Assembly (NCBI GenBank): GCA_903885165.1
Contig: CAISHO010000122.1
Coordinates: 1-42,924 of the forward strand
Origin: an uncultured Nitrosomonadales bacterium
GTDB lineage: Bacteria > Pseudomonadota > Gammaproteobacteria > Burkholderiales > Gallionellaceae
Direction: 5' to 3'
DNA length: 42,924 bases
A model generated the notes under the pieces. That model was not told where the DNA came from and searched no databases. It saw only the letters and a program-made list of their open reading frames with translations. The position numbers and the translations under genes were made by a program. Positions 1 to 42,924 of the stretch are shown here, piece by piece (positions within the stretch are counted from its first letter, which is position 1; every line of letters begins with the position of its first letter).

Positions 1-1454
1 GGCGCAAATTTCTCAAATCGGATGCGACCGAATTCGCCCATTGTGAGGAAGCATTCAAACGCATCGCCTTATCCCGTCCTGATGTGGGTTTTTCGCTGCA
101 ACACAATGGTCGTACCGTCTGGCAACTGGCTATGCCACCGCGTTTGCTGGAGGAATGGCAAAGGGATGCGGCACTCAAGCGCGTTGCTGCTCTGTTGGGT
201 GACGAATTTGGTCAGGCGACGGTTGCGGTGTCCCGAACAGCGGCCAATCTGACCCTGCACGGTCTGGCTGCGCTACCGGCCTACTCGCGCAGCACACGCG
301 ATGCACAGTATTTTTTCGTCAACGGACGTTTTGTTCGCGACAAGGTCGCCAGTCATGCGCTGCGTCAGGCTTATCAGGATATCTTGCATCACCAGCGTCA
401 TCCGGCTTTCGTGCTGTTTTTGGAGCTACCGCCGGAACAGGTGGATGTGAACGTACATCCAGCCAAGAGTGAGGTGCGCTTTCGCGAGAGTCAGGGGGTG
501 CATCAGTTTATCTTTCATACTCTGCACGATGCACTGGCCAAACCAGACGAGATGCCCAAATCCGACGACATGCCCAAATCCGACGACATGCCCGCGCCTG
601 AAATAGTTGCCCGCACCCCGTTTGTCATGCCGACTCAGCAACGCATTCCGCTGGGGGTGGCGCAGCTGAACGCTACTTATAAAGTGTGGGAGGCGCAGAC
701 CGAAGAAACAGGATTGAGGATCGAGGATCGAGCATTGAGTAGGGCGGAGCGAGGGGCCGAGGATCGATGGGAGCATGGCGAGGCGATCAGGATTCAGGAT
801 AATACAATAAGCAACCCTGAATCTAAGGGTTTAGCTCAATCCTCAATCCTCAATCCTCAATCCTCGCATGACCATCCTCTTGGTTTTGCGCTCGCGCAGT
901 TGGCGGGTATCTACATCCTTGCGCAGAACGAGCAAGGCTTGATTGTGGTGGATATGCACGCAGCCCACGAGCGCATCGTTTATGAAAAACTCAAGACGGC
1001 CATGGATGATGAGCGCATCGCAACGCAGCCGTTGCTCATTCCCGTTACTTTTCATTCGGACAAGATCGATGTGGCGACGGTGGAAGCAGAGCAGGCTGCG
1101 TTGGTGAAATTAGGCTTTGATATCGCCCCGATATCGCCGACCATACTGGCAATCCGCGCCATGCCGGTGTTGCTAAAACAGGCGCATGCAGAGGCCGCCG
1201 CGCGTGAGGTTTTACATGAATTACGTGAGTTTGGTGCCAGTCGTATGATGACCGAACGCCGCAATGAGTTGCTGGCCTCTTTGGCTTGTCACGGGGCGGT
1301 TCGCGCCAACCGGATGCTGACAATCCCTGAGATGAACGCCTTGCTGCGCGAGATGGAACAAACTGAACGCTCAGGACAGTGCAATCACGGCCGCCCGACC
1401 TGGTTTGCACTTTCCATGAACGAATTGGATAAGATGTTCATGAGGGGGCAGTGA
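1..1454 (+). CDS. mutL: DNA mismatch repair protein MutL, 5'-truncated by the window edge
   Basis: The reading frame is open from base 3, so the N-terminal GHKL ATPase core lies outside the window. Visible are the end of the transducer domain (including NVHPAKSEVRF), a long low-complexity linker (about bases 535-870) and the C-terminal dimerisation/endonuclease domain. That domain carries DMHAAHERIVYE at bases 950-985, which matches the family endonuclease motif DQHA-x2-E-x4-E except for Met in place of Gln. It also has CNHGRP near the end. MutL couples MutS mismatch recognition to strand incision. The linker is unusual: it holds an 18-bp tandem repeat and an inverted pair of heptamer repeats, all kept in frame. 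In many proteobacteria mutL is next to miaA; here miaA lies about 8 kb downstream. Identification is certain; endonuclease activity is inferred from the motif. Confidence 0.96.
   Translation, partial: RKFLKSDATEFAHCEEAFKRIALSRPDVGFSLQHNGRTVWQLAMPPRLLEEWQRDAALKRVAALLGDEFGQATVAVSRTAANLTLHGLAALPAYSRSTRDAQYFFVNGRFVRDKVASHALRQAYQDILHHQRHPAFVLFLELPPEQVDVNVHPAKSEVRFRESQGVHQFIFHTLHDALAKPDEMPKSDDMPKSDDMPAPEIVARTPFVMPTQQRIPLGVAQLNATYKVWEAQTEETGLRIEDRALSRAERGAEDRWEHGEAIRIQDNTISNPESKGLAQSSILNPQSSHDHPLGFALAQLAGIYILAQNEQGLIVVDMHAAHERIVYEKLKTAMDDERIATQPLLIPVTFHSDKIDVATVEAEQAALVKLGFDIAPISPTILAIRAMPVLLKQAHAEAAAREVLHELREFGASRMMTERRNELLASLACHGAVRANRMLTIPEMNALLREMEQTERSGQCNHGRPTWFALSMNELDKMFMRGQ
552..593 (+). 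repeat. 18-bp tandem repeat in the mutL linker
   Basis: Two perfect copies of an 18-bp unit (552-569 and 570-587) are followed by the first six bases of a third. The unit encodes M-P-K-S-D-D, so copy-number change would keep the frame. It lies in the flexible linker between the MutL ATPase and C-terminal domains. Confidence 0.9.
711..866. repeat. Heptamer (CAATCCT) repeat pair, inverted, inside mutL
   Basis: At 837-864 there are four consecutive copies of CAATCCT. At 711-739 the reverse complement appears as degenerate GGATTGA/GGATCGA units. The two arms face each other across about 95 bp, giving an inverted-repeat insertion of roughly 155 bp inside the coding linker. The frame is preserved, and the right arm is translated as LNPQSSH. 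The same peptide and heptamers occur in miaA at 9444-9457. Confidence 0.8.
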
Positions 1455-1737
1455 GCACGCTCGATGCAGGTGAAATAAGTCACTTCAACTTCCACGACTA
1501 GCAAATGTTTTGGTGACTGACGACTTGCCGGCAGCAATTTTAACCTGCTGATGCTCCGCTATCGAGACATAGGGTGCGATCTCGACGGACAGTGATATGG
1601 CGCAGGTAATTCAGTTGAACGGCACTCTGCAAACAGCAAAACACAGATGGAACTCTTTTAAGGTTCGCTTGCCTCATTGAGCCGATAGCGTAATTTTTAA
1701 CCAGTCTGCTTGTAACTTCTCTAAGTGTGTATTAAAA

Positions 1738-2034
1738 ATGTCAGAATCTAATGATTTGTCCCAACACATCTTACCAACCTCTGCTCAATTGGTCGGTGTG
1801 TGTATGACCGTAATTTCCCTGATCAAGGTGATGCATCTAGGTCATGCTGGATCGCTGCTGGATAAGTTGTTGGCGATTGATGCGCTTTTGTTTACGATCA
1901 GCGCGGCCCTTTCTTACGCATCCATGCGTGGCGTAAAATCGTCCAATTTTGAAAAATACGCAGACCAGTGTTTCATGCTGGGACTGTTGGAATTGGGTAT
2001 TTGTGCCGTCCTGTTGTCGTTTGAAATAATTTAG
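1738..2034 (+). CDS. Small membrane protein of unknown function (98 aa)
   Basis: I do not recognise a family. The protein has three hydrophobic stretches that look like membrane helices (about residues 17-33, 44-63 and 78-97) with short polar loops, and no cleavable signal peptide. It ends 8 bases before the start of the 603-aa exported protein on the same strand, so the two are probably co-transcribed and may act together at the inner membrane. The 283 bp between it and mutL contain no gene I can support. The spacing to the next gene and the helix pattern favour a real gene. The ATG at 1738 has only a weak ribosome-binding site. Confidence 0.7.
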   Translation: MSESNDLSQHILPTSAQLVGVCMTVISLIKVMHLGHAGSLLDKLLAIDALLFTISAALSYASMRGVKSSNFEKYADQCFMLGLLELGICAVLLSFEII

Positions 2035-2042
2035 GCAAGAAG

Positions 2043-3854
2043 ATGATGCTTAGTCACCTTTTTCTTTCAAAATCAAGACTGAGCTGTTTGGTCAGGAAAC
2101 TACTTAAAAGCGCTTGGATATTACTCATCGCCTTGAGTTTTGCCAGTGGTGGTTTTGCATCGACCTTTTTCTTTCCTGGCGCTAAGCCCACTTACATATC
2201 AGATGACGTACCCAAATGGTTGCATGACGGTCACGGTCAGGATGGTTACTTAACGATCATGTCTGAGGTGATACCCACAAGTAGTTGCGTGCCTTTGTCC
2301 AATCACAATTTCTGGGGCGGTGAAAAAACGCAACTGGTGCTGTCGATCACAACAAATGGTTTTAAAAGCAAGCTCGATAACAGCGAAATTCCCATTGCAG
2401 CCTTCGATGGTCGCGACAACGGTTCCGAATGTGCATCTTTGAGTACCCTGCCTATCTATGTGGTTCCACTTGCTCTGCTCGGAACGTTTTCTACATTCAA
2501 TCCAGGCGAATTATCTTTAATTCTGAATGTTAAAAGTTCGAGTGATTCGAATCAGGATTTCATCGGATCGGCAAAGCTATTGTTGGGTGCCGCCGCGATG
2601 GTGGTATCCGGTGGAACAGCCACGGCCATTGGCGGAATTGCAGCAACGGTTGGCAATCCCGTTTTGTCCGAGGCACAAACCAGAACCAACACGTTGATGC
2701 AGGGGATGGTAAACGCAAAAACGCAGCTTTCATTAACCTGGCCCAAGCTTCGTAATGGTATTCGCACGATTGAAATCCCGGTTTACAGAGCCGAGAGTAG
2801 CTTGGGTAGTACAGCCGAAAAACGGATTCAGCAATTGCAGACAGAAAATAAGACTGAGAAAACCGTTTTATTCACCGTCAGACTTTCGTTAAGTTATACC
2901 AGTTCATTATTTGATCCTGCTTCATCCGGGGTAGGGGAGCTGCCGAACCCGGATAATATTTCCATTGCCAATGTATTGAATTATCAGATGACGAACAGTC
3001 AATATAATTTTTTACAGATACTCAATGACGCCTCGCCCAGCCTGCTGCAAGCGGTTGCCATCGCCCAAGGACATGACCTGACTAATGCTTGCAGTATTGG
3101 ATTAGGGAAATTGAAAAAGATCGGTCTGAGCAATATGGACATTGCGATCGTCATGAAATCATTCATTGACGAAGCGAAAGGGAGCGCAGCTTGGTATAGC
3201 CATCCGTTGATGGTGCAAAATTGTTTTGCCCAAGTGCCCGGTGTGCAAACTTTGCTTGAGAAAATATACGGAACTTCCAGTCCGAAATTTGTTATCGGTG
3301 ATGTACAGGATGGGATGGGAAAATCTTATCTAGGCTGGCGGGATTTAGTGGGCCCCGCACTATCAAATTTTAGAAAAGCGCTGATTACTCGAGAAAATCG
3401 TATGGAGGCATTGCTTGATTTTAATGCAGGGCGCGATATTCAAGTTTCATTTTCACCGGAAATTCAAGCATGGCAAGGGTCATCCAGCAGCGATCCATCC
3501 GGGACGGCGCGATACCCGGGTATCGAAAAGTTGGCGAATAAGGATATAAAAACCATAGGTTGTTTTATCTACAAGGAGCCTGATAATTTGAGCGCCAACA
3601 GTCCCGGCGCCTATTTTATTCTGGAAGATTCGAGCGACAAGTTTTGGCTGACTGGCGTTAAATTACGCCCCGATAGTAGCGGTAAAATTTCCAGCGTCAA
3701 TGTCGCGGAATTAACCGCTGACTGGCAAAAATATTTCGCATCGTATAGTTATCCGGGGGGTGATTGTGCGGGTATTCTGGCTAGAATTAACAGTCGTGCT
3801 TCGCTCAATTTGGGCAGCGCGACGAGTAATAGTGTGGTTGAACATAAACAGTAA
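2043..3854 (+). CDS. Exported protein of unknown function (603 aa)
   Basis: No family is recognised. The N-terminus is a long signal peptide: basic residues, then a hydrophobic core at about residues 25-38 and a likely cleavage after a G-G-F-A-S type sequence near residue 40. A second stretch rich in Gly, Ala and Val, at about residues 180-205, could be a membrane or amphipathic segment. Cysteines are spread singly through the mature part (S-C-V, E-C-A, N-A-C-S, N-C-F, G-C-F, D-C-A), suggesting disulfides in the periplasm or outside. The C-terminal third is rich in Ser and Gly. It follows the 98-aa membrane protein by 8 bases. Two adjacent ATGs (2043 and 2046) compete for the start. It converges on the sensor kinase gene 22 bases downstream. 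Confidence 0.8.
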   Translation: MMLSHLFLSKSRLSCLVRKLLKSAWILLIALSFASGGFASTFFFPGAKPTYISDDVPKWLHDGHGQDGYLTIMSEVIPTSSCVPLSNHNFWGGEKTQLVLSITTNGFKSKLDNSEIPIAAFDGRDNGSECASLSTLPIYVVPLALLGTFSTFNPGELSLILNVKSSSDSNQDFIGSAKLLLGAAAMVVSGGTATAIGGIAATVGNPVLSEAQTRTNTLMQGMVNAKTQLSLTWPKLRNGIRTIEIPVYRAESSLGSTAEKRIQQLQTENKTEKTVLFTVRLSLSYTSSLFDPASSGVGELPNPDNISIANVLNYQMTNSQYNFLQILNDASPSLLQAVAIAQGHDLTNACSIGLGKLKKIGLSNMDIAIVMKSFIDEAKGSAAWYSHPLMVQNCFAQVPGVQTLLEKIYGTSSPKFVIGDVQDGMGKSYLGWRDLVGPALSNFRKALITRENRMEALLDFNAGRDIQVSFSPEIQAWQGSSSSDPSGTARYPGIEKLANKDIKTIGCFIYKEPDNLSANSPGAYFILEDSSDKFWLTGVKLRPDSSGKISSVNVAELTADWQKYFASYSYPGGDCAGILARINSRASLNLGSATSNSVVEHKQ

Positions 3855-3876
3855 CTCTCACGGCGCGCTGGCAGGA

Positions 3877-5196
3877 TTATCTTTTGAATATCTGTCGGTA
3901 ACGAAACACTAGGCCACTCCCTTCCTGTCGTCCATACACACTCACCGTTCCGCCCAAACGGTTTGCGGCTTCTCTTGCAATCGCCAGGCCAAGTCCGCTA
4001 CCTTCTTCTGACGTGCCCGGTATCCGGTAAAACGGATCGAATACGCGTTCGCGTTCCGGGACGGGAATACCGGAGCCGTTATCAACGACTTCAATGACGG
4101 CTTCATCATTGTCAGACAGGAGTCGCAGCGTGACTTCGCCACCTTCAGGCGTGAACTTCATGGCATTTTCCAGCGCATTTCTGAGTATCAGCCGCAACAC
4201 ATCGGGTTCAGTACGCAAGGAAAGCAGCGCGACTTCATCCAGCCCCAGATCGATGTGACGGGCTTCAGCCAGCGGCAGATATTCGGCGATCAGTTCGCGC
4301 GCCATTACCGGGACGTTCACCATTGATGCACCCTCTAATCCGGCTTGCGTTCCGGCAAGACTTAGCAACTGTTCGGTCAATTGTCGCGCGCGCTCGATGC
4401 CATCACGCAGGGGAGGCACGCGTTCGCGCATGACGTCCAGCGTATCCCCGTGCATCAGGTTCTGTGCCTGAATGGACAGTGCGGTAAGCGGGCTACGCAA
4501 TTCATGTGCGGCATCGGCAATGAAACGTCTTTGTTGGCCCATCAACTGATTGATTCTTTCCAGTAACCGATTGATGGCGTGAACGAAAGGGATGATTTCC
4601 TGTGGCAGATCATCGCTTTGCAACTGGTTCGGGTGATGTGCCGACTGTTCGTCTAAACGACGGGCCAGACTGGCGATCGGTGTGAGTTGACTGCGCACGA
4701 TGCGTACAATCAGCCATATCAGCATGGGCATCAGCAGCAGTAAAGGAATCAGGATGCGCAACGCGCTGTTGAGGGCGATTTCATCGCGCGCTTCGGTGGG
4801 CTGTACCACGATCGTGCGCATCAGTCCGCCTCGCACAAAGACACGCATCTGCGCATCTCCTGCGTTAAGTGTATGCAGGCCGGGTGGCAAATCGCGTTTG
4901 AGCCAGGCGGGTACCGTATCGCCGGGTAATTGAAATATCGTGATGCGGGATTCCGTGTCAGCAATCCCGTCATTCTTCAAGTCCGGCTGTTGCGAACCGG
5001 GTGTAACGGCACTGTTTGCACGGGAAAGTTGTGCGATCTGTCGCAACATGTCGTCCTGAAATTCTGTCGCCTCCGAATAGGCCAGACGAAATGAGACCGC
5101 AGCGGCCACCAGTCCTGCGAGTAAAACAGCACTTCCCAGTACCAGTGAAAGATGCCGCTGTAGCGAACGTTTTATAGCGATTTTTCCACCCTCCAT
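3877..5196 (-). CDS. Sensor histidine kinase, QseC/PmrB type (439 aa)
   Basis: Membrane sensor kinase. It has a first helix at about residues 15-37, a periplasmic sensing region of roughly 105 residues, a second helix at about 147-167, HAMP-like linker, then the HisKA domain with phospho-acceptor His231 in AHELRSPLTAL. The HATPase domain shows an N-box (RNALENAMKF), a G1 box (DNGSGIP) and a G2 box (GSGLGLAIA). It phosphorylates the response regulator encoded directly upstream; the two genes overlap by 25 bases, which implies translational coupling. The same minus-strand unit starts with two COG4705-type membrane proteins, so the stimulus may relate to what those proteins transport or protect against. 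The signal cannot be read from the sequence. Confidence 0.93.
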   Translation of the reverse strand: MEGGKIAIKRSLQRHLSLVLGSAVLLAGLVAAAVSFRLAYSEATEFQDDMLRQIAQLSRANSAVTPGSQQPDLKNDGIADTESRITIFQLPGDTVPAWLKRDLPPGLHTLNAGDAQMRVFVRGGLMRTIVVQPTEARDEIALNSALRILIPLLLLMPMLIWLIVRIVRSQLTPIASLARRLDEQSAHHPNQLQSDDLPQEIIPFVHAINRLLERINQLMGQQRRFIADAAHELRSPLTALSIQAQNLMHGDTLDVMRERVPPLRDGIERARQLTEQLLSLAGTQAGLEGASMVNVPVMARELIAEYLPLAEARHIDLGLDEVALLSLRTEPDVLRLILRNALENAMKFTPEGGEVTLRLLSDNDEAVIEVVDNGSGIPVPERERVFDPFYRIPGTSEEGSGLGLAIAREAANRLGGTVSVYGRQEGSGLVFRYRQIFKR

Positions 5197-5834
5197 CCCG
5201 CCCCGCGTACATTCTTGATCGTATCTGCACCGAGTTTTTTTCGTATGCCGTGAATCAGAAAATCCACCGCATTGCTTTCTACTTCCTCATTCCAGCCATA
5301 AATACGCGCTTCCAATTCTGCCCGGGCGAGGATCGCACCGGGGCGCAGCAGTAGCGCATGTAACAGGGCGAACTCGCGGGCACTCAGCGTCACCAGCGTG
5401 TCACCGCATTGTGCTTGATGGCTTGCCGGGTCGAGTGTCACACGCCCGTTACTGAGCAGCGGCGCGGCCTGTCCGCCTTGACGACGGATGACCGCACGCA
5501 GCCGTGCCAGCAACTCATTGACGTTGAAAGGTTTGAGCAAATAATCATCCGCGCCGAAGTCTAAGCCTTTGATACGATCTTCCACACCATCCCGTGCGGT
5601 GATGACGATAACCGGTACCTTATTGCCGCCCAGGCGCAGGCGGCGCAGTACTTCCAATCCGTCGCGACCGGGCAAACCCAGATCAAGCAATACACACTGG
5701 TGTTCACCCTGTCCCAGTACCTGACTGGCCGTTACACCATCCTTGACCCAATCTACGCTATAGGCGGCATCCTTAAGCGCGACCGATACCGCAGCACCGA
5801 TCATCGTATCATCTTCAATCAGTAATATCCGCAT
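5172..5834 (-). CDS. OmpR/PmrA-type response regulator (220 aa)
   Basis: It has an N-terminal receiver domain with acidic residues E7-D8-D9, phospho-acceptor Asp51 in LLDLGLPGRDG, and the conserved TA and K (LLKPFN) of the switch region. The C-terminal winged-helix DNA-binding domain (about residues 125-220) ends with the typical VRGAGWRVE hairpin. Length is standard for the family. It lies between a membrane-protein gene (14-base gap upstream) and its cognate kinase (25-base overlap downstream), so the four genes look like one operon. It probably controls this operon itself, which is common for this class; no operator was identified. Confidence 0.94.
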   Translation of the reverse strand: MRILLIEDDTMIGAAVSVALKDAAYSVDWVKDGVTASQVLGQGEHQCVLLDLGLPGRDGLEVLRRLRLGGNKVPVIVITARDGVEDRIKGLDFGADDYLLKPFNVNELLARLRAVIRRQGGQAAPLLSNGRVTLDPASHQAQCGDTLVTLSAREFALLHALLLRPGAILARAELEARIYGWNEEVESNAVDFLIHGIRKKLGADTIKNVRGAGWRVEKSL

Positions 5835-5848
5835 CGTATTAACTCTCT

Positions 5849-6733
5849 TTAATGGGCTTTTTTAGCGGCCCGGTGCTCGAAGATCAGGATGCAGGCGACA
5901 ATTAATATCAGCAGTACTGCCGACGCCGTGTAACGGCTTAAAGCCAGCCCGCCAGCATTAATCGGTTTGTCCAGAAAATCGCCAACCACTGCACCCAGCG
6001 GGCGGGTAAGAATGAAGGCCGCCCAGAACAGTATTGTGTGCGATATTTTTGTCCAGTAGTACGCTGCGACAACGAGTAACAGCAGCGTACTAAATACGAT
6101 TGCGCTACCCTCATAGCCTAGACCTGCTGTATCCGCTGTCCAATCACCCAGTGCAGTGCCTAGTGTCTGGGAAAACATGATGGTCGTCCAATAAAATATT
6201 TCAGCCTTGGGAGAGCTGACCGTATCAACCGATATTGAGCCTAATGTCCGGTACCAGAGGGCGAGTGAGGCCATCAACAATATCAACAACAGCGATGAAC
6301 CGCCGGCATAGCCGATACCCAGTGAGCGGTCTGCATAATCTGCCAGGGTGGTGCCGACCGTAGTCGTTGCGATAATGGTCGTCCAGTACATAAACGGGTG
6401 AAAGCCCTTAGCCTTGATCTGGGCCGTCACTGCGATAATAAAAATCGCGGAAAAAATTCCCGTGCCGACCAGATAGCCCAGATGCATCGACATGGAAACA
6501 GCATCGCCTCCCGTTTCACCCAGCGTTGTGGCAAAGATTTTGATGAGCCAGAAGAGAAAAGTCACTTCCGGCACTTTGCTCAACGCATTCTTAACGTGAA
6601 ACTCGCGTAGCGATTCGTTTGCCCTTTCCCCCGCATGCGGGGGAAAGTTGAAAAGAGGGAAACGGGCATGGCGAGTTTCATTATCAGGGGTGGCATTCTT
6701 GTCCTGCCCGTTAGTCGTATCGTTCATGCTCAT
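5849..6733 (-). CDS. COG4705-type integral membrane protein with a repeat-derived N-terminus (294 aa)
   Basis: Paralogue of the gene just upstream. From KVPEVTF (about residue 53) onward it follows the family pattern: about eight membrane helices built from four two-helix units, each marked by a small-residue motif ending in Gly-x3-Asp or similar (TTLGETGGD, TTVGTTLAD, QTLGTALGD, RPLGAVVGD). The function is not established. Residues 7-47 are encoded by a copy of the 123-bp structured repeat (6591-6713) and have no counterpart in the paralogue, which begins its family homology within about 15 residues. The ATG overlaps the upstream stop by 4 bases with GAGG just before it, which supports this start. 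TTG or GTG codons beyond the repeat (near residue 50) are possible alternatives. Confidence 0.85.
   Translation of the reverse strand: MSMNDTTNGQDKNATPDNETRHARFPLFNFPPHAGERANESLREFHVKNALSKVPEVTFLFWLIKIFATTLGETGGDAVSMSMHLGYLVGTGIFSAIFIIAVTAQIKAKGFHPFMYWTTIIATTTVGTTLADYADRSLGIGYAGGSSLLLILLMASLALWYRTLGSISVDTVSSPKAEIFYWTTIMFSQTLGTALGDWTADTAGLGYEGSAIVFSTLLLLVVAAYYWTKISHTILFWAAFILTRPLGAVVGDFLDKPINAGGLALSRYTASAVLLILIVACILIFEHRAAKKAH
6591..6713 (+). repeat. Structured 121-123 bp repeat, copy 1 (inside a coding region)
   Basis: First of three related copies. Outer arms TGAAACTCGC (6597-6606) and GCGAGTTTCA (6671-6680) are perfect complements. They enclose a 22-bp palindrome (6625-6646) with 10-bp arms TTTCCCCCGC/GCGGGGGAAA. 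A second stem pairs ACGGGCA (6662-6668) with TGCCCGT (6705-6711). The ends read TTAACGTG and CCCGTTA, a short terminal inverted repeat beginning with TA. The element is translated on the minus strand as part of the 294-aa membrane protein. Confidence 0.9.
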
Positions 6734-7500
6734 TCCTCTATTTGCTTACGCGTGACGGTCATATAAATCACCAGACCTACGATGCCGATCAGAAAGATGG
6801 CATTCGTGACGGCAGCCCCTAAACCGATTCCGCCATTCGTATTCGGCTGCATCAGGTAATCGCCTAAAGATGCACCCAGCGGACGAGTCAAAATATAGGC
6901 AATCCAGAACGCCCCGATGGCATTCACCTTGAAGCCGTAATAGCTTAGTGTGACGAACCCTATCATTCCGGCAAACATCACGGCAGAGTTCGCATAGCCC
7001 AACTTCAATCCTTCTGCCGCCAGATCACCGGCCGCTGTCCCCAGCGCAAAGGTGAATAAAATCGCCGCCCAATAGAACAGTTCGCGCTTTGTCGTGAATA
7101 TGGAATGGATAGAGAGCGTCTTTTCGCTGCGGTACCACGTTGCAAAAGTAACAGCGAGCGCCAGACTGAATACGATGGTGGTGGTTTCCAACGCAACACC
7201 GAAATTATCTACGAGATTATCGGTGATTAATGTACCGACGGTGCTGATCAGTACCACCACGACCCAATATAACCACGGCACATAGCTCTTTCTGCGCAGT
7301 TGCATAACCAGGAAAACAGCCAGCAGAACGCTGGTCACGATAGACGTAGCCGTCAAGCCGAACTGCAAATCAAAGTTCAGAAAGTCAGCAGCGGTCTCAC
7401 CGACCGTGGTGCACATGATTTTGATAACCCAGAAGTAGAGTGTGACTTCCGGAACCTTGTTCAGTATTTGTATTGCGCCTTGGCGCGCAGGGGTGTTCAT
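6730..7500 (-). CDS. COG4705-type integral membrane protein (256 aa)
   Basis: This resembles the conserved 'membrane-anchored protein' family COG4705, whose function is unknown. It has about eight hydrophobic helices and an obvious fourfold internal repeat: an aromatic pair followed by a glycine motif ending in Asp, at residues 22-39 (TTVGETAAD), 77-94 (STVGTLITD), 142-159 (FALGTAAGD) and 198-214 (RPLGASLGD). Acidic residues recurring inside helices are typical of ion-coupled carriers, but that is inference. It is the first gene of a minus-strand operon with a paralogue (ATGA overlap), a response regulator and a sensor kinase. A good ribosome-binding site (GGGAGA) precedes the ATG. Confidence 0.85.
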   Translation of the reverse strand: MNTPARQGAIQILNKVPEVTLYFWVIKIMCTTVGETAADFLNFDLQFGLTATSIVTSVLLAVFLVMQLRRKSYVPWLYWVVVVLISTVGTLITDNLVDNFGVALETTTIVFSLALAVTFATWYRSEKTLSIHSIFTTKRELFYWAAILFTFALGTAAGDLAAEGLKLGYANSAVMFAGMIGFVTLSYYGFKVNAIGAFWIAYILTRPLGASLGDYLMQPNTNGGIGLGAAVTNAIFLIGIVGLVIYMTVTRKQIEE

Positions 7501-8086
7501 TTGGATATTCTCCCGAAATTTTTCAGACAGATAGGGTCTGGTTGTGAAAAGCAGGTTTAGCAGCGCTGCTCCGATATTGGCGTATTCGCACAGTGGTCAA
7601 GATAGCAGCCAAGAATTAGCGCAGCCTTAGCAAGGCAGGAGACTAAACGGGATGAAGTTATTTGCCTTTTAATCAATGGTTCACAACCATGGCTAGTGTG
7701 TCATTGTAGGGGGTATTTTGGCCGCGATAGCATGTAATGGCTGCTTATTACACGCCACGAATAACGGGGTTTTCTCGCCGCCTACCGATAGCGGTTAGAT
7801 ATATTCACGACCGGCCGCGTCATCATTGATAATGGGCATCAAGCGCGCCAGATCGGTGTTTTGATTCGTCTGGCCCCCATTTTTTATGCCAGCTCTGTCT
7901 TAACGAGAGCCGTGAGCAGTCCTTTATTCAGCGCTACCCTAACCGCTCAAGATACAATACATTCTTTTGCAAAAACCTTTGGTGTTTTTTTGACTGTTAG
8001 CAAATACGCCATCACGTTGTGCAGGTTAAAATTCGCCCTTATTTCCATCACATTTCTGCCGAGTTTCATGGCTAGATACACGATAC
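7501..8086. other. Gene-poor intergenic region (586 bp)
   Basis: It separates the minus-strand membrane-protein/two-component operon from the plus-strand transporter and should hold both promoters. I see no convincing gene. On the minus strand around 7799-7900 short open stretches end in natural-looking C-termini but are broken by stops within about 35 codons, which could be the remnant of a decayed gene. A small inverted repeat, ACCGATAGCGGT, is at about 7784-7795. Confidence 0.5.
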
Positions 8087-9361
8087 ATGATTAATAACTC
8101 GCCCTCCATCTTACGAATTGCCTTCGCCAGCTTTATTGGTACGGCGATAGAATTTTACGACTTCTATATCTATGGCCTGGCCGTGGCGATGGTGATCGGC
8201 CCGTTGTTCTTTCCAGCCAGCGACCCTGCGACACAGTCTCTCAATGCGTTTCTGACTTTCGGTATCGCTTTTATTGCCCGACCTATCGGCGCCGTAGTCT
8301 TCGGGCATTTCGGTGATCGTGTAGGTAGAAAGTCAACCCTGGTAATTTCTTTGCTGGTGATGGGGACTTCCACTACGCTGATCGGTTTTCTGCCGGGTTA
8401 TGCGTTAATCGGTTGGGGCGCACCTGTGCTGCTCTGCCTGTTGCGGTTCGGCCAGGGGATCGGTTTAGGAGGCGAGTGGGGTGGGGCCGCGTTGCTGGCT
8501 GCCGAATATGCGCCCAAAGGCCGGCGCGGTTGGTTTGGTATGTTCCCGCAACTGGGGCCACCGGTAGGTTTTTTATTGGCCGTTGGAAGTTTCTTGTTAC
8601 TCTCCACGGTGTTAGATGATGTGCAGTTTCGAGCTTGGGGTTGGCGCATCCCCTTTTTGGCGAGCGCCGTATTGGTCGTCATTGGTCTATACGTCCGGTT
8701 AAAACTCGCCGAAACGCCCGTTTTTGCCAAGTCGCTGGCATCGCATCGTCCTGTAAGATTGCCGGTGGCTGAGTTATTTCGATCTCATGCTCAGGCATTG
8801 CTGCTCGGTGCGCTGGTGATGGTGGTGTGTTACGCACTATTTTATATTTCTACTGTATTTTCATTGAGTTATGGAACAACGAAGCTCGGTATTCCACGTC
8901 CGCAGTTTTTGGGGATGCTTTGCGTAGCGGTGATTTTTATGGCAGCGGCGACGCCGCTTTCCGCTTTGGCAGGGGATCGTTACGGTCGTCGTCCGGTGTT
9001 GATCGTGGCAGGCATTGCCGCATTCATGTCCGGTTTTTTGCTCAGCCCCATGCTCTCTAGTGGTTCTACGGTGCAAATTACCGCCTTCTTGTGCCTGGAA
9101 TTGTTTCTGATGGGGGCGACTTTTGCACCGATGGGGGCGTTGTTGCCTGAATTGTTTCCAACTGCTGTGCGTTATACCGGGGCGGGGGCGTCCTATAATC
9201 TGGGCGGAATCTTAGGCGCTTCGCTCGCGCCCTACATCGCGCAACAATTGGTGCTTCATGGTGGATTATCCTGGGTGGGCGGCTATATTTCGGTTGCTGC
9301 TGCCATCAGCGTACTGGCCGCGTTCGCCATCAAAGAAACGCGCGACAAGGAACTGACATGA
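8087..9361 (+). CDS. MFS transporter, metabolite:H+ symporter (MHS/ShiA/ProP-like) family (424 aa)
   Basis: Twelve-helix major facilitator. The start of helix 1 ([15 protein letters not shown]) and the loop 2-3 motif [10 protein letters not shown] are diagnostic of the metabolite:H+ symporter group (ShiA, KgtP, ProP relatives). The [14 protein letters not shown] stretch in helix 4 and the GDRYGRRP repeat in loop 8-9 also fit. It would import a small organic solute with protons through the inner membrane; the substrate cannot be told from sequence. The ATG at 8087 gives the usual short N-terminus but has a poor ribosome-binding site. Its stop overlaps the miaA start by 4 bases (ATGA), indicating co-transcription and coupling. 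Confidence 0.92.
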
Positions 9362-10413
9362 AACCGCAAGCAACCGTGAACCATCGCTCAAAACAACGAG
9401 CGCAAAGCGCGAATATGTTTTTAGGCGAAGACCCTTGTGGTCTCAATCCTCAATCCTCACATCTGCCGCACGCTATCTTTCTGATGGGCCCGACCGCCAG
9501 CGGCAAGACGGGGGTTGCGGTGGAACTGATGCAGACATTACCGGTAGAAATTATCAGTGTGGATTCGGCGCTGGTCTATCGCGACATGAATGTCGGGACG
9601 GCTAAACCCGATGCGGCGATGCTGGCACAAGCGCCGCACCATCTCATCGATATCATCGATCCAACGGAGGCCTATTCTGCGGCGGCATTCCGCACTGATG
9701 CCTTGCGGTTAATGGGGGAGATCACCGCGCGCGGCAATATCCCGTTGCTGGTGGGTGGCACGATGCTGTATTTCAAGGCCTTGCGTGAAGGACTGAGTCA
9801 GTTGCCGGTGGCCGATCCCGTGGTGCGCGCCGAGCTGGATGTGGTCATCGCCGAACACGGCATTACCTACCTGCACCAGCAACTGGCTATGGTGGACGCA
9901 GAAACAGCGGCGCGTTTGTCTCCTAACGACACTCAGCGTATACAACGCGCAATGGAGATATATCAACTCACAGGTCAGAGTATGTCCGAACTGTTCAAGC
10001 TTCAGACAGAAAATGCGGTGCTACCCTACCAGATAACTTCGATTGCGCTGACGCCTTCTGATCGCAGTGTGCTGCATCAGCGCATCGCGATGCGTTTTGA
10101 ACAAATGCTGGTCGATGGTTTACTCGATGAGTTAAGCGATTTACGCAATAAATACGATTTAAATCCTGAGCTACCTTCCATGCGCTGCGTGGGTTACCGG
10201 CAGGCATGGCAATATCAGGAGGGGAAAATTACCATGCCTGAGTTTGTCGAGACGGGCATCATTGCAACCCGTCAACTTGCCAAGCGCCAACTGACCTGGC
10301 TGCGCTCCATGCCTGAAAACATTGAAATTAACTGCTTGTCACCGGACTTGCTCCCGCAGGTACGGAGTGTGTTGGCTCAAGACGGGATTCGAGCAGTGGA
10401 ACACGGCGATTGA
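9358..10413 (+). CDS. miaA: tRNA dimethylallyltransferase MiaA with an atypical N-terminal extension
   Basis: MiaA transfers a dimethylallyl group to A37 of tRNAs that read UNN codons. The P-loop GPTASGKT, the substrate-binding [16 protein letters not shown], the [10 protein letters not shown] segment and the QRAMEIY region identify it. Normally only a few residues precede the P-loop strand. Here about 40 precede it, including LNPQSSH encoded by two CAATCCT heptamers (9444-9457). The ATG at 9358 has a good ribosome-binding site (AAGGA) and overlaps the upstream stop. An internal ATG at 9415 has none, and the next ATG (9484) would cut the first beta strand. The extension is therefore probably translated. 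Confidence 0.95.
9444..9457 (+). repeat. Two CAATCCT heptamers inside miaA
   Basis: Two direct copies of the heptamer found in mutL, in the same reading frame, encoding part of LNPQSSH just before the MiaA P-loop strand. Confidence 0.8.
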
Positions 10414-10445
10414 GGCGCGAGTCAGATACGTTGCAGAGATTTCCT

Positions 10446-10480
10446 CAATCCTTATTCCTTGATACTTGACTCTTGATTCT
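10446..10480 (+). repeat. Degenerate heptamer array upstream of cheR
   Basis: Five consecutive 7-bp units read CAATCCT, TATTCCT, TGATACT, TGACTCT and TGATTCT. The strict 7-bp period and the xxxxxCT core match the mutL and miaA heptamers. The array fills most of the miaA-cheR gap and ends 13 bases before the likely cheR start codon, so it may influence cheR expression. Confidence 0.65.
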
Positions 10481-10493
10481 GAAAGATTTTTAT

Positions 10494-11360
10494 ATGGCTG
10501 AAATGAAAGCACCGGCAATACGCGAATTCCACTTCACCGCGCAGGATTTTCAGCGTGTGCGCAAGATGATCTATGATCATGCCGGTATTTCTCTCAATGA
10601 TAGTAAGCAGGAATTAGTTTACAGTCGCTTGTCGCGTCGTCTTCGCGCGACGGGGGTCGGCAGTTTTAGTGAGTATTTGAAACTGCTGGAACAAAATGAT
10701 GAGCAGGAGTGGGAAGCATTTGCCAATTCGCTGACCACGAATCTGACGTCTTTTTTTCGTGAACATCATCACTTTCCGCTGCTGGCTGATCAAATTAAAA
10801 GAATTGGCCATGCTCGCCCTATCGTGTTGTGGTGTTCAGCCTGTTCGACCGGCGAAGAGGCTTATTCCATGGCGATGACGGCGATGGATGCGTTCAATAG
10901 TTTTACGCCGCCGGTGAAGATAATTGCTACCGATCTGGATACGAACGTGCTTGATACAGCCAGGCGCGGGGTATATTCCATGGATCGCGTTGAGAAGCTG
11001 GATGAGGCGTTGATTAATCGCTTTTTTTTAAAGAGTACGGGCGCGCAAGCCGGTTTTGTCAAAGTCAGGCCTGAATTGCAAAATATGATTACCTTTCGTA
11101 AGCTCAATCTGCAGGATTCAACTTGGCTGATACGTGACAAGGTGGATGCTATATTTTGTCGTAACGTTATGATTTATTTTGATAAAGATACGCAATTGGC
11201 GATATTAAAGAAAATGGCTCCAGTGTTGCGCAGCGATGGTTTATTGTATGCGGGGCACTCGGAAAGCTTTTACCATGCCGATGCCTACTTTAAATTGCGC
11301 AGCAAGACGGTGTATGAGCTCTCGGCGAAAATGAAAGCGACTCAGGCGGCAGGATCCTAA
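10494..11360 (+). CDS. cheR: CheR-type chemoreceptor glutamate methyltransferase (288 aa)
   Basis: S-adenosylmethionine-dependent methyltransferase that methylates glutamates of chemoreceptors. The N-terminal CheR helical domain (about residues 10-75; IYDHAGISL, SRLSRRLR) is followed by the catalytic domain with WCSACSTGEEAYS (SAM-binding motif I), ATDLDTNVLDTARRGVY and the FCRNVMIYFD signature. I chose the ATG at 10494. An upstream TTG at 10473 keeps the frame but lies inside the heptamer array. No other chemotaxis genes are in the window, so it is an orphan here, 80 bases after miaA. It could serve a distant chemotaxis cluster or a CheR-linked regulatory pathway. Confidence 0.92.
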   Translation: MAEMKAPAIREFHFTAQDFQRVRKMIYDHAGISLNDSKQELVYSRLSRRLRATGVGSFSEYLKLLEQNDEQEWEAFANSLTTNLTSFFREHHHFPLLADQIKRIGHARPIVLWCSACSTGEEAYSMAMTAMDAFNSFTPPVKIIATDLDTNVLDTARRGVYSMDRVEKLDEALINRFFLKSTGAQAGFVKVRPELQNMITFRKLNLQDSTWLIRDKVDAIFCRNVMIYFDKDTQLAILKKMAPVLRSDGLLYAGHSESFYHADAYFKLRSKTVYELSAKMKATQAAGS

Positions 11361-11374
11361 CGAAAACTTTTTAC

Positions 11375-11396
11375 CCGGTAAATATTTTGTTACCGG
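11375..11396 (+). other. Hairpin downstream of cheR
   Basis: Perfect 7-bp arms CCGGTAA and TTACCGG are separated by 8 bases, 14 bases after the cheR stop. No T-run follows, so it is not a standard intrinsic terminator; it may protect the mRNA 3' end or assist termination. Confidence 0.35.
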
Positions 11397-11575
11397 CTTG
11401 AGGATGATTCGATGATTTTTAAGTCACTGCTCATTAAACAAAATAAATTTTGTGTAGCGTGTGAATAAGAGGTAATTTAATCCGCTGTTCCGCAAAACGA
11501 TAGTAAGCGGAGGGCGGTATGTTGGTATTCTATGTAAATCTGACGCCAGCCTCACGGGTTTTATGGGGAAATTAA

Positions 11576-13024
11576 ATGTTAAAAACATCTGAAGCATCGC
11601 TGGATCCGGAAAATTGGCAGGATTTCCGGCAACAAGGTCATCGCATGCTAGATGATATGCTTGATTATATTGAGAATTTACGCGAGCGTCCGGTTTGGCA
11701 ACCTATACCGCCAGCAGCGCGGGCTGTTTTTGCTGCGCCTCTACCTAAGCAGTCCGGGGATTTGCGTGAGGCGCATCAGACTTTCATGCAGGATGTACTA
11801 CCTTATGCGATCGGTAATTCACATCCCGGATTTATGGGTTGGGTACATGGCGGTGGCAATCCGGTCGGCATGCTTGCTGAAATGCTCTCAGCCGGACTGA
11901 ATGCGAATCTGGGCGGGCGTGAGCAGATCCCTGTCGAAGTCGAACGTCAGTTGTTGCGCTGGGTCCGCGAATTGTTCGATTTTCCCGAGACTGCGACGGG
12001 TTTATTTGTCACGGGAACTTCTATGGCCAATCTGATCAGCGTGCTGGTCGCGCGCACTGCCGCGCAAGGTTGTGAAGTGCGCGAACAAGGTTTGCCAGAT
12101 GGCCATCGTTTGACCGCATATACGTCGGTGAGCGCGCATGTCAGCGTGGCGCAGGCCTTGGATATGGCCGGTATAGGCACGAATGCGCTGCGTAAGATTA
12201 GTTTGAATGTTCAGTTTCAAATGGATGTGGCGGATCTAGAGCGAAAAATTGCCGAGGATAAGGTGGCGGGGATGACGCCGTTCATGATCGCGGCGACAGC
12301 CGGAACGGTAGACGTGGGCGCGATTGATCCCTTACAGGCCATCGCGGACATCGCAAAGCGAGAGGGCATCTGGTTTCATGTCGACGGGGCTTTCGGTGCA
12401 TTAGGGATGTTGGCCGGTGATATTGCGCCACGCCTGTCGGGTATTGAACGCGCCGATTCCATCGCTTTTGACTTCCATAAATGGGGGCAGGTGCCCTATG
12501 ACGCCGGATTCGTGCTGGTGCGTGATGGAGAGTTGCATCACAATACTTTCGCCTCGCCGGTGGCCTATCTAAAACGCGAAACGCGCGGCATGGCGGCGGG
12601 CTCCCCCTGGCCCTGTGATTTTGGTCCTGATTTATCGAGGAGTTTCAGGGCGTTGAAGACTTGGTTTACCTTGCAGGTGTACGGATCCGAAAAGTTGGGC
12701 TCGGTGATTTCCAATACTTGTGCGCTGGCGCAGTATTTGCGGCAACGCGTGGAGGATAGTCACGAGTTGGAATTGTTAGCTCCTGTGGCCTTGAATATCG
12801 TGTGTTTCCGTTATCGCAGCGAAGAGCCTGATCGTGTCAATGCGGACATCGTGATCGCGCTGCAGGAGTCGGGCATCGTAGCCCCCTCGAGTACCACGAT
12901 CAACGGGCACTTTGCGATACGCGCCGCCATCGTCAATCACCGCACAGAAATCCGTGATATTGATGCGCTGATCGAGGCAACGTTGTTGTTCGGTGATAAA
13001 ATAACCAATAAAATCAATATGTAA
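11576..13024 (+). CDS. Pyridoxal-phosphate-dependent group II amino-acid decarboxylase (482 aa)
   Basis: It belongs to the aromatic-L-amino-acid/glutamate decarboxylase family. HPGFMGWVHGGG and LGGREQIPVEVERQ are in the substrate region. HVDGAFGA supplies the PLP-binding aspartate, and FDFHKWGQVPYDAGF contains the Schiff-base lysine, Lys302. Length and order are typical of the full-size enzyme. It would decarboxylate an amino acid (aromatic or acidic) to the amine in the cytoplasm. The substrate is uncertain; the family includes DOPA, tyrosine, histidine and 2,4-diaminobutyrate decarboxylases. It stands alone, preceded by about 215 bp with a GGGGA ribosome-binding site, and converges on the adenosine deaminase gene. 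Confidence 0.9.
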   Translation: MLKTSEASLDPENWQDFRQQGHRMLDDMLDYIENLRERPVWQPIPPAARAVFAAPLPKQSGDLREAHQTFMQDVLPYAIGNSHPGFMGWVHGGGNPVGMLAEMLSAGLNANLGGREQIPVEVERQLLRWVRELFDFPETATGLFVTGTSMANLISVLVARTAAQGCEVREQGLPDGHRLTAYTSVSAHVSVAQALDMAGIGTNALRKISLNVQFQMDVADLERKIAEDKVAGMTPFMIAATAGTVDVGAIDPLQAIADIAKREGIWFHVDGAFGALGMLAGDIAPRLSGIERADSIAFDFHKWGQVPYDAGFVLVRDGELHHNTFASPVAYLKRETRGMAAGSPWPCDFGPDLSRSFRALKTWFTLQVYGSEKLGSVISNTCALAQYLRQRVEDSHELELLAPVALNIVCFRYRSEEPDRVNADIVIALQESGIVAPSSTTINGHFAIRAAIVNHRTEIRDIDALIEATLLFGDKITNKINM

Positions 13025-13092
13025 TGAAGTGTAGCGTTGATTTCCTCGTGTATTTTTGGGTGAGAGTCAATTAGTCGAATAGCTGCTATTCG

Positions 13093-14640
13093 CTATTGCT
13101 TGCGCTCAAATTCGCTCAATGACGTTTCCAGTTTCCATTGAAGCTCTGCGCGGGGATTTTGCTGCAAATAGCGTCGGCATGCGAGTGCAGGTCTGTTACT
13201 GACACCCCGTAGGCTGACTTTTCTCAGGTCAGCTGAACATGCGTTGACTGCCCTCCGTCGCTCGAAGTCCAGCCACAATGGTGCGCCCTCAAGGAATGCA
13301 TACTGCAAACTGTTTCGGGCCATTGCTTTTAACTGGCGGTAGCTCAGGTGTTGCTCCTCAACAGCTTTGAAGTATTCCTGTGTCATTTCCGAACGGGAAA
13401 CTCCTTCATCATCCGTGGCAAGCGCGATTGGAACGCCCTGTTTGAGATATGTTGCTAAAGGATGTTGACCGCCGCGTACATTCAAAATCCCGTCGTTGCT
13501 GGTCAAGCAGATTTCCACCATAATTTTGTCGTGTGCCATTCTTTGCAATAGTGCCGGTGCATTTTCTTCCTGCATGATCGCCACTCCGTGGCCGATGCGT
13601 TCTGCATGTCCGATGGCAATCGAGTCGCGGATATGAAAGCGCAGTCCTTCCGGTGGTACCAGACCTGGTGTCAACTCACCCGCGTGGAGCGTGATGTGTA
13701 CATTGGGGTAATATCGATGTAAATAATCGAGCATGCGCATATGCGAGGAAAAATCCTGCATCGGCACGAGCGCGTCCTCCGGCATGACCAGATTTAATCC
13801 CACCACCCTGGTGTCGATGCTGGCCAGTTCAAAGCCGAGTAGCATTTGTGCAAACACGGTGTCTGTCGGTAAGCCTCGTAGGACCTGATATAAATAACGT
13901 ACCGTTACCGTGCAACCGGGATCGGGCAATGCCGTGTCGCAGTGCTGAATTTCACGGCGTTTAGTCTCGCTGTCCGTCAACTTCAGCATAGCAACCTTAA
14001 CGGCTTCGGCCAGTCCGTTTTGTTCAATTGTTCTGTGCATTTGCGCAAAATCCGCTAAACGGACAGCGCTAGTTGCGGCTCTGGCAATTTCTGGAAAGGC
14101 GGGTGTGAGCATCAGTTCAAGATAACTGACATGTCCTGCCGCCGCACGTGAGGTGACTTCGGCCAGCATGTCGCCAGTCCGGTGATGGCCGGCAAGGTCG
14201 AATTTATCGAAACTGTCAAAGAAATGGTCGTGTCCGCTCTGTCCTGATACGGCGAGATTACGCATTGACCATGCGTCCACCATTTTTCGGTACAGCAGTG
14301 GATCGTGTTGGGCTACCGAAACAGCAATGTGTGCCTCATTGCATGGCGGTGGCATGAGGCTTAATGTCTTGTCATCTACGCACAAGCCATCATCGCTGGC
14401 CCAGCCTATCATCGATTCAGCATAGATGGCACCGGAGAGGTGGTTGTGCAAATCACCCCCCTTAGGCATCTCCTTGAGAAAATTCCAGAGTTCGGGGGGG
14501 TGCGACTGAACGGATAGAAAATGCCTGACTGTGCGCGCTTCTGCCTGTTTATCCGATAGTGACGCGCTGTGCGCAGGAAAAATCAAGGCGATCGCCAACG
14601 CGAGGCCGAGCAACATAGGAATTTTCAGTGGATTTGACAA
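13093..14640 (-). CDS. Exported adenosine deaminase (ADGF/CECR1-like, 515 aa)
   Basis: Metal-dependent deaminase that would convert adenosine to inosine. The metal-binding HxH is His65/His67 in GGDLHNHLSG. The catalytic HAGE and the metal-binding ATDDEGVSR follow in the expected order, with GHAERIGHGV between. An N-terminal hydrophobic stretch (residues 9-25) ending in A-H-S-A looks like a signal peptide, so the enzyme is probably periplasmic, unlike the shorter cytoplasmic Add. The start is a TTG with a good ribosome-binding site (GGGAG, 5-base spacing). ATG at residue 9 is the alternative and would still leave a signal peptide. It probably serves salvage of extracellular nucleosides. Confidence 0.9.
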   Translation of the reverse strand: MSNPLKIPMLLGLALAIALIFPAHSASLSDKQAEARTVRHFLSVQSHPPELWNFLKEMPKGGDLHNHLSGAIYAESMIGWASDDGLCVDDKTLSLMPPPCNEAHIAVSVAQHDPLLYRKMVDAWSMRNLAVSGQSGHDHFFDSFDKFDLAGHHRTGDMLAEVTSRAAAGHVSYLELMLTPAFPEIARAATSAVRLADFAQMHRTIEQNGLAEAVKVAMLKLTDSETKRREIQHCDTALPDPGCTVTVRYLYQVLRGLPTDTVFAQMLLGFELASIDTRVVGLNLVMPEDALVPMQDFSSHMRMLDYLHRYYPNVHITLHAGELTPGLVPPEGLRFHIRDSIAIGHAERIGHGVAIMQEENAPALLQRMAHDKIMVEICLTSNDGILNVRGGQHPLATYLKQGVPIALATDDEGVSRSEMTQEYFKAVEEQHLSYRQLKAMARNSLQYAFLEGAPLWLDFERRRAVNACSADLRKVSLRGVSNRPALACRRYLQQNPRAELQWKLETSLSEFERKQ

Positions 14641-14744
14641 GGCAACTCCCGGAGATTTTATGTGGGAATTATAGTGCTAAGCGTGAAGGAAGGTGCGTGA
14701 TGTGTGCTCCGTCCGCGATTTTCCCACGGTGATCGTGTTGATAC

Positions 14745-14793
14745 AAAAAACTCCGCAGCAATACCTGGCTTAGGCGAGGCATCAGTGCGGAGT
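14745..14793 (-). terminator. Intrinsic terminator after sqr
   Basis: On the minus strand, 8-bp arms ACTCCGCA and TGCGGAGT enclose a loop with a small inner CCT/AGG stem, followed directly by six T residues. It lies 19 bases beyond the sqr stop and ends the minus-strand sqr unit. Confidence 0.8.
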
Positions 14794-14811
14794 GACGGGC
14801 AGAAAAAAGGC

Positions 14812-16083
14812 TTATTTGAGTTTTTCTATACCTAGCATCTTGAGGATACTTTTTTCGTAAAACGGTTCTGAACTGCCTTTTTTCATCTTGCGGATGAAGT
14901 ATTTCTCGAAGGCAATCTTGGCGACATGCACCCACTTACCTTCGGCAAACCAGTTCACGTTGCGTGGTGGAATTTGCGGCATGGCGACGAACACCACACC
15001 GGTTTCACCCAGATCTGCCAGACAAACGGCATTCCATGTTGCTTCCTGAGTGGCAGGTTCTCCCTTGATCTCGGAGCTGATGTTGTGCACCGTGGCCGTG
15101 ACCATGGATTCGATCATGTAACCAGTCTTAGGTGTGCCGGTCGGAACGGGCGTGACTTCAACAGGCGGAATCGCGATACATACACCGACAGCGAAGATGT
15201 TTTTGTATTTTGGATTGCGCTGATTTTTGTCTACGATGACAAAACCGCGCGCTTGAACTAGACCTTCGATACCGAATACCGCGTCGACGCCCTTGAAAGC
15301 CGGCAGCATCATGCTGTAGTTGAACGGAAGTTCGTGTTTCTTCTTTTCAACGCCCATGTCGTCGTGTTCAGTGACGAACATTTTGCCGGCTTCGACTTTG
15401 GTGACCTTGGCATTGCAAATCCACTTGATACCCTTGTCGCGAAACGTGGATTCCAGGATGCCCTTAGAGTCGCCCACGCCGCCCAGACCTAGATGGCCGA
15501 TATAGGGTTCGGAAGTGACAAAAGTCATCGGTACTTTGGAGCGAATTTTGCGACGGCGAAGATCCGTTTCCATGATCATGGCATATTCATAGGCCGGGCC
15601 AAAGCAAGATGCGCCTTGTACAGCACCGACCACAATAGGACCCGGGTCCTTGCAGAAGCCATCCCAGACTTCATGTGATTTCATCGCGTGATCCACGTGG
15701 CAAACGGAGTAAGTATGTCCGCCGTGAGGGCCTAGACCTTCTACTTCGTCAAAAGCCAGTTTAGGGCCGGTTGCGATGACCAGATAATCATATTCGACGA
15801 ACTTGCCGTCGTTCAATTCAACACTATTTTTTTCGGGATGAACGCGTTTAACGCCCGTCGAGATAAAATGGATACCCTTGCGTTCCAGGTAGGGACGTGC
15901 TGCGAATTCAATGTCCTTGCGTTCACGCCACTTCACACCTATCCAGGGATTTGATGGCACAAAATGAAAATTTTCGCCGTTTGAGATGACAGTTACCTTG
16001 TCGCCGCTACCGATCTTTTCCTGCATTTCGTATGCGGTCGGCATGCCGCCGATGCCCGCACCCATAATCACAATATGTGCCAT
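14812..16083 (-). CDS. sqr: Sulfide:quinone oxidoreductase, Acidithiobacillus type (423 aa)
   Basis: FAD-dependent membrane-bound enzyme that oxidises sulfide to sulfane sulfur or polysulfide and reduces quinone. The N-terminal FAD motif GAGIGGMPTAYEM is followed by HFVPSNPW and IATGPKLAFD. The three catalytic cysteines are present: Cys128 (SVCHVDHA), Cys160 (GASCFGPAYEY) and Cys354 (NAVCLADLG). Their spacing matches, from memory, the structurally studied A. ferrooxidans enzyme almost residue for residue. The C-terminal basic/aromatic helix (FEKYFIRKMKKG) is the usual membrane anchor. A GGGAGA ribosome-binding site precedes the ATG. The gene follows a NarX/NarL-like pair 82 bases downstream on the same strand and ends at a terminator, so the three may form one transcript. 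Confidence 0.95.
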   Translation of the reverse strand: MAHIVIMGAGIGGMPTAYEMQEKIGSGDKVTVISNGENFHFVPSNPWIGVKWRERKDIEFAARPYLERKGIHFISTGVKRVHPEKNSVELNDGKFVEYDYLVIATGPKLAFDEVEGLGPHGGHTYSVCHVDHAMKSHEVWDGFCKDPGPIVVGAVQGASCFGPAYEYAMIMETDLRRRKIRSKVPMTFVTSEPYIGHLGLGGVGDSKGILESTFRDKGIKWICNAKVTKVEAGKMFVTEHDDMGVEKKKHELPFNYSMMLPAFKGVDAVFGIEGLVQARGFVIVDKNQRNPKYKNIFAVGVCIAIPPVEVTPVPTGTPKTGYMIESMVTATVHNISSEIKGEPATQEATWNAVCLADLGETGVVFVAMPQIPPRNVNWFAEGKWVHVAKIAFEKYFIRKMKKGSSEPFYEKSILKMLGIEKLK

Positions 16084-16165
16084 GCTTTTTCTCCCTGGTT
16101 AATTGAATAAATTACTACACCTTTTTTACTTTTTACAACGAGCTGCGTCTATACGCGATGACAGC

Positions 16166-16840
16166 TTAAGAGCGAGGCGAGTTATCTTCGTTTTGAGGGG
16201 CATTTTGCTCGACGAATAACACCGCAGCCTTGACTCTGGAAGATAAATTCAGTTTGTTTAAAATATGACGCACATGCTGTTTAACGGTATCGTAACTGAT
16301 CTTCAACGTCAGTGCGATCGCCTTATTGCTCTCACCGCGCGATAAGAGTTGTAGTATTTCCCGTTCGCGATCGGTGAGCGATTTGATGGCGTTCTTGGGA
16401 TCATTGATATTTTGATCGCCGCGCAACATATTGATCATTTTCATGGTCATGGTAGGGGCTACCACCAATTCGCCGGCTGCGATACGGCGGATGGCGTCCA
16501 CCACTTCATCGGGTGCCATATCCTTGAGCAAGTAGCCGCGTGCGCCGGCACGTATCGCGTTGCCCATATCCACTTCCGAGTCGCTCATGGTGAGTATCAC
16601 CACAGGGGTGACAAACCCTTCCTTGCGGATCTGTTCCAGCATAATCAGCCCGTCCATCGGCTTCATACGTAAATCCATGACCAGCAAGTCGGGTAACTCC
16701 AGCAGCAGAACACGTAATTCTTCAATACAGCCTGTGGCGCCCAATACAGTGAATCCATAGCCATGTGAGAGCAGTTCGCTTAATCCTCGGCGACACAGAT
16801 TCTGATCGTCGACCAGTACTACCCTCAGGTTTTTAGTCAT
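16166..16840 (-). CDS. NarL/FixJ-type response regulator (224 aa)
   Basis: Receiver domain with D11-D12 and phospho-acceptor Asp56 in LLVMDLRMKP, then a LuxR-type helix-turn-helix at about residues 150-210 (LTDREREILQLLSRG, NKAIALTLKISYDTVKQHV). It forms a pair with the kinase encoded upstream (8-base overlap) and precedes sqr by 82 bases in the same direction. By context it probably controls sqr and perhaps the divergent qmo genes. In the region upstream of the pair, two TACTTAA direct repeats (18083 and 18150) resemble NarL heptamers. Confidence 0.93.
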   Translation of the reverse strand: MTKNLRVVLVDDQNLCRRGLSELLSHGYGFTVLGATGCIEELRVLLLELPDLLVMDLRMKPMDGLIMLEQIRKEGFVTPVVILTMSDSEVDMGNAIRAGARGYLLKDMAPDEVVDAIRRIAAGELVVAPTMTMKMINMLRGDQNINDPKNAIKSLTDREREILQLLSRGESNKAIALTLKISYDTVKQHVRHILNKLNLSSRVKAAVLFVEQNAPQNEDNSPRS

Positions 16841-18059
16841 TTGTTTCTCTCCAGTCGGATAGTGGTTCAGGAAAAAATAGTTGTACGCGGGTGCCGCAGC
16901 CCTGCGAACTACCCATTTTTATTTCTCCCCCGATACGCTGCGCACGCTCGCGCATGATCATCATACCGTAGTGTCCTTCTACCGGGGCGAAAGTGACGCC
17001 CCCGCTGCCATTATCTTCGATGGTAAAGATGTAATAACCGGAAATATAATCAATCAACAGACGTGCGTGTGTTGCCCCGGAATGTTTGCCGATGTTGGTG
17101 AGCGCTTCGCTGACGATGCAATAAACTTCGATTTCATGTTCAAGCGGCAATTCAAGATCGACTACCCGATTGGTGTACTCAAGGTCGATGTCATGGCGTT
17201 CGTAGAATTGCTCTGTCAGGGTTTGCAGTGAGGACAGTAAGCCGGCAGGATCAATCTCACAGCGAAAGTCTCTGATCAGTTCTCTGGCCGTTTTTTGACA
17301 GTGTGCGAGTCCTTCTTCGATATCCTGCGCATAGCCGGTTGCCATGACTTTATTCTCAGTGCGTATCGCTTCAGACAGCAAGCTGGTTCTCATTCGGGTG
17401 TAGGCTAAGGTCTGAGCGAGCGAGTCGTGGATGTCGTTGGCGATCGCCTGACGGGCCGCCATCCGATCAGCCCGTTTGAATTCGCGGTTGGCCTTGATAT
17501 GTTCGATACAGGTGCTGAGCATTTTGGCGAATGCCAGAACCGTGGTCGATGCGCGCTGCGAGTGTTCTTGTGAGGAGTTAAAAAACAGCGTGATAATACC
17601 TATCGGGTTGCTTAGCGGGGCGCGGCTTTCCAGCGGTATGGTAATGGCGGATTTGAATTCACAATCCGGATGGAAACAGTTCGAACGGGTAGTACAGATG
17701 GACAGGTCGCTGGAAAAAATTTCTTGTGCAATGCCGGCTTTGCCTCGAGCCTCACAATCAAATTCAATCAGGTGTTCAGATTCAGGTAGCTCTTCGGGCA
17801 TGCCGTAAGAACTGATGGTGTGCAAGGTGGGGCTGTTCAACGGTTGTATACGAATAACCCCCGCACTGGCACCCACTGTTTCAACGATGGTTTCCAAAAA
17901 TTCGTCTAGCAGAGGGCCAAGATTGTTGGCGCGCGAGACAACGGCAGAGGAATCTCCTGCCATTTTTTTTGGATTTTTTTCAGGTGGAATGAAGTCAACG
18001 TCATTGATCCACCTAAAACTGATACCCATACAATTCGATTTGGCACATTTATTTTTCAT
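16833..18059 (-). CDS. Soluble NarX-like histidine kinase with a cysteine-bearing GAF domain (408 aa)
   Basis: No membrane helix is visible. Residues about 45-190 form a GAF-like domain containing Cys102, Cys122, Cys128 and Cys133 (the last three spaced C-x5-C-x4-C). The HisKA_3 dimerisation domain carries phospho-acceptor His211 in NDIHDSLAQTL, and the HATPase domain shows EALTNIGKHS and DNGSGG. This layout matches the cytoplasmic half of NarX/NarQ or NreB-type kinases without the nitrate-sensing periplasmic part. The cysteine cluster suggests a redox, sulfide or Fe-S input, which is inference. It overlaps the regulator by 8 bases. Internal ATGs at residues 11 and 33 are alternative starts, and Cys5 and Cys10 would be lost with either. 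Confidence 0.9.
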   Translation of the reverse strand: MKNKCAKSNCMGISFRWINDVDFIPPEKNPKKMAGDSSAVVSRANNLGPLLDEFLETIVETVGASAGVIRIQPLNSPTLHTISSYGMPEELPESEHLIEFDCEARGKAGIAQEIFSSDLSICTTRSNCFHPDCEFKSAITIPLESRAPLSNPIGIITLFFNSSQEHSQRASTTVLAFAKMLSTCIEHIKANREFKRADRMAARQAIANDIHDSLAQTLAYTRMRTSLLSEAIRTENKVMATGYAQDIEEGLAHCQKTARELIRDFRCEIDPAGLLSSLQTLTEQFYERHDIDLEYTNRVVDLELPLEHEIEVYCIVSEALTNIGKHSGATHARLLIDYISGYYIFTIEDNGSGGVTFAPVEGHYGMMIMRERAQRIGGEIKMGSSQGCGTRVQLFFPEPLSDWRETND

Positions 18060-18306
18060 GAATTCATCATGTTAGGAGTGGTACTTAAATTAATCCTCGG
18101 GTTCATTTAACGAGTAGAAGTAAATGATTTAAATAGTGTACTACGATGATACTTAATTAAAGCACAGACCATGGTCGCACGAAAATATCTTTCGGATTAT
18201 TTTCATCCCCCCCGATGTGGTTATAGACATGAATATCCCTGATTCGGCCTAATGCACACTGAATTCGGTGAGCTACCTAATGGATGTTGTCTGACACGAA
18301 AGCATT
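18060..18306. promoter_or_regulatory. Divergent control region between the NarX-like kinase and the phosphoesterase/qmo unit
   Basis: AT-rich 247-bp gap between divergently transcribed units. It holds two direct repeats, TACTTAAATTAAT at 18083-18095 and TACTTAATTAA at 18150-18160. Their TACTTA core fits the NarL heptamer TACYYMT except in the last base. No clear -35/-10 pair was assigned. Confidence 0.35.
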
Positions 18307-18834
18307 ATGAAAATTTGTATTGTTTCTGATAGTCATGATCGTGCTGAGCCCTTGGCGGCGGCCATAGGAAAAGCACATTTAGCTGGCGCAGAGGCGGTGA
18401 TTCATTGCGGCGACCTGATCGGCGCCAATACACTGCGTACTTCGCTGAATCTGGGCATTCCTTTGCATGTTTTGCATGGAAATAACATTGGCGATCAAAT
18501 GGCTATGCAGCGTATGATGGCCAAATCCGGCGGGGTGTTGACCTATCACGGTCAGGATGCGGAACTTTCATTGGGCGGACGACGCATCTTCGCGACTCAC
18601 TATCCTCACTACGGACGCGGTATGGCGTGTACTGGCGACTACGATCTGGTCTGCTGCGGCCACAGTCATGTCGCTGAAATCATCTGGCAAGACAATATCA
18701 AGGGAGGCAAGACGCCGCTGGTCAATCCGGGCTCGGTTTCCGGCATTGGTGCGCCTGGCATAAAGGAAGCATTTACCTGGATACTGGGTGATCTTGAGAA
18801 CATGATTTTTGAAATTCATACGCAGGAGAACTGA
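18307..18834 (+). CDS. YfcE/MJ0936-type metallophosphoesterase (175 aa)
   Basis: Calcineurin-like phosphodiesterase of the small, single-domain class. The metal-binding motifs appear in order: DSHD near the start, CGDLIG, GNNIGD, THYPHYG and CGHSHVAE. Such enzymes hydrolyse phosphodiesters with two metal ions; the cellular substrate is unknown. It is the first gene of the plus-strand unit: qmoA begins 39 bases after its stop, so co-transcription is likely, though a functional link is not obvious. The ATG at 18307 gives the standard family N-terminus; the ribosome-binding site is weak. Confidence 0.88.
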   Translation: MKICIVSDSHDRAEPLAAAIGKAHLAGAEAVIHCGDLIGANTLRTSLNLGIPLHVLHGNNIGDQMAMQRMMAKSGGVLTYHGQDAELSLGGRRIFATHYPHYGRGMACTGDYDLVCCGHSHVAEIIWQDNIKGGKTPLVNPGSVSGIGAPGIKEAFTWILGDLENMIFEIHTQEN

Positions 18835-18873
18835 TATGAGGTTTGTTGATTATAATTTTCAACGGAGGTTCGA

Positions 18874-20154
18874 GTGACAGATTCAATTGCAACCAGCCAG
18901 ACCATACTGGTCGTTGGCGGCGGTATCAGCGGCATGACGGCGGCGCTTGAGGCAGCAGAGTGCGGCAAACAGGTGATGCTCATCGAGCGCAATGCCACCT
19001 TAGGCGGGCGCACCTCGCTGCTCTATCGCTATTTTCCTAAAATGTGTCACCCAACCTGCGGACTGGAAATCAATCTGCGCCGTTTGAAGGGCAATCGCAA
19101 CGTGCGCGTGATGACCATGACTCAGGTTGTCTCCGTCATCGGGTCGCGCGGCGATTACACGGTAACCTTGAAAGTCGCACCTCGCTATGTCAATGACCAC
19201 TGCACCGGTTGCGGCGACTGCGCCAAGGCGGTTGAAGCCGAGATCGACAATCCTTACGAATACGGTCTTGCTAAGACAAAAGCGGCCTACTTACCTCATG
19301 CGATGGCTTATCCGCAGCGCTATGTAATTGATGCATCGATTATCAATACGCCGGATGGCGAAAAGGCCCTTGCTGCCTGCAAAGTGGGGGCGGTGGATCT
19401 GGCTATGCAGGAAGAGACTATCGTGGTTAAAGTCGGTACTGTCGTTTGGGCGACCGGCTGGAAGCCCTACGATGCGGCGAAAATACAGCCCTATGGTTAC
19501 GACCGTTACGCCAATGTCATCACCAGTTTGGAATTTGAACGACTGGCCGATCCTAAGGGACCGACCGGCGGTAAACTCCTCAGACCATCCGATGGGCGTG
19601 AGGCAAAAAATATCGCGTTTATCCAGTGTGCCGGTTCTCGAGACGAGAATCATCTGCGTCACTGTTCGCGTATCTGCTGCATGGCCTCCCTCAAACAGAC
19701 GCAATATGTGCGGGAAGCTTATGGCGATGCGGGTAAATCGACGGTGTATTACATCGATCTGCGTACCATAGACCGACTGGAAGATTTTTACGTTAAAGTT
19801 CAAAAGGATACAACGGTTAGTTTCGTCAAATCTAAGGTTGCGAAGATCGTCGAAGACAAGGATGCCAATCCGGTGTTGCACGGCGTAGACACGGAAGGGT
19901 ATCACCGTTATGCGACAGCGCACGATCTGGTGGTGTTAGCCGTCGGCATGGAACCTGAAGCGAATGGCATTAAACTGCCGGACGATATGCTGCTCGACTC
20001 CTCGGGTTTTATTGAAGGCTCAAGGGATGAAGGGATGTTCGGTGCGGGGGCGGCAACCAGTCCGCTGGATGTGAATCGTTCTGTACAAAGTGCCACAGCG
20101 GCGGCACTCAGGGCAATCAAGGTGGTTTACAAAACGGCCACGGTGGAGGGTTAA
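18874..20154 (+). CDS. qmoA: QmoA, HdrA-like FAD/Fe-S subunit (426 aa)
   Basis: Flavoprotein related to heterodisulfide reductase subunit A. The FAD motif GGGISGMTAALEAAE is close to the N-terminus. CHPTCGLEINLRRLK is a QmoA hallmark, CTGCGDC (Cys110, 113, 116) provides Fe-S ligands, and CAGSRDE and CSRICCMASLKQT follow. In sulfate reducers and sulfur oxidisers Qmo exchanges electrons between APS reductase and the quinone pool. The start is GTG with a strong GGAGG site. qmoB starts 3 bases after the stop. No aprBA is visible in the window, so the redox partner must be encoded elsewhere or differ. Confidence 0.92.
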   Translation: MTDSIATSQTILVVGGGISGMTAALEAAECGKQVMLIERNATLGGRTSLLYRYFPKMCHPTCGLEINLRRLKGNRNVRVMTMTQVVSVIGSRGDYTVTLKVAPRYVNDHCTGCGDCAKAVEAEIDNPYEYGLAKTKAAYLPHAMAYPQRYVIDASIINTPDGEKALAACKVGAVDLAMQEETIVVKVGTVVWATGWKPYDAAKIQPYGYDRYANVITSLEFERLADPKGPTGGKLLRPSDGREAKNIAFIQCAGSRDENHLRHCSRICCMASLKQTQYVREAYGDAGKSTVYYIDLRTIDRLEDFYVKVQKDTTVSFVKSKVAKIVEDKDANPVLHGVDTEGYHRYATAHDLVVLAVGMEPEANGIKLPDDMLLDSSGFIEGSRDEGMFGAGAATSPLDVNRSVQSATAAALRAIKVVYKTATVEG

Positions 20155-20157
20155 GAG

Positions 20158-22404
20158 ATGGCTGACAATAAATTTGCTGCATACATCTGTTCCGGTTGCG
20201 GTATCGGTGACAAACTCGATGTCGGTACGCTGGAAAAAATCGCCAAAAAAGAAGGTAAGATTCAGGATGTGAAGACGCATCCCTTTTTGTGTTCGGCTGA
20301 GGGCGTCCAGCTCATCAATGACGATATCGAAAAAGAGGGTGTCACTCATGTCTGTATCGCGGCCTGTTCGCGCCGTGCCAAGACTGAAGCCTTTCACTTT
20401 CCGACCGCAGTTATGTCCCGCGCCAATCTGCGCGAAGGCGTGCTGTGGGTGATCGCCGAGGGCGAGGCGCACGACGAAGTGCGTCAGGAGATGGCTGACG
20501 ACTATGTGCGCATGGCGTGTGCAGAGCTCAAGAAAATGAAACTACCGGACGGCAACCCGAATCACGGTGGCAATAAGCGCATCCTCGTGGTGGGTGGCGG
20601 AATGTCTGGTATGACTTCGGCTCTGGAGGCAGCTGAAGCCGGCTATGAAGTTGTGATCGTGGAGAAACAGGCGCAGTTGGGTGGATGGGGCGCTAAACTC
20701 TGGAAACGTGTGCCGTTCAAGGCGCCGTATGCCGATCCGCAGAATACCGGTGTTGCCGAATTGGTTTCCCTAGTGAGTTCTCATCCTCGCATCACAGTTT
20801 ATCTGGGCTCACATCTGGCAGAAACAGCCGGTGCGCCAGGGCGATTCAATATCAAGATTGCGCAGGAATCAGGCGCTGTCAGTGAAGAGGCCGTCGGTGC
20901 GATCGTACAGGCGACTGGATTTACTTCTTACGACATCGCTAAACTGCCTGAGTTGGGCGGCGGCAAAGCTAACGTGACCGATCAGGCAGGGTTGGAAGCC
21001 TTGGCGCAATCGGCCAACGGCGCTGCGATCAAACGCGCCGACGGCAAAGAAATTAAATCGGTGGTGTTTTTGCAGTGTGCGGGTCAGCGCGATGAGACAG
21101 GTGCCCATCTGCCATATTGTTCTGGACATTGCTGTGCGACCAGCATCAAGCAGGCGATGTACTTTAAGGATAACAATCCCGATATCAACACGGTGGTGAT
21201 GTATCAGGATCTGCGCGTGCCGGGCATGGGTGAGGATTTTTACCGCAGCGCGCAGAACAAGGGCGTGACCTTCACCAAGGGACGTGCGACGGGTGTCGAG
21301 AGCACGGGGGCGACCTGTACGGTGAACTTCCGCGATCTGATCCTTGATGAAGATACTAGCGTAAGCGCTGATCTGGTCGTGCTGGCAACCGGTCAGGTGC
21401 CCAGTGCAGGGGTGGATCTGGAAGCCTGGAATCCGGTGGTGATGGCCGCCGATAATGGTTCTGAGGATGCTAAGCAAAAGAAGGCCGAGATGCAGAAGAT
21501 CTCCATCCTCAACCTGAACTATCGTCAGGGACCGGATATGCCGCAGTTCAAGTATGGCTTCGCAGATTCGCATTTTATCTGCTTCCCTTACGAGACCCGT
21601 CGCACCGGCATCTATGCGGCAGGCCCGGTGCGCCGCCCTATGGATATGTTACAGGCAACGGAAGATGCGACCGGTGCGGCACTCAAAGCCATACAAGCGG
21701 TGGAAAATGCCAGTTTAGGGCGCGCCGCGCATCCCCGTTCGGGTGACTTGTCCTTCCCGACGGCGCGTCTGGAAGGCTGTACCCAATGCAAACGTTGTAC
21801 GGTGGAATGTCCGTTCGGTGCGATCGATGAAGATGAACGGCGTTTTCCGAAGTTCAATGAGGAGCGTTGTCGTCGTTGCGGCACCTGTATGGGCGCGTGT
21901 CCGGTGCGTGTAATTTCCTTCGAGAATTATTCGGTGGATACGGTAGGCGCTCAGATCAAGTCGGTCGATATGCCGGATGAGTTTTCCGAGAAGCCGCGTA
22001 TTTTGATTTTAGCTTGCGAGAACGATGCCTATCCTGCGCTAGATATGGCGGGACTGTCGCGTACTGTGTATTCAGCTTTCGTGCGGATTATCCCGGTGCG
22101 TTGTCTGGGTTCGGTGAATACCATCTGGATCACCGATGCGCTTAATGCCGGTTACGACGGTGTGATGATGATGGGCTGTAAGAAGGGCGATGATTATCAG
22201 TGCCACTTCGTCAAGGGCTCGGAGTTGGCGCACTATCGCATGAGCAAGATAGGCGATACGCTGAGTCAGTTGGGGCTGGAGCCTGAGCGCGTGGTCACGC
22301 ATGAAGTGGCGATTACGGACAATGCGCGGGTCGCACAGTATATCAACGACTATGTGGCTCAGATCAACGAGATCGGTATGTCGCCCATGAAGGGGTTCGT
22401 ATAA
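20158..22404 (+). CDS. qmoB: QmoB, HdrA-like subunit with ferredoxin and MvhD-like domains (748 aa)
   Basis: Domains in order: an N-terminal cysteine region (ICSGCGIGD, FLCSAEG, CIAACSRRAK), an FAD-binding HdrA-like core (VVGGGMSGMTSALEAAEAG at about residue 144), two [4Fe-4S] ferredoxin motifs (Cys541/544/547/551 and Cys571/574/577/581) and a C-terminal MvhD/FlpD-like domain (residues 615-745; LACENDAYPALDMAG, VRCLGS, MGCKKGDDYQCH). MvhD domains pass electrons from partner proteins to HdrA in bifurcating complexes. Size and order fit QmoB. It forms one unit with qmoA. Its TAA stop is the first triplet of repeat copy 2. Confidence 0.93.
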   Translation: MADNKFAAYICSGCGIGDKLDVGTLEKIAKKEGKIQDVKTHPFLCSAEGVQLINDDIEKEGVTHVCIAACSRRAKTEAFHFPTAVMSRANLREGVLWVIAEGEAHDEVRQEMADDYVRMACAELKKMKLPDGNPNHGGNKRILVVGGGMSGMTSALEAAEAGYEVVIVEKQAQLGGWGAKLWKRVPFKAPYADPQNTGVAELVSLVSSHPRITVYLGSHLAETAGAPGRFNIKIAQESGAVSEEAVGAIVQATGFTSYDIAKLPELGGGKANVTDQAGLEALAQSANGAAIKRADGKEIKSVVFLQCAGQRDETGAHLPYCSGHCCATSIKQAMYFKDNNPDINTVVMYQDLRVPGMGEDFYRSAQNKGVTFTKGRATGVESTGATCTVNFRDLILDEDTSVSADLVVLATGQVPSAGVDLEAWNPVVMAADNGSEDAKQKKAEMQKISILNLNYRQGPDMPQFKYGFADSHFICFPYETRRTGIYAAGPVRRPMDMLQATEDATGAALKAIQAVENASLGRAAHPRSGDLSFPTARLEGCTQCKRCTVECPFGAIDEDERRFPKFNEERCRRCGTCMGACPVRVISFENYSVDTVGAQIKSVDMPDEFSEKPRILILACENDAYPALDMAGLSRTVYSAFVRIIPVRCLGSVNTIWITDALNAGYDGVMMMGCKKGDDYQCHFVKGSELAHYRMSKIGDTLSQLGLEPERVVTHEVAITDNARVAQYINDYVAQINEIGMSPMKGFV

Positions 22405-22523
22405 CATGAAATTCGCCTGGCGACGCGTTTGCCCCATCATCCGCTTGCGGGAGAAGGTTGGGATGAGGGAAACGGGCAAGGCGGGTTCTATTCATAGGGG
22501 CGGCATTTTTGCCATGCCCGTTA
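22402..22523 (+). repeat. Structured 121-123 bp repeat, copy 2 (between qmoB and hdrC)
   Basis: Same orientation as copy 1 but more diverged. The outer stem is kept: AATTCGCC (22410-22417) pairs with GGCGGGTT (22480-22487) through two G-U wobbles where copy 1 has Watson-Crick pairs. The central hairpin is reduced to CCGC-TT-GCGG (22441-22450). The right end, TGCCCGTTA, is conserved. It occupies almost the whole qmoB-hdrC gap; the hdrC ribosome-binding site starts right after it. Confidence 0.88.
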
Positions 22524-22533
22524 GGAGCAGGTT

Positions 22534-23160
22534 ATGAGCAATCAAAATCAACAAGCCGTTGCGCGTTACCAAAACAACTTTCTCAAGGAAGTTGAGGATC
22601 GCGTAGAGGACGGAGATTGGGTCAAGATGTGTATGCAGTGCGGCGTCTGCGCGGGTTCCTGCCCGCTGGGCGATGCCTGGGAGCACACGCCGCAAAAGAT
22701 CTTCATGATGATACGAGCGGGTAAGCGCGAGGAAGTACTCAAATCCGACGCGATGTGGATGTGTACCTCGTGTTACAACTGCATCGTGCGTTGTCCGCGC
22801 AAGTTGCCGATCACTCACATCATGCACGGCCTGGCTAACTATGCGCACCGTATGAATTTGGCTCCCCAGAGGCAGCCGACCCGTGTGATCGCCAAAATTT
22901 TCTGGGACAATCTGGTCAAGACCGGGCGCGTCAACGAATTGAAATTCTCGCTGGCAATGTATTTCAAGGACGGTTTCTCTCAGGGTATCAAAAACGCCAT
23001 GGCGATGCAGAGCGCAGGTCTCGGATTGATGAAAGCTAAACGATTGAATCCATTTGAAATTTTTGGCGGTCATAAGTGTAAAGACAGCAGCGGTATCAAG
23101 AAGATGATCGCCAAAGCGCGAGAGATCGAGGACCGTAAAAAAGGTTACACTCCCCTTTAG
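22534..23160 (+). CDS. hdrC: HdrC-like Fe-S subunit (208 aa)
   Basis: Soluble iron-sulfur protein with two [4Fe-4S] motifs, Cys33/36/39/43 and Cys77/80/83/87, in the HdrC arrangement (the first followed by PLGDAW, the second by PRKLPI). It corresponds to the N-terminal part of QmoC from sulfate reducers, but the membrane cytochrome b-like half of QmoC is absent: no hydrophobic helices occur before the stop. It should relay electrons between QmoAB and the HdrB protein encoded 23 bases downstream. An AGGAG site lies 9 bases before the ATG, directly after repeat copy 2. Confidence 0.92.
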   Translation: MSNQNQQAVARYQNNFLKEVEDRVEDGDWVKMCMQCGVCAGSCPLGDAWEHTPQKIFMMIRAGKREEVLKSDAMWMCTSCYNCIVRCPRKLPITHIMHGLANYAHRMNLAPQRQPTRVIAKIFWDNLVKTGRVNELKFSLAMYFKDGFSQGIKNAMAMQSAGLGLMKAKRLNPFEIFGGHKCKDSSGIKKMIAKAREIEDRKKGYTPL

Positions 23161-23183
23161 CCCGTGACGACAGAGAGATAAAC

Positions 23184-24083
23184 ATGGCCAAGAAAAATTA
23201 TGCATTTTACCCCGGTTGTTCGTCCCAGAAGGGCGCTTCCGGTTCAAATTTTGCCACTTCCATCGGCGTGATGTGCGACAAGTTGGAGATACAGCTCAAC
23301 GAGATTCCGGACTGGAATTGCTGTGGCGCTTCCATCGGTTACGGTGAGGGCGGCGAATTGCCGCGTCTGGCACTCAATGCCCGTAATCTGGCGCTGTCCG
23401 CCCAGCATCTTCCGGGACAGGACATGGTTTCCGGTTGTCCGGCCTGCTGGCTGGCTACGCGCGAGACGGCTGAAAGACTGAACGAGCACAGCGATCTGAT
23501 GGCAGAGACCAACGTGGCGCTCAAAGAAGCCGGTTTGACCTTTAAGGGCGGCGTCAAGGCACGTCATATCGTCGAGGTGCTGATCGAAGATGTGGGATTT
23601 GCCGGCATGAAGGCTCCGGTGGTCAAACCGTTGCAAGGCATGAAGATTGCCGGTTATGTCGGCTGCCAGACTAATCGTCCATTCGGCATCGCGGGGGAAT
23701 CGTTCGAAAATCCGCTTTATCTGGACAAAATGATCGAAACAGTCGGGGCGGAAGCGGTCAGCAGTTTTGATCAGAAGGTGACTTGCTGCGGCGGTGCGCT
23801 GGCTTTTTCCGAGCCTGAAAAATCACAGAAGCAAATTCGCGACATCGTTGAGTCCGCTTATGACCACGGTGCCGAGATGATCGTCACGCCCTGTCAGTTG
23901 TGTCAGGCCAACGTGGAAATCTATCAGGCCGAGATTAACAAGAAGCACGGCACCAAACTGGCCATGCCGGTGGTGTACTACTCGCAACTGATGAGTGTGG
24001 CTTACGGCGGAACATTGAAGCAGGCGGGGTTGGATGGGCATCTGATTCAGCCGAACAGGCTGCAGGAGATAGCCGGGAAGTAA
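23184..24083 (+). CDS. hdrB: HdrB-like subunit with two cysteine-rich (CCG) domains (299 aa)
   Basis: Two CCG domains are complete: Cys12, Cys46-Cys47 and Cys85/Cys88, then Cys161, Cys201-Cys202 and Cys237/Cys240. In HdrB these bind non-cubane [4Fe-4S] clusters that cleave disulfides. With HdrC it replaces the membrane half of QmoC, as described for some Gram-positive sulfate reducers with QmoAB-HdrBC. Here it could reduce or oxidise a disulfide, a persulfide carrier or a further electron acceptor, but the partner is unknown. It is the last gene of the tight qmo-hdr unit; a separate promoter precedes the next gene. Confidence 0.92.
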   Translation: MAKKNYAFYPGCSSQKGASGSNFATSIGVMCDKLEIQLNEIPDWNCCGASIGYGEGGELPRLALNARNLALSAQHLPGQDMVSGCPACWLATRETAERLNEHSDLMAETNVALKEAGLTFKGGVKARHIVEVLIEDVGFAGMKAPVVKPLQGMKIAGYVGCQTNRPFGIAGESFENPLYLDKMIETVGAEAVSSFDQKVTCCGGALAFSEPEKSQKQIRDIVESAYDHGAEMIVTPCQLCQANVEIYQAEINKKHGTKLAMPVVYYSQLMSVAYGGTLKQAGLDGHLIQPNRLQEIAGK

Positions 24084-24127
24084 ACGTTACACGCACTCGT
24101 TCCGTTTTTGGGGTTAAGTGGGTGGAT

Positions 24128-24158
24128 TTGTCTCAAAGCGGAATCTGCGCGCTATAAT
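24128..24158 (+). promoter_or_regulatory. Probable sigma-70 promoter of the rhodanese gene
   Basis: A perfect -10 TATAAT (24153-24158) lies 30 bases before the GTG start. TTGTCT at 24128-24133 can serve as -35 with a 19-base spacer, slightly long. It suggests the rhodanese can be expressed independently of hdrB. Confidence 0.5.
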
Positions 24159-24188
24159 CCCCGCACACAATTTTGAAGGAGTGCCCCC

Positions 24189-24575
24189 GTGAAGCACCTG
24201 AGCCCTAAAGAAGCGCACAAGTTTCTTAAAGATACCCCTGAAGCCGTATTTGTCGATGTGCGCTCCGAAATGGAGTATATGTTCGTCGGTCACCCGACCG
24301 GCTCTATCTTGATTCCCTGGGTGGATGGGCCTGACTGGGATATTGATCCTGATTTCGTCTCTCATGTTAAAAAAGCGGCCAGTGTAAATCGCCCTGTCGT
24401 GCTGATCTGTCGTTCCGGTCGTCGTTCTATCGATGCTGGTTTGGCGTTGGAGAAAGCCGGCTTGACCGAGGTGTATAACGTGCTGAACGGTTTTGAAGGT
24501 GATCTGAATGAGCACCATCATCGCAACACCCATAATGGTTGGCGCTTTGACGGTTTGCCTTGGGCACAGACTTGA
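24189..24575 (+). CDS. Single-domain rhodanese-like sulfurtransferase (128 aa)
   Basis: Single rhodanese domain with VDVRSEMEYMFVGHPTGS and the active-site loop CRSGRRS, whose cysteine would form the persulfide. The loop is six residues long, as in sulfur transferases rather than Cdc25-type phosphatases. The C-terminus is His-rich (EHHHRNTHNGW), a feature of a rhodanese subgroup in sulfur oxidisers. It probably moves sulfane sulfur, for instance from SQR products toward thiol carriers. The GTG start is preceded by AAGGAG; its position 105 bases after hdrB and its own promoter suggest linked but separable expression. Confidence 0.92.
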   Translation: MKHLSPKEAHKFLKDTPEAVFVDVRSEMEYMFVGHPTGSILIPWVDGPDWDIDPDFVSHVKKAASVNRPVVLICRSGRRSIDAGLALEKAGLTEVYNVLNGFEGDLNEHHHRNTHNGWRFDGLPWAQT

Positions 24576-24639
24576 TTTATAACTTCTTGAATATTAATTA
24601 TTTTTATAATGTCAGGTGCGCCTGCTTTTGGATTAAGCC

Positions 24640-25035
24640 ATGAATATTGCTGATTTTACTGATTCAGAGCAAAAACTCGTCACCACACAATTGTTACAAC
24701 GATACGGGAAACTGGTGCCGCTGCAATTGGCCGACAGCGAGTTGCAACTGGATCCCGCCTCGACGGAACTGACAGTGTGCCCGACCTTGTACTGGACCGA
24801 GCGCGGCGCACATTTTGTGGTGTGCAAAATTGCAGACGGTCTTTATCGCAGCCAGTTTTTCTACTCTGAAACCGAGCAATACGGGACAGGCAAGGATGAA
24901 TATACCGATCTGAATACTTGTGTCACAACGCTTTTGCAGGTGCAATCCGATCACGAACGGCAGCTGGCGAATATTTCATCCGGTGCAACCCGCGCCAAAA
25001 TCGACGAGGATTACAGCGGGCCGATGGTGATCTAA
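24640..25035 (+). CDS. Unknown protein (131 aa) next to the rhodanese
   Basis: I do not recognise a family. The protein is soluble, acidic and without signal peptide or membrane helix. It contains three cysteines (VCPTLYW, VVCKIADG, LNTCVTTLL) and ends in EDYSGPMVI. A TATAAT-like -10 occurs at 24605-24610. It lies 64 bases downstream of the rhodanese on the same strand, so a role in sulfur metabolism is possible but unproven. Its TAA stop is the first triplet of repeat copy 3; the original C-terminus could have been changed by that insertion. Confidence 0.7.
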   Translation: MNIADFTDSEQKLVTTQLLQRYGKLVPLQLADSELQLDPASTELTVCPTLYWTERGAHFVVCKIADGLYRSQFFYSETEQYGTGKDEYTDLNTCVTTLLQVQSDHERQLANISSGATRAKIDEDYSGPMVI

Positions 25036-25153
25036 CGGGCATGTCAATTGCCACCCCTGACAATGTAACTCGCCATGCCCGTCCCCCTCTTTTCAACTTT
25101 CCCCCGCAAGCGGGGGAAAGGGCAAACGAATCGCTACGCGAGTTTCACGTTAA
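25033..25153 (-). repeat. Structured 121-123 bp repeat, copy 3 (inverted)
   Basis: In reverse orientation to copies 1 and 2. Read on the minus strand it matches copy 1 almost perfectly over the first 90 bp, including the perfect central palindrome TTTCCCCCGC/GCGGGGGAAA at 25098-25119. It fills the gap between the 131-aa gene, whose stop codon it provides, and the convergent DUF934 gene. Translated on the plus strand it yields a peptide nearly identical to the N-terminus of the 294-aa membrane protein. Confidence 0.92.
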
Positions 25154-25158
25154 AGCTT

Positions 25159-25638
25159 TTAACCTGCCGCTTGGCGCAGTCCTGATGGCTGGTTGAAATT
25201 AAACCAGTTGGATGAGATGACGTCGGTATTGTTGCCGGCTACCGCATCGTATCCCGCCTGGTAAAGATAGGCAGCCTGATCGTCCGGGATAGTGCCTGAT
25301 GCACGCAATTCACCCCTGTAGCCAAAACGTTCGCGCAGCAAACGCGCGGTCGAGTAGCTGCTGGCTGGCTTATCAAATTCAACCGCGATGACGGTGAAAT
25401 CGTCAATGTCTTGTTCAATGGCGTGCGCTTCCTGGGCATTCGCTAACCAGATTCCGAGTGCCCAGCCGTGCTCATATTCACGGTGTATCAGTTCGGCGCG
25501 GCGAGCTTGCCATACAGACAGTGGCACCAGCAAGGGACCGACAGGCAGACGGACGTTCAGTGGCGTTTCGCGTCCTGTGAGGGTAACGGTCTTCCATGTG
25601 TCTGAGGAAAAACGCGCATTCTTGATGAGCTTAAACAT
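25159..25638 (-). CDS. DUF934 family protein (159 aa)
   Basis: It matches the DUF934 family, usually encoded beside cysI/cysH and thought to assist assimilatory sulfite reduction. Recognisable parts are PVGPLLVPLSVW near residue 35, the STARLLRERFGYRGELRA block in the middle and the final QAGYDAVAG region. Here there is no sulfite reductase neighbour; the gene stands at the edge of the sulfur-oxidation region, convergent to the 131-aa gene. The C-terminal stop is 6 bases from repeat copy 3, so the repeat lies just past its 3' end. Function in this setting is uncertain. Confidence 0.85.
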   Translation of the reverse strand: MFKLIKNARFSSDTWKTVTLTGRETPLNVRLPVGPLLVPLSVWQARRAELIHREYEHGWALGIWLANAQEAHAIEQDIDDFTVIAVEFDKPASSYSTARLLRERFGYRGELRASGTIPDDQAAYLYQAGYDAVAGNNTDVISSNWFNFNQPSGLRQAAG

Positions 25639-26050
25639 TTGTTAGCCTACCTTTCTGTATTTTGGATTTCGGAGTGTGCTTCACTCGAGTTGTTGAACGC
25701 AGTTTATCGACAATTTATATATCCGTGAAATACTTTTTTGTTACTTTTAAATAACTACTGGTTATTTAAAATATCAAAAATTTATCGAAATAGATGTCGT
25801 TTGTCAGTGAGTTGTCATTTTTTTCGCTATACTTTTCGCCGGATTCTCACTTGCAACGAGTGTGATTTCAGTGTTCCTTCGTTTTGGGCCACTCTATGAG
25901 TTGCCCGTTTTTTTCAGTTGACAGCCGGTCTATCTGATAAGATTGCACTTGTTGAATTTGGGTAAATGTAAACTGGATTTCCGTTTTTCCCTGAGTTTCT
26001 ATGTCGTTTAGTACACTTTTTCCGTTGGCTGTGTAGCGTTCGTCTGTGTA
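25639..26050. other. AT-rich intergenic region (412 bp)
   Basis: Divergent gap between the DUF934 gene and the PhnD-like gene. No supported gene. On the plus strand TTGACA (25918-25923) is followed after 14 bases by TAAGAT (25938-25943), a sub-optimally spaced promoter candidate. A TATACT also occurs near 25830. Confidence 0.4.
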
Positions 26051-26884
26051 ATGTTTATCATGAAAAAATTGAATATATTGATTCTGGCTATGTTGATGGT
26101 TTTCACACGGCTCTCTTTTGCCTCTGAAAAAATTTATACCTTCGGGGTCGTACCTCAGCAGGCTGCCTCTGAAATGGCTGAGACCTGGTTGCCATTTCTT
26201 GCTTGGGTGTCTGCCAAAAGTGGCGTGACGCTGCGCTTCGTGACGGCTCCCGATATCCCGGCCTTTGAAGCCAGACTCGCCAAGGGCGAGTACGACCTGG
26301 CTTACATGAATCCGTACCACTATACGGTGTTCCATAAAAAATCCGGATATGAGGCGCTCGCCAAGGAAAAAGACAGAAAACTCAAAGGGATACTTGTTGT
26401 TCGTAAGGATAGTCCGATCAAGGATATCAAAGAGTTGAATGGTGCGACGCTGGTGTTCCCAGCTCCTGCGGCTTTTGCGGCGAGCATACTGCCCCGCGTT
26501 GCCTTGCGCCGCGAAGGAGTAACCTTTACCACTAAGTTTGTTTCATCCCACGATTCGGTCTATCTCAATGTTGCACATGGGTTGTACCCGGCAGGTGGTG
26601 GCATCGTGCGCACCTTTGAGATGGTCGATGAGCCTGTGCGGCGCGATTTGCGGGTACTTTGGACGACGCCGTCTTATACGTCTCATGCGATCGCCGGTAA
26701 TGCCAAACTACCTAAAGATGTTGCCAAAAAGTTGCAGGATGCTTTTGCCGGTATGGCAGATGACCCGGCCGGACAAAAAATGTTGAAACTGATCGGCTTC
26801 AAGGGAATGGAAGTCGCTCAGGATGCCGATTGGAACGATGTCCGGCAATTGAATATTACCGAACTCGACAGACGGATTGAATGA
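26051..26884 (+). CDS. PhnD-like periplasmic substrate-binding protein (277 aa)
   Basis: Signal peptide (hydrophobic core to about residue 24, cleaved after F-A-S), then a periplasmic binding fold of the phosphate/phosphite/phosphonate (PhnD) class: [36 protein letters not shown] and [15 protein letters not shown]. No ABC permease or ATPase is nearby. Instead a hybrid histidine kinase begins 10 bases downstream. Such orphan binding proteins often act as the sensory input of a kinase; the ligand is unknown and need not be a phosphonate. An in-frame ATG at 26060 gives a more typical signal-peptide start (MKKLNIL). Confidence 0.9.
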
Positions 26885-26894
26885 TGGAAATCTG

Positions 26895-29639
26895 ATGTCT
26901 TTCCGACTTAAAACTATACTGGGTATCGCGCTGATTGAAGCCGTTTTGTTGGCGGCTCTCATTGCCAGCGTGATGGGTTTTTTGCACGACTCCAATGAAA
27001 CCCAGTTGAAACGTTACACCCAGTCTACGGCGGCGACTTTTGCCGCCATGACCAAGGATAGTCTGCTGGGGATGGATCTGGCGCGTTTGCAGTCTTTTTC
27101 CAATGAGTTGGTGCGCAATGCCGGAGTGAGTTATGCGCGGATACTGGATGCCGAAAATCACGTGCTGGCGGAAGCCGGCCCTGCGAACTTGCTGGCGCAG
27201 CCGTTCGTGCCGGATACCAGTCTGGCAACGGCGCAGGACGGAATCTATGATATTCAGGCCGATATTCAGGTTGGCTCAATGGTGTTCGGACATGTCGAAA
27301 TTGGCATTGATGTTTCTTACTTGCAGGAAACCTTTGCCAAAGCCAGTAAGTGGAGTTTGTCCATCGCTGCCATTGAAATGGTGCTCGTTGCATTTTTCTC
27401 TTTTATATTAGGGACTTACTTAACTCACCAGCTGGCGGATTTAAAAGAGGCTGCCGGACGCCTTGAGCGAGGTGAACTGGGCTATCAGGTCAGGGACAGT
27501 GGAAGTGATGAGCTGGCGGCCACAGCACGCGGCTTTAATGCCATGTCCCGACAGTTACTGGAAGATCAGCGTCGCCAGAAGGAGGCGGAGCGACAGTTGA
27601 TCGAGGCGCGCGAGGCGGCTGATTCTTCCAGTCGGGCGAAAAGTGAATTTGTCGCCAATATGTCCCATGAAATTCGCACACCGATGAACGGGGTGATCGG
27701 CATGACTGAACTACTGCTGGAGACGGAATTGGATACAGAGCAACGGGAATATACCCGTATCGTTCACAGCAGCGCAGAGGTTTTGCTGACCGTGATCAAC
27801 GATATCCTCGATTTCTCAAAGATTGAGGCGCACAAGCTGGATTTGGAAGAGATCGACTTTGACCTGCGCGCCATGCTGGAAGAGACAATTGATTTGTTCG
27901 CTATCCGTGCGCAGGAAAAAAATATTGAAATGACCAGCGATATCGCGCCGGGCGTGCCTTTGCGGGTACGCGGCGATCCGGGGCGTTTGCGTCAGATACT
28001 CAGCAATCTGTTAGGTAATGCAGTGAAGTTTACCAGCCACGGTGAAATTGCCTTAACGGTCGATATCCGTCGTGAAAATGACGGGCGTGTTTTACTGAAT
28101 TTTGCCGTCCGCGATACTGGCATAGGAATTCCAGAAGATAAGCATGCGCAGATGTTTTTAGCCTTCAGTCAGGCAGACACCTCGGTGACTCGGAAATATG
28201 GCGGTACCGGGTTGGGGTTAGCGATCAGCAAGCAGTTAGTCGATCTGATGGGCGGGGATATTGGCTTTGAGAGCATCGCCAATGTAGGAACAACGTTTTG
28301 GTTTACGGTTTCGCTGTTAAAGCAAAAAGCCTTCTTGACTGATAAGCCGATTCTGACCGATGAATTATCGCAATTTGCCGATAATCGTATTTTGGTGGTA
28401 GATGATAATGCGACTAACCGGCACATACTGGCGAGTTTGCTAGCGCAATGGGGATTTCGCAGCGAGGAGGCCGTGGGCGTGTTAGGCGGTGTGCAGATGT
28501 TAAAACGAGCCGTGTTGATTGGTGACCCCTATCGTTTGGCCATCGTTGACATGAGTATGCCGGATATGCACGGGGAAGATTTTGGCGCGATCGTCAAAGC
28601 TGATGCCGAGTTGATGAGCACGCGTCTGGTGATGATGACTTCAGCCGGGCAGCGTGGGGATGCCCGCCGCTTACACGCACTGGGTTTTTCGGCTTATCTG
28701 TCCAAACCGGTTAAAAGCCAGATACTGCACGACACCTTGTTGGCCGTTCTGTCCGGATCTGTATCTGTTCTGACGGAGAGTGTGCCGCTGATTACACGGC
28801 ATTCGATTAAGGAACAGCAGCGAAAATCGGGCCGACTGTTGCTGGTGGACGACAATTATGTGAATCAAAAGGTCGCGATTGCTTTACTGAAAAAACTGGG
28901 CTATCAGGATGTGACGGTGGCGGGGAACGGGGTTGAAGCGATCGATTGCCTGAAAAACAATAAATTTGATCTGGTTCTGATGGATTGTCAGATGCCGATA
29001 CTGGATGGTCTGGCAGCAACACGTCAGATACGTGCAGCGCAGCCGGATGAGTTGGACAACAAAGTTGCGATTGTCGCACTGACGGCGCATGCCATGGCCG
29101 ATCAGCTTCAGTTGTGCATCGACGTGGGGATGGATGATTATCTGGTCAAACCGGTACAACGGGAAGAGTTGGACAGAATTTTGTCTAAGTGGATTAAACG
29201 TGAAACGTTGGTCGAGGTTGAGGTGCCGCAGATTACTGAGCAGCAATCTGTTGAGCCATTATCCAGCGAGCAAATACTCTCGTCTATCAAGGGGATGGAT
29301 ATGCAGGCTGGACTGCGGCATGTGGATGGCGATTGTGATCTTTATTTGCTGTTGTTGCGGGAATTTATCAACTTGCAGCGTAGTGACGATGCTGTTTTGC
29401 TGCAACTCTGTGCGGATCAGAATTGGACTGCAGCGGGGCGTCTGGTGCACAGTGCAAAGTCAACTTCGCAAATGTTCTGTTTTGCGGATTTTGCCGAGGT
29501 GAGCCGTGAACTCGAAGCTTTGTTCAGGGAAGCGGTCCCGAATCCCCGTGTAGAAGAATTAATTCCGACTTTTATTCATATGCATCAGGAGATCGTCGCA
29601 GAAATTGAGCAAGCCCTAGTCCTGGCGTATCCGGTCTGA
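26895..29639 (+). CDS. Hybrid histidine kinase: two receivers and a C-terminal HPt (914 aa)
   Basis: Inner-membrane kinase. Numbering is from the ATG at 26895; a TTG at 26877 would add 6 residues and overlap the upstream gene. Helix at about 6-30, periplasmic domain of some 120 residues, helix at 154-177, HAMP to about 230, a coiled stretch, then HisKA with His258 ([12 protein letters not shown]), HATPase, receiver 1 with Asp552 ([11 protein letters not shown]), receiver 2 with Asp697 ([11 protein letters not shown]) and an HPt domain with His852 ([10 protein letters not shown]). It is a BarA/EvgS-like phosphorelay. The adjacent PhnD-like protein is the probable ligand sensor. No separate response regulator is nearby. 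Confidence 0.93.
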
Positions 29640-29740
29640 TTATCGATGTGCCTCAATGCTGGCTACAAGAGTTAGCTTCTCTGAAGTGGGAATCCCATTT
29701 AGTGATTGACACCCGTACTGAATTTTGACAAGCTCGCGAC

Positions 29741-30103
29741 ATGTCTTCAATCACCAAAAAATGGATCGCTGTGCTGCTGGCCATCTGGTTGCCTTTATTC
29801 ACGGGCAATGCACTGGCGGCGAGTGTGTTGATGCAAATGTCGCATGATGCGTGCGACACCATCCTGCAAATGGATGCGTGCGATCAGATGACATCAGTTG
29901 CTCCCGGCCAGACTGATGATCAACAGGATGCCGCTTGTGCTGACTGCGGTCTGTGCCATTTAGCGTGTAGTGCTTATTTGACCATGCCGGAAATCAACAC
30001 GCCGGGTCTGCCCGATAGCGGTATGACTTTGACGCCTTATCTGTTTTCATTTCAATCGATTAACGCCATTCCGCTGCTCCCGCCGCCCTTATCTCGCGCG
30101 TAA
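29741..30103 (+). CDS. Small exported Cys-rich protein, CzcI/DUF2946-like (120 aa)
   Basis: It has a signal peptide ending in A-L-A-A near residue 27 and a short periplasmic domain with a cysteine cluster (ACADCGLCHLACS) after a Gln/Asp-rich segment. Two further cysteines lie in the spacing D-A-C-D and D-A-C-D-Q. Proteins of this type commonly open heavy-metal RND operons (CzcI, DUF2946 group) and may bind or sense metal in the periplasm. It precedes the outer-membrane channel gene by 86 bases, in agreement with that role. Sequence divergence is high in this group, so the family name is tentative. Confidence 0.65.
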   Translation: MSSITKKWIAVLLAIWLPLFTGNALAASVLMQMSHDACDTILQMDACDQMTSVAPGQTDDQQDAACADCGLCHLACSAYLTMPEINTPGLPDSGMTLTPYLFSFQSINAIPLLPPPLSRA

Positions 30104-30189
30104 CGCGGGATGAATCCGTCTGTATTTCTCATCCCGCATCGTCTGGCGAATGTGTTTTCGCCTGATTACCCATGCATGAGGAATGAAAC

Positions 30190-31428
30190 ATGAAACGATT
30201 AGTAATTTGTCTGTTTGCCGGCTGGCTGAATCCGGTCGTGGCCGCCCCTTTGGGCAGTGATTTGGCGGGTTTGTTGTCCTATGCGCGCGAGCATAATCCG
30301 CAACTGGCCGCCTCGCGCTATGAGGCCAAAGCCGCTGCGCAGCGCATCCAGCCTGCCGGAGCGCTGCCAGATCCGGTATTGCGTACCGAGTTGATGGATA
30401 TCACCAATCAGGGCACCAGTAAGCCGGTCAGCATCCTGCCCTCTGGCGTCGGAAATACCCGATATTTGCTGATGCAGGCCGTGCCCTGGTATGGTCGTCG
30501 TGATTTGCAGCGCGAGGTGGCCAGAGCCCAAGCTTTGCAGGCCGACGGACAAACCGCAGCGACGTGGGCTGAACTGTCCGGAAAAATCAAAGCCACCTAT
30601 GCGATGTATTATTTTCAATCCGGCAGCGAGAAGCTGGCACATGAAACGTTAGCTCAGATGACGCAACTGGAACAAATCGCGCAAACTCGTTACGCCAACG
30701 GCATTGCCACACAGCAGGAAGTGATCCGTGCGCAGATCGAAAAGTCAGGCTTGCAGTCGGATTTGGTGGAGCTGGAAAACGAGAAACACCACACTTCTGG
30801 ACGTCTGAATGCCTTGTTGTCGCGTCCTGCCACGGCGGAACTGGCTGAACCCCAAGCTCCTCGCATTGTTGCTGATCATCTGGAGTATGCGGCGCTGGAA
30901 GCTGCGTTGCGCGCGCGTAATCCTCAGTTGCAAATTGCCGAGGCGGTCAGCAGTGAGGCACAAAAGAATCGTGACTTAACCTATAGCAATCGTTATCCGG
31001 GATTTACGCTGGGGGTGGCGCCGAATCAGAGCGGCAGTACCGTCCGTAGTTGGGACTTGATGGTCGAGCTCAATATCCCGTTGCAGCAGGAATCGCGCCG
31101 GTCGCAGGAACACGAGGCGGAGGCGAAACTGGCGGCCTCCAGCGCGCGTGCTCAGGCGCTACAGGATCAGATGCTCAATGAATTGTCCGAGAGTGTCGCA
31201 GGCTTCGAGGCGGCCAAACGTACCGAAGCGCTGATCGATGCGCGCATGCTGCCGCAGGCTGAGTTGAGTTTTCAGTCGGCTATAGCCGGATATCAGAACG
31301 GTAAGATTGATTTCTCTACGCTGCTCGATGCGCACCGCCAAGTGCTGAAGGCACGCCAGCAACGCATCAAGGCCGGGTTCGATGCACAGTTGCGAATAGT
31401 GGATATCGAACGCCTGACAGGGGAGTAA
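30190..31428 (+). CDS. TolC-family outer membrane efflux protein, CusC/CzcC-like (412 aa)
   Basis: Signal peptide (cleavage after V-V-A-A near residue 20) and the two TolC-type repeats, each with long helices: LLSYAREHNPQLAASRYEAKAA, the ARAQALQADGQTAATWAELSG helix, and SAIAGYQNGKIDFSTLLDA near the end. It would form the outer-membrane exit duct of a metal efflux complex. The ribosome-binding site is GAGGA. The adaptor gene begins 2 bases after its stop. The length fits CusC/CzcC-type channels without the lipoprotein cysteine, since no lipobox was seen. Confidence 0.9.
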   Translation: MKRLVICLFAGWLNPVVAAPLGSDLAGLLSYAREHNPQLAASRYEAKAAAQRIQPAGALPDPVLRTELMDITNQGTSKPVSILPSGVGNTRYLLMQAVPWYGRRDLQREVARAQALQADGQTAATWAELSGKIKATYAMYYFQSGSEKLAHETLAQMTQLEQIAQTRYANGIATQQEVIRAQIEKSGLQSDLVELENEKHHTSGRLNALLSRPATAELAEPQAPRIVADHLEYAALEAALRARNPQLQIAEAVSSEAQKNRDLTYSNRYPGFTLGVAPNQSGSTVRSWDLMVELNIPLQQESRRSQEHEAEAKLAASSARAQALQDQMLNELSESVAGFEAAKRTEALIDARMLPQAELSFQSAIAGYQNGKIDFSTLLDAHRQVLKARQQRIKAGFDAQLRIVDIERLTGE

Positions 31429-31430
31429 TA

Positions 31431-32981
31431 ATGAAAATAATCAATAACTTGGTAATATATTCGTTAACAGTTTCTGTGGTGGGCCTGGGTGGCTACTATA
31501 TGGGCAGTAAGCGGGTGGATGTGAGCAATTCGAAAGCTGAACCGGTTAAAACCGAAAGCCGTAAGCTGTTGTATTACCGCAACCCGATGGGGTTGGCTGA
31601 CACTTCGCCGGTTCCTAAAAAAGACAGTATGGGTATGGATTACGTGGCGGTATATCAGGGAGATGAAGCAGATAGTCAGGTGATTTCTCTGAGCGTGGAC
31701 CGGGTGCAGAAGCTGGGCGTGAAGAGCGAGGCGGCTCAGATGCGGGTGCTGAAAAAGACGCTGCGCGCGGTTGGTCGTATCGAAGTGGATGAGCGGCGCA
31801 CCTATACTGTGGCACCTAAATTCGAGGGCTGGGTGGAGAAACTCCATGTCAACAGCACAGGACAGTCCGTCAGACGCGGAGAGGCCTTGTTCGATGTGTA
31901 CAGTCCGGAGTTGGTCTCGGCGCAACGCGAATATTCGCTGGCCCGTCACGGGGAAACGGCGTTATCCGGGGCTGGTAGTGAGGCGAAAGACGGGATGAAA
32001 CAGCTCGCCGATGCCAGTCTATCCCGCCTGAAGAATTGGGATATGCCGGTCAGCGCGCAGCGCGTTCAGACATTTGCAGCACCCGTCACAGGCGTCGTAC
32101 TGGAGAAGAAGGCGGTGCAGGGCATGCGTTTTCAGGCGGGGGATGCGTTGTATCAGATTGCGGATTTATCCACTGTTTGGCTGATCGTCGATGTGCCGGT
32201 GCAGGATATCGGGCAAGTATCCGTCGATACACGCGCCGAAGTGAGTACTGAATCTTATCCCGACAAAATCTTTTCAGGTAAGGTCTCGTTTATTTACCCG
32301 ACGCTCAATGCCGCGACGCGCACCGTAGCTGTGCGTGTGGAGCTAGCCAATCCGCAAGGCTTGCTCAAACCATCTATGTTTGCAAACGTCGCGCTGGATT
32401 CCGTTGCGGGCCGTGCGGTACTGACGGTGCCGGTTTCCGCCGTGATCGACAGCGGCACGCGTCAGGTGGTGCTGGTGCGATTATCTGAAGGGCGTTTCGA
32501 GCCCCGTATCATTAAGCCGGGTGCGCGCAGCGATGACTATGTCGAAGTGCTGGCAGGGGTGGCAAATGGTGAGCAGGTGGTGACCTCGGCTAACTTCCTG
32601 ATCGATGCGGAGAGCAATTTGAAAGCGGCGTTGGGTGGCATGCAACAGGACGCAGCGATTCCGGCTGTGCCAGTAATCAAGCCTGTTCAGGAAAAACTCG
32701 CCGAGCAGGGCGTACATGGAAATCCGGTAGTAAAGCCTCAGATGAAAAAAGAAGTCGGACATCAGGCTAACGGCGTTTTGAATGCCATTAACAGTGACGG
32801 CACGGTCAGCATCACGCACTTGCCGATTGCAACGCTGGGTTGGCCTAGTATGACCATGAATTTTGCGCTTGCCAACGCGTCGCTGGCAGCGGGTGTCAAG
32901 CCCGGCAGTAAAATCAGCTTTGAGATCGTCGAGCGTGCGCCGGACGAATGGGTGATCATCAAACTCAAAGCGCAAAATTAG
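31431..32981 (+). CDS. cusB: Periplasmic adaptor CusB with C-terminal CusF domain (516 aa)
   Basis: After a single N-terminal hydrophobic helix (about residues 8-24) comes a heavy-metal-binding domain (YYRNPMGLADTSPVP and KDSMGMDYV, residues 48-74), then membrane-fusion protein beta-barrel and barrel-sandwich parts (YTVAPKFEGWVEKLHV). The C-terminus (about residues 440-515) is a CusF-like copper/silver chaperone domain with ITHLPIATLGWPSMTMNF, including the Trp and Met residues of the Cu(I) site. Such fusions are known in betaproteobacteria. The inner-membrane pump CusA, normally next, is missing: a strong terminator follows 17 bases after the stop. Confidence 0.9.
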   Translation: MKIINNLVIYSLTVSVVGLGGYYMGSKRVDVSNSKAEPVKTESRKLLYYRNPMGLADTSPVPKKDSMGMDYVAVYQGDEADSQVISLSVDRVQKLGVKSEAAQMRVLKKTLRAVGRIEVDERRTYTVAPKFEGWVEKLHVNSTGQSVRRGEALFDVYSPELVSAQREYSLARHGETALSGAGSEAKDGMKQLADASLSRLKNWDMPVSAQRVQTFAAPVTGVVLEKKAVQGMRFQAGDALYQIADLSTVWLIVDVPVQDIGQVSVDTRAEVSTESYPDKIFSGKVSFIYPTLNAATRTVAVRVELANPQGLLKPSMFANVALDSVAGRAVLTVPVSAVIDSGTRQVVLVRLSEGRFEPRIIKPGARSDDYVEVLAGVANGEQVVTSANFLIDAESNLKAALGGMQQDAAIPAVPVIKPVQEKLAEQGVHGNPVVKPQMKKEVGHQANGVLNAINSDGTVSITHLPIATLGWPSMTMNFALANASLAAGVKPGSKISFEIVERAPDEWVIIKLKAQN

Positions 32982-32997
32982 TACCGGTTTGCCAAAC

Positions 32998-33027
32998 GAA
33001 AAAAACCCGCACAAGGCGGGTTTTTTT
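32998..33027. terminator. Bidirectional intrinsic terminator
   Basis: Stem CCCGC (33006-33010) and GCGGG (33016-33020) with loop ACAAG, flanked by a run of A on the left and seven T on the right. It ends cusB on the plus strand and, read the other way, the c-type cytochrome gene on the minus strand. Confidence 0.92.
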
Positions 33028-33043
33028 AAGACTTCAGCTGCTA

Positions 33044-33448
33044 TTACTTAGCTGTCAGCACGTAAGTGATGAAGTTGCCCTTGTCTTGAGCTGAGCAGTC
33101 TTTCTTGTAGAGATCTTTGCAATGCTTGGTAAAACCTTTTTCTGACTTGTTGATATCAGAAAAACGCTGTGGGTTGGTAACTGGAGACATAGGCTGAATT
33201 GCCTTGCCAGTCACATTGTGTTTTCCATGTTGAGCTGGATTGTCAGTGTGGCATGCAGAGCAGGACAGGTCTTTACCGTCAACAACAACTTTCTTAGTGT
33301 AGAAAGCTTTGCCTTCTTCAGCCGACAAAGTCGATTTAGCGAAGAGTGAGTATTGTTTGGCTGCTTGTTCAGCAGTGGTCACGTCTGCGTGTGCAGAAAA
33401 ACTAATGAGACCAAAAAGCGCGAGCACTAAATATGATGCTTTTTTCAT
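33044..33448 (-). CDS. DUF1924 periplasmic c-type cytochrome (134 aa)
   Basis: Signal peptide (cleavage after S-A-H-A near residue 21), then a small cytochrome with one haem c site, Cys63-x2-Cys66-His67, in LSCSACHTDNPAQHGKHNV. The family's PMSPVTNPQRF segment and a second cysteine pair (HCKDLYKKDCSAQDKG) follow, probably a disulfide. This is the sphaeroides-haem-protein-like DUF1924 group, often found with diheme cytochromes and cytochrome b561; none of these is adjacent here. A strong ribosome-binding site (GGGAGG) precedes the ATG. On the minus strand TTGACA occurs at about 33516-33521 as a possible -35. It likely carries electrons in the periplasm. Confidence 0.88.
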   Translation of the reverse strand: MKKASYLVLALFGLISFSAHADVTTAEQAAKQYSLFAKSTLSAEEGKAFYTKKVVVDGKDLSCSACHTDNPAQHGKHNVTGKAIQPMSPVTNPQRFSDINKSEKGFTKHCKDLYKKDCSAQDKGNFITYVLTAK

Positions 33449-33652
33449 CTGTGATTCCCTCCCATGGGTTTAAGTTTGTACTACATTTGCTATTTTCCAG
33501 TACCCGGCCATAAACTGTCAATAGCTATTAGCCTTGATCGGGACAAGTCTATTCTTCAAATATCATCATAAACTATTTTTGAATAAAGGGTGCGCAGCAA
33601 AATAGTGGGTGGATATGCAAAAAATCATCATTAATCATGGTGTTATTTTTTG

Positions 33653-35080
33653 TTATGGCTGAATCTTAGTGACCGGTTCGGCCTTCTCGCCCCAGCCGCC
33701 GCCCAGTGCCTGGATCAGCGCAACGTCAGCCGTTAAGCGCTGGCCCGAAATCAGCAGCGCCGAATTGTGCGCCGTATAGGCTGCGGTCTGTGCTGTGATG
33801 ACATTCAAGTAAGACACCGTGCCGGCCTTGTATTGGTCGGTCGCCAGACGCAAAGACTTGTCCGTCGCGGCCACGGACAGCTTTTGTAAACCGGCTTCTT
33901 CATTCAGAATCGCGGCGGCGGCAAGCTGATCTTCCACCTGCTGCAAGGCCGTCAGTCCCAATTGCCGGTATTGGGCGACGGCAGCCTGATAGCTCGCCTG
34001 ACTTTGTGCGACCCCGGCTGTGCGTGCGCCGCCATCAAAAATCGTTTCCGCCAAGGACGGTCCCATAGACCAGAATACGTTGGGAGCGGAGAGCAAGTTG
34101 GTAAAGGTCGGGCTGCGCCAGCCGCGAGAACCTGACAGTGTGAGCGCGGGGAAGTAGGCGGATTTGGCGACCCCAATTAGCGCATTGGCTGCGGCAACCT
34201 GTCGTTCAGCAGCTATTAGATCGGGGCGTCGCAGCAATAGTTGCGAGGGCAGACCGGCGGGGATCATTTGTGGTTCAGGTAAGCCGGGCATAGCGGACAG
34301 ACTGAAGTTGGCGGGTGCTTCGCCGGTCAGTACGGCAATCGCATGTTCCAGTTGCGAACGCTGGATGCCAAATGTGACCTGCTGTACGCGGGCAGTAGCC
34401 AATTGCGATTCGGCCAGCGCGACATCGGCCTGTGTGACGATACCCGCCTGATAGCGGTTTTGCGTGATCTTCAGGTTTTTCTCGTAAGCGGCGACCGTGT
34501 CCTTGGCTAGTGCTGTCTGACTGTCTAGTTGGCGGATCAGGAAATAATCCTGCGCCAGCGTGCCTTGCAAACTTAACAAGGCCGCATGCAGTGTCTCTGC
34601 ACTGGCATCGCTACTGGCCTGGTTAGATTCGACCTGACGGCGTACTTTGCCCCAGAAATCGGGTATCCAGCTGGCGGTGAGACTCACCGTTTTGCCGGAG
34701 ACCTGCGTGGTGGTGACCGCACCCGTGGTGGTTGAAACGCCGCCGGACGAGGTTTTGGTGGAGGAAACGGTCGCACCCACGGTCGGATATTCAGCAGCGC
34801 GAGCAGCATCAGTCAGCGCTAGCGCTTGCTGGTGTGCGTAGTACGAGGCGCGCAGACTCTGGTTGGCCGCTTCAACCCGGGATTCGAGCTGGTTGAGCGT
34901 TTCATCGCCGAAGATCGTCCACCAGGCGTCATTATTTAAGACAGGTGAGCCTGTCTGCACCCAGCCTCTGTCTTCTTTGAATTGTGCGGGTATATCCATC
35001 GTCGGGCGCTGGTAGTCCGGGCCCATCGCACAACCGGCAAGTGTAATTGCTAATATATTGATTTTAAAAGATAATTTCAT
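33653..35080 (-). CDS. NodT-family outer membrane factor lipoprotein (475 aa)
   Basis: TolC-like outer membrane factor of the NodT/OprM type. The N-terminus has a lipobox-like ITLAGCAMGPDYQRP, with the lipidated cysteine at about residue 17. The two channel repeats (LRASYYAHQQALALTDAARAAE-type helix and YKAGTVSYLNVITAQ) follow. It is the last gene of the mdt operon and overlaps mdtC by 4 bases (ATGA). It should provide the outer-membrane duct for the MdtABC pump. Confidence 0.94.
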   Translation of the reverse strand: MKLSFKINILAITLAGCAMGPDYQRPTMDIPAQFKEDRGWVQTGSPVLNNDAWWTIFGDETLNQLESRVEAANQSLRASYYAHQQALALTDAARAAEYPTVGATVSSTKTSSGGVSTTTGAVTTTQVSGKTVSLTASWIPDFWGKVRRQVESNQASSDASAETLHAALLSLQGTLAQDYFLIRQLDSQTALAKDTVAAYEKNLKITQNRYQAGIVTQADVALAESQLATARVQQVTFGIQRSQLEHAIAVLTGEAPANFSLSAMPGLPEPQMIPAGLPSQLLLRRPDLIAAERQVAAANALIGVAKSAYFPALTLSGSRGWRSPTFTNLLSAPNVFWSMGPSLAETIFDGGARTAGVAQSQASYQAAVAQYRQLGLTALQQVEDQLAAAAILNEEAGLQKLSVAATDKSLRLATDQYKAGTVSYLNVITAQTAAYTAHNSALLISGQRLTADVALIQALGGGWGEKAEPVTKIQP

Positions 35081-38000
35081 ATTGTTCCTTGCGGTGTTTT
35101 GCGGGATAGTCGCCTTGCCCAGCGAAATCGTCCCCAGTGGCGCATTTTGTCCAGTTGCAGATAGATAACGGGCGTGGTGTACAGGGTAAGCAGTTGACTG
35201 ACGATCAGGCCTCCGGCGATGGAAATACCCAGCGGCTGGCGCAATTCGGCGCCGTTCCCGGTGATGAGGGCCAGCGGCAGTGCGGTGAACAGGGCGGCCA
35301 GCGTGGTCATCAGGATGGGGCGCAGGCGCAGTAGACAGGCCTGATGAATGGCCTCGGCAGGGCTCGCCCCCGTGTCACGTTCGAGTTGAATCGCGAAATC
35401 GACCATCAGGATGGCATTCTTCTTGACGATACCGATCAACAGAAACACGCCGATCAGTGCGATGATGGAAAAGTCTGTGTGCGACCAGAGCAACGCCAGC
35501 ACAGCACCCATGCCTGCCGAGGGGAGAGTGGAGAGTATGGTTAATGGGTGAATGGTGCTCTCGTAGAGTATGCCTAGCACGATGTAGATGACTAAAATCG
35601 CCGTGAAGATAAACAAAGGTTGGTTATTCATAGTGTCGGCAAACAGTTTGGCCGTGCCTTGAAATCCGCCCTGTATCGTGCCTGGCAGGCCGATCTGTGC
35701 CATCGCCAGGGCGATTTTCCCCTGCGCCTGGCCTAAAGACACCGTTTTTTCCAGATTAAATGAAATCGTCGAAGCGGCAAACAGGCCTTGATGATTGACC
35801 ACCAGCGGTGTATTGCCCATCTCGTAGTGAGCCAGTGCGGACAGGGGTATTTTCTGTCCTGTGCTGCCGATCAGATAGAGGCTGTTCAGGGCGTCAGGGC
35901 GTTGCAGAAAGGGTGCATCAGCCTCCATCACCACACGATACTGGTTGAGCGGCGCATAGATGGTCGAGATCAGGCGCTGGCCGAAGGCGTCATTGAGCGT
36001 CTGGTCTATGGTGTTGATAGAAATTCCGTAACGCGCGGCGGCATCGCGGTCGATCATCAGCTGAATTTGCAATCCCTTGCTTTGCTGATCGGTGTTGACA
36101 TCGGTCAGCCCGGCTATATGTCTGAAGGCTTCCAGTACACGCGGCTCCCAGGTGCGCAATTCATTTAAATCACCGGATTGCAAGGTGTACTGGTAGAGCG
36201 CGGGGGAAGGCCGGCCACCCGCACGGATGTCCTGAACAGGGGCTAAAAATACTTGTGCACCGGGTATGCTGGACAGCTTGCGTCTGAGATTACCAATCAC
36301 GGTGGTCGCATCTGGCCGTTCCTTATAGGGTGCCAGACTCATGAAGACAAAGCCGCCGTTGGTGCCGCCGCCGCCGGTAAAGGCGACTACGTTTTGCACG
36401 GCAGGATCATTCTTGATAATCGCTACGATTTGGATGAGCTTTTTGGACATGGCCTGGAACGAAATCGCTTGGTCAGCCTGTATGTTGCCGGTCACCAGCC
36501 CCGTGTCTTGGGTTGGAAAAAAACCTTTAGGAACAATCTGATACAGATAGATAGTAAAAGCGATGGTGGAAAAGAATACCAGCAACATCACCCGGTAATG
36601 CTTTAGCGACCAGGTGAGAGAAACATCATAAGCGTGCAACAGTTTGTTGAATCCGGCTTCACCAATTGCGGCAAAACGACCGGGTGGTGCATCGCTGCGT
36701 GCCTTGAGCAGGCGTGAGGCTAACATCGGCGTGACGGTGAGCGAGACGATCAGGGAGATGAAAATCGCAATCGACAAGGTCGCGGCAAATTCGCGAAATA
36801 ACCTGCCGATGATGCCGCCCATCAGCAACACCGGCAAAAATACCGCAACCAGCGACAAGCTCATCGACAACACGGTGAAACCGACCTCCTGTGCGCCCTG
36901 CAAGGCCGCCTGCATGGGGTGCATGCCTTTTTCCACGTGGCGCATGATATTTTCCAGCACGACCACGGCATCGTCCACGACAAAGCCGGTGGCGACGATC
37001 AGCGCCATCAGCGATAAATTATCCAGGCTGTAATCCATTAAATACATGGCGGCGAAAGTGCCGACCAGCGACAGCGGTACGGCGATGGCCGGAATCAAGG
37101 TGGCGCGCCAGTCGCGCAGGAATAAAAATACCACCAGTGCGACTAAGGCGACCGACAGCAGTAGCGTGCTTTCCGAGTCATGCAAGGAGGCGCGTATCGT
37201 CACGGTGCGGTCTAGCATCACTGTGACCTGTATCGCTTGGGGAATAGAGGCGGCGAGCACCGGTAGTTCGGCCTTGATCGCCTCCACTGCGTCTATGATG
37301 TTAGCGCCCGGTTGACGGGAGATGATCAGTTGTACTGAAGGTTTACCGTTGGCCATGCCCATGTTGCGCAAATTCTGCGAGTTGGCCGTGATGCGCGCGA
37401 CCTGATCGAGCCGGATGGCGACGCCGTTGCGGTAGGCGATGATTTGTCTGGCATAGTCGTAGGGGGTGGTCAGTTGGTCATTGGCCTGTATCTGCCAGCG
37501 GTGCTGATCGTCTTCGATCGCCCCCTTGGGCGCGTTGATGTTGCTGGTGGCTATTCCTTGTCTTACTTGTTCCAGACTCAGCCCCATGTTGTTGATCTGA
37601 TCCAAGTCGAGTGCGACCCGCACGGCTGGCAGGGCGGCGCCGCCCACCGTCACCATCCCGACTCCGGGTAGTTGCGAGATCTTCTGCGCCAGTATGCTGG
37701 AGGCGGCATCGTACATCTGGCTGGTTTCCAGTGTTTTTGAAGTCAGCGACAAGATCATGATGGGCGCATCGGCCGGATTGACCTTACGGTAGGTCGGATT
37801 CGCCGTCATGCCGGTGGGCAGCAGGGGACGCGCGGCATTGATGGCCGCCTGAACTTCGCGCGAGGCGGTATTGATACCCTTGGATAAATCGAACTGCAGC
37901 GTGATATTGGTGTTGCCCAGTGAACTCGACGAGGTCATCTCCGCGATTCCCGCGATGCGCCCCAGCGCACGTTCCAGCGGTGTCGCGACGGTGGCCGCCA

Positions 38001-38175
38001 TCACATCGGGACTGGCTCCCGGCAGGCTGGCCTGTACACTGATGGTGGGGAAATCCACCTGCGGCAAGGGGGAGACGGGCAGCAACTTAAAGGCGATCGC
38101 ACCGGCCAGCAGAATAGCCAGTGCCAGCAGGGTGGTGCCTATCGGTCGTCGAATGAACGGGGCGGAAAAGTTCAC
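35077..38175 (-). CDS. mdtC: RND efflux permease, MdtC type (1032 aa)
   Basis: Full-length proton-driven RND pump with 12 membrane helices and two large periplasmic domains. N-terminal [19 protein letters not shown] and [18 protein letters not shown] are typical, as are the helix 4 region with the proton-relay acidic pair ([16 protein letters not shown]) and the C-terminal [14 protein letters not shown]. The start is GTG, overlapping the mdtB stop by 4 bases. In E. coli MdtB and MdtC form a B2C heterotrimer that exports bile salts, novobiocin and related compounds. The position after mdtB and before an outer membrane factor supports the assignment. Confidence 0.94.
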
Positions 38176-41100
38176 GCGGCCAGATCCTTGTTGCTAAGAC
38201 GCTTGCTCCAGCGTGTCGCCAGACGGTCAAACGCCAGATAGATCACCGGCGTGGTAAACAGTGTGAGCAACTGAGAGAGCAACAGACCGCCCACCAGCGT
38301 GATACCCAGCGGCTGGCGCAGTTCCGCGCCCATCCCGCCGCCTATGATTAGCGGTACCGCACCGAACAGTGCGGCAAAAGTGGTCATCAGTATCGGGCGT
38401 AAGCGTAATTGCGCCGCCTGCAGGATCGCCTCCGTTGCCGACAAGCCCTCATTGCGTTGGGCATCGAGCGCGAAGTCCACCATGATGATGGCATTCTTTT
38501 GCACGATACCGATCAGTAGGATGATGCCGATGATGGCGATTACCGTCAGGCTGTTGCCGGATAGAATCAGGGCAAGCAATGCGCCGATGCCGGCTGAGGG
38601 CAGGGTGGATAAGATCGTGACCGGATGGACGAAACTTTCATACAGCACGCCCAACACGATGTACATTGTCACCACGGCTGCGAGCAACAGCCAGAGTTGG
38701 TTGGAAAGTGCGGCTTCAAAGGCGGCGGCTGCGCCCTGCATCTTCAGTGGAACGGAGGTGGGCAGTTCTGTTGCGGCTACACGGATCGCTGCCACCGCAG
38801 CACCGACTGAGGTGCCGCGCGCCAGATCGAACGAGATCATCGCGGCGGGGAATTGCCCCAGATGGTCGATTTCCAGCGGGCCGGTCTTTTGTTCGATTTG
38901 GGCGATCTGTGACAGCGGTACAGACGCGCCCGTGGCGGAGGTCAGATAGATACTGTCGAAGCCGCTCAAGCCTTGTCTGTCGGCAGGATCGAGTTGCAGC
39001 ACCACTCGGTATTGGGTGGACTGGGTGAAGATGGTCGAAATCAGTCGCTGGCCGAAGGCGCTGTAGAGCGCGCCGTCTATGCTGGCCACCGTGATGCCCA
39101 AGCGGGCTGCCGCATCGCGGTCGATGTTCACATAGGCTTGAAGTCCTTTGTTTTGCAGGCTGCTGGAGACGTCAGTCAGTTCCGGTAGATTGCGCAGTTT
39201 GTTCAGCAGCGTCTCGTTCCAGGTAGCCAGTTCAGCCATACTGGTGGCGGTGAGACTGAACTGGTAAGGGCTGCGGCTGACCAGATCGTCTATGGTCAAA
39301 TCCTGTACCGGGCGCAGAAACACCTCGATGCCGGACAGTTCCGTCGCGCTTTTCTGTAAACGGGCGATCACCGGGGTGACGCGTTCACCGCGCTGTTCCA
39401 GCGGTTTTAAGCTGATCAGCATGCGGCCGCTGTTGAGTGTGGTGTTGGCACCGTCTACGCCGATAAAGGACGAGATACTCGCCACGGCCGGATCTTTTAG
39501 CAGAGTATCGACCAGCACCTGTTGCTGGCGGTTCATCGCTTCGAACGAGGTGGATTGCGGGGCAACCGTGATGGCTTGAATTATCCCCGTGTCTTCGACC
39601 GGGAAAAATCCCTTAGGAATCAATATGTATAACAATACGGTCAGCGCCAGAGTGATACCTGCGGCGATCAATGTCAGCGACTGGTGCTGTAATACCTTCA
39701 GCAAGGCGCGGCCATACAGTGCGATCAGGCGGTCGAATTGCTCCCCGCTCCAGCGCAACAGGCGGCCGTGTTGTTCATCCGGTACGTGTTTTAGCAGTCT
39801 GGCGCTGAGCATGGGGGTGAAGGTCAACGACACGGCGGCGGAGATCAGGATCGCTACCGCTAACGTGACGGCGAATTCGCGGAATAAGCGGCCGACTACA
39901 TCGCCCATAAACAGCAATGGAATCAGTACGGCGATTAGCGAAAAAGTCAGCGAAATGATGGTGAAACCGATCTGTTTGGCGCCTTTTAACGCCGCCTGCA
40001 TGGGCGGCTCACCCTGCTCGATATAACGCGCGATATTTTCTATCATCACGATTGCGTCATCTACCACGAAACCTGTGGCGATGGTCAGCGCCATCAGAGT
40101 CAGGTTGTTGATGGAGAATCCCGCCAGATAGATCACGCCGAAAGTGCCGATCAGGGACAGTGGAACGGCCATCGCCGGAATGAAGGTGGCGCGCACGCTG
40201 CGCAGGAACAGGAAGATGACCAGTACCACCAGCACCACCGAGAGCATCAGCTCGAATTTCACATCGGAAATGGCCGAACGGATGGTCACGGTGCGATCCG
40301 ATAATACGGTCAAATTAGTCGCACCGGGCAGACTGGTGCGCAACTGGGGGAGCAGTTCCTGTATGTGATCGACCACGGCGATGACGTTCGCTCCAGGCTG
40401 GCGCTGTACGTTGATGACGATGCCGGGTTGATGGTTGACGCGTGCGGCCAGCAGCGCATTTTCCGCGCCCTGACTGACCGATGCGACATCGGACAGTTTG
40501 ACCGGTGCGCCGCCCTTGTAGGCGATGATGAGGTTTTTGTAGTCGTCGACCGACTGCAACTGGTCGTTGGCATTGATAGTCAGTGCGCGTTCCGGGCCGT
40601 CAAAGCTGCCCTTGGGTGTATTGACATTAGCTGCCACGATAGACGCCTGCACGCTGGCCAGACTCAAGCCTTGTGCTGTGAGTTGGCGGCCGTTGACTTC
40701 CACCTTGACGGCGGGGCGCTGACCGCCGCTCAAACTGACCAGGCCTACACCGGCGACCTGAGAGAGTTTCTGCGCCAGGCGCGTGTCGGCGATGTCCTGC
40801 AACTGGGTGAGCGGCAGGGTGTCAGACGTCAGCCCCAGCGTGATCACCGGTGCATCGGCTGGATTGACCTTGGCGTAGATGGGCGGAGAGGGTAAATCTA
40901 GCGGTAAAAAACTGGTCGCGGCGTTGATGGCTGCCTGTACTTCCTGTTCTGCGACATCGAGCGGCAGAGTCAGATCGAAGCGCAGGGTGATGACCGATGC
41001 GCCGCCGGAACTGGCGGACCACATCTGCGATAAGCCGGGCATCTGGCCGAATTGCCGCTCCAGCGGTGAGGTGATCGAGGAGGTGATGACGTCGGGGCTG

Positions 41101-41303
41101 GCGCCGGGATAAATGGTGGTGACTTGTATGGTCGGATAATCGACCTCGGGGAGCGCCGATTGCGGCAGCAGCCGGTAGCCGACGAAACCCGCCAGCAGCA
41201 CCGCCAGCATCAGCAAGGTGGTCGCGATAGGGCGCAGTATGAACAGGCGTGACGGACTAGGTTCGCCTGATTCCTGATCAGGCGTGGTGTTGACCTCGCT
41301 CAT
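38172..41303 (-). CDS. mdtB: RND efflux permease, MdtB type (1043 aa)
   Basis: Paralogue of the downstream permease. Recognisable are [37 protein letters not shown], the helix 4 sequence [16 protein letters not shown] with its acidic pair, and [17 protein letters not shown] near the C-terminus. Length is complete. It follows the adaptor with a 4-base ATGA overlap and precedes mdtC the same way, so B and C should be made in coupled amounts for a mixed trimer. The B and C names follow the gene order and could be interchanged in function. Confidence 0.94.
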
Positions 41304-42526
41304 GGTTTACGTGATCCACCGCGTTTTGATGCGCCCTCAGTACCTGGCGCGATCAGTTTTACGGTGCTGCCATCCCTGAGTCGGTCGAGTCCATCGGTCA
41401 CAACGCGCTCACCGGCTTTGAGTCCAGCGCTAATCGTGGTGGTTCCTTGATTGCTCACCCCGATCGTGACTTTTCGCAAGGAAGCTTTTTCATTATTATC
41501 AACGACATACACGTATGTTCCGGGTGCCCCTGTCGCGATCGCGGAAGTTGGTACGGTCAGCGCGCTCTTAAGTGTGTCCACCAGCAGTCTCACGTTGATA
41601 AACTGGTTTGGAAACAGAGATACGTGTGTATTGGCAAATTCGGCCTTGATCATCACGGTGCCGGTTGCAGAATTGATTTGGTTATCCACGGCGGTGACTT
41701 TGCCCGCATCGAGCTGAGTCGTGCGCCGTTGATCCCAGGCTTGTACGGCGAGCGCGGAACTGTGCTGACGTTCGAGGATCTGCTGTAACTGGTTTTGCGG
41801 TACGGCAAACAGGGCGGTGATTGGCTGCACCTGTGCGATGGTCACGATTGGGGTAGAAGCTGCAGCCGTACCGGACAAGGCGCTGTTGCCGCCCCCGATG
41901 GCGCCCGTAGTGCCGACCATATTACCGACATCGACCTGACGTAAGCCCGCGATACCGGAAATGGGTGCTGTGATGCGGGTCCATTTTAGTTGCAAGGCGG
42001 CATTGTCCACAGTGGCCTTATCGGCGGCCACAGTTCCAGCCAGTTGCGCGACGGTGGTACGCTGATTAGCAACCTGTTGCGCGGCGATGGAATCCTGAGC
42101 CAGCAAGGTTTCATATCGCGCCAAATCGGATTGTGCACCGAGCAGTTGCGCCTGATCGCGAATCCATTGTGCCTGTGCCTGTTCCAGCAAGATCTGGTAG
42201 GGGCGCGGATCGATGGTGGCCAGGAGTTGTCCGGCTTTGACGGGCTGCCCTTCGTGAAAACTCACGTTGAGCAATTGTCCAGCAACGCGCGGCATGACAT
42301 TGACATAGTTGCGCGGTGCAACGGTTCCCTGCGCGTCTATCCATACCGGCATGGACTGTTGCTGCACGGTGCTAACGGCGACAGGAACTGGTGCATTCGC
42401 CCCCGGTTTTCCTTCACCTTCTTTTGCGTGAGCGATCGATAAAGTGCACACCAGCAGCGCAAAAGCAGTCAGGCGGCGTCGGTAGGAGGTGTGGAGTAAG
42501 AATGGCATATAAGTCCGGGTGAGCAT
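41300..42526 (-). CDS. mdtA: RND membrane-fusion protein, MdtA type (408 aa)
   Basis: Periplasmic adaptor. After an N-terminal signal/anchor region (hydrophobic [15 protein letters not shown]) come the beta-barrel start [21 protein letters not shown], the hairpin and lipoyl domains ([20 protein letters not shown]) and the membrane-proximal domain. It bridges MdtBC to the outer membrane factor. The ATG at 42526 lies only 13 bases from a TATAAT. An internal ATG at 42508 has a CGGA site at good distance and would start directly before the signal peptide, so it is a plausible true start. First gene of the four-gene operon. Confidence 0.92.
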
Positions 42527-42539
42527 TCGAGTTGGCTGG

Positions 42540-42545
42540 ATTATA
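42540..42545 (-). promoter_or_regulatory. Probable -10 element of the mdt operon
   Basis: Perfect TATAAT on the minus strand, 13 bases before the longer mdtA start. No good -35 at 16-18 bases, so an activator may be needed. Transcription from here favours the internal mdtA start at 42508. Confidence 0.4.
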
Positions 42546-42732
42546 CGGAAAAATTCGTTAGCAATTTTAACTGAAACAAATTCTTACAACTTAACCCTTT
42601 TTGCAAACACTTTGCTTACATTTGGGCTCTAGTATGCATACACCAAAACAAGCAACAACCAGCACGATTCATTAAGCCTAGGATAAATGACACCTTGATA
42701 ACGATACTTTATTTTTTAAAAGGAAAATGGAA

Positions 42733-42924
42733 ATGAAAACTAAACAAATTACATCTGTACTGCTCGTCGCGCTCCTGGCTACTTCTTCTGTTTCCTATGC
42801 ATACGGAGATGGTCATCGCCATCACGGTCAGGACAGAGGAGGCCAGGACAGAGGAGGCCAGGACAGAGGAGGCCAGGACAGAGGAGGCCAGGACAGAGGA
42901 GGCCAGGACAGAGGAGGCCAGGAC
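42733..42924 (+). CDS. Exported repeat protein, GQDRG pentapeptides (3' part beyond the window)
   Basis: Partial: 64 codons to the window edge, no stop reached. A clean signal peptide (MKTKQ, hydrophobic core, cleavage after V-S-Y-A near residue 23) is followed by YGDGHRHH, a His-rich patch, then at least six pentapeptides G-Q-D-R-G encoded by a perfect 15-bp tandem repeat. The repeats are hydrophilic with balanced charge and probably disordered; function is unknown. An ATG two codons upstream (42727) is possible, but AGGA at 42721-42724 suits 42733 better. It is transcribed divergently from mdtA. Confidence 0.75.
   Translation, partial: MKTKQITSVLLVALLATSSVSYAYGDGHRHHGQDRGGQDRGGQDRGGQDRGGQDRGGQDRGGQD
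42829..42924 (+). repeat. 15-bp tandem repeat, at least 6.4 units, running off the window
   Basis: The unit CAGGACAGAGGAGGC repeats without any mismatch to the last base shown. It encodes Q-D-R-G-G with AGA for Arg in every unit. The absence of synonymous variation implies recent expansion or ongoing homogenisation. Confidence 0.97.

Follow-up and report, generated by a model that had tools for sequence, protein, structure and literature searches.

A probable TA-flanked, MITE-like palindromic element of Gallionellaceae, present in frame within conserved protein genes

The window (the whole 42,924-nucleotide stretch of Gallionellaceae DNA analysed here) carries three copies of what is very probably a TA-flanked, MITE-like, protein-invading palindromic element, non-autonomous and moved in trans. 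As we picture it, the element is about 116 to 120 bp long and combines two hairpins with a conserved left end of 30 bases; it inserts precisely at TA, with T-TA-G preferred and TA left on both sides (as seen at a few empty sites), and an enzyme encoded elsewhere would move it in trans. Its complementary strand has an open frame, so that copies inserted in that orientation and frame, and of a length divisible by three, would give the host protein an extra polar segment and not destroy it. Selection would then spare the copies that lie between genes or at stop codons and those placed where a protein tolerates an insert, as with the Rickettsia palindromic elements.

Results

Table 1. Features of the element and its copies in the window (gene names at copy 2 from Pfam domains)
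Feature	Coordinates	Strand	Details
Copy 1	6592-6713	+	TA, 118-bp body 6594-6711, TA
Copy 2	22402-22523	+	TA, 118-bp body 22404-22521, TA; between hdrA-like and hdrC-like genes
Copy 3	25033-25152	-	TA, 116-bp body 25035-25150, TA; between two converging ORFs, one of them ORF 24640-25035
Element ends			left TA-ACGTGAAA; right CCCGT-TA
Helix a (outer stem), copy 1	6596-6681	+	6596-6606 with 6671-6681
Helix b (central hairpin), copy 1	6624-6647		24-bp self-complementary stretch; minus-strand self-match 100%
Helix c (3' hairpin), copy 1	6661-6712	+	6661-6672 with 6701-6712; imperfect in copy 1
DUF347 membrane-protein gene	5849-6733	-	294 aa; copy 1 is an in-frame 40-residue insertion

The three copies claimed in a sequence-only reading of the window were all found in place, running from TA to TA (Table 1), and the pairing given there for copy 2 (22410-22417 with 22480-22487) can be read from the sequence, including its two G-U pairs. 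Its left end for copy 2 has to be corrected from TTAACGTG to TATAACATG, and the putative terminal inverted repeat that it described spans just about 5 bp (ACGTG/ACGGG). The outer stem, helix a, had been taken for a kept fold; across 50 copies it has 4 doubly changed pairs versus 3.3 in shuffles, with 216 of 500 shuffles as high, and RNAalifold omits it from the consensus. On the other measures for helix a, the shuffle counts were 9/500 (paired cells), 10/500 (doubly changed cells) and 67/500 (covariation score). A second long stem, helix c, had been missed; it pairs AACGGGCATGGC with GCCATGCCCGTT, overlapping and crossing helix a, and has 8 pairs changed on both sides versus 2.1 in shuffles, with 0/500 on all five measures. 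The central hairpin, helix b, scored 0/500 for paired cells, for doubly changed cells and for the covariation score; the two counts (pairs and types) stood at 84/500 and 264/500. The covariation beyond chance for which the sequence-only reading had asked is there, and it supports the central and 3' hairpins, not the outer stem.

With copy 1 as query, about 28 places in the window genome carry the element: 35 matches at E<=0.001 came down to 28 when 7 rows were removed, 3 of them the palindrome matching itself on the other strand, 1 half of another copy and 3 weak unfetched fragments. The same query recovers copy 3 at E=1.8e-45 and copy 2 at E=1.4e-22. Within the window's genus the element is present in 32 of 37 genomes, and its absence from all 24 genomes searched in other families suggested restriction to that genus, an idea overturned by its patchy presence across the order (25 of 300 genomes); the relatives' genomes are mostly drafts. 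Phages and plasmids gave no match in a distant blastn search, nor did IMG/VR when queried with a single degenerate left-end pattern. Among the papers searched there was nothing that we recognised as this element, and none that combined Gallionella with "miniature inverted-repeat". As in a MITE, there are many dispersed copies without transposase-coding capacity.

Empty orthologous sites exist, and together with the further copies they back the proposal of TA insertion by a non-autonomous mobile element. At copy 1, the pair L141/L142 shows a clean net gain of 120 bp (copy 1 against G015/G001: CATTTTTAGTCG versus CATTCTTA[..]TTAGTCG). Precise insertion at TA is also seen in L156/L171 and in L151/L170, where TA alone is common to both sides. 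These and copy 1 are the only sites fixed on both sides; L161/L172 agrees on the right, L172 being readable on one side only, L173 and L174 are too diverged, and L175 covers half. The bases shared by empty and filled sites are TA (TTA at copy 1), the short target duplication of a MITE, although a 2-bp TA overlap can also arise without duplication, via a recombinase needing TA in both partners. Of 131 copies, 63 have readable ends; T precedes the left TA in 55 of these and G comes after the right one in 56, which makes T-TA-G an asymmetric target preference. An integron attC site, with its similar TTAAC..GTTAG ends, was considered and rejected, as the position ahead of the left TT is frequently occupied by a base other than G (flanks judged by eye).

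Because both ends read A-C-G after TA, an insertion into a stop codon TA(A/G) restores TAA, as at copies 2 and 3. For copy 2, the stop codon TAA at 22402-22404 is the target TA plus the first element base; for copy 3, the TAA (25033-25035) of ORF 24640-25035, which had no match in a Pfam search, is the target TA plus the terminal element base.

Copy 1 lies antisense and in frame near the N-terminus of the DUF347 gene, a placement that the earlier reading overlooked. The protein runs MSMNDTT, NGQDKNATPDNETRHARFPLFNFPPHAGERANESLREFHV, KNALSK, where insertion-free relatives have MNDTTKNALSKVPEV. Insertion in frame into several unrelated conserved proteins, as with the Rickettsia palindromic elements, is recurrent: copies add 36-42 residues to DUF347, BioF, MutM, ThiO, YchJ, pirin and a SpoU methylase, and shorter ones interrupt an APH kinase and Uma2, each matched by Pfam in two stretches. 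On the complementary strand the open frame reads about NGHGKDATPDNETRHARFPLSNFPPQAGERANESLREFHV, and 81 of 131 copies keep this antisense frame open, where shuffles give 36.8. Pfam support extends across the element, or lies on both sides of it, in 8 of the 20 ORFs searched (BioF in L307 and in L055, MutM, ThiO, SpoU, YchJ, pirin and an aroA-cmk fusion); the remaining 12 have it on one side only (5) or not at all (7), and many open frames across the element therefore need not be coding. MutM aligned to residues 1-64 and 65-268 of 1k82 with 35 query residues between, and BioF to 19-176 and 180-397 of 5jay. The proteins bearing inserts are presumably made and working.

The BioF insertion occupies the same site in both genomes. 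A shared ancient insertion was rejected, since the inserts differ at 29% of synonymous sites versus 71% in the rest of the gene. By eye the two inserts belong to different element subfamilies, and separate arrivals or conversion would appear to fit better.

Discussion

Among candidate movers, a single-strand enzyme (Y1/HUH, IS200/IS605- or RAYT-like) would use the hairpins as recognition sites and TTA as the cleavage site, with no true target duplication. The target, TTA^G, is asymmetric as this would have it, and hairpins stand near both ends, each after GAAAC in the consensus (left GAAAC-TCGCGTAGCGA, right GAAAC-GGGCATGGC). Moreover, matches to the RAYT-type family PF01797 (E<=0.001) occur in 16/16 genus genomes with at least three element matches and in 1/7 with fewer, in a tally that sets aside IS200-type matches of about 150 residues and ignores kinship of genomes, and palindromes beside the RAYT genes of G003 and G011 have, by eye, AACGGGCAT in common with helix c. 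Nevertheless, several of these PF01797 matches are weak (G011 under Pfam's cut-off, with G016 and G020 at roughly E=1e-5 to 1e-4), the one in G005 lies inside an outsized frame of about 1,100-1,200 residues, and a genome with abundant copies of one repeat may have every repeat in abundance. A RAYT partnership correlates with copy number but draws no support from the RAYT loci themselves: none of the 17 RAYT-type ORFs with flanks inspected stands between copies of the element, most having other palindromes on either side, and nhmmer detected near such ORFs a single clear copy, at L198 some 1.2 kb away, together with weak partial matches. Single-strand elements favour one replication strand, but no strand bias against GC skew was found here (37/70 copies positive, p=0.35; 27/56, p=0.38). 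We regard single-strand mobilisation as rather unlikely.

Somewhat less likely still is a classical IS630/Tc1-mariner MITE, mobilised by a TA-cutting DDE transposase with specificity for both ends. TA stands at both ends, the overlap at empty sites is 2 bp, and TA termini are described for Correia, ERIC and RUP repeats in the part of PMC2229807 consulted. The sequence-only reading had invoked a TA-specific enzyme of this type, but the IS630 family DDE_3 (PF13358) is missing from the window genome, and of the 16 genus genomes with at least three element matches G013, G015 and G016 have it and the other 13 do not; the search covered 23 genus genomes and detected it in 6, and the partnership was rejected because its presence fails to track copy number. 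So short a terminal inverted repeat also speaks against such a transposase, and the asymmetric T-TA-G would not be the preference expected of a two-fold symmetric enzyme. No long, autonomous form joining both ends was found within 355 fetched loci (2.54 Mb): one candidate pair was at chance level (E 0.5 and 1.3), and another, L345, is two separate copies flanking an outer-membrane-protein-like gene (named by eye).

An element with a regulatory or RNA function (an attenuator, for example, or a site for RNase III processing), spread through benefit to adjoining genes, would accord with the compensatory changes in helices b and c, the stable folds predicted for copy 1 (z -4.4) and copy 3 (z -3.3; copy 2, -1.9) and the place of copy 2 within an hdr operon, but it is improbable, since copies are found in either orientation and in contexts that have nothing in common, stop codons and the interior of proteins among them, the hdrA-hdrC junction lacks the element in 26/26 other hdr loci with both neighbours found (the gap in the closest, L060, is 13 bp), Rfam gave no family at its gathering score in the window, and template switching between palindrome arms can also cause compensatory change.

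The favoured reading, a protein-invading palindromic element moved in trans, has its closest parallel in the Rickettsia palindromic elements, which, in the portions of PMC10969869 and PMC2229807 available to us, are about 105-150 bp, palindromic and present in many copies, both between genes and in frame in conserved protein genes, where they add peptide. By description the present element is like them in size, palindromes, copy number and in-frame peptide insertion, whereas it has two asymmetric hairpins where they have a long stem-loop and a 12-bp terminal repeat (PMC2229807, in part). It differs further in its betaproteobacterial hosts, in the TA at both ends and T-TA-G target, and in the use, in the cases read, of one frame of one family. 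A Wolbachia counterpart of the Rickettsia elements is reportedly known. Correia (NEMIS) elements of Neisseria have an IS630-type partner, unlike most high-copy genomes here, and no sequence likeness to them was noticed by eye. As described in part of PMC2229807, they resemble the element in size, TA termini, non-autonomy and spread between genes, and a 107-bp form is fused in reading frames, but their terminal repeat is 24 bp. The same source gives ERIC and RU-3 short terminal repeats (7 and 4 bp), TA termini (RU-3 in part) and open frames, as here, with a 127-bp ERIC form fused in frame; by description, hosts and internal structure set them apart. REP/BIME with RAYT share hairpin repeats and, here, RAYT-type genes in high-copy genomes, yet those genes stand between palindromes of other sequences.

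A bolder proposal, which we hold tentatively and think more doubtful than not, is a new class of hairpin mobile DNA whose enzyme would read the asymmetric T-TA-G and two hairpins, not terminal repeats; it would have spread through several betaproteobacterial families, nest with other small hairpin elements, and be a recurrent source of 40-residue segments in conserved enzymes, including two arrivals at the same bioF place.

Accounts of frequent in-frame palindrome insertion into conserved proteins mainly concern Rickettsia, apart from scattered ERIC and Correia cases (PMC10969869 and PMC2229807, each in part). What is new is the Gallionellaceae element family; its kind, Rickettsia-like protein-invading palindromes, is already known. 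Such invasion now appears in environmental Gallionellaceae, in proteins that serve DNA repair (MutM), biotin (BioF) and thiamine (ThiO) metabolism and RNA modification (SpoU), and the element has natural empty relatives, so that both the acceptance of 40 residues by a protein and the identity of the moving enzyme are directly testable.

Copies and distribution

The sequence-only reading had placed three copies of a ~120-bp hairpin repeat in the window, and all three are where it put them (see the table). With copy 1 as query, the 2.44 Mb and 151 contigs of the window's genome returned 35 matches at E ≤ 0.001 among the best 40 of 42 candidates; leaving out three in which the palindrome matched its own opposite strand, one half-copy, and three weak, unfetched fragments gives 28 places. 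Since copies were gathered by likeness to the query, divergent subfamilies are under-sampled, and all counts are of the matches listed per genome, in relatives whose genomes are for the most part drafts. On that basis, the element occurs in 32 of 37 genus genomes, counting the window's own, and in none of the 24 from other families in the same sample. An order-wide draw of 300 genomes, with up to two candidates per genome scored, gave a match at E ≤ 1e-6 in 25. Of these, 4 belong to the same genus, 2 to a second genus of the family, and 19 to other families; several matches are partial. Seven of eight loci fetched from this search are full length or nearly so, with ends of the same kind, and the eighth, L353, is missing a portion of its right half. 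Phage and plasmid records contained no match to the element, nor IMG/VR to one left-end pattern.

Locations of the element, the features it touches, and its nested hairpins
Feature	Location	Remark
Copy 1	6592–6713 (+)	antisense, in-frame in DUF347 gene
DUF347 membrane-protein gene	5849–6733 (−)	
Copy 2	22402–22523 (+)	between hdrA-like and hdrC-like genes
Copy 3	25033–25152 (−)	
hdr-like cluster	18874–24083	names from Pfam domains
Restored TAA stop, copy 2	22402–22404	
Restored TAA stop, copy 3	25033–25035	
ORF	24640–25035	no Pfam match
Y1/RAYT-type domain, locus L196	G005:C63:5332–5619	in-frame within a ~1,100-residue frame
aroA-cmk joined frame	L329:8553–10724	joined through element; 724 codons, open
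YchJ gene	L332:9527–10192	one copy inside; same frame crosses a second near N-terminus
ORFs, Pfam across or both sides (8)		BioF twice, MutM, ThiO, SpoU methylase, YchJ, pirin, aroA-cmk
ORFs, Pfam one side only (5)		CusF-like, ATPase gene 1, BrnT, SbcC, OEP
~42-bp nested hairpin	L219, L223, L234, L235, L240, L242, L249, L250; L024	L024 in window's genome
~62-bp nested hairpin	L029, L155, L157, L236, L237, L239, L241, L247; also L071, L277	

Empty sites and target

The copy 1 site is empty in two relatives whose DNA there is 79–80% identical (loci L141 and L142; G015:C29 and G001:C16), the junction reading CATTTTTAGTCG vs CATTCTTA...TTAGTCG, a net gain of 120 bp. As L141 and L142 are identical over this stretch, they were scored as one empty site. 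The DUF347 region is identical over ~2,165 bases in these two genomes and has an IS630-type gene within a few kilobases in both; at six other sites, those that matched when ten joined-flank queries from G015 were run on G001, the two are 70–80% alike. The region is probably a transferred island. Two further pairs can be read on both sides: L156/L171, with TCCTTAAATAAG vs TCCTTA...TTAAACAAG, and L151/L170, where the left and right flanks of the filled site read GTA and TTA and the empty site GTAG, so that TA alone is common to both sides. In L161/L172, the right side agrees (TTATGCTAATCT), and TG stands where the left TA has decayed. Automatic alignment misplaced L170 and L172, and both were therefore read by eye; L173 and L174 are too diverged at the junction to read, and L175 covers half.

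Both ends were recognised in 63 of 131 full-length or near-full-length fetched copies, with a search pattern of which TA is a required part; T precedes the left TA in 55 of the 63 and G follows the right TA in 56. The terminal repeats are minimal. With an A after TA at both ends, landing in a stop codon restores TAA, as at copies 2 and 3.

Of 27 other hdrA-hdrC loci tried, both neighbours were found in 26, and the junction lacks the element in all 26; the closest relative has 13 bp there, and one locus (L065) matches just the central palindrome there, twice and weakly (E 0.05 and 0.11). Many relatives carry other short repeats or inserts at this junction, up to 536 bp. Relatedness places the window's genome in the Gallionellaceae: among named records, those nearest for the hdr gene are MAGs that bear the label Gallionella, Gallionellales, Sideroxydans, Nitrosomonadales, or simply Proteobacteria.

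Conserved hairpins

Covariation was assessed on an alignment of 50 copies, with 500 shuffles as the null. The central hairpin (helix b) is 90.6% paired and has 56 doubly changed cells vs 21.9 in shuffles (0/500), its pair count (84/500) and type count (264/500) being not unusual. A 3′ hairpin (helix c; AACGGGCATGGC with GCCATGCCCGTT) is 92.8% paired, with double changes in 8 pairs vs 2.1 and 0/500 on all five measures. The outer stem (helix a), which had been proposed as a kept fold, did not bear this out: it is 86.7% paired, with 4 doubly changed pairs vs 3.3 (216/500), a covariation score at 67/500, and doubly changed cells at 10/500. Helices d (4 vs 2.0, 25/500) and e, a small one (4 vs 2.3, 62/500), are intermediate. 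The RNAalifold consensus chose helices b and c and left out a; folded singly, copies 1 and 2 form helix a and copy 3 forms helix c. Palindrome arms can become matched through template switching. Given that possibility and the relatedness of the copies, the covariation is evidence that the central and 3′ hairpins are kept, not proof of an RNA function.

Many copies hold, at the same place, a nested ~42-bp hairpin (TTTGCGAGTTGATGCCCG..CGGGCATCATCCCTGCGAGAATC); some have it twice or also inverted. A second, of ~62 bp (ATAACCAGCGACTTGG..AGTCGAATGGCTAGT), lies, by eye, in or beside the central hairpin and also within other palindromes; in L247 the former is nested within the latter. A third recurrent insert, GGGGGAGAGCGTAGCGAGGGGG (~20 bp), is in or beside the central hairpin in L234, L235, L236, and L242. 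Short forms occur in L156, L158, L025, and L026: an 89-bp form with a collapsed 3′ hairpin (in L156, ACGAGC-TT-GCTCGT with a compensating change), a ~38-bp form of left end plus CCCGTTAG (L025), and one with a shortened right half (L026).

Candidate movers

Y1/RAYT-type matches, counted without ~150-residue IS200-type matches, were found in 16/16 genus genomes with at least three element matches and in 1/7 with fewer, a tally that ignores kinship and includes weak matches (that of G011 falls below the Pfam cut-off) and an odd one (that of G005, within an unusually long frame). A clear element copy lies 1.2 kb from a RAYT-type ORF in L198, and the small left hairpin (TCGCGTAGCGA) and the right hairpin each follow a GAAAC, an anatomical hint that may point to single-strand transposition. 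Against this, strand bias relative to GC skew was absent (37/70 copies, p=0.35; 27/56, p=0.38), and most of 17 RAYT-type ORFs are flanked on both sides by other palindromes. By eye, at the RAYT loci of G000, G001, G003, G008–G011, G013, G018, and G020, palindromes of several different sequences flank many genes; each gene has its own set, and GTAG occurs in many of them. The L196 frame outside its Y1/RAYT-type domain resembles, by eye, a type I restriction R subunit; a whole transposase gene has possibly been inserted in-frame. No autonomous long form joining both element ends was found in 355 fetched loci. Another candidate, an IS630-type transposase (DDE_3, PF13358), occurs in 6/23 genus genomes and in 3/16 of those with at least three element matches; the window's genome is not among them.

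Insertion into proteins

Those of the 131 copies whose locus measured 1.5 kb or more were scanned for ORFs of at least 130 codons extending more than 60 bases beyond the element on both sides, which gave 33 open frames (two from some copies). Pfam was run on 20 ORFs, covering 21 of the 33; in 8 the domains span or flank the element, in 5 they lie on one side only, and 7 have no match. The alignment of MutM to structure 1k82, the E. coli enzyme, breaks after residue 64 and resumes at 65, 35 query residues intervening; that of BioF to 5jay breaks after 176 and resumes at 180. Nine further proteins, DUF347 among them, were also sent to Pfam. In the window's genome, an APH-family kinase and a Uma2 protein are each split in-frame by a shorter copy, with two Pfam-matched stretches each. 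Among the other proteins of this set, a SelR/MsrB protein takes its C-terminal tail from one copy, and four have a copy shortly before a domain (peptidase U32, radical SAM, MltA, PAPS reductase), the start codon being ambiguous.

Supported in-frame cases account for 4 of the 28 places in the window's genome (DUF347, SpoU, APH, and Uma2), all, by eye, in one common antisense frame. Copies in which this frame is open number 81 of 131, where shuffles predict 36.8; for a second antisense frame the figures are 52 and 35.2. The third is depleted (9 vs 33.9), as are two sense frames (6 vs 27.6 and 9 vs 30.0); the remaining sense frame agrees with expectation (31 vs 30.7). In BioF, the element occupies the identical site in two genomes. 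Because synonymous difference is 0.71 in the host gene and 0.29 in the insert (non-synonymous, 0.27), two arrivals or conversion fit better than one ancient insertion.

In appearance, and without implying shared descent, the element resembles TA-ended MITEs such as Correia and ERIC, some forms of which are reported as fused in reading frames (PMC2229807). In behaviour, again without implying descent, it is like the Rickettsia palindromic elements: in-frame, palindromic, and 105–150 bp long (PMC10969869, PMC2229807). Element-bearing ORFs are predicted to yield proteins that would carry an inserted segment.
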